A stretch of 64,000 bases of DNA from Terebella lapidaria (taxonomy: Eukaryota; Annelida; Polychaeta; Terebellida; Terebellidae), in contig OX424568.1 in assembly GCA_949152475.1 (NCBI GenBank), positions 26,883,667-26,947,666 on the forward strand, written 5' to 3'. The notes under the pieces are model-generated. The model did no database searches and was not told the origin of the DNA. It saw only the letters and a list, made by a program, of their open reading frames with translations. The position numbers and the translations under genes were made by a program. Positions 1 to 64,000 of this stretch are shown one piece after another. Position 1 is the stretch's first letter. Every line of letters starts with the position of its first letter.

Positions 1-142
1 CCACATCTCTTCCCCACCTTAAAACACAGACACAATTTGAAAATTGCCCATTGTACATGTTCAGTGATTAGAGTAAACTTGTAACTTCATTATCTGTAAC
101 TTTGTTATATATAACTTAATATGCATGTATTATATAACAAAA

Positions 143-1677
143 AATTAGCCCAAAGGCTAAGATAGGTTACCGGACAATTTTGGTTTGGCCATGGCAGCAT
201 TGGCAGGTAACAGACCTTGAGATTTACCAATCAAGGTTCGCAGTGTAAACATATGACCTTGGGATTTACCAATCAAGGTCATCCGTATGAACTTCGATGT
301 AACCATTACATGTATGTGTGCGGCATTTGATATTCAATATGTTGGGTGGAATCGTTGAGGCCGCTCAGGTCAATTTACACATTCCAAGTCAGACATTTGG
401 CACTCAAGGTCATCTGACGTCAAGTTCAAGGTTATCATTAGTTGTGCCATATATGTCTTCCTATATGTTCATAATGCAAACAGGAGCTCTATCTGCAAGC
501 ATTTCATCTACAAAGGCAAATCTGGGCATTTTTTGACCCCAAAATGGCTGTTTTGACCTTTCAAGGTCATCCAAGGTCAAATTCAAGGTCACCACACAAG
601 TCGCCATATATGACTTCCGATTTGAAAGTGCCAATTTCTAAGCTCTATCTTCAAGCGTTCTATGAGTACAGTCCTGACAGCTCCCATTATGAAGGAAAAA
701 GTGCCGAAAATTTTCTAAGTCCAAAATTTTTTTCAAAGGGTGAAAATTTTTTTTTGCCTAGAAATGGCCCAAGATGGATAGTAATGTTATTTGGGGCGAA
801 AATTTTTTTTTTCGCCGACTCGTCAAAAATTCAAAATGGCCGCCCCACTGAGATCGGCGATTCAAGGGCAACAAAACTTATACACGTCGCAGAGGTATAT
901 AAGAGGAATCTTTTTAAGCAAAAATCTCAAAACTGATCAGAGAGTTTTTGAGAAAATACAGACCAGGTGCAAATTTGAGCGTTTTTCGACCCAAAAATGG
1001 CTGTTTTGACCTTTCAAGGTCATCCAAGGTCAAATTCAAGGTCACCACACAAGTCGCCATATATGACTTCCCATTTGAAAGTGCCAATTTCTAAGCTCTA
1101 TCTTCAAGCGTTCTATGAGTACAGTCCGGACAGCTCCCATTATGAAGGGGAAAAGTGCCGAAAATTTTCTAAGTCCAAAATTTTTTTCAAAGGGTGAAAA
1201 TTTTTTTTTGCTCTAGAAATGGCCCAAAATGGATAGTAATGCGATCTGGGGCGAAAAAATTTTTTTTCGCCGACCCGCCAAAAATTCAAAATGGCCGCCA
1301 CACGAAAACCGGCAGATTTAGGGCAACCAAACTTATACATATCACAGAGGTATATGAGGGGAATCTTTTGAAACCAAAAACTCAAAACTGATCAGACAGT
1401 TTTTGAGAAAATGGCCGTCAAAGTCCAAAATTGAGCGTTTTTCGACAAAAACGGCCGCCATTTTGAAAAAAATGCGAAAATCAAAAAACAAAAAAATACC
1501 TCCTTCTCAAAATATTTTTAGGCATTTTTGTGCAAAATTTCAGAAAGATTTGATCGTTAACTTTAAAGATAAAAATGTTAACGCCGGACGGACGGACGGA
1601 CGGACGGACGGACGGACGGACGGACGACGGACGCAACGCCATGCCAATAGGTTATCGGACCAAAGGTCCGGTAACCT
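143..1677 (-). mobile_element. Family C Helentron-like element (copy C1) in ITM2 intron
   Basis: Non-autonomous element in reverse orientation. Its 3' end is on the left: a hairpin TTAGCC-caaa-GGCTAA at 145-160, followed inward by GGTTACCGGAC at 165-175. Its 5' end is on the right: a palindrome at 1649-1677 (AGGTTATCGGACC / GGTCCGGTAACCT arms), flanked inward by a (CGGA)n microsatellite at about 1585-1630. The core holds a 453-bp tandem duplication (544-996 and 997-1430) rich in TCAAGGTCA. No coding capacity is apparent. The right end stops 37 bp before the next ITM2 exon. The family assignment is inferred from the end structures shared with the copies at 47.6-52.0 kb. Confidence 0.75.
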
Positions 1678-1714
1678 AATAAAATCTGATCATTTCCTGA
1701 ATTTTCTCCCTCAG

Positions 1715-4700
1715 AGGTACCAGTTCTTCTGCGGTGTCTCGTACTACGATCGCCAGACGGAAGGATACGTTCCCGGCGAGCAGATGGGTTACCGTGACAA
1801 CCAGTATTACAGCGTACACGGGGAATTCGAGGAACACATTGAGCTGGACTCGCAGCTCGGAAAGTACGAGAAGATAGACGTCCCAGAGTTTGCCGAGTGC
1901 AAACAGGCTACGATCCTGCATGACTTTGACAAGGTTAGGATTCTCCTCGTCAATACCGCTATGAGTGTACTCTAATAAATATGGTGAATCATAGGATGTA
2001 GACCTATATGACTGTTCGGTTTTGAAATCGTGATTTTATTAGGCGAAGGGGAATTCCTGAGTAGAATGTTCCTTGAATTAATTAAAATTTTTATTTCCTC
2101 TTTGATCATGTTGATTAGAAGCCAAATTTATCATACAGTCATTGATATCCATCAGTCATTGAAGTATGAATGATAACATGAACATATGGTATAAATATCT
2201 GAGTGCACATTTGTTTTTTTCCACAGAACTTGACAGCCGTTGTTGACAAGGATAATGCTCGCTGTTTCATTATCCCGCTGAACCGAACGATCGTGCGCCC
2301 GCCGAAGGACTTCTGGGATCTGCTGTCCAAACTGAGGGTATGTTCATCATCTGTGTCTTAAGTCATACTAATTGTATCCCCCGAACAAAGTTCGGCGGAT
2401 ACTATGGATTTGGCTTCGTCGTCCGCGCCCGCGTCCGCAGAGATTTTCTTGTGAACGCGCTACAGGCCGCAATTCTCATCCGATCACCATTATTTTTTGC
2501 AGGCACATATATAATGGTAAGATCCCGACACCAATCGATTTTGGTTGCCGTGGCAACTGAATTGGTCGTTTGGGGACACATTTTGCATTAAAAACAGCCT
2601 GTTTGAGACACATGGCTTGTGAACGCGCTATAGGCCGCAATTCTCACCCGATCACCATTATTTTTCGCAGGCACATATATTATGGTAAGATCCCGACACC
2701 AATCGATTTTGGTTGCCGTGGCAACTGAATTGGTCGTTTGGGGACACATTTTGCATTGAAAACAGCCTGTTTGAGACACATGGCTTGTGAACGCTCTACA
2801 GATGGCAATTTTTGACGAATCTCGATAATATTTGGAAGTGTTGTTGGGAAGGGCTGTCACACGAAACCAATCGTTTTTTGGAATGATCATATAAATACTA
2901 ATATGTTAACAGCCTAACTTATTACAGAATTTTTAAATATCCATTTTGACATGTACGATCATTCCAATAGCCTGTACAGTGGAAGGTAATGACACTAGTT
3001 TCTTGTTCAGAATGGAGAACTGAAGTTTTCACTGAAAACAGGACAATATTACTGAATAAGTTAACATTAGTTTTATTAGTTAAGTCTATTTTTGTCCACA
3101 ATAAAAATAGTTAAGACGAGAAACGTTTATTATTAAGCTCAACAAGGTAAAGGTTTTGTCCAGTACAAATTTCATGGGTGTAACTGAATAAGTTAACATT
3201 ATTTTTAATAGTTAAGTCTATTATTGACCACAATAAAAATAGTTAAGACCAGAAATATTTATTATTAACCTCAACAAGGTAAATGTTTTGTCCAGTACAA
3301 ATTTCATTGGTGTAACCGAATAAGTTAACATTATTTTCACTAGTTAAGTCTATTATTGACCACAATAAAAATAGTTAAGTCTATTATTGACCACAATGAA
3401 AATAGTTAAGATGAGAAATATTTATTATTAAGCTCAACAAGGTGAAAGTATGTCCAGTACAGATTTCATGGGTGTACTGAATAAGTTAACATTATTTTTA
3501 CTAGTTTAGTCTATTATTGACCACAATAAAAATAGTTAAGACAAGAAATATTTATTATTGGGCTCAACAAGGTAAAGATTCTGTCCAGTAGACATTTTAT
3601 GTCTGTAACCAAATAAGTTAATATGTTTTTTGCTAGTTAAGTCTATTATTGACCTCAATAAAAATAGTTAAGATGAGAAACAATTATTATTGAGCTCAAC
3701 AAGGTTAAGGTTTTGTCCGGTAGAAATTTCTGGGTGTAACCGAATAAGTTAACTTTATTTTTACATGTTAAGTCTATTATTGATCACAATGAAAATAGTT
3801 AAGACAAGAAATATTTATTATTGGGCTCAACAAGGTGAAGGCTTTGTCCAGTAGAGATTTTATGACTGACCAAATAAGTTAACATTATTTTTTTGCTAGT
3901 TAAGTCTATTATTGATCACAATAGCTTTTTATGAAAACATTGATCAACTTTCACTTTGAATTTCAACTTGAGACCATGTTTGGCACAAATTATGAGTTAA
4001 AATATAACTTATGGTGAAAAATTCGATCTGGCTCCAATTTCGTCATCTTGAAATGCAGTTTTGGTCAACTTTTACTTTGAATTTCAACTTGAAAGCATGT
4101 TTGTCACATATTATAAGTCGAAATATAACTTATGGTGAAAAGTTCGATCTGGCTCCATTTTCGTCATCTTGAAATGCAGTTTTGGTCAATTTTTAGTTTG
4201 AATTTCAACTTGAAACCAAGTTTGGCACATATTATGAGTTAAAATATAACTTATGATGAAAAGTTCGATCTGGCTCCAAGTTCTTCATCTTGAAATGCAG
4301 TTTTGGTAAACTTTTAGCTTGAATTTCAACTTGAAACCAAGTTTGGCACATATTATGAGTTAAAATATAACTTATGACGAAAAGTTCTATCTGGCTCCAA
4401 TTTCGTCATCTTGAAATGCAGTTTTGGTCAACTTTTACATTGAATTTCAACTTAAAACCAAGTTTGGCACATATTATGAGTTGAAATATAACTCATGGCG
4501 AAAAGTTTGATCTGGGTCCAATTTCGTCATCTTAAAATGCAGTTTTGGTCAACTTTTAGTTTGAAGTTCAACTTGAAATCAAGTTGGGAAGGTATTATGA
4601 GTTAAAATATAACTCATGACGAAAAGTTTGATCTGGCTCCAATTTTGTCATCTTGAAATGCAGTTTTGATCAACTTTTACTTTGAATTTCAACTTGAAAC

Positions 4701-5904
4701 CATGTTTGGCACATACATGTATTATGGATCGAAATATAACTTATGGTGAGAAGTTCAATCTAGCTCCAATTTTGTCATCTTGAAATGCATTTTTGGTCAA
4801 ATTTTACTTTGAATTTCAACTTGGAACCAAGTTTGTAAAATATTCTGAGTTGAAATATAAATAGGTGAAAAGATTGATCTATCTGTATTTTCGTTATTTT
4901 ATCAAACATGTCGAAAGGAAATTCATATAAAGAGATTTCAGTGGTGATTTTGAATTCGACCTTCAATAACCTCGGAAAATCAGTGCAGCAATTTTGGTGG
5001 GGAAAAGAAAACAGTTGTGACTTGAGATTTAACATTTCTCTGGTAATCTTTTTTAGCCCTTGCTCTAGTTTTTCACACTTGACAGTGATATATTTGGGGC
5101 AACAGAGATGATAGGGCTACGGGGGATACACCCAAGCGGTCGTAGGCGACCGGAAGCGTCTAGTTTACATATCACACATCCACATTAATGGTATTTAGTA
5201 ATCTGTCGATCACCTCCAACCCTTTGCCCAACCTTTAACCCTTTGTATTCAAACTGCACTCTCTTTGACCTTTAACCCTTCCCCAGAGCGGCTACTATCT
5301 GATAATTTCACCTTTAACCCTTTGATGTTATACTTTACACTGACCTTTAACCATGTGAACAATTTTAACCCTTTTCTCCCCTAGAGCGGCTACTACTTGC
5401 CCGACACGGAGATCGTGCGTGAGAACTACCGTGTGGTGACGCCGCAACTGGACGATCTTAACCCCCTGGGTTTCTACATCTGGCGCGAGTGCCGCTGGTT
5501 CAACACCTACCGTATGGTTCGTGAAGGAGATCCCATCGGTAAGCTCACAGGTCTCTGGATTCTCATGGTTTCAAATTTACACAAATAATATATTCGTTGA
5601 TCATTATACGAATACTAGTAGATGTTTTCGTGTTATAAATCCTATACAACTGTTCGATCATATCAATTGGTGATACATGTATTTTGAAACTTTTAAAAGA
5701 TAAAGAATATGTGATCATGATGATTGTCACTATTATACGAAAAAAACTCACCAAAAAAACCGATAAAAAAATGATGTATTTCGTCCCATGTCAGCGATGG
5801 CGAGGAAGAAACGAAGTACGTGTGAGTTTGAGGGCTTGGATTACTCCCTTGGCTCTGGCGGCACAGCTCTGCTCAAGAAACTGCATGTTTCTGGCTGCTG
5901 GTAG
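1715..5904 (+). CDS. ITM2: Integral membrane protein 2 (BRI/ITM2), BRICHOS and C-terminal exons, partial
   Basis: The four visible exons are 1715-1933, 2227-2337, 5385-5538 and 5795-5904, all with GT-AG introns and phases that join. They give 197 residues to the stop at 5902-5904. The cytosolic tail and type II membrane anchor lie upstream of the window. ITM2 proteins are chaperone-like type II membrane proteins whose BRICHOS domain is shed and whose C-terminal peptide is cut off by furin. Family marks seen here: VPEFAECKQATILHDFDK, then a 37-residue exon ending SKLR (the human exon is the same length), then LNPLGFYIWREC. The two BRICHOS cysteines are present (NARC and WREC). The last exon carries a textbook furin site, RKKR, followed by a 29-residue peptide with two cysteines. 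Exon boundaries match vertebrate ITM2B. Introns here house elements C1 and A1. Which vertebrate paralogue it matches cannot be said; invertebrates usually have one. Confidence 0.93.
2449..2800 (+). repeat. Two-unit ~155-bp tandem repeat in element A1
   Basis: A block beginning TTGTGAACGCGCTA and containing GGTAAGATCCCGACACC and GGTTGCCGTGGCAAC recurs about 155 bp apart and then decays. Copy A2 carries only one unit. Confidence 0.7.
3055..3930 (+). repeat. ~130-bp tandem array, about 7 units, in element A1
   Basis: Units start near GTTAACATTATTTTTACTAG and contain TCTATTATTGACCACAAT and CTCAACAAGGTAAAGG. Unit starts fall near 3061, 3190, 3325, 3486, 3618, 3747 and 3878. One unit carries a short internal duplication. 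Confidence 0.8.
3945..4880 (+). repeat. ~121-bp tandem array, about 8 units, in element A1
   Basis: Units contain GATCTGGCTCCAATTTCGTC, CTTGAAATGCAGTTTTGGTC and TTGAATTTCAACTTGAAACC. Unit starts fall near 4025, 4146, 4268, 4389, 4510, 4630 and 4756. Copy A2 has about four units of the same array. Confidence 0.82.
5216..5384 (+). repeat. CCTTTAACCC degenerate repeats with duplicated 3' splice site
   Basis: Four or five degenerate copies of ACCTTTAACCCTTT precede ITM2 exon 5385. Within them, at about 5284-5298, is CCCCAGAGCGGCTACTA. It repeats the true acceptor and first bases of the exon (CCCCTAGAGCGGCTACTA) about 100 bp early, so it looks like a tandem duplication that copied the exon start. 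Confidence 0.65.
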
Positions 5905-7830
5905 AAACGCTGCTGCGCTAGAAACAAAAGCGGACGTCACGGAAATGCTGGTGTGGGTGGGGGAGGGGGGGGGGGGGGCGTGGTTGGAGAAAGACGAACT
6001 TTTGTGATTGGACAGAGAAGCAAAGTGATTCGTGTGATGTATGACTGTTCGACTTCGAAGGAGCAGCACGTTTTTTCGCTGCAAGGTACAGAAATGGCGG
6101 GGATTTCAGAATGACAGTGTCGAAGGCACAAATTCTCCGGTGTGTGTGAGGGACGTTTATAGCCTACCGATTCCTTGTAGAATTCTTGTCAACACTAAAA
6201 CCAAATAGACCTGCTGAGAACATTGTGCCGTTTTGAGTCGTACAGTGTTCTCCCTGTGAATTTTCGACGTTTAGACGGAAATACAATGTACTTGTATATA
6301 TATAGCAATACTGTATTAATATTAGTATGTGCGTATTTTGTTGTGAACTGCTTTGATACTGTATACCTTTCTCCGCAAAAGTATTCTGTGACCTAGTTCA
6401 AATTATTTGTATGAACTACGGCTTGTATTCTTTAATTAAGACCCTTCAGTCATGAAATAAGATGTATGTGTATGCAAATCACAAAGCATTTATGTAATTC
6501 AAGTCCATTATATTATATTATGCCCGTATATTTGACAACCGCTGCATGAACCTACATATTTACTGGTTAAGATTATGACATACAATTTGATTCATTGTTT
6601 ACCACAAAATGTAGACTATATATTAAATATGTAACCGAGTGGTTCAGTATGACTTGTGAACTATATGTACAGGAAATTTTTAGATACTATGCTATTGTTG
6701 AAAATTTTGTGCCCAGAAACTTGTTTGTTTGACCACAGGCTTTTCTTGTGCTTCTTAAAAATGTTGACTAATTTCACATCGGACATTTGGCAATATACCG
6801 TCTTCTATATCATTCCTTGCATGCTTGTTCCAACCCTGGCATTAAACTTCACAAGATATTGTGCATTTTGTATTAGTTAATGCACATACATTCTCCTCAA
6901 ACCTTCAAGTCTACTTTGCGGCTGTAACAAAAAAACTAAACTAGTTAGAAACCAGCATGCTTTTGATGATTTGGGACTTGCTGTAAGAGATGAACATGTA
7001 AATTACTATAATAATTAACATACCTGCCTCTATTTGTACCAATCAATGCAGAATGTGAGAGCAAATTTTAGCTGTAGAAATCGATGAAAGAATTTAGAAG
7101 CTTCTCCTTTTAGGATATATATCACGGTATTACATGGATACAGCTGCTTTGCAAATCACTGTATTATCTGGTCAAGTTAGAATACATAAATAACCAGAAA
7201 TATTGGTATATATACAAGATTATACAGTTAAACAGTGGTAATTGAAGAAGAAGAAAAAACAAACATGTTTCATCTGTAGAGTACGGTTTGCTGTTTTGTT
7301 CCAGGATTAGTTTTGGCCATGAAAGAATTCGCAAATTTTCAATCTCTATTGTATGTGAACACCTGACTATATGAAAAGCACTTCCAAACACATAATTTTT
7401 GATGCACCAGATAACTGTATGGGGCATATTATAACGGGTATTTCTGATGTACATGTACAACTGATATGAAATCGTATATTTTGCATCGAGAATGTATTGT
7501 GAAAATCAGACTTCAAATTGATCAGATGGCAATAAAATAATTTTGTTGTATATTTGCCTAAGCATTTTTAGGACTACAATTACAAATGGATTTGCTTTAA
7601 TAGATTACCACTGAATTTGTATTCATCCACTGAAATTGATACGTAATAGCTACCAGGATATGTTTGTTAACTAGATATTGTTGAATATTGTGTACAATTT
7701 GTTTGAAATTACTGGACATAACTTCAGACGCAAATAATTTGTGTAAATTTTGGAAGTTGTCTCATCTTTGTTCTATACAAAATCCTCTGTAGTTTTGTCT
7801 ATGTTAATAAATGTTTGTTTATTCTAATAA
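5905..7830 (+). other. ITM2: ITM2 3' untranslated region and likely poly(A) sites
   Basis: No other gene is seen between the ITM2 stop and the next elements. AATAAA occurs at 7531 and at 7806-7811; the latter is followed by a GT-rich stretch, so it is the better cleavage-site candidate. A G-run near 5957-5978 lies just after the stop. The exact 3' end is inferred, not seen. Confidence 0.5.
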
Positions 7831-7911
7831 CTTGGGTCATTTTCATGTTTTTGAGTTGTTGGTTTGATACCTATTCCTGTGAAAGTAGTCCATACATTCA
7901 GTATTCCACAT

Positions 7912-8179
7912 ACTGTAAAACTTTTAATAGACGCAGGGCCTCCAATAAAACGCTGATGTTATGACGACGCACTGCAATGCAGGGTGGTAGGGGAAATTAA
8001 AGCACACAAGATTGTAGATTTAATTATCGTGATCATATTTTCTGCAGCTATGTACATACTAGTATGGTAGGTGATCAAATCAATAAACGCAGGGCCTCTA
8101 ATTAAAACAAAGGCATAGACGCAGGGTCAGGAAGGCGAGTGAACCAATAAACGCTCCTGTTTTTTAGAAGTTTTACAGT
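7912..8179. mobile_element. MITE-like element with ACTGTAAAACTT inverted ends
   Basis: The left end ACTGTAAAACTTTTA (7912-7926) is inverted at the right end (8161-8179, AAGTTTTACAGT). The interior repeats AATAGACGCAGGG-like and AATAAACGCAGGG-like words several times. About 268 bp; no coding. Confidence 0.55.
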
Positions 8180-8357
8180 TCTGTGGTTCCCCTCAGATAG
8201 GACCTACTCTTCTGCCACAAAATCGAGGTCTTATCTGAAGGGAAGTCTTATTAGAGGGATTCATTTACATGCTAGAGTCATCCTAACGCTACAGGAAAAA
8301 GTTTTTACAGGAGGGGGAAGTCTATAGATGGGGGTCTTATGTGAGGGGGACCACTGT
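8180..8357. mobile_element. MITE-like element with CAGTGGTCCC ends
   Basis: About 178 bp. The left end GTGGTTCCCCTCAGATAGG is the inverse of the right end ending GGGGGACCACTG. A clearly homologous copy in opposite orientation lies at 20783-20955, sharing TAGGATGACT and CATGTAAATGAA inside. An isolated end is at 16335-16385. It abuts the preceding MITE. Confidence 0.6.
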
Positions 8358-8379
8358 ATTTGGTGTAGTAATATTCAAA

Positions 8380-9075
8380 ATTGTGCTCTGAAAAAACTTA
8401 CATCAAGTTTCCAAAAACACCATGCACACTGGTACTCAAAAACTATCTGAATCGATTTCAACATTTTTATTGCACATGGCATTCAGATATTTTCAAGTAT
8501 GTGTAACAGTAAACATTTCAAGATTTCTCACATGTATGTTCTCAAGATAGTGCACTTGCTGTCGAAACAAATGCTAGTAATTATTAAATGAAAAGAATCA
8601 GAGAACACAGTCTATGAAATGCATAGTCCAGCAAAAACTGATATATTCTACCATTTCAGTGCTTAGCAAATAGCAATGTTCACCATTCTGTGCATCATTC
8701 ATTTGGTTCCTTCAAATGAATACTTATAATGAATGTAACACCGGAATGTCATGTCAGTCTAACTGATGATTTACTAGTAATGAATTTATCCTACCAGCAA
8801 ATTTACATAACATTGTACATCCATTTTGTTATATGACATCATCATCTCACATTTTCTAAATTTATTATCCTACACATATTCTCTATCATTGAATATTCCA
8901 TAAAGTTGTCACAAAAGGAAGAACAGACTGCTACACATAAAACACATAAACAATCGTAATACTCCGAGTTGTTTCCTAATATATACATTGTACTAGTACA
9001 TTAGATTTCCATTAATTCCAATATATACACGACAGTATATAACCGAGTTCAGAAAGTATACACACACTATCGACA
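8380..9075 (-). other. ATP6V1D: ATP6V1D 3' untranslated/flanking region
   Basis: AT-rich sequence downstream of the ATP6V1D stop (reading leftward). AATAAA on the minus strand is seen near 8858-8863 and again near 8464. No other feature is recognised. Confidence 0.4.
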
Positions 9076-10074
9076 TCAATCAAACAACATGTCTTCATCC
9101 TTATCATCATCTATGAGATTTGGGTGGTCATCGATATCAACTCCCTGCGCCTTCAGTTTAGCTTTCAATTCTTCTTTCCCTTTGCGCTCGCGTTGTTTTT
9201 TCGCCTGCACCTTCTTCAACCTGTAAAATTCTTCACGTTCCCGCTCATCAAGCTCTTGAATGATGTAATCCAATGTCCTCTCAATCCTTGGGATAATGAC
9301 ATACTCTATGGCATTTACTCTCCTCTGCGTGATTTTAATCGTTTCATCGAGCGTCACAAACGATGTCTGCAACGACGCAAGCTCGACCAAAAGCTCAACA
9401 GCCTTCGCGTAATTTCTCTTGAGTTTGTCAACTTGCTGCCCTCCACGAGACAAACCTGTCAGCATGTAACTGTCGGAGCCGTCCTGGTAATGTTCGAAGA
9501 TTGGAAGCTGTACGCCCGCGACATTATCTCTCTTCGATTTGACCTTGATCTGTGCTCTGTTCACATTCTGGAGAACCATATCGTTGAAGTCACCCATAGT
9601 GAACTTGGCCTCTGCCAATGAGAACGCGGCTTCCTTCATCACTTCTCCCATCAACTGCTTCGTCTCGATGATCTTCTTCAGGATGGTTCTGAAGCGTAGC
9701 CGCAAAGCATCGGCTGTAAGGAAAAATTATCCTGTATAAAGTGCTGGCATACCGTACGACATGTAATAAATCTACAAAATTAGTGAGTCAACATGCTTAT
9801 CATGTATGAAAATACAGCTGTACGATATGGAAAGTCGGATGAGCATATATCCAACATGCCATTGTAAATTGAATTGATCTGTTTAAATTGATTTAAAGCT
9901 AAGTCTGATGATCGGAATGTCAAGTCAAGTGACAAGCAGGTGAGTGTCCATAATACAAAATGTACCTTTCTTTTTCAAAAGACTATGACCCTTTTGTGCT
10001 CCTTTCAAACGCGCCTTCATTAAAGTTTGTGCCATCCGGGATGGAAATACACTAATTCTGTCCTTCCCTGACAT
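9076..10074 (-). CDS. ATP6V1D: V-type proton ATPase subunit D
   Basis: Two exons on the minus strand: 10074-9966 (start ATG at 10074-10072) and 9713-9076, joined in phase 1 to give 248 residues; human has 247. Subunit D is the central rotor shaft of the V1 sector, coupling ATP hydrolysis in the A3B3 ring to the membrane ring in endolysosomes. The start MSGKDR, then [79 protein letters not shown] and [15 protein letters not shown] closely follow the animal orthologues. The C-terminus ends DEDMLFD (human DEDLLFE). The protein is predicted to be two long helices forming a coiled coil. The tail around residues 205-235 differs from the vertebrate one, as is usual. Only one intron is present. An MITF-type E-box lies about 95 bp upstream. 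Confidence 0.97.
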
Positions 10075-10168
10075 TTTATCGTTCTCGTGCACGCGTTTTG
10101 AGGCAAAACTGTCAAAAACTTGACAAATGTCAAAATCCAGAAAGGAAATGGCTGACGCACATGCGCAG

Positions 10169-10176
10169 TCACATGA
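10169..10176 (-). promoter_or_regulatory. TCACATGA E-box (M-box) upstream of ATP6V1D
   Basis: TCACATGA lies about 95 bp upstream of the ATP6V1D start codon, next to an NRF1-like GCACATGCGCAG word at 10157-10168. MiT/TFE factors (MITF, TFEB) bind such sites in lysosomal genes. Function here is inference. Confidence 0.4.
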
Positions 10177-10199
10177 TGCTGACATTATTTATTTACAGG

Positions 10200-12103
10200 T
10201 AGCGCCACCGTCGCCCGACAGGGGGCAGCAGTTTAGCTATTTTACAGAGGGCAGCACTAGATCAGATTCCAAACTTCGCGGTGGGCATCCTGCATCAAAG
10301 ATCCTCTGTATTTTTTTTTAGAATACACTGAACAGAATTTTTCTGACTTGAAAGAAGTGAAGGGCATAGTACGGTAATCGCTCAACCAATCAGCGAGCGT
10401 TCACCTCACTTAGGCAATTTAAAGGGAAACTGTTGTTAAACATCGCCTCATATATTTTTTTAGGCCAGACTTCTGGACGAGTGTATATTCACCTGAAAGA
10501 ACGCACTGCTGGGAAATAATGACCCGGTTTTCAAGGCAGTATCTCGTTGGCGTTCTTCTCAGGAGCTGGGGAATCAAAGGGGTTTTGCATGGGCATCAGT
10601 ACCCATAATTTTTTTTTATTTTCACCCCGGGTCCATTCAAGGCAGAATAGCGAAAAATCCCATGTGTCGTCAAATATATTCATGCTTACCACGCGATGCC
10701 CAATACGTTGAGGGATAAAACTAGCATAGTGGTTAGGCTGCGATTTTTTTTTAGGAAGGTGTTATGGACCGTCAAAGTAAGATCATTTAACATTGAGTTG
10801 AATGGCCAATATAATTAATATACTGTAGCCTGAACTCATGCTCATGTACGCTCTCAATTAAATTGTATTCGCTTTAAAGTGATATTGGCAGAAAGTTATG
10901 GATTTCGCCATATCTTTCTGATCGGATGAAGAAAACATAATAGTTATATATCTGCACTTGTTTGCCCAAACAGATGCCCCTTTCTAATTGATTTCGTTGC
11001 AAATTTCAGGTGGAGATAGCTTGAGTTTGTTTACACTGCTGCCATTCCCGGTGCTTTGTATCCCTTGATGCAATGCGATTCCAGCTTACTAGTATATGTT
11101 CGAGTCAATCGAGCGTGAACTAGGTTAACTCTGAGTGGCGCACAAAACAAAAGAAAAGTGGCTGCTAGTACTGTCATATGCTTGATTTATCCATTTGATC
11201 AAGCATAGTTTGTTTTGTAACCTATTTTTCCAGAGAGACCACAGGCATATATGTACATTGTAATTGATTTGGAAAAAAAAGTTTTACTGCCATTATCACT
11301 TTAATTATGAGTCACAAACAAGCAAACACAGAAGAACATTATTTTATAAATATATGTTTTAATAACCAATGAGAGAATTCATATGAACAATGACAACTGA
11401 TCGGTTGGGAGCATTTGATCATGTAAAGTATTTTGTATTAAATGTTTTGCAAACATTTTCCTTGTATTTCACAAACAATGTAGCACCTGTGTCAGTGGGC
11501 ATATGTGTTGACGTGGTATATATTTGCCACAGTTATCAATGAAATTGACGTTCAGACAAATGTATTGGTGATTTTCATATATATTCACAATCTGAATCAT
11601 GATTGAGAGAAACAGTAACCAAATATATATACATTCTGTAAATAAATACATTTGTAATATATCATGCTAGCTTATTTGCAGGTATAACATTTTGTGATTA
11701 AGTATTTGCAGTATGAGTTTTCAAAACTTACTTGTTGACAAACACAAAACTATGAATGTAATTGATCTCAAACAATATACAGGCTAAATTCATGACTTGA
11801 TATTTTCGAGTGGTACCGAATATATCCGAGTGAAAAACAAAAATCAATACAAAAATGAAAACTTGACTTCAATTGAGTAGTGAATACAACTTTGGCGTCT
11901 ATATATATATATATATATAGATATATAATATATCCTCTAGCGATCATATCTTCAATACAAATATTCGTAAACATGCGCACATATCAAACTTATCAAAGTT
12001 TTGCAAATGAATTTAGCAAACCAGGACTACACACAAGTTACACCACATATACACTGGTAATGTCGATGACTTTGAGCAGGTTCACCATAGAAAGGTACTT
12101 TCT
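10200..12103. other. Intergenic stretch between ATP6V1D and MFSD1
   Basis: AT-rich, with a short (TA)n run near 11900-11930 and homopolymer A/T runs. No coding exon or repeat family member is recognised. The right part probably includes the MFSD1 3' UTR. Confidence 0.4.
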
Positions 12104-15100
12104 TCACGTCTCAACAGGTGCTGCTTGCTCTCTGCAAGCGAAAGGGGGAGTGGGGTGGCGGTGATAATAACATTAATATGTTTTTCAAAACATAACATTC
12201 TTTTGTATACCATATATATTGTATATATACCGGTAGCTATTGCTTGACGACTTTTATTTACTGAACACTTTGATGTTATTGATTATTATTGATATCCATG
12301 TATCATTTATATATACAGCTGTATTCACCTTTCCATCTCTGAAGCAGCGAGCTGTTTCCTGAGTTTCGCAGATCTGTTCAACTGACCATTTCCTGTTAGA
12401 ACACAAACAGACAGAAAATAAACTCAAATGCAATATCATATCACGTATTTGACTTTGATCAGCAGTACAAAATTTATTAATTTTGATGCAGTCACTTATC
12501 TATATTTCGTTTTCAGATAATGGTATGATTAATTTCTTGCAATAATTTTCCGATATTTATCTTGGGCCATATACCACATATCTATATCCACATATCTATA
12601 TTTCAGATCTTAATAATATGATTGATTTTCTGCACAGGTTTTCTGATATTCACCTTTGGCAGCATCGAGTAAGTACAGTATTATGGCAGCAATTAAGCAC
12701 ACTGAAACAAGAGAAGGCTGGTCTATCAAGAATAATATTCATAACAAAAATACTATCAACAACAAAACTCTCCTCATGTTATAGCATATAGACTTTGCGA
12801 TATTAATATTTTACATGTACTCACAACACAACCAGGCCAGAAAAAACACTTCCAGGATGAGGTAGCCATTTTGGTCCACAATAATTCCCGCAATGAGAGA
12901 TACGGACGCCAAGCCGAGGTTCTGAACAGACTGCATGCTGGGAATAATACATACACAGACATCTGTCTATTATACATATGTAACCGAGCGAGGAATGATT
13001 CATAAATATATCCTGTAATATTACTACCAGATATGTACATTTTATGGAAAGGTATTTTCTATCAATTGCTTCTTTGTTTTGTTCATGCCTGTGCAATTTG
13101 TCCAAATTTGTTCAGGATATTTCCGCAGCTTTTTCACAAAGATTTATACCCAACTTACATGCCATAGGCTGTGCCCAGCTGATGTTCCGGGACCACAATG
13201 GACACCATCGGCCACAGAGCGCTGGCCAGAATTGAGTATGCCAATCCCATTATAACCTGGTGTACCACGGATAAAGGCAAATTACTAAGGGTTCATGTAA
13301 GTCTATGTACAACTGTGGGTCCAATTTTACTAGCAAGAAATGTATAAAACGTAAAACATTGATATAAGAATCATTATAAGTACATTTCTCGGTAATCACA
13401 TATATCTCATAAGGCAAGTGATATGTACATACGGTATACATGTAAATTCATCAAAGTCTCCAAGTTAGTTTTTATCATATATATAGCGAAAAGTAAATAC
13501 AAACCATGGGTACAAATGCATTGAAGAACGTGAAGGCAAGGACGGCATGACATCCGAGGGTTACAACGATTCCTATAATCACCCAAAACACGTTACGACC
13601 CGTCTTATCTATGCAGAATCCAAACAGTGGTGAAGCGACCGCGGCAATAATGAAGACTATACTATTGCAGGCCACCGCTGTACTGGGTTCATACTCATAC
13701 TTCATCTCGAAGAATACCCTGAAAAATGGTGGGTTTTTTTTTCCTTCAGTCGAATATAGCAGTACTGTCTACAGTAGGCAATATATATGTGCAAAATGCA
13801 ATATTTACATATATGAAAGAATCACTTTGCAAAAAACATCTCTAAATTTATTAATTGTTGAATCCTTGAAACATATCAGATTCAACACAATGGGAATTTT
13901 TATCAAATGTATACTTCCATACTTACAAACCAAGCCCAATAAAAGGAAAGATTGCTACATAATACGACACACAGATTATGCACAACAACCAAACGGAAAT
14001 GTTGAAATCTTTAACATCCCGTAAGCGGATCACTTCACCTAGAAAGAAAAGAAAATTTATTTTGCACAATGTTAAATCATGATCTATAGAATACCCACTT
14101 AAAAGTAAAACCTCCACTTCACAAAAATCTACAGGAAGTGATGATTTCCAAAAAGTAAACAACATACCAGTCCCTGTGGTGTCCTTTTTCAAAATACGAG
14201 AATTTCGCTTGTCAAAAAACGACATCAGCAGTGCACAAACCAAGGAAAGCACACAAAATCCGGCAGCTGTGAACAAGAAAAAAAAGAGAGATAATTTGTT
14301 CATATTATTTTGAAATACGCATACCACATAATTAAAAAATCTAGTGAATAGCTTTTACTCTCAGTCTAGAATTTTGTGCAAAACAGGCCATCAATCTCAC
14401 CCACATACCAATAAACAAAGAAATTCCAAGCCATACATAGCTTGGGACACTAGTCACTTTCTGACTGATAAACCTGTAAATCCGCTCCATAGTATTCATG
14501 TTAACCGTGCTCCCCTGCCGAAATATTCAAAGAAAAAAATAACGAGAAATGTTCCCAGCATTTGACAATTCAGGGGCAAAATGGCAATAAGAGTTCTTGA
14601 TAAAAAAAACTCTTTGAACAAAAAACATTATAAAACTTTTCATCACTCACCACTCTGGAGAAGCTGAGCTGGAGCCCAAAAACCATGTTGAGTTCTCTGC
14701 CTTTAAACCAGTTAACAGCGTAGTTGTTCTGAGCGACGCACAGAGATTCTCCACCGATGCTTATAAATAAAGTATGCATTTGTATGTCAAATATTGTTCC
14801 CTGTAACTTTAATGTACTTTAATATAATATATCATGATAATATATGTTACACTATATTTTTGGTGGCTCAATGCTGTTTTGAAGAGATACATGTGATACC
14901 GGTATGCATCTAGTCACACAAACAACTTACCCAAAAATAAAACGACCAACGCACATCAACCAAAAGCGATTTAGTATGGCACCAAGCGCAAATACAAGCT
15001 ATAAAAGAAGAATAAATCAACACAGTATTCAAACTTTGTCAATTTGCATTTATGTAAATATTCATGAATTTCAAGTTAAAAATCCACATTAAACAAGATG

Positions 15101-15970
15101 TACATCCAACTCATACAAACCTGTCCAGCAGTGACGAATACGGAGAAGATAATTGCACCGAGCCTGACACCAAACACAGTGTCTATCAGGAAGCCACCGA
15201 AGAAACAGAGAACGACATTCGGCCAGGAATACCATGAGTAGAAAGACATGAACTGTCCCTCGTCAATATTCAGCGCACTTATCATCTTGTCCTGCAGAGC
15301 GGCTGGGTTGTCATAACAAAAGTAGCTCCCTGCATGAAAAAAAACCCCATATATTTTATAGTAGGTCTATTCGTCCATGTTTCAGCAAACATTTATACCT
15401 TATTATTTCACTGAGTTCAAGTTCAAATAAGTTCGACTATATACAAATAGATTTATGTGTATTCTATTGTGTATTATGGAACGAACTTACTCGCTGCAGA
15501 AAATATTTGAATCATATCCACACTGAAAATATATTTATTTGAATGTGTACGAAAGAAAATCAGCCCATACAAATGATGCCGTGCTAGCCCGTAAGTAGTA
15601 GTAAAGTTTGATTTGCGTACTCGTACTTTTATCATTGAATGAATGGCTCGTCAAAACAGACAGCTATGACTTTCGTGATATGTTTTGGATTGTGGCCGAA
15701 AACACCATGCTAAATATCAGATTGGTTGTTTTCGGGTCGTGGGGCTATCACATGTCTTTCACAGTGGGAGTGACAGTGTGTCACTGTCAGTGTATACCCA
15801 CCAAAACTGAGGAAGCACATGACCCCCAGCACCATGTATCTGTGAAGCTGTCTGCGAGGATTGCAGGGCAATGTAGCCCCACATCCCACCAGTTCTTCTT
15901 CTGTTTCGTCCACATCTTGGGAACTTCTTCCTTCCCCGAGCAAGTGTGTTCTTTCCGTGCTGTCTTCCAT
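12104..15970 (-). CDS. MFSD1: Major facilitator superfamily domain-containing protein 1 (lysosomal transporter)
   Basis: Thirteen exons on the minus strand join in frame to 478 residues (human 465): 15970-15802, 15329-15121, 14998-14931, 14759-14651, 14514-14409, 14266-14168, 14038-13927, 13718-13505, 13256-13159, 12937-12825, 12701-12654, 12392-12329 and 12131-12104. MFSD1 is a twelve-helix lysosomal MFS carrier that exports small peptides with its partner GLMP. Matches include SYFCYDNPAALQ, WYSWPNVVLCFFGGFLID, GIGGESL, NWFKGRELNMVFGLQLS, GSTVNMN, FPFIGLG, DKTGRNVFWV, ALWPMV, VPEHQLGTAYG and MQSVQNLGLA. The chosen start gives MEDSTERTHLLGEG, placing an ExxxLL dileucine sorting signal at residues 6-11, as in the human protein. 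Reading further upstream would need a GTG start. The final exon encodes only nine residues. Confidence 0.94.
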
Positions 15971-15986
15971 CTTTTTGTTTTTATCG

Positions 15987-16011
15987 GTCACATGACAAAG
16001 TGGTCATGTGA
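15987..16011 (-). promoter_or_regulatory. Paired MITF/TFEB-type E-boxes upstream of MFSD1
   Basis: GTCACATGAC (15987-15996) and TCATGTGA (16004-16011) lie 17-41 bp upstream of the MFSD1 start codon. They resemble M-box/CLEAR elements, which drive lysosomal genes. Function is inferred. Confidence 0.45.
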
Positions 16012-16439
16012 TAAACGAGAGGTACCATAATACCGCGAACAAAATCCACAGTAAAATTCTAGCGCTCTTTGTGTTTCATCTAAAATCTGGAAACAAATTT
16101 AACTCGGTATACTTACCCCCCCCCCTACTCCCATGAGTAGTGAAGGCGATCATATAGTAGTTTTCACATGTTTATTTATCACTTTCATCAAGACATGAAA
16201 ACAGTTTTAGGAAGAACTTTTAACCCGGGGTCATGTAGAGAACTGAAAAAACAATTATAGAATGAACACATTAACACAAGCATTTATCAGGGTTCCCATT
16301 AGGACCCTCAGAATTTGCACCATTGGGCTTATTCAAGGGGAGTACAGTGGTCCTGTAAGATAGGACCTCAACTTTTGCAGAAAGAAATGAGACTTTATAT
16401 TACAAAAAATCTTATTCCACAGGTTCATTTTTTTATACA

Positions 16440-17620
16440 TGTCCAGCCCGCCAGCTGTTGTACTCACAGACCAATTTGGTGCATGATGGTCTCTGGTGAT
16501 CGGGCGATCACACTGAGCAGTGGCAGCGCCTTGGTGTGTAGGAGGACAGTGACCGGTGGTACCCCGGTGAGCAAGTGGACATGGAACCAATACCCAAGCA
16601 CAAGGTGGGCCAAATACCCAAGCTGTGTGCAGTGGGAGGGACATCAGTTGGACATCAGTTGGACATCAGAGTGATTTACAATGATAGTGTTCGTGTGCTT
16701 CCGGATGTGACCCTTCAGTACCATGCTTTCTAGGCCATATATACATATCATTGACAATCTTCAATGAAGCTCTGTCCTTGAAGTACCTCTCCAGACCAAG
16801 ATGCTGGCCTGACTGGGAAAGGGCACCACTGTGTCGCCAAGCCAAGGGTCTAGGAGTGCTCCATGTCCTTTTCTGATAGTTTGGCGCTATCGTACACCAG
16901 AATCATGGAGTTTGTGGGATGGATGATGTACTGCTCATCTTGGGAGTGCTCCCAGGACTTTGTTGAAGAGAAGCTGGAGTTTGTCTTCCTCGTTGATGAC
17001 TACGAGCATGTCGTTTGCACAGATGTGGGCGACCAGGCAGTATGGGCCTATCTTAGTGCCGAAGCCAGACATGGAGCCGTGTTGAGCAAATCATTGATCA
17101 TTGCCTCAAAGTCATGGCTCAACCAGGGGTGTCATTGGCATTGGCACACAACTTGGGAGAGCTTGACTGGTCTATTCAGGGAATCGCCAATGTGAACTCT
17201 AATGGATAGGTTGTTGAACATCGTCTTCCTCAGGAGCCAGTGGTCTTTCATTCCAAGCAAGTGTTGTTTCTTCATCAAGGAGTCATGCTACACCGTGTCA
17301 AGTTCCTTCTGAACATCAACGGCTGCAGCAAAAGAGAGAGTTTCATGTCCTTGGACTCGGCAAGTGCCTCTGTGAACACCATGGAGGCCCAGGATGGGGA
17401 CATGCCCTGAGAAAATCCCACTTGTAGTCCGTTCTGACATCTGATGATGAGGTGTTCATCCCATGCAAACAGTACGTGTTCCAAGGGCCTTGATAATCAC
17501 GTATGGGGGTTATGCTTTGGTAGTTCGTTTGTAGGAGTGAGTCCTTTTCCTTTCTCAGGATAGATATTATAGCTCTGGAATGAAGTTGTTGGGGGATATA
17601 CCACAGGACTATCATGCTTG
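16440..17620 (-). mobile_element. Degraded LINE reverse-transcriptase fragment
   Basis: Minus-strand frames read RT-like text: NGLQVGFSQGMSPSWAS, VFTEALAESKD, then VWHDSLMKK, IRVHIGDSLNRPVKLSQ and a YADD-like CADD box further on. This is the palm region of a LINE (CR1/L2/RTE-like type common in invertebrates). Several stops and frame changes interrupt it, so it is dead. About 1.2 kb; 5' truncated. Confidence 0.7.
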
Positions 17621-17938
17621 TGAGGAGTTTAGTGCTTTTTGTTGGCTGGTATCAGTTGCAAATCTAGACCCCGTAGCGGTTGTATTATTTGGCTAGTGAC
17701 AGTCGTTAGTTTGGCTTGTGTTAGCCGGGTACTTGGCTAGTTCAGTCCTGGAACAAGTGACTTGAGAGTGTCATGTTGTCAGGCGAATGAGGGAGTCATA
17801 TCCCTAAAGACAATTAACCTGAAACAGCCTGTCATCTCTGTGGTGGTTGCTAGCCAAACGGATATGCACATACACAATGAGAGACAAGGAAGATAGGAGA
17901 CCAACTGGAGTAACCGGAGTAACTAGAGCAACAACTGT

Positions 17939-18056
17939 GCAGCAACCATTAAGTAATCCTCACCCAGGACTTTAATGTCCTCACCGGACCAATGGACAAC
18001 ATATCAGTTGCTATAATCGCCAATGAGCGAGACCCAGGGGTGGAACCCGGTAGAAG
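17939..18056 (-). mobile_element. SINE-like repeat, partial copy
   Basis: About 118 bp nearly identical to 18351-18470, including AACCATTAAGTAATCCTCAC, GGACTTTAATGTCCTC and GCGAGACCCAGG. It lacks the tRNA-like head seen in the second copy. Confidence 0.6.
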
Positions 18057-18076
18057 CGTAGTAACCAGAGTAACTA

Positions 18077-18077
18077 G

Positions 18078-18127
<50 letters not shown>

Positions 18128-18128
18128 C
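18077..18128 (+). repeat. (TAA)n microsatellite
   Basis: About 17 uninterrupted TAA units between the two SINE copies. Confidence 0.95.
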
Positions 18129-18350
18129 AGATTTATTTAACGACGGTCCATGATGATAGGCAATTCGTTTTGGTGACAATTTAGAATTTGGGAAGCACAT
18201 TCGTATGGAGAAACCTTTGCATTGCCAGGATGAAAACTCCACCTACTTTGTGCCGTTGACGGGGATCAAACCCAGGTCACCTACCGAGAGAGTTTGGGAG
18301 AGCTAGAGCAACAATCGTACAAATCAATCAGCATCGCTGAGAATCCTGGT

Positions 18351-18525
18351 GCAGCAACCATTAAGTAATCCTCACCCAGGACTTTAATGTCCTCGCCGGA
18401 CCAAAAGACAACATATCAGATGCTATAAATGCTAGTTAGCGAGACCCAGGGATCGAACCGTCGAACCCGGGATCATTCGTTTGTGAGGCGAAAGCTCTGC
18501 CACTCAGCAATACCGGACAGGTAAA
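18351..18525 (-). mobile_element. tRNA-derived SINE
   Basis: On the minus strand the head reads as a Pol III promoter: an A-box-like GCTGAGTGGCAGAGC (complement of 18494-18508) and a B-box-like GGTTCGATCC (complement of 18450-18459). The body ends with a segment shared with 17939-18056. Typical of tRNA-type SINEs. Confidence 0.65.
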
Positions 18526-18529
18526 TTTT

Positions 18530-19271
18530 TATACCAAGTGCCATGACTTTGCAGTAGGCACTTCGAGTGCCAAGGCAGTTGGAAAGGATCCTGATATAAA
18601 TGTTCGCATGGGTTCAATGTGGTTCAGGCCCAGGCTTACATGCATAACTAAATTGGATCGTCTAGGTAGCGAGAGCAATCCTAGACATTTCCAACTTTCA
18701 GTCTGTCCCACTTCGACTTTGATAAATTTTCCGGCGTGAAAGGTATATTTCTCTGTTCGTTTGCTTGTATATTGATTGAATTGTGGCACCCTTTATTACA
18801 TAAACAGTCATGTTACATGATTTAAACGAATCATTATGTTTTTGACATTACTTGTCATCTCCAGGAAAAGTTGAAATGTGGTGGGCGATAATGGGGGAGT
18901 TTACGGGTTGTTTACTGTGTTCATTTCGTCAGTCACTGGATTTGATTGATTGATTTAATACATTTGGTATAAAAAGACAAGTGTATAATACAGTAAATGA
19001 CATAGTAAAAGATTCACTTAAACAAGATTCAGTGAAAGATTTCACTTTTCTGACCAATCGACGAATCATATGGCTATTATTCATCGCAAACAAATTCTGA
19101 CAGAATACATTACATGTAGAGATCTAGATTATTTCCATAATTGCAATAACTAAGTTCTAATTGGCAGTTGATTTCAGATCCATTGGCTTTAGAAGGATTC
19201 TTCGATTCAGCGCAATTGCTCGATAACTAGGACCACAAGCACTGAGAGTGAGAAGGCCCGTACATCCTGCG
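18530..19271. other. Upstream region of FUNDC1
   Basis: No exon is recognised. A (GATT)n-like stretch at about 18946-18958 resembles a LINE/SINE tail. The FUNDC1 promoter and 5' UTR should lie in the right part. Confidence 0.4.
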
Positions 19272-21437
19272 ATGGCAGACTCGGTGGCCAGACATGCACG
19301 TCGAATGAGGGACAAGGCACTCAACAGGGATGATGGTAAAACTATTCATCATTTCGGTCAAATCAGATCAGCCATATAATAATGTAAAATTTGACGATCC
19401 CCAAGACATATTGTCCATTACTGGAGTGTCGCCAAATGTCTTGTGAGTGCACATGTGCACCATAACAATGGTGTTATTACTTGTGTAGCCCTGATTCATT
19501 GTCATAATGCTATATGGCTTTTTTTTCAAAAATATACAAATTACAATAATTACATAACACTTTTAAACATGTACCAGCAAATCATTTGCATCCAATATGT
19601 AAAATACATGCTGAATTAATCCAACCAACAGACTTTTTCATGCACATCACACTATAAACTATAAACAATACTAAAAACAATCTATAAACAAAACAACTTA
19701 ATCTTCTTTCTCAGAGGACTTTGAAGTTCTGGACCTCACAGATAGAACTTGGATTGAAAAGGCTTTGAAAGATCTGAGCAAAGCATCAGTGGCCAAACAA
19801 ATAACAGTCGGAGGAGTGTCTGGATGGTTTGTACCAAAAAAAAATCTATCATACCGCATATGCCCTAATAGACGCGCCGGGTGCGTTGCAAAAGCGAAGG
19901 GGGTGCGTCTATTATGTTACGATATACCTGAAATTCATACGTCGGCCTTGTGACCATAATCATCTACTGACATCATAGTGCAAACATGCACTGCAAAATC
20001 GCTTCCGTTGGGGTTCTGCCAGGCGATGCACTGGTACATTATGATACCAGTAGATATATTTAGCGCTGCGCAGTGCGCATGCTGCGTGCCGGAAATCACC
20101 TGATTCTCCTGATCATGGAGAAACCCAAAGTATCTTACGATTTTCTTTCAAACTAATAGTGGTTAACTGTGCAAAAACGCATAGCAAAAACAGCAAAAGA
20201 GTTTAAATTGGATAGGCGACGTGTACAAGAATGGTGTGGGGATGATACCGTATATATGTGCAGACTCGAAGCCTTAGTAACGATCAACATTTGTGTGCAT
20301 TATGATATATTTGCCGACTCGAAGCCTTTGCAACGATCGACTTTCGATCGTTGTGGTCAAATATTGTCTTTGTTTATTGTTTATTTTTGTCAGAAAAAGA
20401 GGGGGGCGCGTTTATTAGGACCGGTGCGTCTATTAGGGCATATACGGTATCCTAAATTTCATATTCATTTACATTGTGGTGTTTCATACAGATGTCAACA
20501 CTTCCAAACCAAATAATGTCTCATTTGTAACATTTTTAGAGTACTCAAAGCTTTTTGCATAATAGATACACACTTAATATCAGTTGATCATTGTTGATTG
20601 GTTAAGATTTAGAGTTGATACCCATAATGTTTGTTAATTCCAGGTGTTCAGGCTATATGTGCGGAAAGGTTGGGAAAGCTGCAGCAATGGCACTTGGAGG
20701 AAGCCTGCTGCTTTTACAGGTTTGTTTATGTGATAGGTTTGAATAAAGTAATCATCATGGTTCCTCAAGCAATATGCATTATGCAGTGGTCCACTTCAGA
20801 TAAGAACCCCCCCCCCCCCCTCCCACTATAAAGACTTCCCCCTCTGCAAAGACATTTTCCTATGGCACTAGGATGACTTTAACATGTAAATGAACCCTTC
20901 TAATAAGACTCTCCCTTAGATAAGACCTCAATTTTGTGACAGAAAGGTCTTAGAGTGACCATAAGGACAAAAGCTGAAAATTAAAGTTTCATTCCATTCA
21001 ATTGCATTTGACACTCAATGATTGGTTCAATGGCTCCAGGTCGCACACCATCAAGGCTACATCACCATAAACTGGGGGAAGCTGGAAAAAAACATGAACT
21101 CGGCCAAACGCCAGATAGAGCAGAATGCCAGGGGAAGGATACCAGTCATATTGGACCAGGTCTGTGTGTTTATGTCTGTTTAAGGGATCAATCCGCTAAA
21201 AAACTGTAGTGTTTTTTCAATAGGGTTTCTTTTACTTTTCTTATAGGAGTTCATCATTTTCCAACAACAATAAAAAGTAACCTTATTTTTAGATGAATAA
21301 TGCCAGTTTATTTTGTGCCTTGCACGGAGTGTATTGAATATTGTGGATTTTCCTTTCAGGTTCGGGACTTTGTCGCAGCAAATGTCGTTTTGGCGGGAGG
21401 GTTTGCTGGAGGATTTCTACTCGGACTTGCATCTTAG
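19272..21437 (+). CDS. FUNDC1: FUN14 domain-containing protein 1 (mitophagy receptor)
   Basis: Five exons, 19272-19335, 19715-19826, 20644-20719, 21040-21159 and 21360-21437, join in frame to 149 residues (human 155). FUNDC1 is an outer mitochondrial membrane protein that recruits LC3 during hypoxia-induced mitophagy and sits at ER-mitochondria contacts. The family shows in SVAKQITVGGVSGWCSGYM, KVGKAAAMALGGSLLLLQ, GYITINWGKLEKNMNSAKRQ and the invariant C-terminus GGFLLGLAS. The N-terminal LC3-interacting motif is FEVL at residues 24-27, after DDED. Human has SYEVL there, so the regulated Ser17 and Tyr18 positions are Asp and Phe here. Intron 2 contains a pogo-like remnant and intron 3 a MITE. 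AATAAA at 21953-21958 is the likely poly(A) signal. Confidence 0.95.
19852..20450 (+). mobile_element. pogo/Tigger-like DNA transposon remnant in FUNDC1 intron 2
   Basis: Inverted ends of about 26 bp (ATACCGCATATGCCCTAATA on the left; its near-complement ending GGGCATATACGGTAT on the right) bound about 600 bp. Inside, after MEKPKVSYDF, the text KTAKEFKLDRRRVQEWC resembles the N-terminal helix-turn-helix of pogo-family transposases. A frame change and stops near 20150 break it, and no DDE domain remains. It is an internally deleted copy. Confidence 0.6.
20783..20955. mobile_element. MITE-like element, CAGTGGTCC family, in FUNDC1 intron 3
   Basis: Homologous in opposite orientation to 8180-8357, sharing AAGACTTCCCCCTC, TAGGATGACT, CATGTAAATGAA and AGATAAGACCTC. 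The C-run near 20807-20822 is an expansion inside it. Confidence 0.6.
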
Positions 21438-22300
21438 TTATTGTATCTGCGCGGTCGACTTCCATCATCTTTATCATCATAGCATCATCAGCCATCATCT
21501 ATCATGTTTTGTTCCCCCTTATCTCTGTTGTACCGAGTCACTGTTTGCCATATGTATTTGTGTTCCAATAGGGTTTGCTGTTTTGTTGCGAATGAAGAAA
21601 TTGTTTTCGCGATATATATATTATAGCATATGAGTTGAAGAACACTGTGAAGCATGGCATGAAAATGAGGGGATTTTTCGAATATTTGTTGCACTTGGTG
21701 TGAATTGTGTAGGAATATGTCAGTGCGAATTGTACATGCTTCAGTTATTGCAAAATATTGCGAAATCTCATGAAGCTTCCATGTACTGGGTTATATTGTG
21801 TATCTCTTGCCGTTTGTTCGCAATGTGAATATTTGACATCATGTGTGTCAAAAATATTGTGGAGTTTATTGTCCTAAATCTTGCTGACTTTGAGGTAAAA
21901 ATTTTGGCATTCATGTTTCATGGATCCAAGTGAAATTGGAATATTTCAAGAGAATAAAAGGTGTAGCAATTATTTTGTCCAAATTTTACTTCCAAAACTG
22001 AAAATGCAGGCAATGAATTGTGTTGATGGACAAATAGCATAATGAAAATGCCAAGCAAACACATACATGTTAAAATTAACGCTGTATTCAGAATATATCG
22101 TAAGGCCTCTACCTATACATCTGTAGCATTCAACTCCTTGTAACGTAAGTTATTTAGATTGTGAATAAATTTGTTCGTGTTTGGAAAGCTGACATTTAAG
22201 TAGAAAAGTACAAATGTGTTGTGGTTTTCAGAGTGCGCTCCTTTGTGCTAAATAAAATAAACATGTTTATATATAATATTGGCATTTTATCATCTTATTG
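21438..22300 (+). other. FUNDC1: FUNDC1 3' UTR and flank
   Basis: AT-rich sequence with AATAAA at 21953-21958 and another AATAAA near 22250. No other feature is recognised before element A2. Confidence 0.45.
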
Positions 22301-23881
22301 TATCCCCCGAACGAAGTTCGGCGGATACTATGGATTTGTCTTCGTCGCGCCGCCGCGTCCGCGCCCGCGTCCGCGTCCGCAGACACTTTCTTGTGAACGC
22401 GCTACAGGTTGCAAATCTTAACCGATTCTAATAATTTTTTATACAGACACATCTTATGGTAAGATCCCGACACCAATCGATTTTGGTTGCCATAGCAACC
22501 AAATTGGCCGATTGGCGACACATTTTGTTCTCAAATTAGCCTGTTTAACACACATGGCTTGTGAATGCTCTACGGGTGGGAGTTTTCAATGAATGATGAT
22601 GAAATCGCACAGACTCGAAGAGAAAGGGCCTCACACGAAACCTGTCGTTTTTCAGAATGATCTAATAAATATTAACTAGTTAACGGACTAACTTATTACG
22701 AACATTAAAATGCCGACTTGAACATCTGTGATCAATCCAATACCCTGTACTAGGAAAACAAATAGCACTGCATTCTTGTTCAGAATAGAGAACTGATGTT
22801 TTTAGTGAAAACAGATCGATATTATCGAATAAGTTAACCTTAATTTTACTAGTTAAGTCTATTATTGACCACAATTAAAATAGTTAAGATGAGAAACATT
22901 TATTATTACGCTCAACAAGGTGAAAGTTTTGTCCAGTACAGATTTCATGAGTGTAACCGAATAAGTTAGCCTTAATATTACTAGTTAAGTCTATTATTGA
23001 CCACAATAAAAATAGTTAAGACAAGAAATATTTATTATTGGGCTCAACAAGGTAAAGGTTCTGTCCAGTAGAGATTTTATGGCTGTAACCAAATAAGTTA
23101 ACATTATTTTTGCTAGTTAAATCTATCATTGATATCAATAATAATAGTTAAGACGAGAAACATTTATTATTGAGCTCAACAAGGTAAAGATTTTGTCCAG
23201 TTGAGATATCTGGGTGTAACTGAATAAGTTAACATTATTTTTACTAAAACATTGATCTGGCTCGAATTTCATCATCTTGAAATGCAGTTTTGGTCAACTT
23301 TTACTTTGAATTTCAACTTGAAACCACGTTTGATACATATTATGAGTCAAAATATAACTTATAGTAAAAAGTTCAATCTGGCTCCAATTTCGTCATCTTG
23401 AAATGCAGTTTTGGTCAACTTTTACTTTGAATTTCAACTTGGAAACAAGTTTGTCACATATTATGAGTTGATATATAACTTATGGTGAAAAGTTCGATCT
23501 GGCTCCAATTTCATGATCTTGAAATGCAGTTTTGGTCAATTTTTACTTTTAATTTCAACTTGGAACCAAGTATGTCAAAAATCCTGAGTTGAAATATAAT
23601 TTTAGGTGAAAAGTTTGATCTGGCTGTGATTTCATTCATATGCAGTGGTTTCAGTGGTGATCTTGAAATCGCCCTTCAATAACCTTGAAAGATTAATGCA
23701 GCAATTTTGGTGGGAAAAAAGAACAGTTGTGGCCCAAGATTTTACATTTCTCTGGTAATCTTTTCTATCCCTTGTTCTAGTTTTTCACACTTATTAGTAC
23801 ATGTAATATATTTGGGGCAAAAGGAATGATAGTGCTGCGGGGGATACACCCAAGCGGTCGTAGGCGACCGGAAGCATCTAG
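22301..23881 (+). mobile_element. Family A Helentron-like element (copy A2)
   Basis: Same ends as A1. 5' TATCCCCC with the CCGAAC-gaa-GTTCGG palindrome, then a clear GCGTCCGC microsatellite. Inverted GGGGGATAC near 23840, hairpin CGGTCG-tagg-CGACCG, GAAGCATCTAG and T. The core contains about four units of the 130-bp array (22835-23245) and about four of the 121-bp array (23255-23620). It is 1.2 kb shorter than A1 because it has fewer units. Confidence 0.78.
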
Positions 23882-23939
23882 TTTCATTTTACTGAAGATT
23901 ATGGTGCACAAATTAATTTGAAATGCTTTCTCATGAAAA

Positions 23940-24410
23940 TGTAGTTAGAACCTATGAAAGCACATTGCTGGAAATGGCCAATTTGACACAATTCCAAACT
24001 ACAAAAAGAATTTTCTCAACTACATGTGATAACCTTTCTGAATTGAAAGGTTCAGACCTAAAGTCGCCTGGAATGTGTAAATCGGCCTGTGCAGACAATA
24101 CATGTAGATATAGATGAACTGTTGTGGATAGAGCTCAGAAATGTATTGTGAGCATATGGGAGGTCAAATATTATGGATTTATTGACCTTCAACTTGACCT
24201 TAGGTCTAACCTGAAATATCTAAATTGGCTTCTGCAGATAATACGCTAGAAAATAATGCTTAAGTTTGTATTATGAGCAAATACAAAATCATATATATTG
24301 GATCGTCTGATGAGCTGGACCTTAGAGGACAAGGGGCGGTGCATCTCGAGGTCGCATTTGACATGCACTATTAAATTGCCTCCTGCAGACAGAATGATTG
24401 CAAATGAATA
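23940..24410 (+). repeat. Old degenerate satellite, left part
   Basis: Loosely repeated words AAATTGGCTTCTGCAGA(T/C)AAT, CATATATTGGATC and TTGACCTTGA-like recur about every 150 bp but are heavily diverged. Element B1 appears to be inserted into it; the right part is at 26273-26960. Confidence 0.5.
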
Positions 24411-26272
24411 CTAGACGTCAAGGCCTAAAGATGCCTTGGAGGCATTTCGGTGTTAAGACTAATTTGTAATATTTATAACATGTTTACCATGGGCTCTACA
24501 ATGCTCTACGACACACTATTTCCACGATATCGATGAAAACGAAAAATGCCGACTTGGCGAAAAAAATTCAGGTCAAGGTCAAAGTTCATCCATAATACTC
24601 CTTAGACATGTTTGTCTGATGCCACGAGTCTAAAAATAATGTCCGTTTCGCTCTACGACGCACCGTTTCCGAGATATCGACGAAAACGAAAAATGCCCAC
24701 TCGGCGAAAAAATTTCAGGTCAAGGTCAAAGTTCATCCATAATACCCCTTGGACATGTTTGTCTAGTGCCACGAGTCCGAAAATAACATCCGTTTCGCTG
24801 TACGATACACCGTTTCCGAGATATCGACGAAAACATAAATTGTTGACTCGGTAGAAAAATTCAAGATCAAAGGTCATCCTCAATAATCTTTAGACATGTT
24901 TTGTCTAGGGCAACGAGTCCGAAAATAACGTCCGTTTCGCTCTACTATACACCGTTTCCGAGATATCGACGAAATAGAAAAATGCCGACTCGGCAGAAAA
25001 ATTCAAGGTCAAGGTCAAAGGTCGTCCTCAATACCCTTTAGACATGTTTGTCTAAGGCAACGAGTCCGAAAATAACGTCCGTTTTGCTCTACGACGCACC
25101 GTTTCCGAGATATCGTCGAAAACGAAAATTGCCCACTCGGCAGAAAAATTCAAGGTCAAGGTCAAAGTTCATCCTTAATACCCCTTAGACATGTTTGTCT
25201 AGTGCCACGAGTCTGAAAATAACGTCCGTTTCGCTCTACGACACACCGTTTCCGAGAAATCGATGAAAACGAAAAATGCCGACTCGGCGAAAAAATTTTC
25301 AGTCAAGGTCAAAGTTCATCCATAATACCCTATAGACATGTTTGTCTAGTGCTAGAGTCCGAAAATAACGTCCGTTTCGCTCTACGACGCACCGTTTCCG
25401 AGATATCGACGAAAACGAAAAAAGCACTCGGCAAAAAAATTCAAGGTCAAGGTCGATGGTCATCCTTAATACCCCTTAGACATGTTTGTCTAGGGCGACG
25501 AGTCCGAAAATAACGTCTGTTTCGCTCTACGACGCACCGTTTCCGAGATATCGATGAAAACGAAAAATGCCGACTCAGCGAAAAAAATTTTAGGTCAAGG
25601 TCAAAGTTCATCCGTAATACCCCTTAGACATGTTTATCTAGTGCCACGAGTCCGAAAATAACGTCCGTTTCGCTCTACGACACACCGTTTCCGAGATATC
25701 GACGAAAACGAAAAATGACGACCCGGCAGAAAAATTTAAGGTCAAGGTCGAATGTCACCCTTAATACCCCTTAGACATGTTTGTCTAGGGCGACGAGTCC
25801 GAAAATAACGTCCGTTTCGCTCTACGACGCACCGTTTCCAAGATATGCAGGAAACCTCAAGGATGACTGGGCGAAAACTCTTCCGACCTCTAGGTCAAAG
25901 GTCGTTTGACAGATTGATCTCAAAATCAATAAGGTTCTTCCCTATTGATATATGAACCTCCGTGCAAAGTTCTGCAGCCATTGCCTACATACTTTTTGAG
26001 TTATCGAGCGGAAACAAAGTCCAAAAAAAAACATTGATTTCATCCTCACGGACCTCACGGACCTCGGATCCGGCTGAAAAACAATAGGGTTCTTCCACAT
26101 AATATGTCTGACCAATGCTGAAAATTTGGCGAAGATACATCGAGGCAAACTAAAGTTATCGGTCGGAAACCAAAACGGCGGAAAAAAAAGAAAAAAAAAA
26201 AAGAAAAAGAAAAAAAAAAAGGAAAAAAAAAATTCTGCTAAAACCATAAAGGCATTTCTTCCGAAATGCCTT
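24411..26272 (-). mobile_element. Family B Helentron-like element (copy B1)
   Basis: Reverse orientation. On the minus strand the 3' end at 24411-24450 reads CCGAAATGCC, then hairpin AAGGC-...-GCCTT, then GACGTCTAG and flanking T. The 5' end near 26250-26272 is a GGCATTTC/GAAATGCC palindrome followed by a homopolymer tract and about 350 bp of unique sequence. The core (about 24500-25860) is roughly ten ~147-bp units containing GCTCTACGACGCACCGTTTC, CGACGAAAACGAAAAATGCC and, in about five units, AGGTCAAAGTTCA. No coding is seen. Confidence 0.75.
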
Positions 26273-26960
26273 AATTAGGGTCGTATTACAGACATATTGG
26301 GAATCATATATTGTGGATCTTGTGGTGACCCGACCTCGGAATACTTTGAGTAGGTAATCTTGATATCATGTTTAATCAGACTTGAGAAACTGTACAAATT
26401 GGCCTCTACAGACAAAAGGTTCTACACTGAGCCTAGGGTTGTATTCAATTCTTTGCCCTAACAGTTCTATTACATGTGAACTGGCTTTATTACATTGTAT
26501 TATGTCAACAAATCATCTATCTCTGAGGAGTCATATATGGTGGATGTTTGGTCACCTTGAACCAAACATTGGATGACAAAGACTCTAGGTCTCAACCTTA
26601 CTTGATTCAGGTTAATAAAGAGGCATATAAGAAATCCTGTGTGGCATATTTTTGGTGACCTTGAACTTTACCTCATATAATCTTGAGTACACAAACTCAA
26701 GGTTAGGTCATTGAGATACAAACCCCATGAAGGTAGAGCTTAGGCTTTTTTCAAACAAACATGTATGACCATACATATAGGATCTCCAGCATTCCACATC
26801 TTATTGCAATATTCTACATGATCTTAGACCACTTTGAGTATTTGGGCACAAGTTATTCCACCTTAAAACGAGTAAATTGGCTATTGGATACAAACTCGTT
26901 CTAAACAGTGCTGAGGATCATGTTAACAATTCCTTCTCTGAGGAAAAGAGTATTTGAAAA
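26273..26960 (+). repeat. Old degenerate satellite, right part
   Basis: Continues the diverged repeats seen at 23940-24410 (AAATTGGCCTCTACAGACAA; CATATATTGTGGATC; CATATATGGTGGATG). Several TGACCTTGAAC-like words occur. Confidence 0.45.
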
Positions 26961-27102
26961 CAGCTACAGCACCCTTGTTTAATGAAATATTGAATTCTAC
27001 CAAGTCACCAACAAAATAAAATTTATCTCTATGATGTTAATGTCCACAGTAGCACCATATAGAATTGCAAGGGAGTTAACAATAAACACATCAAATACAA
27101 CA

Positions 27103-27108
27103 TTTATT
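27103..27108 (-). terminator. Poly(A) signal of the Gln-rich zinc-finger gene
   Basis: AATAAA on the minus strand, about 95 bp past the stop codon of the gene at 27203-28036. Confidence 0.6.
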
Positions 27109-27202
27109 GATTTATATATTACATTCATAGCAGTTCAATTGAACAAACATGGTTCGGATAACTACCGGTAATTGATTTCAGCTCTTCGGAAAACATGTGC
27201 AC

Positions 27203-28036
27203 TCAGGTAGGGTTCAGAGGGCTAACAGTTCTGTGATTTATGAAATGTTCCAAGAACTCCGGCCAGCCTCTCGAGAGGAATCCACAAGATCCGCACTTTT
27301 GCGGGTTAATTGGGTCGTGAGCCGACCGGTGGATAACGTACAGTGCTTTGTCCTGGAAAACGCTCCCACATATACACACATATATCGCCTGTCGCAATGC
27401 CAGAGTCTGGAATATTTCCTCGTTTGAAAACCACGATAGATTTGGGCGTGGTTTGGAAGGGCCGCTGATTTGATCGGGTTGCTGTTGTGCTTGCTGCGGT
27501 TGCAATTGGGGTTGTGGTTGTTGTGGTTGCAGTTGCTGTGGTTGCAATTGCAGTTGCTGTGCTTGTGGTTGCAATTGTTGTGCTTGCTGTGGTTGCACTC
27601 GCAGTTGCTGGGTTTGCACTTGCTGCGATTGCAGTTGCTGTGTTTGAAATTGCAGTTGCTGTGGTTGCACTCGTGTACTTTGCTGTGCTTGCAGTTGCTG
27701 TTGTGCTTGCTGTGCTTGCACTCGTGGACTTTGCTGTATTTGCTGTGCTTGCACTTGCAGTTGCTGTGCTTGGGTTGGCTTAGGATGTATCGGCTGAGGC
27801 CCCTGTGGGACTACAGTTGCCGATTTTGTCCGTTTCTTCGTTCGTCGCTGCTGGTCTAGTGTAACTGCGGCGTGCCCCACTTCAAACTGCTGGCCTTGCG
27901 CGAGCTGTGATGGTCCTTGTCCATGCTGCGAATGTTGTGCGGCAGGGTTCTGTTGAGGTCGATTCGTCCGTGGTTCTGGTGGATCTGGATCCAAGTCAAT
28001 AACGTCATCGTCTACTATATAGATTGGCGCCGACAT
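27203..28036 (-). CDS. Gln-rich protein with Ikaros/Hunchback-like C-terminal finger pair
   Basis: One uninterrupted minus-strand reading frame of 277 residues from an ATG at 28036-28034. In order: an acidic start SAPIYIVDDDVIDLDPDPPEP; a basic patch QRRTKKRTK near residues 62-70 that may be a nuclear signal; about 110 Gln-rich residues (roughly 85-200); and two C-terminal fingers near 215-268. Finger 1 reads CICGSVF...YVIHRSAH and finger 2 CGSCGF...EFLEHFINH. Spacing between the second Cys and first His is 12 in both, and the YxIH...H plus CxxCG layout resembles the C-terminal dimerisation fingers of Ikaros-family and Hunchback proteins. Finger 1 has CxC instead of CxxC. No DNA-binding finger array is visible. 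The bases before the ATG read TATTGCAG, a possible splice acceptor, so upstream exons may exist. Not identified to a named gene. Confidence 0.72.
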   Translation of the reverse strand: MSAPIYIVDDDVIDLDPDPPEPRTNRPQQNPAAQHSQHGQGPSQLAQGQQFEVGHAAVTLDQQRRTKKRTKSATVVPQGPQPIHPKPTQAQQLQVQAQQIQQSPRVQAQQAQQQLQAQQSTRVQPQQLQFQTQQLQSQQVQTQQLRVQPQQAQQLQPQAQQLQLQPQQLQPQQPQPQLQPQQAQQQPDQISGPSKPRPNLSWFSNEEIFQTLALRQAIYVCICGSVFQDKALYVIHRSAHDPINPQKCGSCGFLSRGWPEFLEHFINHRTVSPLNPT

Positions 28037-28446
28037 CTGCAATATCAAATGTAGTAATTGAGTGGAAACTAAAGTAAAAAGCAAAGCACCTGTACATGTA
28101 TAGCATGGAATTATAAATTCAAACCTATATGAACAATATCCTCATATTTCAGTATGTGTTCAAGTATGGGAGCACATTGAAGGAAATGTGCCACTCTGGG
28201 CAAATGTGGGCGTGACTAATCAGCGCCATGCTATCTGCACCGCATGACCAGTTTTGAACCAATCACAGCCTATTACTGAGATTGCGGCTTGTCCATGATA
28301 TTCTTCATGGACATTCTCGTGAAATAGGTTCCGCTGCATTATGACGAGGCTTACTAGTATTCAGTCAAAATAGTAACCCCATTTTAATGTTTTCAGTGAA
28401 CTATGCCTAGGCCTATATAGTATATCCAGAGAATCCTGGTGCACAG
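28037..28446 (-). other. Upstream flank of the Gln-rich gene
   Basis: Contains the possible splice acceptor immediately 5' of the ATG. No upstream coding exon can be recognised here or further right. Confidence 0.35.
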
Positions 28447-28695
28447 AAGTCAAGCGAACCTGAATGATTGTGAATAAACTAGGGAAGCTAATGAACTAAT
28501 ATATGTGTCAACAAATACATAACTATATCCCATACTCTATGGTGGCATTGCTTTGTCTGTCCATACATTGTAGGCGAGTTATTTGCGGCTTTATAGCAAC
28601 CTGCTGTCAGGTTTTCCTCCAAAGATCTCACACCCCCACTACCGATAATTTAGGGGCGCCAATATTCCTCCGAATCATTCAGGTTCGCTTGACCT
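28447..28695. mobile_element. MITE-like element with 23-bp inverted ends
   Basis: Left end 28447-28469 begins AAGTCAAGCGAACCTG. The right end 28673-28695 is its inverse with one mismatch (AATCATTCAGGTTCGC...). About 249 bp, no coding. Confidence 0.65.
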
Positions 28696-29278
28696 CCGTG
28701 TGGAGGAAGGTGGTGAGGGTGGATGGAGGCACACACAAAAATCATAACTTCCGAAAGAAGCTAGACCTAGAGTTTTATGTCATGATATGGCCTATTCATG
28801 CAACTCATGAATTAGTATGCGGCTTGTCCAATAGTTGAAAATAAATTACATTAAATAAAAAATTACTGTACATTACATTATTATGCAAGCGCTGTATTGA
28901 TTATACGTACAGTGCTTGCACAGTAAGCCATAAAGTTGATGAACTGATGAACTAGCCTAAAAAAATGGGGTTCCTGTTTGCCACCAGGATCGCCACCATG
29001 TAATTCGGGTATAGACAAACCATAGAAACAGTCTACTTGCCAAATTCATACAAACACGTAAAAATGTTACATTAACTTTTTGTCATGTTTGTTTTTGCAT
29101 AATACAAACAATGGATATGACGTTTTTTGTACTTCTTGGGCATAATAGACTGTTTTAGAGCCCCAAAAGCACATGGCACCGGCAGGTACCCCATTAGTTC
29201 TACACTCACAGTCACAGCTCACACACAGACTCACTGACTCAGACTCAAGAGTCAGTACACTCAATGACATTGTACGAC

Positions 29279-29508
29279 TACGAGATATATCCGTCCTAAA
29301 TTCGCCGCATTCCCAAATTCGCCAACGTGGATTTCAGGCCTTGTTATGTAAATGAAACTAAGAAGTTCGATCGTCAATCGAGACTGTGATACCCAATCTT
29401 TGTTTCACTTCCAGTAATTTATTTTTCACAGAACGCGTTTCTAAGTTATGATATTATCGAGTTTGTGAATTTTGGAATGCGGCGAATTTAAGACGGATGG
29501 CTCGTAGG
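29279..29508. mobile_element. Palindromic MITE with CCGTC(C/T)TAAATTCGCC ends
   Basis: Left arm 29281-29313 (CCGTCCTAAATTCGCCGCAT inside) is inverted at 29474-29504. The right flank forms a perfect palindrome CTCGTAGGCCTACGAG at 29501-29516. Confidence 0.65.
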
Positions 29509-29984
29509 CCTACGAGCAGCTATTTCGGCCGTCCTTGACAGGTTGTGAAATAAACCTGAGCTGAGGCCGGTTATCCTGCCAATACATCCAACCAACCTAG
29601 GGCCCCAGCTGTCACGATTTCAGCTTTAAATCATCTAAATCACAACTTGAATCCACATAAATTTCACTTTCAAGTTTCAGGTCTCTGTGTACATCAACAT
29701 GCGATTCTCTCGATGGCGTTGATTGGATGAAGCTTATTATGGTGGGCATATCACCGCATGAGACCATTTTAAAACCAACAAATATTGTACGCGATCCGGC
29801 CGCCCGTTCATTCCGGTCTAATTATCGCAAGTACATGCCCGGCTGGGCGGTTTGTCAAGTTTCTGATGACGATACAATGATATTGACAATATCGCAGTTG
29901 AGTGTTGGAGTTACTGCTATTCTGTTTTGATGTGAATAAAGATAAGAGTACCAGTAAATTATTACTAGAGAAAAACACGATCCC

Positions 29985-30600
29985 CGTATGCTGATCCTTT
30001 ACAAGTCAATGGTGTTGCCAGAGCTGGACATCCGTGGTCACGTAAAAAAAAGAAGAAGAACAAGTCCAGGCATTAGAATGCGTTCAGCGATCCTATATGC
30101 GTAGGATTCACGATATGTTCCATCTAACATATTGGGAACTGTGACAAATGAAGCAGTTGAGGCTTTAATCTTTGCAGAATAAGACATGATTCCCTTGTCA
30201 CCAGAGGGCCCCGACTGTAACAGTTCACCACACTCTCAAAGGCCATCAGAAACTTGACAAACTGCTCAATAGACAAGTTCAAAAGAGCTATGGATAAATT
30301 TCTACAGATTGTAGCTGATGGGCCCCAGATCCAACGCTACACAGCTCAGAGGAGAGCTCTCACTAACAGTCTTGTGAACATGACCCAGCTCACTGCCACA
30401 CACTTGTCAGTTAGGGAAGGGTATAACACTAAACACAAAGTCAGCCCACAGCGGCTCCCAGACCATTCTTGCTAACATCAAATTGGAGCATGGTGTCTAG
30501 CTTCGGATCAAAGTAGATCAGGGTGTGGGTGTTTGTCGTGTGTGGGTGTTCACGTCCACCCTGATTCCTCCTTCGAGAGATTGTTGTTTTATTTAACAGG
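29985..30600 (+). mobile_element. LINE 3' fragment (RT C-terminus)
   Basis: Broken frames read LLYKSMVLPEL, then HDSLVTRGPRL and TNCSIDKFKRAMDKFLQ. This is the usual text after the RT palm in CR1/L2-like LINEs. Several stops and frame shifts lie between. The 3' part is noncoding and ends near a TTGTTTTATTTAACAGG tract. Confidence 0.6.
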
Positions 30601-30917
30601 CTTGCAATGAAGGGGCATGCATTTGATCATGCCGAGGAACTGCTGTAGGCCATGGATCTATTAAATGTTATTGCACGGGGCAGTGTACAGATTGTTACGA
30701 AAGTGCTTATTGCTGTATATTTTTTGGACTAGATAAAAGGAAAGAAAAGTTAGGAAACTCCGTGCAACCGCTATTGTTGTACGCTTTCATTCAATATGCT
30801 TAATCCAAAGTTGCCGAGAGAATTCAAACGTTGGATGAGGGTAGTTCCATAATTTATTATTTGCTTTCATGGCAGGCACAAGCATGGTAACCATGGTAAC
30901 TGTGGCAATGTGATCCA

Positions 30918-31625
30918 CCTTCTTTGTGTGTTTAAACTTTAAAATGCAATTTGAGGATGTCTGCATCGCTCTTTTACCACTGTTAAACTCAAGTTCCTCT
31001 GTCAGGGAAACACGCTTTTTGGCCATAATTTTGTTTTGTATAATCGAATCAACTTGAAATACTGTGTGTTCTAATTGGGTACCATGCTGCAATTTTTCAC
31101 CAAATTCCAGAATTCTATCTGAAAAAAAGTAAAAAGTTGGCAATCTTCCCCAATGTTAAATTTCAGTACAAAACGGGATCAAATAAATTTCATCAAATTC
31201 AGGGCTTTTATCATGTTTATGCCCGTACAGAATGAACCTATTGCGTTGATTTGGAATCAGAAGGCACAGTCGGTGTACATGTATATTAAGTAAATGTGTT
31301 TATTTTGAAGCAATACATGACTGAAACATCGAATAAAAGTTCCTGTTTTTGTGCCGACTCTGAAATTCCATGTTGGTAGACATGAGGGTAGATTGCCAAC
31401 TTTTTTATTTTTTGAGATAAAATTCTGAAACTTGGTGAAAAATTGCGGCATGATACCCAATTAAGACACACAAAATTTCAAGTTGATACGATGATCCAAA
31501 ACAAAAACAAAAAACGGCCAAAAAGCGCATTTCACTGACAGATGTACTTGACTTTACAAGATTATGATCATACCAACGATAGAAATTTAATTTCAAACAC
31601 TTTTGGACTAGGGCCAACAAAACCA
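30918..31625. repeat. Large foldback with ~140-215 bp arms
   Basis: Left arm 31011-31147 is inverted at 31391-31530, with weaker homology continuing outward to about 30918 and 31625. Shared words include AACTTGAAAT, CTAATTGGGTA, CAATTTTTCACCAA and AGTTGGCAATC. The loop is about 240 bp. It may be a foldback transposon or two opposed copies of one repeat. Confidence 0.7.
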
Positions 31626-33236
31626 ATGATCATGAACATTATGTGTACAATAACAGGTTATTGTTTTACAATGGCGGGAGGCCATTGAACTTTTGCTAAG
31701 TTCATGACCTTCTTTATATGTTTTTAATGTGTTATCCTGTGAGACCCACTGAGGTTCCAGTTCCAGAGCTAGTGGTTCAAGATGTCACAAAAGAAAAAGG
31801 AAAAATCACAAAAAAAACCTTTGTAGAGTTGGCTCAGGCCGCGGGATTAAAAGATGCCACTTCAAAATCCCTCAGTGAAGAAGACTTTGACTGCGTGGAT
31901 GCAGTCAAACTTCTGACAGACGAGGATCTCGAGCAGCTATCAATCAGCCGTGGTCAGCTGCGCATGCTACAAAAATTGCGTGACTGCCTGAACGCCAAAG
32001 ATGGACGAAAGAAGACAAAAAAACTACAGCCGGTTGACGCCTCGGACACTAACGCACCAGCAGCTGGAATCTCAGCCGATGAGCTATCATCCCTTTTTGA
32101 CAACATGAAGATGGACCAGGCACAAGATGGGGCTAACGACATCCCTGCAGGTACGTCCCCAATCCTAGCTGTGGCCAAAGTGGCGCGCCCTCACGAATTC
32201 ATTAACAGGGAGATGCGCAAGACCGGTGACATCAAAACGTTTGCAGACTTCATGCTTGGCACATCCTTCATTCTGGAACGGGAAATCATGCAAGGAGTAT
32301 CCAGGGAGCACATCTTGCACGTCGTGCGACACATTTCGTTCTTGTCACAAAAATCGAGCCAGCGCTACATGACTGAGTCAATCGTCTCCTATGATGACTC
32401 GGTTCGGGACAAGGTTGCCATGACCGGTGGAAAATGGCCGGCTATGTCAGATATGGACCTGTGCAATAGGCTCCTAATCATGAAGACACATGACAAGCAG
32501 GAATATGGAACCAGTCGTCGGGCTCCAATGAACACGCCGTCAGGACACCAGAAATGTCTCCGAGACAATCACATCGAGTGCACAGCTAAACCCTGCCGCT
32601 ACGAGCACCTGTGCCTCGTCTTTTTTTTTTTGCGGCGAGCCACACCCATTCAAGTCGTGTCTGAAACAACGGAAGCAAGACCCCAAGTGACTAAACTATC
32701 ATTTTGATAGATGGAGTTCCGTGTCCCTTAAAACCAATGGTATGGGATGCTGAACTCTTGTGTGGTCCAGACCGGGATTATCTACTCTCCGGAATCAATG
32801 CGTGGTTTCCCACTATTTGACAATGACACAGTTCCTGTCAATGGATACGAATGTGACAATTATTCCTCCGCTGAGGTCGCAGAAGCCAATTAAGCCGCTG
32901 CTTGATGAGCTTTTCGTAGCTGAACTCTCGCAAGGTAAAATTACCCAAAGCCATACTAATTCCAAATGTGTCCACTCATTGGGTGAAGTAGCCAAGAAGA
33001 ACAGTCAGGAGTTACGTCCGATCACTGACTATAGCCGTCCGCATGACATATGTATCAACGCATTCATGGACTATCCCAAGCAGTCATTCAGTTCTATTGA
33101 CGATGCAACACGTGTGATGACAACAACTTGTTATATGGCAACCTTTGATATCTCGAAGGCCTATCGCTCCGTGCCGGTTCTCCCACAGCACTTTTGGGAT
33201 AGGGCCAACAAAACCAATGATCATGAACATTATGTC
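31600..33236 (+). mobile_element. Broken DIRS-like (tyrosine-recombinase type) retroelement fossil
   Basis: A gag-like region (about 31718-32700) is followed by part of a reverse transcriptase (about 32880-33200) with text such as LRPITDYSRP and TFDISKAYRS, closest in style to DIRS/Ngaro-type elements. The recombinase end is not seen. It is broken at several points and 3' incomplete, hence inactive; divergence suggests a moderately old copy. A direct repeat of about 35-45 bp (AGGGCCAACAAAACCAATGA...) lies at both ends, near 31600-31645 and 33190-33235. Confidence 0.6.
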
Positions 33237-33282
33237 CCAAATCACGCTGGCGTCATCAGGAGCAGACATTGTGTGAACCTAG

Positions 33283-33335
33283 GTATTATTCAATTTCAAT
33301 TCAATTCAATAAGTTTATTTCAACATCAACATTGA
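33283..33335 (-). mobile_element. LINE/SINE-like 3' tail
   Basis: ATTCAATTCAATAAGTTTAT on the plus strand reads on the minus strand as AATAAACTTATTGAATTGAA, a tail typical of LINE 3' ends. Only the tail is recognisable. Confidence 0.35.
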
Positions 33336-33442
33336 CAAGTACAATTCCACAGAGTTACATGAAAAATATAGATGTTGAAAGGGAATGCATAGAAGCCAAG
33401 GCTTATAACGTTGCAATTCCCAAATTAAAAGTTACAATATTT

Positions 33443-34456
33443 TTAAAGACGACGGACAGTAAAAAAAATTTCTTGCACAAATATACTGCTTATGTTCATA
33501 TGATATGCTACGATTCCATCGATATAATGCGCGTCTGGGACGATCAAAATGCTGTTCACAGTGCCCCAACCATGCCGCGTGTTTCAGGTAAAAGAATCGT
33601 GACGTCACGATAGGTCATTACGTTTTCCATACAGCTGTATAGATACCTGAACGTTTTCCGCGGATGCTGTGATCACCGCGGTGAGGTCGAAGAATTTTCA
33701 TGCGTTGAGATGGCGTTCATTAAATGTTTGCGACACAACCATTTTTGGGCAGAAGGATATGAAAATTTGCCACTATGTTCAGGAGAGTATATAGATGACA
33801 CTGTTATGGTGAAATATATGGTTAACCTGAAAAATATGCACAGTCCATGCCTAACATTGTCTCTAATCGGAAAATATTTCAAGAGGGGTGATGAGTTATA
33901 ACCCACAGGTAAATATGTGCTGATCAGAATTTTCTCAAAATTCGTCTGATTATCAAGTGATATGTGTAGATTGAAATCGTTGAATAAAAATTGGGGGTCA
34001 CCGCGTTGGATTTGTTGCAAAACACTTTCGAAAAAGTTTAGCTATCTTTCGAAATCCGCCATATTATTAATTTCAAAATGAACTAACAGCCCCAGAAAAA
34101 AATCCATACGGTAGAAACTTCTAAAATTTAGTATACATGTCTAGTGGATTGTACACATGTAAAAAATGAAAAATAAATTGGGGGTCACTGCGGCAGAATT
34201 TTCGCAAATCTGCATTTGAATGCTGTATGTCGGACTAGGATTGTGCGCCCGTTTGCCACCAAAATGTCAGAGGTTTACCTATCGTGACGTCACACCATTC
34301 GCTGGAAGCTTCTTGAAGGGAGTCTCTACTACAGAGCGCCCACAGGGCAACAGGATGTATATTTATTGAAAATATTGTTGCTATCATTAATAACCCATAC
34401 GACTCTATCATATAAGGAAAAAATCCTGAATATTATTTTTTCACCGTCCGTCGCCT
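33443..34456. mobile_element. Non-autonomous element with TTAAAGRCGACGGAC ends
   Basis: TTAAAGACGACGGACAGT at 33443-33460 is inverted near 34434-34456 as CCGTCCGTCGCCTTTAA. A second inverted pair inside includes the palindrome CGTGACGTCACG (33597-33608) and ATCGTGACGTCAC (34283-34295). About 1.0 kb, no coding. Confidence 0.5.
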
Positions 34457-34479
34457 TTAAGTACACATGTTCAAAACCA

Positions 34480-34556
34480 ATAAAAGATAAAAAAAAAAAA
34501 AAAAACCAGATAAAGACACATGAAAAAAATAAAAATAAAAAATAAATAAATAAAAA
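34480..34556 (+). repeat. Adenine-rich low-complexity tract
   Basis: A-runs with ATAAATAAATAAA, possibly the tail of a retroposed sequence. Confidence 0.6.
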
Positions 34557-34557
34557 A

Positions 34558-34712
34558 ATGGACACAGGCACAAGATGGGGCTGTGCTTGGCTTGGATTGT
34601 GCTTGGATTGTGCTTGGCTTGGATTGTGCTTGGCTTGAATTGTGCTTGGCTTGGATGCACCCTTGGCTTGGATTCATGGATTCATTTCACCCTTGGCTTG
34701 GATTCATTATTC
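34558..34712 (+). repeat. TGTGCTTGGCTTGGAT minisatellite
   Basis: Seven or more variants of a 13-19 bp unit GCTTGGCTTGGATTGT. It begins with a near match to the gag-like region of the retroelement fossil (AGGCACAAGATGGGGCT). A stray copy (CACCCTTGGCTTGGATTCAT) lies at 35340-35360. Confidence 0.75.
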
Positions 34713-35004
34713 CGACTCTACCCAGAAATTCACAATAGATCCCGTGAAATATGTGTTACCAAATAAGTACAGTACGTACCAAGTACCCAATCACAAACCA
34801 GAAGGCCATTGATCGAGTTTATGGTATCGAAAGAATTCCATGTGAATTGACCGCGAAGGAACACGATATCCTGCGGTGACATAAAAAATTCTTCTTTGTA
34901 AGGAAGGCTTTGATTGGGCGAGAAGCCGCGTGCTCGATGAAGCGTGGCGGATTAATTGGGTCAATTTCCCGACGTTGTTTTGGGCAAGAAACGACCGTAA
35001 ATCC

Positions 35005-36221
35005 ATGATTAATCCGGCGCCTAATCCCTGCGAGGTGTCGGGACCGCCTCAAAACGTGGCCGCGACTACAGAGGTCGAAGATGTGGCGCTTACAGCAGAG
35101 GAGAAGCAACTGGTTCACGAGCTAGACAGGTCTGAATAACAAATTTAAAGGCACACGACAAGTTTGGAGACAATTCCCTCCCCCCCCCCCCCTCCCCATG
35201 CTCTGGCCGGGACCTCTTCACCAGTCTACCACCACTCAATCCCTCAGTTATCCCTGATCATTCCTGTTTGTGTAGTCTGTACAAGTTGATTGATTATGGT
35301 ACCTGTGACCAATGTCCTTGGCTCAGTTTGTCAGTTTCACCCTTGGCTTGGATTCATGGTTAAAGCTGCTGCCTTCGAATGTAGAGTCTATGCAATATTT
35401 TTTTCGAAACCAATTTTTTGTTAGACACATCTAATGCAATATAACAAAAGGTGTGCTCAATGATTTTGACGATTTCAGTCCGTCCGAGTTGTCTTTTCAT
35501 CCGTTTTAGTGCCCATTTTGTACCGGTTTTGTAAATAAACAAACGAAGTGTATCCATCAAACCTGAATGTAAACAAATGCTCAAACCGCACTCAAAAGTC
35601 CACATCGAGTACATTTTCCAGTCCATATGTGCACATATAGTGTAGTTATGATTAAATAATCAGTGATATACCATGATATGCATGGAATTGTCAGTCTATC
35701 TAGCATTTCTATGCTTTATTTTTTTTTCTTCTTCCGCCACTTTTGGTTTCCGGACGATAACTTTAGATTGCCTTGACGGATCCTTGTCAAATTTTCACCG
35801 CAAGTCAGAAATGATATGTAGAAGAACCCTATTCTTTTTGAGCCGGATCCGAGGTCCGTGAGGTCCGTGAGGATGAAATCAAGGCTAATTTTGAGACTTG
35901 GTTTCCGGACGATAACTGGAAAAATATTTATGCAATAGTTGCAGAACTCTGCATGGAGGTTCATAGGCCACCAGGGAAGAACCCTATTGATTTTGGGATC
36001 GATCCGTCAAACGACTTTGACCTAGAGGTCGAAATAATTTTTTGCTGATTCATCCTTGAGGCTTCCTGCATATCTCAGAAACCGTGCGTCGTAGAGCGAA
36101 ACGGACGTTATTTTCGGACTTGTCGCCCATCTCTAGGGTGTATTATTAGGGCATTTCGGCACGAAATGTCCTTATGGTTTTGTCAGAATTTTTTTTTTTT
36201 TTTTTTTTCTTTTTTTTTTTT

Positions 36222-36254
<33 letters not shown>

Positions 36255-39200
36255 CACTTTTCGGTTTCCGGACGATAACTTAAGAACGCCTTGACGAATC
36301 TTCGAGAACTTTTCACCAGTTATCACATATATAACATAGATGAACCCTATTGTTTTGGAGCCGGCTTCGAGGTCCGGTTAGTCCGTGAGGATGAATTTTG
36401 AGTCAAATGGTTTCCGGATGATAACTCGAAAAGTACTTGTGCTACCATTCTGAAACTTGACATATATGTTGATATAGTGTCGCAGAGGAGCCCTATCGAT
36501 TACGGGGTCAATACCTTGAACGACCTTTGACCCAGGGGCCAAAAACAATTTTGAAGAGTCATCCTTGAGGCTCATTGCATATCTCGGAAACGGTGCGTCG
36601 TAGAGCGAAACGGACGTTATTTTCGGACTCGTCGACCTAGACAAACATGTCTTAGGGGTATTATGGATGAACTTTGACCTTGACCCAAATTTTTTTCGCC
36701 GAGTCGGCATTTTTCGTTTTCTTCGATATCTCGGAAATGGTGTGTCGTAGAGCGAAACGGACGTCATTTTCGGACTCGTCGACCTAGACAAACATGTCTT
36801 AAGGGTATTACAGATGACCTTTGACCTTGACCTTGAATTTTTCTGCCGAGTCGGCATTTTTCGTTTTCGTCGATATCTCGGAAACAGTGCGTCGTAGAGC
36901 GAATCGGACGTTATTTTCAGACTCGTCACCCTAGACAAACATGTCTAAGGGTTATTATGGATGAACTTTGACCTTGACCCGAAATTTTTTTGCCGAGTCG
37001 ACATTTTTCGTTTTCTTCGATAACATGGAAACGGTGCGTCGTAGAGCGAAACGGACGTTATTTTCGGACTCGTCAACCTAGACAAACATGTCTAAATTGT
37101 ATTATGGATGAACTTTGACCTTGACTGGAATTTTTTTTGCTGAGTCGGCATTTTTCATTTTCGTCGATATCTCGGGAACGGTGCGTCATAGAGCGAAACG
37201 GACTTTATTTTCGGATTTGTCACCCTAGACAGACATGTCTAAAGGGTATTATGGATGAACTTTGACCTTGACCGGAAATTTTTTTGCCGAGTCGGCATTT
37301 TTCGTTTTCTTCGATATCTCGGAAATGGTGCGTCGTAGAGCGAAACGGACGTCATTTTCGGACTCGCCGACCTAGACAAACATGTCTAAGGGGTATTATA
37401 GATGAACTTTGACCTTGACCTGAAATTTTTTTGCCGAGTCGGCATTTTTCGTTTTCGTCGATATCTCGGGAACGGTGCACCGTAGAGCGAAACAGACGTT
37501 ATTTTCGGACTCGTCGACCTTGACAAACATGTCTAAAGGGTATTATGGATGAACTTTGACCTTGACCCGAATTTTTTTTGCCGAGTCGGCATTTTTCGTT
37601 TTCTTCAATATCTTGGAAACGGTGTGTCGTAGAGCGAAACGGACGTTATTTTCGGACTCGTCACCCTAGACAAACATGTCAAAAGGGTATTATGGATGAA
37701 CTTTGACCTTGACCCGAAATTTTTTTGCCGAGTCAGCATTTTTCGTTTTCTTGGATATCTCGGAAACGGTGCGTCGTAGACCGAAACGGACATTATTTTC
37801 GGACTCGTCGACCTAGACAAACATGGGTATTAGGGATTAACATTTAACCTTGTTAAGGGTATTAGGGATGACCTTTTACCTTGACCTTGAATTTTTCTGC
37901 TGAGTCGGCATTTTTCGTTTTCTTCGATATCTCGGAAACGGTTTGTCATAGAGCGAAACGGTCGTTATTTTCGGACTCGTGACACTAGGCAAATATGTCT
38001 TAGGGGTATGTTGAGTCAACTTGATCCGTCGTCTTGGATTGAAATGGATGTATCTACATAATCATTTTGGCTGCAGAGTTGTCAGTAATAAACAGTTCAC
38101 CTGTGATTGTGTTGTGTATCGAAATGCCCCAAGGCCTCTAGGCCTTCACGTCTAGTTGTATTACACTGTTGTTGTGTTACAAGTGTATTTTGTCCAGGGC
38201 GTCACTGAATCGTGTGAGAGGCTCCCTGAGTGAGATGGAGAACGTCTAGTTGTATTACACTGTTGTTGTGTTACAAGTGTATTTTGTCCAGGGTGTCACT
38301 GAATCGTGTGGGAGGCTCCCTGAGTGAGATGGAGAACGTCTAGTTGTATTACACTGTTGTTGTTTTACAAGTGTATTTTGTCCAGGGTGTCACTGAATCG
38401 TGTGGGAGGCTCCCTGAGTGAGATGGAGAACGTCTAGTTGTATTACACTGTTGTTGTGTTACAAGTGTATTTTGTCCAGGGCGTCACTGAATCGTGTGGG
38501 AGGCTCCCTGAGTGAGATGGAGAACGTCTAGTTGTATTACACTGTTGTTGTGTTACAAGTGTTGTGTATTTTGTCCAGGGTGTCACTGAATCGTGTAAGA
38601 GGCTCCCTGAGTGAGATGGAGAACGTCTAGTTGTATTACACTGTTGTTGTGTTACAAGTGTATTTTGTCCAGGGCGTCACTGAATCGTGTGGGAGGCTCC
38701 CTGAGTGAGATGGAGAACGTCCAGTTGTATTACACTGTTGTTGTGTTACAAGTGTTGTGTATTTTGTCCAGGGTGTCACTGAATCGTGTGAGAGGCTCCC
38801 TGAGTGAGATGGAGAACATCTAGTTGTGTTGTGCTGTTGTTCTGTTATAAGTGTTGTCTATTTTGTCCAGGGTGTCACTGAATCGTGTGGGAGGCTCCCT
38901 GAGTGAGATGGAGAACGTCTAGTTGTATTGTACTGTTGTTCTGTTATAAGTGTTGTCTATTTTGTCCAGGGTGTCACTGAATCGTGTGAGAGGCTCCCTG
39001 AGTGAGATGGAGAACGTCTAGTTGTATTACACTGTTGTTGTGTTACAAGTGTATTTTGTCCAGGGCGTCACTGAATCGTGTGGGAGGCTCCCTGAGTGAG
39101 ATGGAGAACGTCTAGTTAGGGCATTTCGGCCCGAAATGCCCTTATGGTTTTGTCTGGTTTTTTTTTTTTTTTTTTTTTCTTCTTTTTTTTTTACTTTCCG

Positions 39201-42200
39201 CCGTTTTGGTTTCTGATCAATAACTCGGGAACGCCTGAACGGATCTTGTCCAAATTTACACCACTGGTCAGAAATATTACATGGAAGACCCCTATTGTTT
39301 TGGAGGCGGCTCCGGGGTCCGTGAGGTCCGTGAGGATGAAATCAAGGTTGATTTTGAGACTTGGTTTCCGATCGATAACTCAAAAAGTATTCATGCAATG
39401 GCAAGTATTCTCTGCATGGGAGTTCATATACCACCAAGGAAGAACCCTATTGATTTTGGGATCACTCCGTCGAACGACCTTTGACCTAGAGCTCGGAAGA
39501 ATTTTTGCTGATTCATCCTTGAGGCTTTCTTGCATATCTCGGAAACGGTGTGTCGTAGAGCGAAACGGAGCTCAATTTCGGCCTCCTGGCACTAGACAAA
39601 CTAGTCTAGGGGGTATCTTGGGTCGAAACGACCCCTGGTGTCGATTTTTTTTTTCGCCGACTCGGCACTTCCTGTTTGGCCGTATCTCGGAAACGGTATG
39701 TCGTAGAGCGAAACGGAGCTCAATTTCGGCCTCCTGGCACTAGACAAACTAGTCTAGTGTGTATCTTGGGTCAAAACGACCCCTGGTGTCGATTTTTTTT
39801 TTCGCCGACTCGGCACTTCCTGTTTGGCCGTATTTCGGAAACGGTATGGTGTAGAGCGAAACGGAGCTCAATTTCGGCCTCCTGGCACTAGACAAACTAG
39901 TCTAGTGTGTATCTTGGGTCGAAACGACCCCTGGTGATTTTTTTTTTCGCCGACTCGGCACTTCCTGTTTGGCCGTATCTCGGAAACGGTATGTCGTAGA
40001 GCGAAACGGAGCTCAATTTCGGCCTTTTGGCACTAGACAAACTAGTCTAGGGGGTACTAGTTTAGGGGGTATCTTGGGTCGAAACGACCCCTGGTGTCGA
40101 TTTTTTTTTTCGCCGACTCGGCACTTCCTCTTTGGCCGTATCTCGGAAACGGTACGTCGTAGAGCGAAACGGAGCTCAATTTCGGCCTTCTGGCACTAGA
40201 CAAACTAGTCTAGAGGGTATCTTGGGTCGAAACGACCCCTGGTGTCAATTTTTTTTTTCTCCAACTCGGCTTTTCCTGTTTGGCCGTATCTCGGAAACGG
40301 TGCGTCGTAGAGCGAAACGGAGCTCAATTTCGGCCTCCTGGCACTAGACAAACTAGTCTAGTGTGTATCTTCGGTCGAGACGACCCCTGGTGTCGAATTT
40401 TTTTTTCGCCGACTTGGCACTTCCTGTTTGGCCGTATCTCGGAAACGGTACGTCGTAGAGCGAAACGGAGCTCAATTTCGGCCTTCTGGCACTAGACAAA
40501 CTAGTCTAGTGTGTATCTGGGGTCGAGACGACCCCTGGTGTCGATTTTTTTTTTGGCCGACTCGGCACTTCCTGTTTGGCTGTATCTCGGAAACGGTACG
40601 TCGTAGAGCGAAACGGAGCTCAATTTCGGCCTTCTGGCACTAGACTAACTAGTCTAGGGGGTATCTTGGGTCGAAACGACCCCTGGTGTCGATTTTTTTT
40701 TTCGCCGACTCGGCACTTCCTGTTTGGCCGTATCTCGGAAACGGTGCGTCGTAGAACCAAAACGGAGCTCAATTTCGGCCTCCTGGCACTAGACAAACTA
40801 GTCTAGTGTGTATCTTCGGTCGAGACGACCCCTGGTGTCAAATTTTTTTTTCGCCGACTCGGCACTTCCTGTTTGGCCGTATCTCGGAAACGGTGCGTCG
40901 TAGAGCGGAAGGGAGCTCAATTTCGGCCTTTTGGCACTAGACAAACTAGTCTAGTGTGTATCTGGGGTCGAGACGACCCCTGGTGTCGAATTTTTTTTTC
41001 GCCGACTCGGCACTTCCTGTTTGGCCGTATCTCGGAAACGGTGCGTCGTAGAGAGAAACGGAGCTCAATTTCGGCCTCCTGGCACTAGACAAACTAGTCT
41101 AGGGAGTATCTTTGGTCGAAACGACCCCTGGTGTCGATTTTTTTTTTCGCCGACTCGGCACTTCCTGTTTGGCCGTATCTCGGAAACGGTGCGTCGTAGA
41201 GCGAAACGGAGCTCAATTTCGGCCTCCTGGCACTAGACAAACTAGTCTAGTGTGTATCTTCGGTCGAGACGACCCCTGGTGTCGAATTTTTTTTTCGCCG
41301 ACTCGGCACTTCCTGTTTGGCCGTATCTCGGAAACGGTGCGTCGTAGACTGGAACGGAGCTCAATTTCGGCCTTTTGGCACTAGACAAACTAGTCTAGTG
41401 TGTATCTGGGGTCGAGACGACCCCTGGTGTCGAATTTTTTTTTCGCCGACTCGGCACTTCCTGTTTGGCCGTATCTCGGAAACGGTGCGTCGTAGAGAGA
41501 AACGGAGCTCAATTTCGGCCTCCTGGCACTAGACAAACTAGTCTAGGGAGTATCTTTGGTCGAAACGACCCCTGGTGTTGATTTTTTTTTTCGCCGACTC
41601 GGCACTTCCTGTTTGGCCGTATCTCGGAAACGGTGCGTCGTAGAGCGAAACGGTGCTCAATTTCGGCCTCCTGGCACTAAACAAACTAGTCTAGTGTGTA
41701 TCTTCGGTCGAGACGACCCCTGGTGTCGAATTTTTTTTTCGCCGACTCGGCACTTCCTGTTTGGCCGTATCTCGGAAACGGTGCGTCGTAGAGAGAAACG
41801 GAGCTCAATTTCGGCCTCCTGGCACTAGACAAACTAGTCTAGTGGGTATTTTGGGTCGAGACGACCCCTAGTGTCAAATTTATTTTCGCCGACTCGGCAC
41901 TTCCTGTTTGGCAGTATCTCGGAAATGGTGCGTCGTAGAGCGAAACGGAGCTCAATTCCGGCCTCCTGGCACTAGACAAACTAGGCTTATGGGTATTTTG
42001 GGTCGAGACAACCCCTGGTGTCAATTTTTTTTTCGCTGAATCGGCACTTCCTGTTTGGCCGTATCTCGGAAACTGTGCATCATACAGGGATATGGAGCTC
42101 AATTTCGGCCTGCTGGCATTAAACAAACTAGTCTAGTGGGTATCTTGGGTCGAGACGACCCCTGGTGTCAATTTTTTTTTCCCCGACTCGGCACTTCCTG

Positions 42201-45200
42201 TTTGGCCTTATCTCGAAAACGGTGCGTCGTAGAGCGAAACGGAGCTCAATTCCGGCCTTGTGGCACTAGACAAACTAGTCTAGTGGGTATTTTCGGTCGA
42301 GACGACCCCTAGTGTCGAATTTATTTTCGCCGACTCCACACTTCCTGTTTGGCCGTATCTCGGAAATGGTGCATCGTAGAGCGAAACGGAGCTCAATTCC
42401 GGCCTCATGGCACTAAACAAACTAGTCTAGTGTGTATCTTCGGTCGAGACGACCCCTGGTGTCGAATTTTTTTTTCGCCGACTCGGCACTTCCTGTTTGG
42501 CCGTATCTCGGAAACGGTGCGTCGTAGAGCGAAACGGAGCTCAATTTCGGCCTCCTGGCACTAGACAAACTGGTCTAGTGTGTATCTTGGGTCGACACGA
42601 CCCCTGGTGTCGAATTTTTTTTTCGCCGACTCGGCACTTCCTGTTTGGCTGTATCTCGGAAACGGTGCGTCGTAGAGAGAAACGGAGCTCAATTTCGGCC
42701 TCCTGGCACTAGACAAACTAGTCTAGTGGGTATTTTGGGTCGAGACGACCCCTAGTGTCAAATTTATTTTCGCCGACTCGGCACTTCCTGTTTGGCAGTA
42801 TCTCGGAAATGGTGCGTCGTAGAGCGAAACGGAGCTCAATTCCGGCCTCCTGGCACTAGACAAACTAGGCTTATGGGTATTTTGGGTCGAGACAACCCCT
42901 GGTGTCAATTTTTTTTTCGCTGAATCGGCACTTCCTGTTTGGCCGTATCTCGGAAACTGTGCATCATACAGGGATATGGAGCTCAATTCCGGCCTTCTGG
43001 CACTAGACAAACTAGTCTAGTGGGTATTTTGGGTCGAGACCACCCCTGGTGTCGAATTTATTTTCTCCGACTCGGCACTTCCTGTTTGGCCGTATCTCGG
43101 AAATGGTGAGTCGTAGAGCGAAACGGAGCTCAATTTCGGCCTCCTGGCATTAAACAAACTAGTCTAGGGGTATCTTGGGTCGAAACGACCCCTGGTGTCG
43201 ATTTTTTTTTTCCGACTCGGCACTTCCTGTTTGGCCGTATCTCGGAAACGGTGCATCGTAGAGCGAAACGGAGTTCAATTTCGGCCTGCTGGCACTAGAC
43301 AAACTAGTCTAGTGGGTATCTTGGGTCGAGACGACCCCTGGTGTCAATTTTTTTTTCGCCGACTCGGCACTTCCTGTTTGGCCTTATCTCGAAAACGGTG
43401 CGTCGTAGAGCGAAACGGAGCTCAATTCCGGCCTTGTGGCACTAGACAAACTAGTCTAGTGGGTATTTTCGGTCGAGACGACCCCTAGTGTCGAATTTAT
43501 TTTCGCCGACTCCACACTTCCTGTTTGGCCGTATCTCGGAAATGGTGCGTCGTAGAGCGAAATGGAGCTCAATTCCGGCCTCCTGGCACTAGACTAACTA
43601 GTCTAGAGGGTATCTTGCGTCGAGACGACTTCTGGTGTCGAATTTTTTTTTGCCGACTCAGCACTTCCTGTTTGCCTCAGAAACGGTCCGTCGTAGAGCG
43701 AAACGCAAAAATGCCTAAGGACGGGGTATGTCACTTAAACTTTGACCACGGACAGATTCAGAGTCATCATGGTTCTACGCGGTCTCTTAGGTAAATGTTA
43801 GGTAGGAATAGAACTCACACGAAATGCCCCAAGGCATCTTCAGGCCTTGACGTCTAGTTTTTTTTGATCCGGCTCCGAGGTCCGTGAGGTCCTTGAGGAT
43901 GAAATCGAGGCTGATCTTGAAACTTGGTTTCCGGACGATAACTCGAAAAATATTCAGGCAGTTGCAGAATTTTGCACGGAGGTTTATATATCAACAGGGA
44001 AGAACCCTATTGATTTTGGGATCGATACGTCAAACGACCTTTGACCTAGAGGTCAAAATAATTTTTTGCTGAGTCATCCATGAGGCATCCTGCATATCTC
44101 GGAAACGGTGCGTCGTAGAGCGAAACGGACGTTATTTTCGGACTCGTCGCCCTAGACAAACATGTCTAAGGGGTATTATGGATGAACTTTGACCTTGACC
44201 CGAAATTTTTTTGCCGAGTCGGCATTTTTCGTTTTCGTCGATATCTCGGAAACGGTGCTTCGTAGAGCGAAACGGACGTTATTTTCGGACTCGTTGCCCT
44301 AGACAAACATGTCTAAGGGGTATTATGGATGAACTTTGACATTGACCCGAAATTTTTTTGCCGAGTCGGCATTTTTCGTTTTCGTCGATATCTCGGAAAC
44401 GGTGTGTCGTAGAGCGAAAAGGACGTTATTTTCGGACTTGTCGCCCTAGACAAACATGTCTAAGGGGTATTATGGATGAAGTTTGACCTTGACCCGAAAA
44501 ATTTTTGCCGAGTCGGCATTTTTCGTTTTCATCGATATCTCGGAAATGGTGTGTCGTAGAGCGAAACGGACGTTATTTTCGGACTCGTCGCCCTAGACAA
44601 ACATGTCTGAGGGGTATTATGGATGAACTTTGACCTTGACCTTGAATTTTTTTGCCGAGTCGGCATTTTTCATTTTCGTCGATATCTCGGAAACGGTGCG
44701 TCGTAGAGCGAAACGGACGTTATTTTTGGACTCGTCGCCCTAGACTAACATGTCTAGAGGGTATTATGGATGAACTTTGACCTTGACCCGAAATTTTTTT
44801 GCCGAGTCGGCATTTTTCGTTTTCATCGATATCTCGGAAACGGTGTGTCGTAGAGCGAAACGGACGTTATTTTCGGACTCGTCGCCCTAGACAAACATGT
44901 CTAAGGGGTATTATGTCTAAGTCGGCATTTTTCGTTTTCGTCGATATCTTGGAAACGGTGTGTCGTAGAGCGAAACGGACGTTATTTTCGGACTCGTCGC
45001 CCTAGACAAACATGTGTATGGGGTATTATGGATGAAGTTTGACTTGGACCCGAAAATTTTTTGCCGAGTCGGCATTTTTCGTTTTCGTCGATATCTCGGA
45101 AACGGTGTGTTGTAGAGCGAACGTTATTTTCGGACTCGTCGCCTAGACAAACATGTCTGAGGGGTATTATGGATGAACTTTGACCTTGACCTTGAATTTT

Positions 45201-48200
45201 TTTGCCGAGTCGGCATTTTTCATTTTCGTCGATATCTCGGAAACGGTGCGTCGTAGAGCGAAACGGACGTTATTTTCGGACTCGTCGCCCTAGACTAACA
45301 TGTCTAGAGGGTATTATGGATGAACTTTGACCTTGACCCGAAATTTTTTTGCCGAGTCGGCATTTTTCGTTTTCATCGATATCTCGGAAACGGTGTGTCG
45401 TAGAGCGAAACGGACGTTATTTTCGGACTCGTTGCCCTAGACAAACATTCCTAAGGGGAATTATGGATGAACCTTGACCCGAAATTTTTTTGCCGAGTCA
45501 GCATTTTTCGTTTTCGTCGATATCTCGGAAACGGTGCTTCGTAGAGCGAAACGGACGTTATTTTCGGACTCGTCGCCCTAGACAAACATGTCTTAAGGGT
45601 ATTATGGATGAACTTTGACCTTGACCCAAAATTTTTTGGCCGAGTCGGCATTTTTCGGTTTCGTCGATATCTTGGAAACGGTGTGTCGTAGAGCGAAACG
45701 GACGTTATTTTCAGACTCGTCGCCCTAGACAAACATGTCTAATGGGTATTATGGATGAACTTTGACCTTGACCCGAAATTTTTTTGCCGAGTCGGCATTT
45801 CTCGTTTTCGTCGATATCTCGGAAACGATGCTTCGTAGAGCGAAACGGACGTTATTTTTGGACTCGTCGCCCTAGACAAACATGTCTAATTGGTATTATG
45901 GATGAACTTTGACCTTGACCTGAAATTTTTTTGCCGAGTCGGCATTTTTCTTTTTCGTCGATATCTAGTATATATTATAAATTAATCATCACACCGAAAT
46001 GCCTCCAAGGCATCTTTAGGCCTTGACGTCTAGTTTTCATTACATTTGATGTGAGTATGTTTCATTCAGTTAGTTTAGCATGTTTAATATGAAATATAGT
46101 TTTAAAAAAATACTGACTGGTTCCGAAGGCAGCTGCTTTAAGCTTCATATTTATAAACGCACTGTGACCGTATGATAGGATATTGATAACTCTGGCGATG
46201 TGTATCCCGTCATACTCCCGTGGAGCAGGGTAATGATGATATCGATATATGATGCTTGATATGATCGAGTTAGCTGTAGACCCATCATAGAACTCAAACT
46301 CATCAGTCCCATGTGTAGCTTCATTGGGACAGTGCCAAACCTTGCATCATTGGATGTGAATTCTTGTTAGATTTTAGCAAATTGATTCGACACTTTATAC
46401 ATTGTCAGGGGGTGCAACCTATCTAAAACCGCTTAAACCATTCCAAAATATTCATAAAGTTTCAGGTCCAAAGAGGCTTTCAGCTTCGTTGCACATAAAT
46501 TCAACAATACATTCTTAGCTATTAACATGATGAATTGTACATTATATGTTGGTCACTTTCGTGAGGTACTTTTTTTTCACAAATTCACATAGAGCTTCAT
46601 AGTTAACATACTCAGTGAATAACATGTAATTTCCAATCTATTTCTACGATTTGTTTGTACATAGTGCAGTTCTATACATTGTGCAACAAGTGTTACTGTC
46701 TGCTTCTGACCCCCCCCCCCCTCCCCCCCCCCCCCACACACACACACACAAACACACACGAAAAGAAACAAACATAAATTTATTTACAGACAAATAAAAA
46801 AAAATACAAAAGTTGTTGGGAATGAAATTTTCATTAAAATGGTATTTCCAAGTCAAAATCATTGTATCACAGATGATGTTTGTCATCTAGACGCTGTGTT
46901 ACACTGTTGCTTTTGCTTGTTTTGACAGTCGCCAGTATGGTTTTCTCAAGCTGGACACGCCCGAGGGGACGGCCAAGAAAGCCCTCATCCTCAAGGTTAG
47001 TAGCCATGGTAACAGTTTAAAACCAGTGATTGCCATTGATAGGTCTTGTACCAAATATTACTCTTAACCCGGAATTGGTGTTCGTTAATTCAGCTTTTTT
47101 AGCCTTTTATATAAAACGCTAATATTAATGGATGCTAATATATAAATATGTTAAACACGACATATGATGGCAAGATATAAACGCTAAATTCAAGGGTCAC
47201 TAATATTTCAGGATTTAGATTATAATATACAATTTGGGGAAATATAGATGTATCTTGATATATACTAGTAGATGAAACTAAAATCATTAATAATTTACAA
47301 TTATTCATTTGGATTTACACTCATCTACATTTCAGCGGTCCCAACTGGATAAATGGTCCTAAAGTTTTAAAAATTTGTTATGCCACGAGCGTTCAAATTA
47401 TGACGTAGGCGATAAATGGGTTTGTTTACATTGATTCCTGGTGACATTTTATCGTGGAAAGTGATGGATATTGCATGAGAATGAAAAGGCAAAAAATATA
47501 TTTTTTGGTGATTGAGGAGAATTGTAAGGTGATGATGTACACATACCAATCGGGTTTCACCTTGTATCCATGATACCCTTTGATCAACCATCCAAAAATT
47601 TCAATTTTCATGTGCAGCATTTTTAGGTTACCGGACCTATGGTCCGATAACCTATTGGCATGGCGTTGCATCCGTCGTCCGTCGTCGTCGTCCACATTTT
47701 TATCTTTTTTGTTTACGGGCGAATTTTTCTGAAATTTTGCAGAAAAATACTTAAAAATAATTCAAGAAGGAGGTATTTTTTAGTTTTTTGATTTTCGCTT
47801 TTTCTTCAAAATGGCGGCCGTTTTCGACGAAAAAGGCCTGATTTTGGACTTTGGCGGCCATTTTTAGGTTACCGGACCTATGGTCCGATAACCTATTGGC
47901 ATGGCGTTGCGTCCGTCGTCTGTCGTCCGTCATCCGTCGTCGTCCGTCGTCGTCCGTCGTCGTCGTCGTCCACATTTTTATCTTTTTTGTTTACGGGCGA
48001 ATTTTTCTGAAATTTTGCAGAAAAATACTTAAAAATAATTCAAGAAGGAGGTATTTTTTAGTTTTTAGGTTACCGGACCTTCGGTCCGATAACCTATTGC
48101 CGTGGCGTTGCGTCCGTCGTCCGTCGTCGTCGTCCGTCGTCGTCCGTCGTCGTCCGTCGTCGTCCGTCGTCGTCCGTCTACATTTTTATCTTTAAAGTTT

Positions 48201-51200
48201 ACGATCGAATCTTTCTGAAATTTTGCACAAAAATGCCTAAAAATATTTCGAGAGGGAGGTATTTTTTAGTTTTTTCATTTTCGCAATTATTTCAAAATGG
48301 CGGCCGTTTTCGTCGAAAAGTGGCCAATTTTGGACTTTGGCTGTCGTTTTCTCAAAATCTGTTCAGTAACTTTTTTTCTTATTCATGCATAACACTCCTC
48401 ATATGTACCTCTGTGACATGTATAAATTTCGTTGCCCTTGAATCGCTCGAAGTGGGCCATTTTGGGCCCAAACTCGGCCCAAATGGGACTTTCCCATGTT
48501 AAATTCTCCTATGCTTTATAATGGGACACATTAAGCCTAATATCTCACTTAATATTGAGATTAGAGACTAGGAATCAATTGTGGACATATAGGAAATGAT
48601 ATATGCTGAATATTGTTGTGACCTTGAATTTGACCTTTGACCTCATTTTCAAGGTCACAGGACAAAATGGCTAATATCTCGCTTATTATCGACTTTACAG
48701 CTTAGGAATACATTGTGAACATATAGGAAATGATATATGCTGAATTTTCTCGTGACCTGGAATTTGACCTCTGACCTCATTTCCAAGGTCACAGGACAAA
48801 ATTGCTAATATCTCGCTTATTATCGACTTTACAGCTTAGGAATCAATTGTGAACATATAGGAAATGATATATGCTGAATATTTTTGTGACCTTGAATTTG
48901 ACCTTTGACCTCATTTTCAAGGTCACAGGACAAAATGGCCAATATCTTGCTTATTAGTGACTTTACGCCTTATGAATCAATTGTGAACATATAGGAAATG
49001 ATATATGCTGAATATTCTAGTGACCTTGAATTTGACTTTTGACCTCATTTTCAAGGTCAACAGGACAAAATGGCTAATATTTTGCTTATTATCAACTTTA
49101 CAGCTTAGGAATCAATTGTGAACATATAGGAAATGATATATTCTGAATATTCTCATGACCTTGAATTTGACCTTTGACCTAAATTTCAAGGCCAGTCATT
49201 TTAATTTCAAGGTCAGAATACAAAATGGTTTATATCTCTCTTATTATCAAATTCACAGCTTAGGGGTCCATAGTGAACATATAGGAAATGATGTATGCTG
49301 AATATTTTGGTGATCTAGAATTTGACCTTTGATCCAATTTTCAAGGTCAGAGAACAAAATGGCTAATATGTCGCTTATTATCATCTTCACAGCTTAGGAA
49401 TCAATTGCGAATATAGAGGAATGATATATACTGAATCTTTTCATGAACTTGAACTTTGACCTCATTTTCTAGGTCACATCACCGATCACAGAATGGCTGA
49501 TATCTCACTTATTATCGACTTTACAGCTCAGGAATTTATTGTGGACATACTAGAAGTGATATATTTGTTGAAAAATTATTTTCAAGGTCGCTGGACAAAA
49601 GGCTAATATCTAAAATGTATATTGTCCGGTAACCTTTCTTAGCCCTTGGGCTAATTTTTTGATTTTCGCTTTTTCTTCAAAATGGCGGCCGTTTTCGACG
49701 AAAAAGGCCTGATTTTGGACTTTGGCGGCCATTTTCTCAAAATCTGTTCAGTAACTTTTTTTCTCTTTGATACATAAGACTCCTCATATGTACTTCTATG
49801 ATGTCTATAAATTTCGTTGCGCTTGAATCGCTCGAAGTGGGCCATTTTGGCCCAAACTCGGCCCAAATGGGACTTTCCCATGTTAAATTCTCCTATGCTT
49901 TATAATGGGACACATTAAAGCCTAATATCTCACTTAATATTGAGATTAGAGACTAGGAATCAATTGTGGACATATAGGAAATGATATATGCTGAATATTG
50001 TCGTGACCTTGAATTTGACCTCTGACCTTGGTTTCAAGGTCAGAGCGGCCGTTTTCGTCGAAAAATGGCCAATTTTGGACTTCGACGGTCGTTTTCTCAA
50101 AATCTGTTCAGTAACTTTTTTTCTTATTAATGCATGACACTCCTCCTATGTACCCCTGTGACATGTATGAATTTCGTTGCCCTTGAATCGCTCGAAGTGG
50201 GCCATTTTGGGCCCAAACTCAGCCCAAATGGGACTTTCCCATGTTAAATTCTCCTATGCTTCATAATGGGACACATTAAGCCTAATATCTCACTTAATAT
50301 TGAAATTAGAGACTAGGAATGAATTGTGGACATATAGGAAATGATATATGCTGAATATTCTCGTGACCTTGAATTTGACTTTTGACCTCATTTTCAAGGT
50401 CACAGGACAAAATGGCTAATATCTCGCTTATTATCGACTTTACAGCTTAGGAATCAGTTGTGAACATATAGGAAATGATATATGCTGAATATTCTTGTGA
50501 CCTGGAATTTGACCTCTGACCTCATTTTCAAGGTCACATGACAAAATGGCTAATATCTCGCTTATTATCGACTTTACAGTTTAGGAATCAATTGTGAACA
50601 TATAGGAAATGATATATGCTGAATATTTTCGTGACCTTGAATTTGACCTTTGACCTCATTTCCAAGGTCGCAGGACAAAATTGCTAATATCTCGCTTATT
50701 ATCGACTTTACAGCTTAGGAATCAATTGTGAACATATAGGAAATGATATATGCTGAATATTCTCGTGGCCTTGAATTTGAGCTTTGACCTCATTTTCAAG
50801 GTCACAGAACAAAATGGCCAATATCTTGCTTATTAGCGACTTTACAGCTTAGGAATCAATTGTGAACATATAGGAAATGATATATGCTGAATATTCTCAT
50901 GACCTTGAATTTGACCTTTGACCTCATTTTCAAGGTCACAGGACAAATTGGCCAATATCTTGCTTATGAGCGACTTTACAGCTTAGGAATCAATTGTGAA
51001 CATATAGGAAATGATATATGCTGAAAATTCTCGTGACCTTGAATTTGACCTTTGACCTCATTTTCAAGGTCACAGGACAAAATGGCCAATATCTTGCTTA
51101 TCAGCGACTTAACAGCTTAGAAATCAATTGTGAACATATAGGAAATGATATATGCTGAAAATTCTCATGACCTTGAATTTGACCTTTGACCTCATTTTGA

Positions 51201-53403
51201 AGGTCACATGACAAAATGGCTAAGATCTCGCTTATTATCGACTTTACAGCTTAGGAATCAATTGTGAACATATAGGAAATGATATATGCTGAATATTCTC
51301 GTGACCTTGAATTTGACCTTTGACCTCATTTTCAAGGTCACATGACAAAATGGCTAATATCTCGCTTATTATCGACTTTACAGTTTAGGAATCAATTGTG
51401 AACATATAGGAAATGATATATGCTGAATATTTTCATGACCTTGAATTTGACCCTGACCTCATTTCCAAGGTCACAGGACAAAATTGCTAATATCTCGCTT
51501 ATTATCGACTTTACAGCTTAGGAATCAATTGTGAACATATAGGAAATGATATATGCTGAATATTCTCATGACCTTGAATTTGACCTTTGACCTCATTTTC
51601 AAGGTCACTGAACAAATTGGCCAATATCTTGCTTATTAGCGACTTTACAGCTTAGGAATCAATTGTGAACATATAGGAAATGATATATTCTGAATATTTT
51701 AATGATATTGAATTTGACCTTTGACCTAAATTTCAAGGTCAGTCATTTTATTTTCAAAGTCAGATTACAAAATGGCTTATATCTCGCTTATTATCAAATT
51801 TACAGCTTAGGGGTCCATAGTGAACATATAGGAAATGATGTATGCTGAATAGTTTGGTGATCTAGAATTTAACCTTTGATCCCATTTTCACGGTTAGAGA
51901 TATGGCGATTTCAGTGGTCACCTTGAATTTGACTTTCAACTTTCTCGGCTTAACTCTGTATATTTCTCCGGTAACCTTACTAGCCCATTGGGCTAATTTT
52001 TTTTCTTCAAATACTAGTACACATATAGAGATTTACTGGTAACCAAGTCAACAAACCGAATATTTTTTTTGCTCGGCCTGATGATGACAGAGTGCCTCGT
52101 AAATTGCCATAAAAGGATATTTATTTTGGGGTTTCCCTATACCATGAGGTGATACTCCTTTGTGATTGGTTAACTAATCAATGACGTCATAACGCATGCA
52201 GCGTAATACTTTATTTCCATGTATACACTTCTGCACTGCCTACGGGCATGTGATGACAGAAGATAGATTTGTTTGCTGTTTATTTTATTTCGTTCCAATT
52301 GATTATACGATATTGACGACCCATAAAAGGCTCCTCTCACATGTTTGCTCGAAAAACATGTACACCAATCATACTATTCATCTATGGCATGTCATAACAC
52401 AAGGTTTGATATACCCGTGCATTTTACGTAAAACGACGTTGTTCCCCCTGGTGAGTTTACGTCATGAAAAGCGAAATGATTGTAAAAGTTATTACACCTT
52501 GTACAACATCCCAGTGGCAGTACATCGCCGCAACCAAATTGTGATTGACTCATACCTAATCAATCAAATGTGGTTATGTTATCAAAAATGTCATCTTTTA
52601 GGACCGTTTTTCCAAAGGTGAGTGTATATATTTACAATTACTGATATTTTGACCTTGTTTCTCACAGGCTGTGGCTTGCATCGAGAAATCGCTGGCCGTC
52701 TACAAAGAAAAGGACAAAGATGCGACGCAGACGGAAGAGACATCTACTGAGCAGGAAGCGCACTACGAAGTCGATCCGCAGCTCTATTGCATCCTGGGAC
52801 ATCTACATCTACTCGTGGAAAACTTCGCCAAAGGTATGCTACAGATGTACAAATCACTATATTATACTGTACTGGAATTGTAGGCCTACGGTAACTGAAG
52901 ATATTTTAAATGAACAGAATAAATTCTGATTTCTCATGTAATAAACAGACGACTTTTGACATTCAAATGTCGAAATGATGTCTGATTTAATATCATGCTT
53001 TAAAACTAAGTTAAAACAAGAGATGATGGTAGATCACTAAATTTGTGTGTGTTTTGAACTTGAGTTTCATTTCAAGTATTTTATTTTGCAGCGCTGTCAG
53101 CCTACCAGAGGTTCTTTGCTATGGAGAAAGAATATTGGAAGGTAAGTTTTCAACAGTAAACCTCAGCATAGTCAAATAAATTTGTATTCAACCCCAGTTA
53201 ATCAACATTTCACAATCATGTCTTCAATAGCTTAATAAAATGCTTAATAATAAAAAAAAAAAATTATATGCTACTACTGATATTTCAATGCAGATACAGT
53301 CCTTTGAATAAATAAAGGTATATCATTTGATGTTTTTCCTTCAGAATGCCGAGTTTCTGTACGGTTTAGGACTTGTGTACTTTCACTTCAACACGTATCA
53401 ATG
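35005..53403 (+). CDS. KDM6A: Lysine demethylase 6A (UTX), N-terminal TPR exons, partial
   Basis: Five exons, 35005-35129, 46929-46995, 52668-52833, 53092-53141 and 53345-53403, join in frame; the catalytic end is beyond the window. UTX removes H3K27 di- and trimethylation and scaffolds the MLL3/4 (COMPASS-like) complex through its TPRs. Human and window share, in order, LTAEE(K/R), LDSR.(Y/F)GF, KALL/ILK-AV, C.LGH..LL.E...KALSAYQR, YWKNA.FLYGLGLVYFH.N..QW. Exon 1 starts at ATG 35005 (MINPAPNPCEV); upstream in-frame sequence offers no ATG. Exon 3 carries about 19 extra residues rich in Glu, Thr and Lys between the first TPR helices. The first two introns are filled by Helentron-like satellites. 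The last visible intron contains SLC44A1 on the opposite strand. Phases at every junction agree (2, 0, 1, 0, 2). Confidence 0.93.
35160..35190 (+). repeat. Poly-C tract just inside KDM6A intron 1
   Basis: A C-run broken by T, starting about 35 bp after the exon 1 donor. Confidence 0.9.
35718..36147 (+). mobile_element. Truncated family B element, interrupted by B2
   Basis: Carries the family B 5' unique region (GGTTTCCGGACGATAACT; GAGGTCCGTGAGGTCCGTGA) and less than one satellite unit, then stops where B2 begins. The terminal palindrome is missing. Confidence 0.65.
36148..38155 (+). mobile_element. Family B Helentron-like element (copy B2) in KDM6A intron 1
   Basis: 5' palindrome AGGGCATTTCGG / CGAAATGTCC, TTATGGTTTTGTC, a T-tract of about 60, the unique region, then about ten ~147-bp units (36590-38000), then CGAAATGCCCC, hairpin AAGGC-...-GCCTT, CACGTCTAG and T. 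Units contain TCGTAGAGCGAAACGGACGT, CTAGACAAACATGTCTA and TGAACTTTGACCTTGACC. Some stretches translate openly but the repeats are not coding-like. Confidence 0.78.
38149..39112 (+). repeat. 94-100 bp minisatellite, about ten units, between B2 and B3
   Basis: Each unit runs CGTCTAGTTGTATTACACTG ... TTTTGTCCAGGG ... GGGAGGCTCCCTGAGTGAGA ... GGAGAA. Starts are at 38149, 38243, 38337, 38431, 38525, 38624, 38718, 38817, 38915, 39015 and 39109. The period is 94, with three or four longer units. Units are nearly identical, so the array is young or homogenised. Confidence 0.9.
39118..43857 (+). mobile_element. Family B Helentron-like element (copy B3) with a 28-unit satellite core
   Basis: Complete ends: palindrome AGGGCATTTCGGCCCG... 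at 39118-39141, and CGAAATGCCCC + hairpin AAGGC...GCCTT + GACGTCTAG ending at 43857. The core, about 39540-43700, has about 28 units of ~148 bp of a distinct variant: GAAACGGAGCTCAATTTCGG, ACTAGACAAACTAGTCTAGT, GGTCGAAACGACC, GACTCGGCACTTCCTGTTTG. Segments repeat at about 884 bp (41847 and 42731) and about 1,170 bp, i.e. multiples of the unit, so higher-order repeats exist. The short open frames across it are by-products. Confidence 0.82.
43865..46033 (+). mobile_element. Family B Helentron-like element (copy B4), 5' truncated
   Basis: Begins within the unique region (GATCCGGCTCCGAGGTCCGT) directly after the B3 end. It carries about 12 units of the B2-type satellite and ends with CCGAAATGCC, hairpin AAGGC...GCCTT and GACGTCTAG at 46030-46033. 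About eight units keep the TGAACTTTGACC motif. Confidence 0.75.
46710..46760 (+). repeat. Poly-C plus (CA)n tract
   Basis: About 25 C with one T, directly followed by a CA microsatellite, in KDM6A intron 1. Confidence 0.95.
47625..47865 (+). mobile_element. Family C 5' end (C2a), interrupted
   Basis: AGGTTACCGGACC-tatg-GGTCC palindrome, then GGCATGGCGTTGC and a CGTCCGTCGTC microsatellite. It breaks off at GGCGGCCATTTT, where the next copy begins. Confidence 0.75.
47866..51997 (+). mobile_element. Family C Helentron-like element (C2b), split by C2c
   Basis: 5' palindrome at 47866. The sequence runs to about 48066, is interrupted by C2c, resumes at about 49657 (GATTTTCGCTTTTTCTTC) and ends at 51997 with CCGGTAACCT and hairpin TTAGCCC-like CTAGCCCATTGGGCTAA. 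The core from 49918 holds about 16 units of ~133 bp with GGAATCAATTGTGAACATAT, GGAAATGATATATGCTGAAT and TTTGACCTTTGACCTCATTT. Two larger blocks within it (starting near 49665 and 50047) repeat the CGGCCGTTTTCG leader. Confidence 0.72.
48067..49656 (+). mobile_element. Family C Helentron-like element (C2c), inserted in C2b
   Basis: Complete: 5' AGGTTACCGGACC-ttc-GGTCCG palindrome, a long CGTCGTCCGT microsatellite (48108-48180), leader, about eight ~135-bp units (48530-49600), GTCCGGTAACCT at 49624-49635, hairpin TTAGCCCTTGGGCTAA at 49639-49654. The host sequence (ATTTTTTAGTTTT|TTGATTTTCG) is split at a T-run without obvious target duplication. Confidence 0.78.
52000..52667 (+). other. End of KDM6A intron 2, no feature recognised
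   Basis: A 141-codon open stretch at 52196-52621 has no recognisable domain and lies in the intron; judged chance. Confidence 0.4.
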
Positions 53404-56400
53404 GTGAGTACAATGGTTTAAGGAAATAATGTTTCTGCATATAAGGGTCAGGACGATGAATTTTGATACATTTAATATCGTCAAATTTTGGGTATTCCAG
53501 GGCACATAAATATTACATATTGTCAAAGATGATTTTGTACTCAAATTCCACCAATGAATCCTTGCATCATGAATTGTGATAAAAAGGTTCCATAACACAA
53601 CTATTAAAATGACTAATTCCTTGAAAATTCTATGAATTTTTTCAAAGTTTTGCACTCAAATAAATATTAATGAACGCAAAGTTAAAATCGAAATATATTT
53701 TTTTTTGTCCGGTACAATCAGTTAATTTCTGATCAAGTAATACTGTTAGCTGTCCAGAGTATACATTGTATGGTCCAGGCCCTTTTGCAGATACATTATA
53801 TATGTTGAATATTTATTATCTGATATCTGTGTCATAATGTTGTGTACTTACGCGTACAGGTCCATATCATAATGCATCTTAATTATTTGTTAATAGGTGC
53901 AAAAAGTTTGAACCAGCAGAAATAGCAATACACACATTATGACAAAAATTAATCTTATTGTGGAAACATTTTATTTTTGACTTTTTTTAGGAATTATGGG
54001 CAAAACTTTCTGCCGTTGAAATATTGGAAGTTTCTTTGAGTATATTGAGTAAAATAGTGGATATACATGTACTGTCATGCTGTTTCTTTTGTTAATACAA
54101 GTTAGAATGTTTTAAGTTCCTTTGTTTGTGTATTAAAAACATAGGATTCCAAGTTCGTCAAATAAAGAGTATAACCCAATATAAAACGTGATAAATTTTA
54201 TGGCACATATGATTAAAATATTTCTCGAGTGGTCTTTGTTCTATTGTAGAATACAAATTCCGATGAAATCGTCTTCGGAAATTATGTGCTTAGAGAACAA
54301 TTTACAGATTAGATGCGCTGTTTTTTCTGCGAATCTTTTTGCTCATCCACTGAGTCTGATGGTGACTTTGTGGTCACGAAGCGAAAACAAAACAGAAATT
54401 CTACCCTCGGGACTGGTTCGTTTTGTGGCCTTTAAGTCAAATAACCGCCCCCCCCCCCCAACTGTTGCCATGGTTATCTAAGGATGCTGATGTCATTTCT
54501 ATGGCTATGGTATATATGTGGATTAACTTTGGGGATAATGCGAAATTATCGGGTGAACAAAGGATTAACATGTTCAAGGGGAACATTTGGATAAATGCTG
54601 AAAAAACATTATTTGTCAGAATCGTTGCAATAGATAATGTTTGTAGGAAAAACAATTAGATCACTTGGAACATGTTTTCCCACTACCAAGGGATTGCAAA
54701 TTTAGTAGTAGTTTCAGACCACAAAGGGTTAATGTAAAAAAAATATTTTAACCCCCTGGGATTAAGATGCATTTGCTCAGCGTAATGTATCTATTGCTAA
54801 GTTTTTGCAGTCAGACATGCATTCTGTATTCTGGTTTCCATAGATGATGAGTTATGATAGAAAAAAACATTTTTTTTTTTCAGCAGAAACCATGAAATGG
54901 ATTTCTATCGCATCTGCCAAATCTTGTCATGACCGTACTTGAATGAAACATTCGTGATAAATCTTTTGCACAGGTAATGTGTTTTTCCCCAGCATTTTTC
55001 ACTAGGGCCTTTGGAAAAAACGATATTTTCTGAAACACTGTTCTTTTATGAATGCTCCATGAAACAGACTGACATTAATATTTCTTGCTGAAAAAGAAGT
55101 ACATTGTACGAATAATTAAGTTGGTATTGACATTTCCACAGTTCCATGAGCAGCTTTTCCCCTGAAAATCGATTTGTGAATATGTATGTACCATAAAAAT
55201 GTCTACTTGTATTGCCCGCTATCAGACGTTTGAAAATTATATTGATTGCGACTATGATACCAACTTTATTTCTAACAATTAGTGGCTGCAGTAGACACTC
55301 CATAGCGCAAAAACTCGCTGATTCATTTCGTGACATTCGGTGGATATTGCCGGTAAATCGTAACAGTTCTAATCAACATTAACTCCAATCTGCCAGCACT
55401 GTCTGCAACATGATTGATAATGAAACTGTTCCGCTATTTCCACGACAAACCTTTCCTTCTCCCCCAACATTTGCCGTAAAAACCCTAAACCCTCATCTCT
55501 CATTCCTTCGTTATTAATCAAGTACAAAATGCGCATCCCCTCTTAACTCCCCCGTCGAAGTACACAACCCCCCCCCCCCCCCCATCCTTCCTAACTTGAA
55601 ATATTGCGACATGGCATACACATACACTTGATAATGACCCTTTCCTTATATAAAAAGCGAGATTCCTACCTCAGAAAACTGCCATGAGAGGCCTGTTGCT
55701 TTGAGGATGAAGGGAAGGGAAGGAGAGGCGCATAAAAAATCAATTCCGTCCAGGGCAGAAATATCCAGGCGGATTTAGTACTGAACGTCATCACACGGTG
55801 GCGCTTTATCGGGATTAAAAATATTTCGGAGAGGTTTGTGGAATATGTGTAGCTCAGTTTCAGGAGAGCAGTCAATGGCTGCATATGACAATTGCAAAAT
55901 ATAGGCTAGTTATTGCAAAAAATTAATATTGTGATGAAAATGACTATCGACGGATATTTTCTTTGTTTTCATAGGGGTTTGGGGGGTGGATTATTGAGTG
56001 GTAAAACATGTCACATGCACTAACTTAGGATACTGAGCTGAGTGGACAAAGATTCCTTCACGAAAAAAAAAAAAAAAAAAAAACGAGAAGAAAGCCCATA
56101 AAGATGGCAAGTCACGATCCTGTGTTTGCCGAGCAAGATTACTTTAGATGTTGCCTCTGCACTGATGGGAAAAAAAGGATGAAAGCCCGGGAAATAAACG
56201 GGGAAAAGCTAGGGATGGAAAAAAAAATGCATTCGCAGTGCAAGTTTGCTGCTATTTCCGTGGAGTAAATTCCTTTTTTCTTTCCCTCGTATCCCCCCCC
56301 CCCCCCCCCCTTTCCGCCACATGATTTTCTATTCGTTTGTCGGTATCCCTAGAATTATGTGTTTCCCTTTGCTGGATCGCGTATGCAAAGCAAGCTGCGG

Positions 56401-59400
56401 TAATATGAAACGACGACAGAGTGGCGTTATATAAAAGCGGGAAAAACTAACGAAACCACGGATGAAAACATACTTTCATCATTCGCGGCCGCAATGCAAC
56501 ATGTGCAAGAGAATTATGAATATTGGCATTTCTTTGTCACTTTTGCATGTCATAATCATTGGGTGTTGGGAACATAATTAATATGATTCATATTTCTCTT
56601 TCACTGTCTGCTAAATATATGTTTGAAGTCGCTTTTGACAACAAAATCTGACACTCAATGACATAAAATTGACCTTCTGTCTAGAATTCTTGGGAGAGAG
56701 AATTAATGACACCAATGATAATCATGGCGAAAATTCTTGTGTTATTTTACAGCAAGAAAAAAAGTCCAAAAACTTGGTGACATCTTGAATTGTTGAAACA
56801 ATGAAAAATAGAATTGTCCACGGAGATGACATTTGTGAGTGGAATTGTTGTCACAATTAATTAGAACTCTGCAATGACATAATTGAGAATAAAATTGAAC
56901 AAGTAAGCGGAACAGATGTTCAAGTCTCATAATGGCACAGATTTCTCAAGTTTTTTTCCAAATCGTCCTTCATAATTTACAACATTTGCCCATTGTGAAT
57001 GCCCATTTTGGGACTTGCGTTAATTTCTGTTTTCATAAATCTATATATTTTCCCATGAAACCATGACAAACCGTCTTTTTTTTACCCAAAGGCAAATTCG
57101 TGAATTGTTTGGCAAGAATTCTTTTCCTCAAGGTCACAGAAGAAATCTATTCATGACATGTTTTCCCAATTTTCAGGGACACTTCCCATTTTCTTTTCAC
57201 CTTTCTTCTTCCCTACTCAAATCTGTTCTGGGTCAGTGAGTCTGACCTGTTATAGGGGACGAGCTGACACTCCCCATTTCAGTAAATGGGTTTGGTCCAT
57301 TATGATGACTGGGACATCTCATTAAATCAAGGGTGGGGGTTGGAATCTTCTAAAGTTTACTGGGTGGACATATTCTTTGAAACTATTTGACAAGTCAAAT
57401 TTTAACAGTTGGAAGGGGAAATAAAAAATGTTTTTTGAATTTAATTCGTTGAACTTTTGGACACCTGTCAAAACAAATAAAAGATGTCACAAGTGATAAT
57501 AGAGTTGCATCAGAGATTATTACATTTCAACAATGCAAAACTAGGTTTTCTGAATTGGAAGGGAGGGGGGGTGGGGGTTTTCTGAATAGATAGGTGGGTT
57601 GTTTGGGGTTGGGCAGGGAAGAATTTGCCTGGGGGGGGTAAGGCAGCAAAGGTAAGGTAGAAGATTTCTACTCTGTAGTCTTGTTGATTACAATAAACAT
57701 GCCATCCCGCCTTCAGTTTCCCCAACCCTACTGACATACTGATGTGTGATGCTATAGGCTGGGGTGAGTGGAGGGGGTAGGTGAAAGAGGGGAGGGGGGG
57801 GGGGGGGTGGAAGGGTAAAGAATGTTACCTGTTTCATTGTGACCCCCTCACAGCAATGAATGGTCAACCTGTTGGAAAATCAGGTGCCGTGATTTCAAAA
57901 ATAAACGGGCAGTGGTTGGGAGATTTTTGAAATGCCGTAGCGCAGGCTCTAATTATGTTGTTTGGTGGAGAAGGGATAAAACTGCAGTTTTCAAATTTTT
58001 GCTGGAGTTTGCAAATTAAACTGTTTGTATGTCCTGTGGTCAAACTTTAGAGGATATTTGGCCTGTATCTGGATTGAAACACAAACAACGTTTCAGGAGA
58101 GGACATGGAAAATTTGTGCATGAAATTTGTCAGTTTTTGATCAACTTGGAATAAATAAGGCTAATACACAGTTCAATACACAAGCTCTGGATAACAAATT
58201 ACAGGCAGTAAAGAAAAAAATACTGGATATTATAATCATCTGATATATAAAGTAAATATATTCATGTTTTTGAATACATGCATAATTTTGCATATAGGTA
58301 TCTCATTGCTACCGGTCTGTTAATATTTATAACATTTTCCATTTTGTTCACTTTTTTATAGTTTATGTTTTGAAAACAGAAATACTATCAACATGGTATA
58401 CGACATTTTGTAAATATTGCCTTTTCATTATCTAATAATATATATTCAGATATTATATTATTTTGTGGAAAGAATTGACCCATAATAGAAATACAGAAAG
58501 CTTTATTGACATTGAAAATAGCACAAATTCGCTGGCATCATAGTGCTGTGGAGGTATTACATCGCTACTTCAGCACAACATCCATGTGAAAAATCCGGCG
58601 AGACGAAACATTTCATGGGTATATATCAAAACACAGAAGTGTAAAATATCATTACAATGCTTTTTTGCAGGCACATACAACATTGAGTTAAAGGTAGTTT
58701 ATATGAATCATGCCGATATTATAATTACATGTATATTAATTGTACATGTATACAAACAGAACTATACAGATATATTTTATCTGTCATGTCATTTGAAATA
58801 TGCTACAAATAGATGACTCCGTTGGAAATTCTTTTTATAAGGAATCGCTATGCTTTGATTAAAACATTCCATTACAACATGCATGATTATATGGAACATG
58901 CAATGAATTATTCTGGATCATTGATAGAAAATATAGTCTGACCATTTAATGCCAAGCAGCCATCACAATGCTCATACATAAATCTTTGCAACACATTTTG
59001 AAAATTCACTGGGACTTTTAACCTTTTCAACACCAGAATGTATTTTACATTTTCACTAAAATAATTACATTGATTAGTTCTATATTACATGTAATTTTTT
59101 GGATTTAACACATCAACTTTGTCATGAAACTGTGTCAAAATATGTTTCTTTGGTTTTTTCACAACCATACATCATGTATATTGCAGTATATTATATAAAC
59201 TTTGACTTATACCATGTATACGCACATTCATTTATGTTTGACAACTTCACAAATTTATCACAAGCCTCACTACATCTTTATCATGACTATATGTCTCTAA
59301 TGTTTTCTTTTCATCAACTAAAACTAAAATGTATATAAACGTACATGTTTTAAGACACGGGGAACAAAAAGCATCACCATAATTAATATGCAGAACAGTT

Positions 59401-59815
59401 AATCACAAATATGTACATGTAGAATTGTAGATAATCATAGTTGTAAACATCTAGCAAGAATAGAGTTATATGTATGTATGATATAAAATCTGAAAATTTT
59501 AACAAAATTATCGTTTGAATTTTTAGCTCAGATCTAAAAATGAGTTTTCACATGGGAGTATGTACAAAATGGAACACAAAACTGGACATTTGAAAAATAC
59601 AAGCTAAAACATTCCACACAATCTTGTGATATATTTATAACAATGTCAACTTTGGTGCTGCAGTTGACTTTGAAATCTAAAACGAACACAGCAAGCACAA
59701 AATGTCTCAACAGCGAGCAAAATCCACCAGTTCTTAACTACATACAGGTAACTGATATTTCCAACAATATGATGCCCAAATTGCTTTGCAGAATTAGGTT
59801 GGGCTAAAACAGTTA
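53404..59815 (+). other. KDM6A intron, no further exon recognised
   Basis: AT-rich, with C- or G-runs near 54448, 55567, 56294, 57618 and 57800 and an A-run at 56064-56082. The next expected TPR exon (human begins AIKAFQEV) was looked for by eye and not found. Confidence 0.5.
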
Positions 59816-60036
59816 CGGGTCGGCAAACAGATGTCGGCCAGATAGGATGTCGACCACCCGGTCGCCTGAGCCTGTAGTACCTATTCCTCGGGATAGTTAA
59901 CCTTGATTCAATGTGGAACGATTAATCAGTTTGACATTGCAACGCAACTGAAACATTATTTAACTTGTCATGATACCATGGAAACCACTTTGTCCTCCTA
60001 GGTGGCCGACATCCTATCTGGCCAACATCTACTTGC
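59816..60036. mobile_element. MITE-like inverted repeat downstream of SLC44A1
   Basis: GGCCAGATAGGATGTCG... at 59836-59861 is inverted at about 59990-60025 (GGTGGCCGACATCCTATCTG). Arms are about 35-40 bp and the whole is about 220 bp. Confidence 0.65.
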
Positions 60037-60285
60037 TCACCTGTACTCATTAGAATACTTGAAGCAAACTTGGCCCGAGTAAATTATGATTTAACACTTA
60101 GTTTCAGGGCAAACAAGCGGCATTTATAACTAACAGACATAACTCAGCGGGGAGTCAGTGCTCTCATGGTCATCAGAAGCCTTTGGTGTTGCCAGCTTCA
60201 CTTGACCTATGGTGGGCTTGAAAATTGTTCCTACATGAACTTCATATTGTCATGTTACATGAAATCATGCCGTGAATACTGAGAT

Positions 60286-62370
60286 TTAAACAGCAGTTGG
60301 CTCGGGTGCAGGCGCCTCCGATGAAAGCGGTGTCAGTTCCTTCTCAGGCACAGGCCCAGCATCTGCAGCATCCAAGTCACGGCGCTTCTTCTTTCGCTCA
60401 AGAGTGCTGCTTGTTGTTTTGACGTAGTTCATCAGAGATGCGCTCATGAAGTACTCCTTGCCGGGGGAGTTGTCGTTGATGTTGCAATCCTCGCAGAAAC
60501 ACAGAAGCAGTGCATCGACAACCATCTCGTAGACCGTGAGAGCGCAGTGGGCACAGAGGAACGCGAACACGCTCGACAGGAACACCGGGATGGCGTAGAA
60601 GTGGAGGTCGCTGTTCTCCCGGAGCCAGACAACTCCCACAGCACACGTTGTAGCCGTCACACCAATCTTCGCAAGAAACAAGACGAAACCGCCCACGCCA
60701 TTAATGGCGGCCACTCTAAGGACATTGTTGGTGATGATGGAGAATGCTTTCTTTGCGGCGGGACAGAAGCTCAACCCCTTCATGGCGATGATCGTGTAGG
60801 CGTTCTGGTTGAGGAACTTGAGGACTTTCTCGAGACACCAGAGGCAGCAAATGCAGCACTTCGCACAGCACTTGGCACAACCGTTGTCTTTTCCCTCCAA
60901 CTTGGAGTTGATGTACATCAAGATATACCGCGGTATCTTCACGAGGACGATAATGAAAGCTCCTAGCGCCACCGAACCCATGTGGTGCAGCACCAAGCTG
61001 CTAATTGCAGAGGCGCAGGGACATCCAAGGTTCTTCTTGTCGCGGGTAAAGTACCAAATTGCCACCGCACCACCAATAACGAACTGCTGGCAGGCGAGAA
61101 TCACCTCCGACACCCAGATCAGACCGATGAGGTGGATCCACCAGAAGTGCTTGGAGAAGCCAGTCTGGACGTAAATCACGCTTTGGAAGCCAAGGTCATG
61201 GCGCGGTGTGGGGACGCCAGACGTGCCGATATAGGCAAGGATCGCCAGCCAGTAAGCGAAGAACCCCATCAGCACAAGGAACGTCCAGATCGGCTGTATA
61301 AGCAGGGACGGCAGGTCAATGACGCACTTTCCCGCTTCCTTGAAGAGGGCCACAGCGAGGCCAATCCTCTTCCTCAGCACCAATAGGATGAGCAGGAGGA
61401 TGACAGTGAGGATGGTCGCGGTGATAGCAAACCCAAGGAACGCTTTCTCATTGTTAATGGAGATTCCTAGTAGCGGGATGTGCCAGTGAACCATCTCGTC
61501 CAAGTTTCTGTTGATTCGTACGAAGGTCCACCAGAGGAAACCCGTGCCCACCAGACTTCCAAGCGCTGCGAGGGCTACAATCAGCCATACGATAATGGCA
61601 GCTAGGAACCGGATCATGATGACCATGAGGAACGATACGACGATACTCAACACACAAAGGATGATCATCTCTCTCCAGGATGAGTAAAGGTCACTGAGAA
61701 CCTTCCTGAAAGCATTGTCAAGCTCATAGATTTTGAAGAACGAGTCTGTGGCGTTCTGACGTTCGTCGTCCATAGAAGAGTGAGATTTATCGTCATCATC
61801 ATCGATCAGAGCATACGGATCTGGAGCACAACGCTGAAGGACGGACGCCGTCTTGAAAATTGGAAGTCTAGGGCAGGGCCCATTACCATCGTCACGATAG
61901 TTACGCAAGTGGTCATAGCCTTCAATTGGCAGGTCATAGTGGCAAAGTTTAGAGCCTGTTGTTTCTGTAAACTGTCTGACTTCCGCCGGCGTTTTCAGAT
62001 CTTGATCAGGACACTTTGAGACACAGAGCTGCATTGAGTTGAAAGGGTCGAAGATGTTCAAGAATAACACATTGTCCTTTCCCATCATGTTGCGCCCACT
62101 GTCAGTCACATTCGGGATCTTATTGTTACTGTTGTCTTGATTACAAGTGTTTCCAAAACTGTCATAGCCGAAAACCAATCTGCGAGCATCACCACTCATG
62201 ACGGAAATCACCGAGATGTAAACCATCAGTGCAATAAACGCCACGAAAATCATCAAGAATACGATGTCAGTGCAGCATACATTATCTCTAGATATAGCTC
62301 GCTTCTTCCTAGCTCCATCTTCTTCATCAATATCTTCTTCTGTCTTCTGCTTGCCTCCACAGCAACCCAT
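60286..62370 (-). CDS. SLC44A1: Choline transporter-like protein 1 (SLC44A1), intronless
   Basis: A single open frame of 694 residues (human CTL1 about 657) from ATG at 62370-62368. CTL1 carries choline and related organic cations at the plasma and mitochondrial membranes for phospholipid synthesis. The start MGCC offers a myristoylation glycine and palmitoylation cysteines. Helix 1 is near residues 37-58, then a large extracellular loop (about 60-235) with RLVFGYDSFGN, LCVSKCP and RCAPDPY, then nine more helices. Family signatures: GSLVGTGFLWW, WTFLVLMGFFAYW, GLIWVSE.ILACQQ, IWYFTRDKKNL, LVKIPRYILMYI, KCCICCLWCLEK, LNQNAYT, VYEMVVDALLLCF and SPGKEYFM. The loop has an insert DDDDDKSHSSMDDER not in human. 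Lack of introns is striking because vertebrate SLC44A1 is multi-exonic. It is antisense inside a KDM6A intron. Confidence 0.96.
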   Translation of the reverse strand: MGCCGGKQKTEEDIDEEDGARKKRAISRDNVCCTDIVFLMIFVAFIALMVYISVISVMSGDARRLVFGYDSFGNTCNQDNSNNKIPNVTDSGRNMMGKDNVLFLNIFDPFNSMQLCVSKCPDQDLKTPAEVRQFTETTGSKLCHYDLPIEGYDHLRNYRDDGNGPCPRLPIFKTASVLQRCAPDPYALIDDDDDKSHSSMDDERQNATDSFFKIYELDNAFRKVLSDLYSSWREMIILCVLSIVVSFLMVIMIRFLAAIIVWLIVALAALGSLVGTGFLWWTFVRINRNLDEMVHWHIPLLGISINNEKAFLGFAITATILTVILLLILLVLRKRIGLAVALFKEAGKCVIDLPSLLIQPIWTFLVLMGFFAYWLAILAYIGTSGVPTPRHDLGFQSVIYVQTGFSKHFWWIHLIGLIWVSEVILACQQFVIGGAVAIWYFTRDKKNLGCPCASAISSLVLHHMGSVALGAFIIVLVKIPRYILMYINSKLEGKDNGCAKCCAKCCICCLWCLEKVLKFLNQNAYTIIAMKGLSFCPAAKKAFSIITNNVLRVAAINGVGGFVLFLAKIGVTATTCAVGVVWLRENSDLHFYAIPVFLSSVFAFLCAHCALTVYEMVVDALLLCFCEDCNINDNSPGKEYFMSASLMNYVKTTSSTLERKKKRRDLDAADAGPVPEKELTPLSSEAPAPEPTAV

Positions 62371-64000
62371 CTTGAAAGGTTTTGTTGTGGATCACAACCA
62401 ATTCCAACTGTGTGGTGTTTTTCAGCTGTTTTGCAAAGGCAAACTAAGTTATTGTTTTGGGTGGGGTCAGGCAAACCTTTCAATGTCACTTGCTGAGTCC
62501 AGGCTTGCTAAGCATGTTCTCCTCAATCTATTGGTCTGAAAAATCAATGGTGCACTTTGCATCAAGCAGGGTAGTGTTTGTTTACTGTAATAACTTGTTG
62601 CGTTTCCAAGTTTCTCTTTTCACCTGAAAACTATTGAAGCTGCCATCTTGGCCTCTTTTTCACCTCACTTCCTCTTCATGAATAATTCATGAGCTTGTAG
62701 CCTATTTGCCTCACAGCTGATTGGTCCACCTTCCAGGAACTAGGTCATTAAATGGCCTAAGTATGTCGCACAAGGGGCGGAGCCTATTTCAGAAATGTCA
62801 ATAGATGTGTATTAGAACAGGGCAGGGGCAGCCATCAATGAAGTGTGAGCTGTCTGCATGTATGAAAGCCTCATGTTTTATCTGTCTACTGCTCACAGCC
62901 AGGGGCTGGTTTTATCACAGCCCTACCTCCCCCCAACCCCCTCAGAAATTTATGTGGTGGGGGGGATAGATTTTGGAGGGGGGGGGGGGGGGGTAGGTGT
63001 AGAAATCACCTCCCTGGTTAGCTGACCTTGGCTATGAGGTGAAATGCCTGGCAGAACACAGAGAAAGCAAAGCATGTGTTCCAACAGCCTGGCTCTCCCT
63101 TGCTCTCGCCCCCCCCCCTCCCCCCCCCTCCCCCCCCCCCCACAACTCATACTGTAGCAGCGAGAAAAGAGATATTCTAGGCACACATGGCCCAGACTAC
63201 ATCCTACCCTTCAAGTCACTCTACCCCCCCCCCTCCCCCCCAGACACTGCACTCACTAGTGTTGTAGATAGCAGTTTTTGCCTGCCTATTTCATGGATTG
63301 TCCCAGTCTAGCCATGCCATGGTTGCCGTAGTGAGGTGAGGTGCAGTGCGGTGTAGTGTGGGTGGATTGGTGAGGCATTAGGTCTGGGGGCTTGGTCGCT
63401 CGCTCGCTGGTAGACACCACTGCAGCATGCAGGAAGGAGTGAACATGTAGGCGGTTGGTTTGTAGGTGTAACTTTGGAGTTTTGGGGACTGTATTTCCCG
63501 GTGTGGTTTTGTATCGGCCAGTGGCTAGATTACGATAGATGACTGATTTGGAATTGGATACCGTGAGTGAGTGAGAGGAAAGTTTGGTCGTACATGCTGA
63601 GAACGAAACAGGAAGCAAGCAAAGCAGAGAGCAAGGGAGCCAGCCAAAACAATAACATCAGCCAGCCAAGCCAAGGGTGGGTGTTATCATCGTACCCAAT
63701 ATCAGCAGGGGGAAACCTAAGGAAACACAGCCAGGGACCGAAGGAACAGACTGACCGCAAGCTACAAATAGATGCTCCTGCACATGGTCAAGGCAGCTAC
63801 ACTTTGTGTGAGTGAAGACCCCATCAACATCAAGGAACCAGCGAGCAACATGCATAGTATGGCCTTCCAAGTTCATCTTCTAATGCACCCCTAGTGGCAG
63901 TACACCCCCCCCCCCCCCCCACCAGTAAGAGCAGGCATTCCCCATGTGTGCTCGCTTGCTAGCAACATCAGGAAACAAAGAGCTTGCCTTCGGCCAGGAA
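62371..64000. other. SLC44A1 upstream flank within KDM6A intron
   Basis: Contains long G- and C-runs at 62978-62993, 63109-63141, 63226-63240 and 63906-63922 and a GATTGG (inverted CCAAT-like) word at 62719. No exon is recognised. The bases just before the SLC44A1 ATG (CCTTTCAAG) could be a 5'UTR splice acceptor. Confidence 0.4.

Follow-up and report, generated by a model that had tools for sequence, protein, structure and literature searches.

Why should satellite arrays in the genome of Terebella lapidaria repeat, many times over, a DR1 site of the nuclear-receptor kind? The window, by which we mean the whole 64,000-nucleotide stretch that was analysed (G000:C15:26883667-26947666, within a 761.6-Mb genome), had been given a sequence-only reading in which two unrelated satellite families, B and C, carry roughly thirty DR1-type sites between 24500 and 51960, a convergence taken to hint at selection on the element or at a regulatory load on KDM6A and its neighbours. 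The coordinates are correct and the sites are real, their number having been put slightly low: scanning the whole window for RGKTCA-N-RGKTCA revealed 36 matches, distributed as given in Table 1, and none outside the B and C elements. Three exact forms make up most of them, namely AGGTCAAAGTTCA (21 in the window; B1: 5, B2: 7, B4: 8, C: 1), AGGTCAAAGGTCA (11; B2: 1, C: 10) and AGGTCAGAGGTCA (3, all in C). The enrichment was borne out by shuffling: the narrower pattern AGGTCANAGKTCA has 35 matches in the window and was absent from all of 100 dinucleotide shuffles, and the half-site TCAAGGTCA has 66 copies against a shuffle mean of 0.71. As had been described, TCAAGGTCA half-sites flank the C DR1 in both orientations, and the DR1 of B1, B2 and B4 units overlaps an extended half-site. 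One of the C sites (50016) belongs to a single unit lying between the two C arrays. The spacing classes that stand out are DR0 (24), DR1 (36), DR6 (16), DR7 (21) and everted 8 (16), every other half-site spacing class having at most 3 members in the window. These counts result from the copying of a few repeat units and do not imply dozens of independent origins.

Table 1. Positions of the elements, arrays, example receptor clusters and neighbouring exons in the window.
Feature	Position	Strand	Description
B1 element	24410..26273	-	HINE-type; array 24503-25846, 147-bp B units, 5 DR1
B1 ends			reverse complement of GCCTTGACGTCTAG at 24411 = 3' end; 5' inverted repeats GGCATTTC / CCGAAATGCC at 26251-26270
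B2 element	36147..38156	+	array 36579-38009, 8 DR1
B2 ends			GGGCATTTCGG at 36149; terminus ACGTCTAGTT at 38148-38157
B3 element	39117..43858	+	array 39535-43705, 148-bp units, ~28 copies, B-homologous, 0 DR1
B4 element	43860..46034	+	without 5' end; arrays 44094-44915 and 44920-45966; 9 DR1
B4 3' end			GACGTCTAGTT at 46025
C elements, nested	47624..51997	+	5' ends 47625, 47866, 48067; 3' ends 49625, 51967
C arrays	48537-49564 and 50282-51894		134-bp units; 14 DR1
C receptor cluster, example	48619..48657	.	TGACCTTGAA, DR1 at 48631-48643, TTCAAGGTCA
B receptor cluster, example	36668..36683	-	TCAAGGTCAAAGTTCA; DR1 overlaps extended half-site
KDM6A-like exon upstream of C elements	46930..46998	+	translation
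KDM6A-like exon downstream of C elements	52669..52834	+	translation

The arrays lie between ends of a recognizable kind. Every C 5' end bears the 11-bp subTIR AGGTTACCGGA and every C 3' end TCCGGTAACCT; on the left side AGGTTACCGGA is followed by an imperfect inverted copy, TCCGATAACCT, and then by CGTC repeats (48111-48178), and on the right side TCCGGTAACCT is followed by a palindrome, TAGCCCATTGGGCTA, read by eye. The B subTIR GGGCATTTCGG, present in B3 (39119) as well as in B2, is followed by its inverted copy CCGAAATGCCC (39131) and a T run (39158-39192), and near the B 3' ends CGAAATGCC precedes a hairpin, AAGGC...GCCTT (again by eye), and then CTAGT. Matching subTIRs, a complementary inverted repeat with a microsatellite and a 3' palindrome were found in both B and C, and several element ends have T-rich flanks. 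Judged by these subTIRs, inverted repeats, microsatellites and palindromes, which fit the published description (PMC7492417), the arrays are the cores of HINE-type elements, that is, of non-autonomous Helentrons. The DR1 lies inside their central repeats (134 bp in C, 147 bp in B), and its numbers would stem from tandem growth of the cores combined with dispersal of the elements, presumably by Helentron machinery. A search for Helitron_like_N gave at least 150 matches (150 scored of 234 candidates; weakest E 9.4e-26), many in open reading frames near 2,300 aa; none of eight B and C end patterns occurred within about 1.5 kb on either side of eight of these loci, excerpts that may stop short of the element ends.

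Other repeats were noted as well. A 94-bp tandem array of about 10 copies (38148-39117) starts with ACGTCTAGTT, the 3' terminus of B2, and its last unit runs into the 5' end of B3; judged from these bounds, each unit would appear to contain the end of a Helentron. An element at 120-1680 has C-type ends, a divergent core and six TCAAGGTCA half-sites, with no DR1. Arrays of 132-bp and 121-bp units follow one another three times (window 3051-4880 and 22826-23625; locus L053, 1606-2303), apparently as another double-core element.

Across the whole genome we counted 59,461 copies of the exact AGGTCAAAGGTCA, where the reversed control has 49, and 41,610 of the exact DR0 AGGTCAAGGTCA (control: 207). 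C or G precedes TGACCTTTGACCT (pattern STGACCTTTGACCT) at 1,339 places (control: 15), indicating that about 98% of the sites have A or T there, like B and C. Upon examination of eight STGACCTTTGACCT loci, six proved to be B or C copies and two to be one 36-bp minisatellite. This minisatellite (at least 40 copies; C1:4929092-4931069, loci L094/L095) holds CTGACCTTTGACCT in its unit and is by eye unrelated to B or C. As a general feature beyond B- and C-type repeats DR1 could be rejected: in a sample of 154,157 bases lying beyond B, C and B3 units (masked at E 1e-6), DR0- or DR1-like matches were confined to L044, L048 and L066, the last of which had itself been selected for holding a DR1. With a mask at E 1, which hid L066 through its motif, AGGTCA was found 94 times in 152,101 bases, compared with 172 times for the most frequent among its 180 anagrams. 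Judged from these samples, the DR1 excess seems to belong to a few repeat families. A further family, F, flanks B elements on the left. Its copies in the window read CGACCTTTGACCT or CGACCTTTGACCC and so fall short of DR1, the form at locus L078 being perfect; F was left out of the DR1 families. That flank (39210-39545 and 43925-44094) is a degenerate repeat in which ATAACTC and CGACCTTTGACCT stand about 100 bp apart, and the 40 places scored genome-wide among 1,077 candidates were all at least 98% identical. Of two viral-contig scans, one gave 4 contigs and the other 0.

Abundance of this kind could arise with no receptor involved. The DR1 may have been a pure passenger, present in founder monomers accidentally or through slippage of a TTGACC hexamer and amplified by transposition and array growth, a serious competitor that we nevertheless hold to be on the improbable side. 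Raw conservation is ordinary, as expected of a passenger: the DR1 columns of 159 C units had an identity of 0.928 against 0.908 in other non-CpG columns (rank 35 of 134), and in 62 B units the two values were 0.923 and 0.924 (rank 72 of 147), the comparison taking in loci fetched for DR1. Taken alone, these ranks are the outcome that the earlier reading had named as counting against it. Since C and G columns mutate faster than A and T columns in C units, we compared columns base by base, with CpG excluded and weighting by locus, and divided the DR1 into eight strict positions, which the RGKTCA halves require, and five tolerant ones. In the discovery set (118 C units; 10 loci), the mismatch at strict positions was 0.043 versus 0.121 at base-matched columns (p 0.0021), and tolerant columns gave no significant difference (0.104 versus 0.128, p 0.29). 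This set was assembled with no fetching by DR1 pattern, and it includes the window and six of the matches obtained with a DR1-bearing C unit; L001, being the window itself, and L004, regarded as a copy of L003, were left out, and the look-alikes L007 and L008 were both kept. Within its 118 units the DR1 was intact in 66, broken in 38 and affected by a gap or missing bases in 14.

Because the strict/tolerant split was devised after the raw result, only ten further loci serve as an independent check. They were fetched as 90 to 92% identical matches to a DR1-bearing C unit, being 10 of 32 full matches that had not been cut out earlier (1 of the 32 lies in the window), and units were counted as one match per stretch, the cluster being self-complementary. 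The 34 units of these loci repeated the deficit, with strict mismatch at 0.026 versus 0.093 (p 0.0099, or 0.021 when distinct events are counted) and no significant effect at tolerant columns (0.085 versus 0.099, p 0.44). Pooling gave p 0.0005 for the strict deficit (0.0026 by events), and 125 C units from loci fetched by exact DR1, which were kept apart, behaved alike (0.064 versus 0.135, p 0.0021). The GGTCA cores of the flanking half-sites were also low when pooled (0.057 versus 0.113, p 0.0096; further loci alone, p 0.088), their remaining positions giving no significant pooled difference (p 0.105). Shifting the mask along the pooled C unit placed the true position 14th of 128 by frequency and 7th by events, and 18th and 20th in the further loci alone, and these ranks make the pattern suggestive and not unique. 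The DR1 window came 6th among 96 CpG-free windows, the first being GGAAATGATATAT, which has no receptor reading. Substitutions in C, and in C only, thus appear to avoid the bases a receptor requires, with a borderline mask-shift control; this strict-not-tolerant deficit, repeated in ten further loci, counts against a pure passenger.

The remaining comparisons run in the passenger's favour. No significant constraint was seen in B: strict columns did not differ significantly either in 49 units from 3 loci that had not been fetched for DR1 (0.022 versus 0.047, p 0.13) or in 117 units from 10 loci (0.045 versus 0.067, p 0.25). Tolerant columns of the 49 units varied above expectation (0.237 versus 0.035), an excess owed mostly to one G/T polymorphism that leaves the DR1 valid, and the nine bases after the B DR1 were also more variable than expected (0.226 versus 0.041). 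Gaps showed no depletion in the DR1, in C (0.026 versus 0.018) or in B (0.028 versus 0.009). B3, the biggest B-type array in the window (39535-43705), grew after losing its DR1, which shows that arrays can expand in the absence of the site. The cluster of a third family, E, consists of a TTGACC run, shortened by 13 bp in 1 of 6 copies. The E DR1 is intact in 4 of the 6, while hardly any variation, or none, is seen in the bases upstream of it and in the remaining TTGACCTTGACCTTGAGAAGTTCG; the invariance of the ATAACTC-type box follows from the copies having been fetched with an exact box pattern. Selection on the element, as proposed earlier, is thus partly supported: the strict deficit in C and the receptor-type domains encoded by the genome speak for it, and the ordinary raw conservation of DR1, the want of significant constraint in B, the loss of the site in B3, the gaps and the E copies speak against it.

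Are B and C unrelated? With the receptor motif masked, their similarity was not significant (p 0.17), and overall identity at the best shared register was at chance level in all three pairs of B, C and E (p 0.76, 0.58 and 0.38). To this extent the earlier claim holds, and both results would suit a convergence under selection, in which unrelated monomers independently gained a DR1 because receptor binding helped the element; the strict-column deficit in C would suit it too. Short boxes at equal places tell against it. Anchored at the DR1, B and C have in common an 8-mer, ATATCTCG, about 90 bp upstream (p 0.0046), and B and E a 10-mer, CGTCGTAGAG (p 0.0004), with no significant common run between C and E (p 0.088). 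The DR1 starts 89 bp (B), 91 bp (C) or 87 bp (E) after ATAWCTC on the same strand, so that its place is nearly constant in families that otherwise have little in common, which also weighs against a pure passenger. These box tests were done after the boxes had been seen, and, overall identity being at chance, common descent rests on short boxes noticed post hoc; we take them, without claiming proof, to reflect a common origin of the monomers or the swapping of parts between them. They weaken the word "unrelated", and with it "convergence", by pointing to common ancestry or exchange. Together with the want of constraint in B and the loss of the DR1 in B3, they leave independent gain improbable in our view.

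The kinship of B3 is plain, as it aligned with B along its full length (score 108; null mean 10.9) and has GGTCGAGACGACCCC at the place of the B DR1. Family E was encountered through L066, a locus holding a DR1. The pattern ATAACTC-10N-CGTCGTAGAG gave 495 matches (reversed control: 1), and among 100 matches listed at least 11 were B-type units and not E. Copies of E are arranged head to tail on several chromosomes, the period being about 1.35 to 1.9 kb (arrays at 38.5 and 47.2 Mb of C1, 43.0 Mb of C4, 13.8 Mb of C5 and 8.2 Mb of C7), and the best 40 of 2,804 candidates were 99% identical to the query.

A structural role, in which the C arms TGACCTTGAA and TTCAAGGTCA, a perfect 10-bp inverted repeat in the consensus, form a hairpin with the DR1 in its loop for rolling-circle copying, is largely ruled out by the near absence of compensatory substitutions (2 changed stem cells keep Watson-Crick pairing versus 251 that do not, 72 of these being G-T wobbles) and finds no such arms in the B unit, which makes it most improbable.

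The reading that we prefer, at a probability of roughly 0.45, is that the cluster has long been part of the monomer, retained in or exchanged among families, and that C has been held to the half-site rules, most simply through a helpful host receptor. B, C and E have one plan in common, consisting of an ATAWCTC box, about 90 bp, and a GGTCA cluster on the same strand, and this common plan is why we take the cluster to be old, as against a separate gain in each family. Within the C lineage the cluster has seemingly been constrained by receptor half-site rules during copying. A host receptor that binds DR1 (HNF4/RXR/COUP-TF class) could sit on the core and help the source copies, for example by way of an open germ-line state. 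The sites and their counts, the anatomy of the elements, the boxes in common and the substitution pattern in C were observed; common descent, receptor binding and benefit to the element are what we infer from them.

The host genome appears to encode receptors of the DR1-binding class. An HNF4-type DNA-binding domain was found (91% identity to the query over 66 aa; C11:35765396-35765593), as was an RXR-like exon (83% over residues 14-66; C13:31292877-31293035). The C elements lie between two exons that, by likeness to the human sequence, we take to be KDM6A, and this placement would make them intronic. A structure search with the KDM6A-like exon translation matched only TPR chains of CDC27/APC3. 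Elsewhere in the window, the coding stretches at 9076-9726 (-), 60286-62391 (-) and 1700-2340 (+) presumably belong to V-ATPase subunit D, a choline-transporter-like protein and ITM2, which they resemble.

HINE elements with satellite cores are already known, and the present elements are of that kind. Cg_HINE of Crassostrea gigas is described as holding satellite-like arrays (mostly 140-180 bp) between a 5' subTIR, inverted repeat and microsatellite and a 3' subTIR and palindrome, at T-rich sites, with cores that differ among elements and two conserved segments common to otherwise dissimilar monomers (PMC7492417). B and C share with it the short arrays within the same end architecture; unlike them, Cg_HINE has no receptor-type site mentioned in the main text (PMC7492417). 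Similarly, the BIV160 and Cg170 satellites and pearl elements of bivalves are reported as divergent monomers with two common motifs and a link to mobile elements, in which they resemble B, C and E (PMC5139131). Membership in BIV160 found no support in the two printed primers, whose similarity to the three families was not significant (p 0.138 to 0.932; PMC5139131). Neither "ggtca" nor "transcription factor" appears in the main texts of PMC7492417, PMC8268682 and PMC5139131, and in the open-access literature searched we found no report of receptor-type sites in HINE-like satellite cores.

ISX of Drosophila is a Helitron. It is a precedent for B and C as a mobile element that disperses functional sites for a host DNA-binding complex; its function and selection were tested in the published account, whereas B and C are known from sequence alone (PMC4384637). 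The cNRE likewise consists of clustered receptor hexads, for which the authors ask about a transposon origin, and differs in being a single vertebrate regulatory module for which no tandem satellite cores are mentioned in the text consulted (PMC10995137).

A stronger form of the receptor reading, in which several old families of HINE cores rely on a host nuclear receptor for their propagation, with receptor-bound tandem DR1 cores keeping the sources accessible, seems to us unlikely. If it were true, mobile elements would have placed receptor sites in this genome by the tens of thousands, where these could serve as a sink for the receptor or as a store of regulatory sites. The wider question is why HINE monomers retain short conserved boxes. 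If one such box is a host receptor site, there would be a testable reason for the persistence of the cores, and mobile elements would have loaded this genome with about 60,000 identical sites, which would bear on the endocrine biology of the species.
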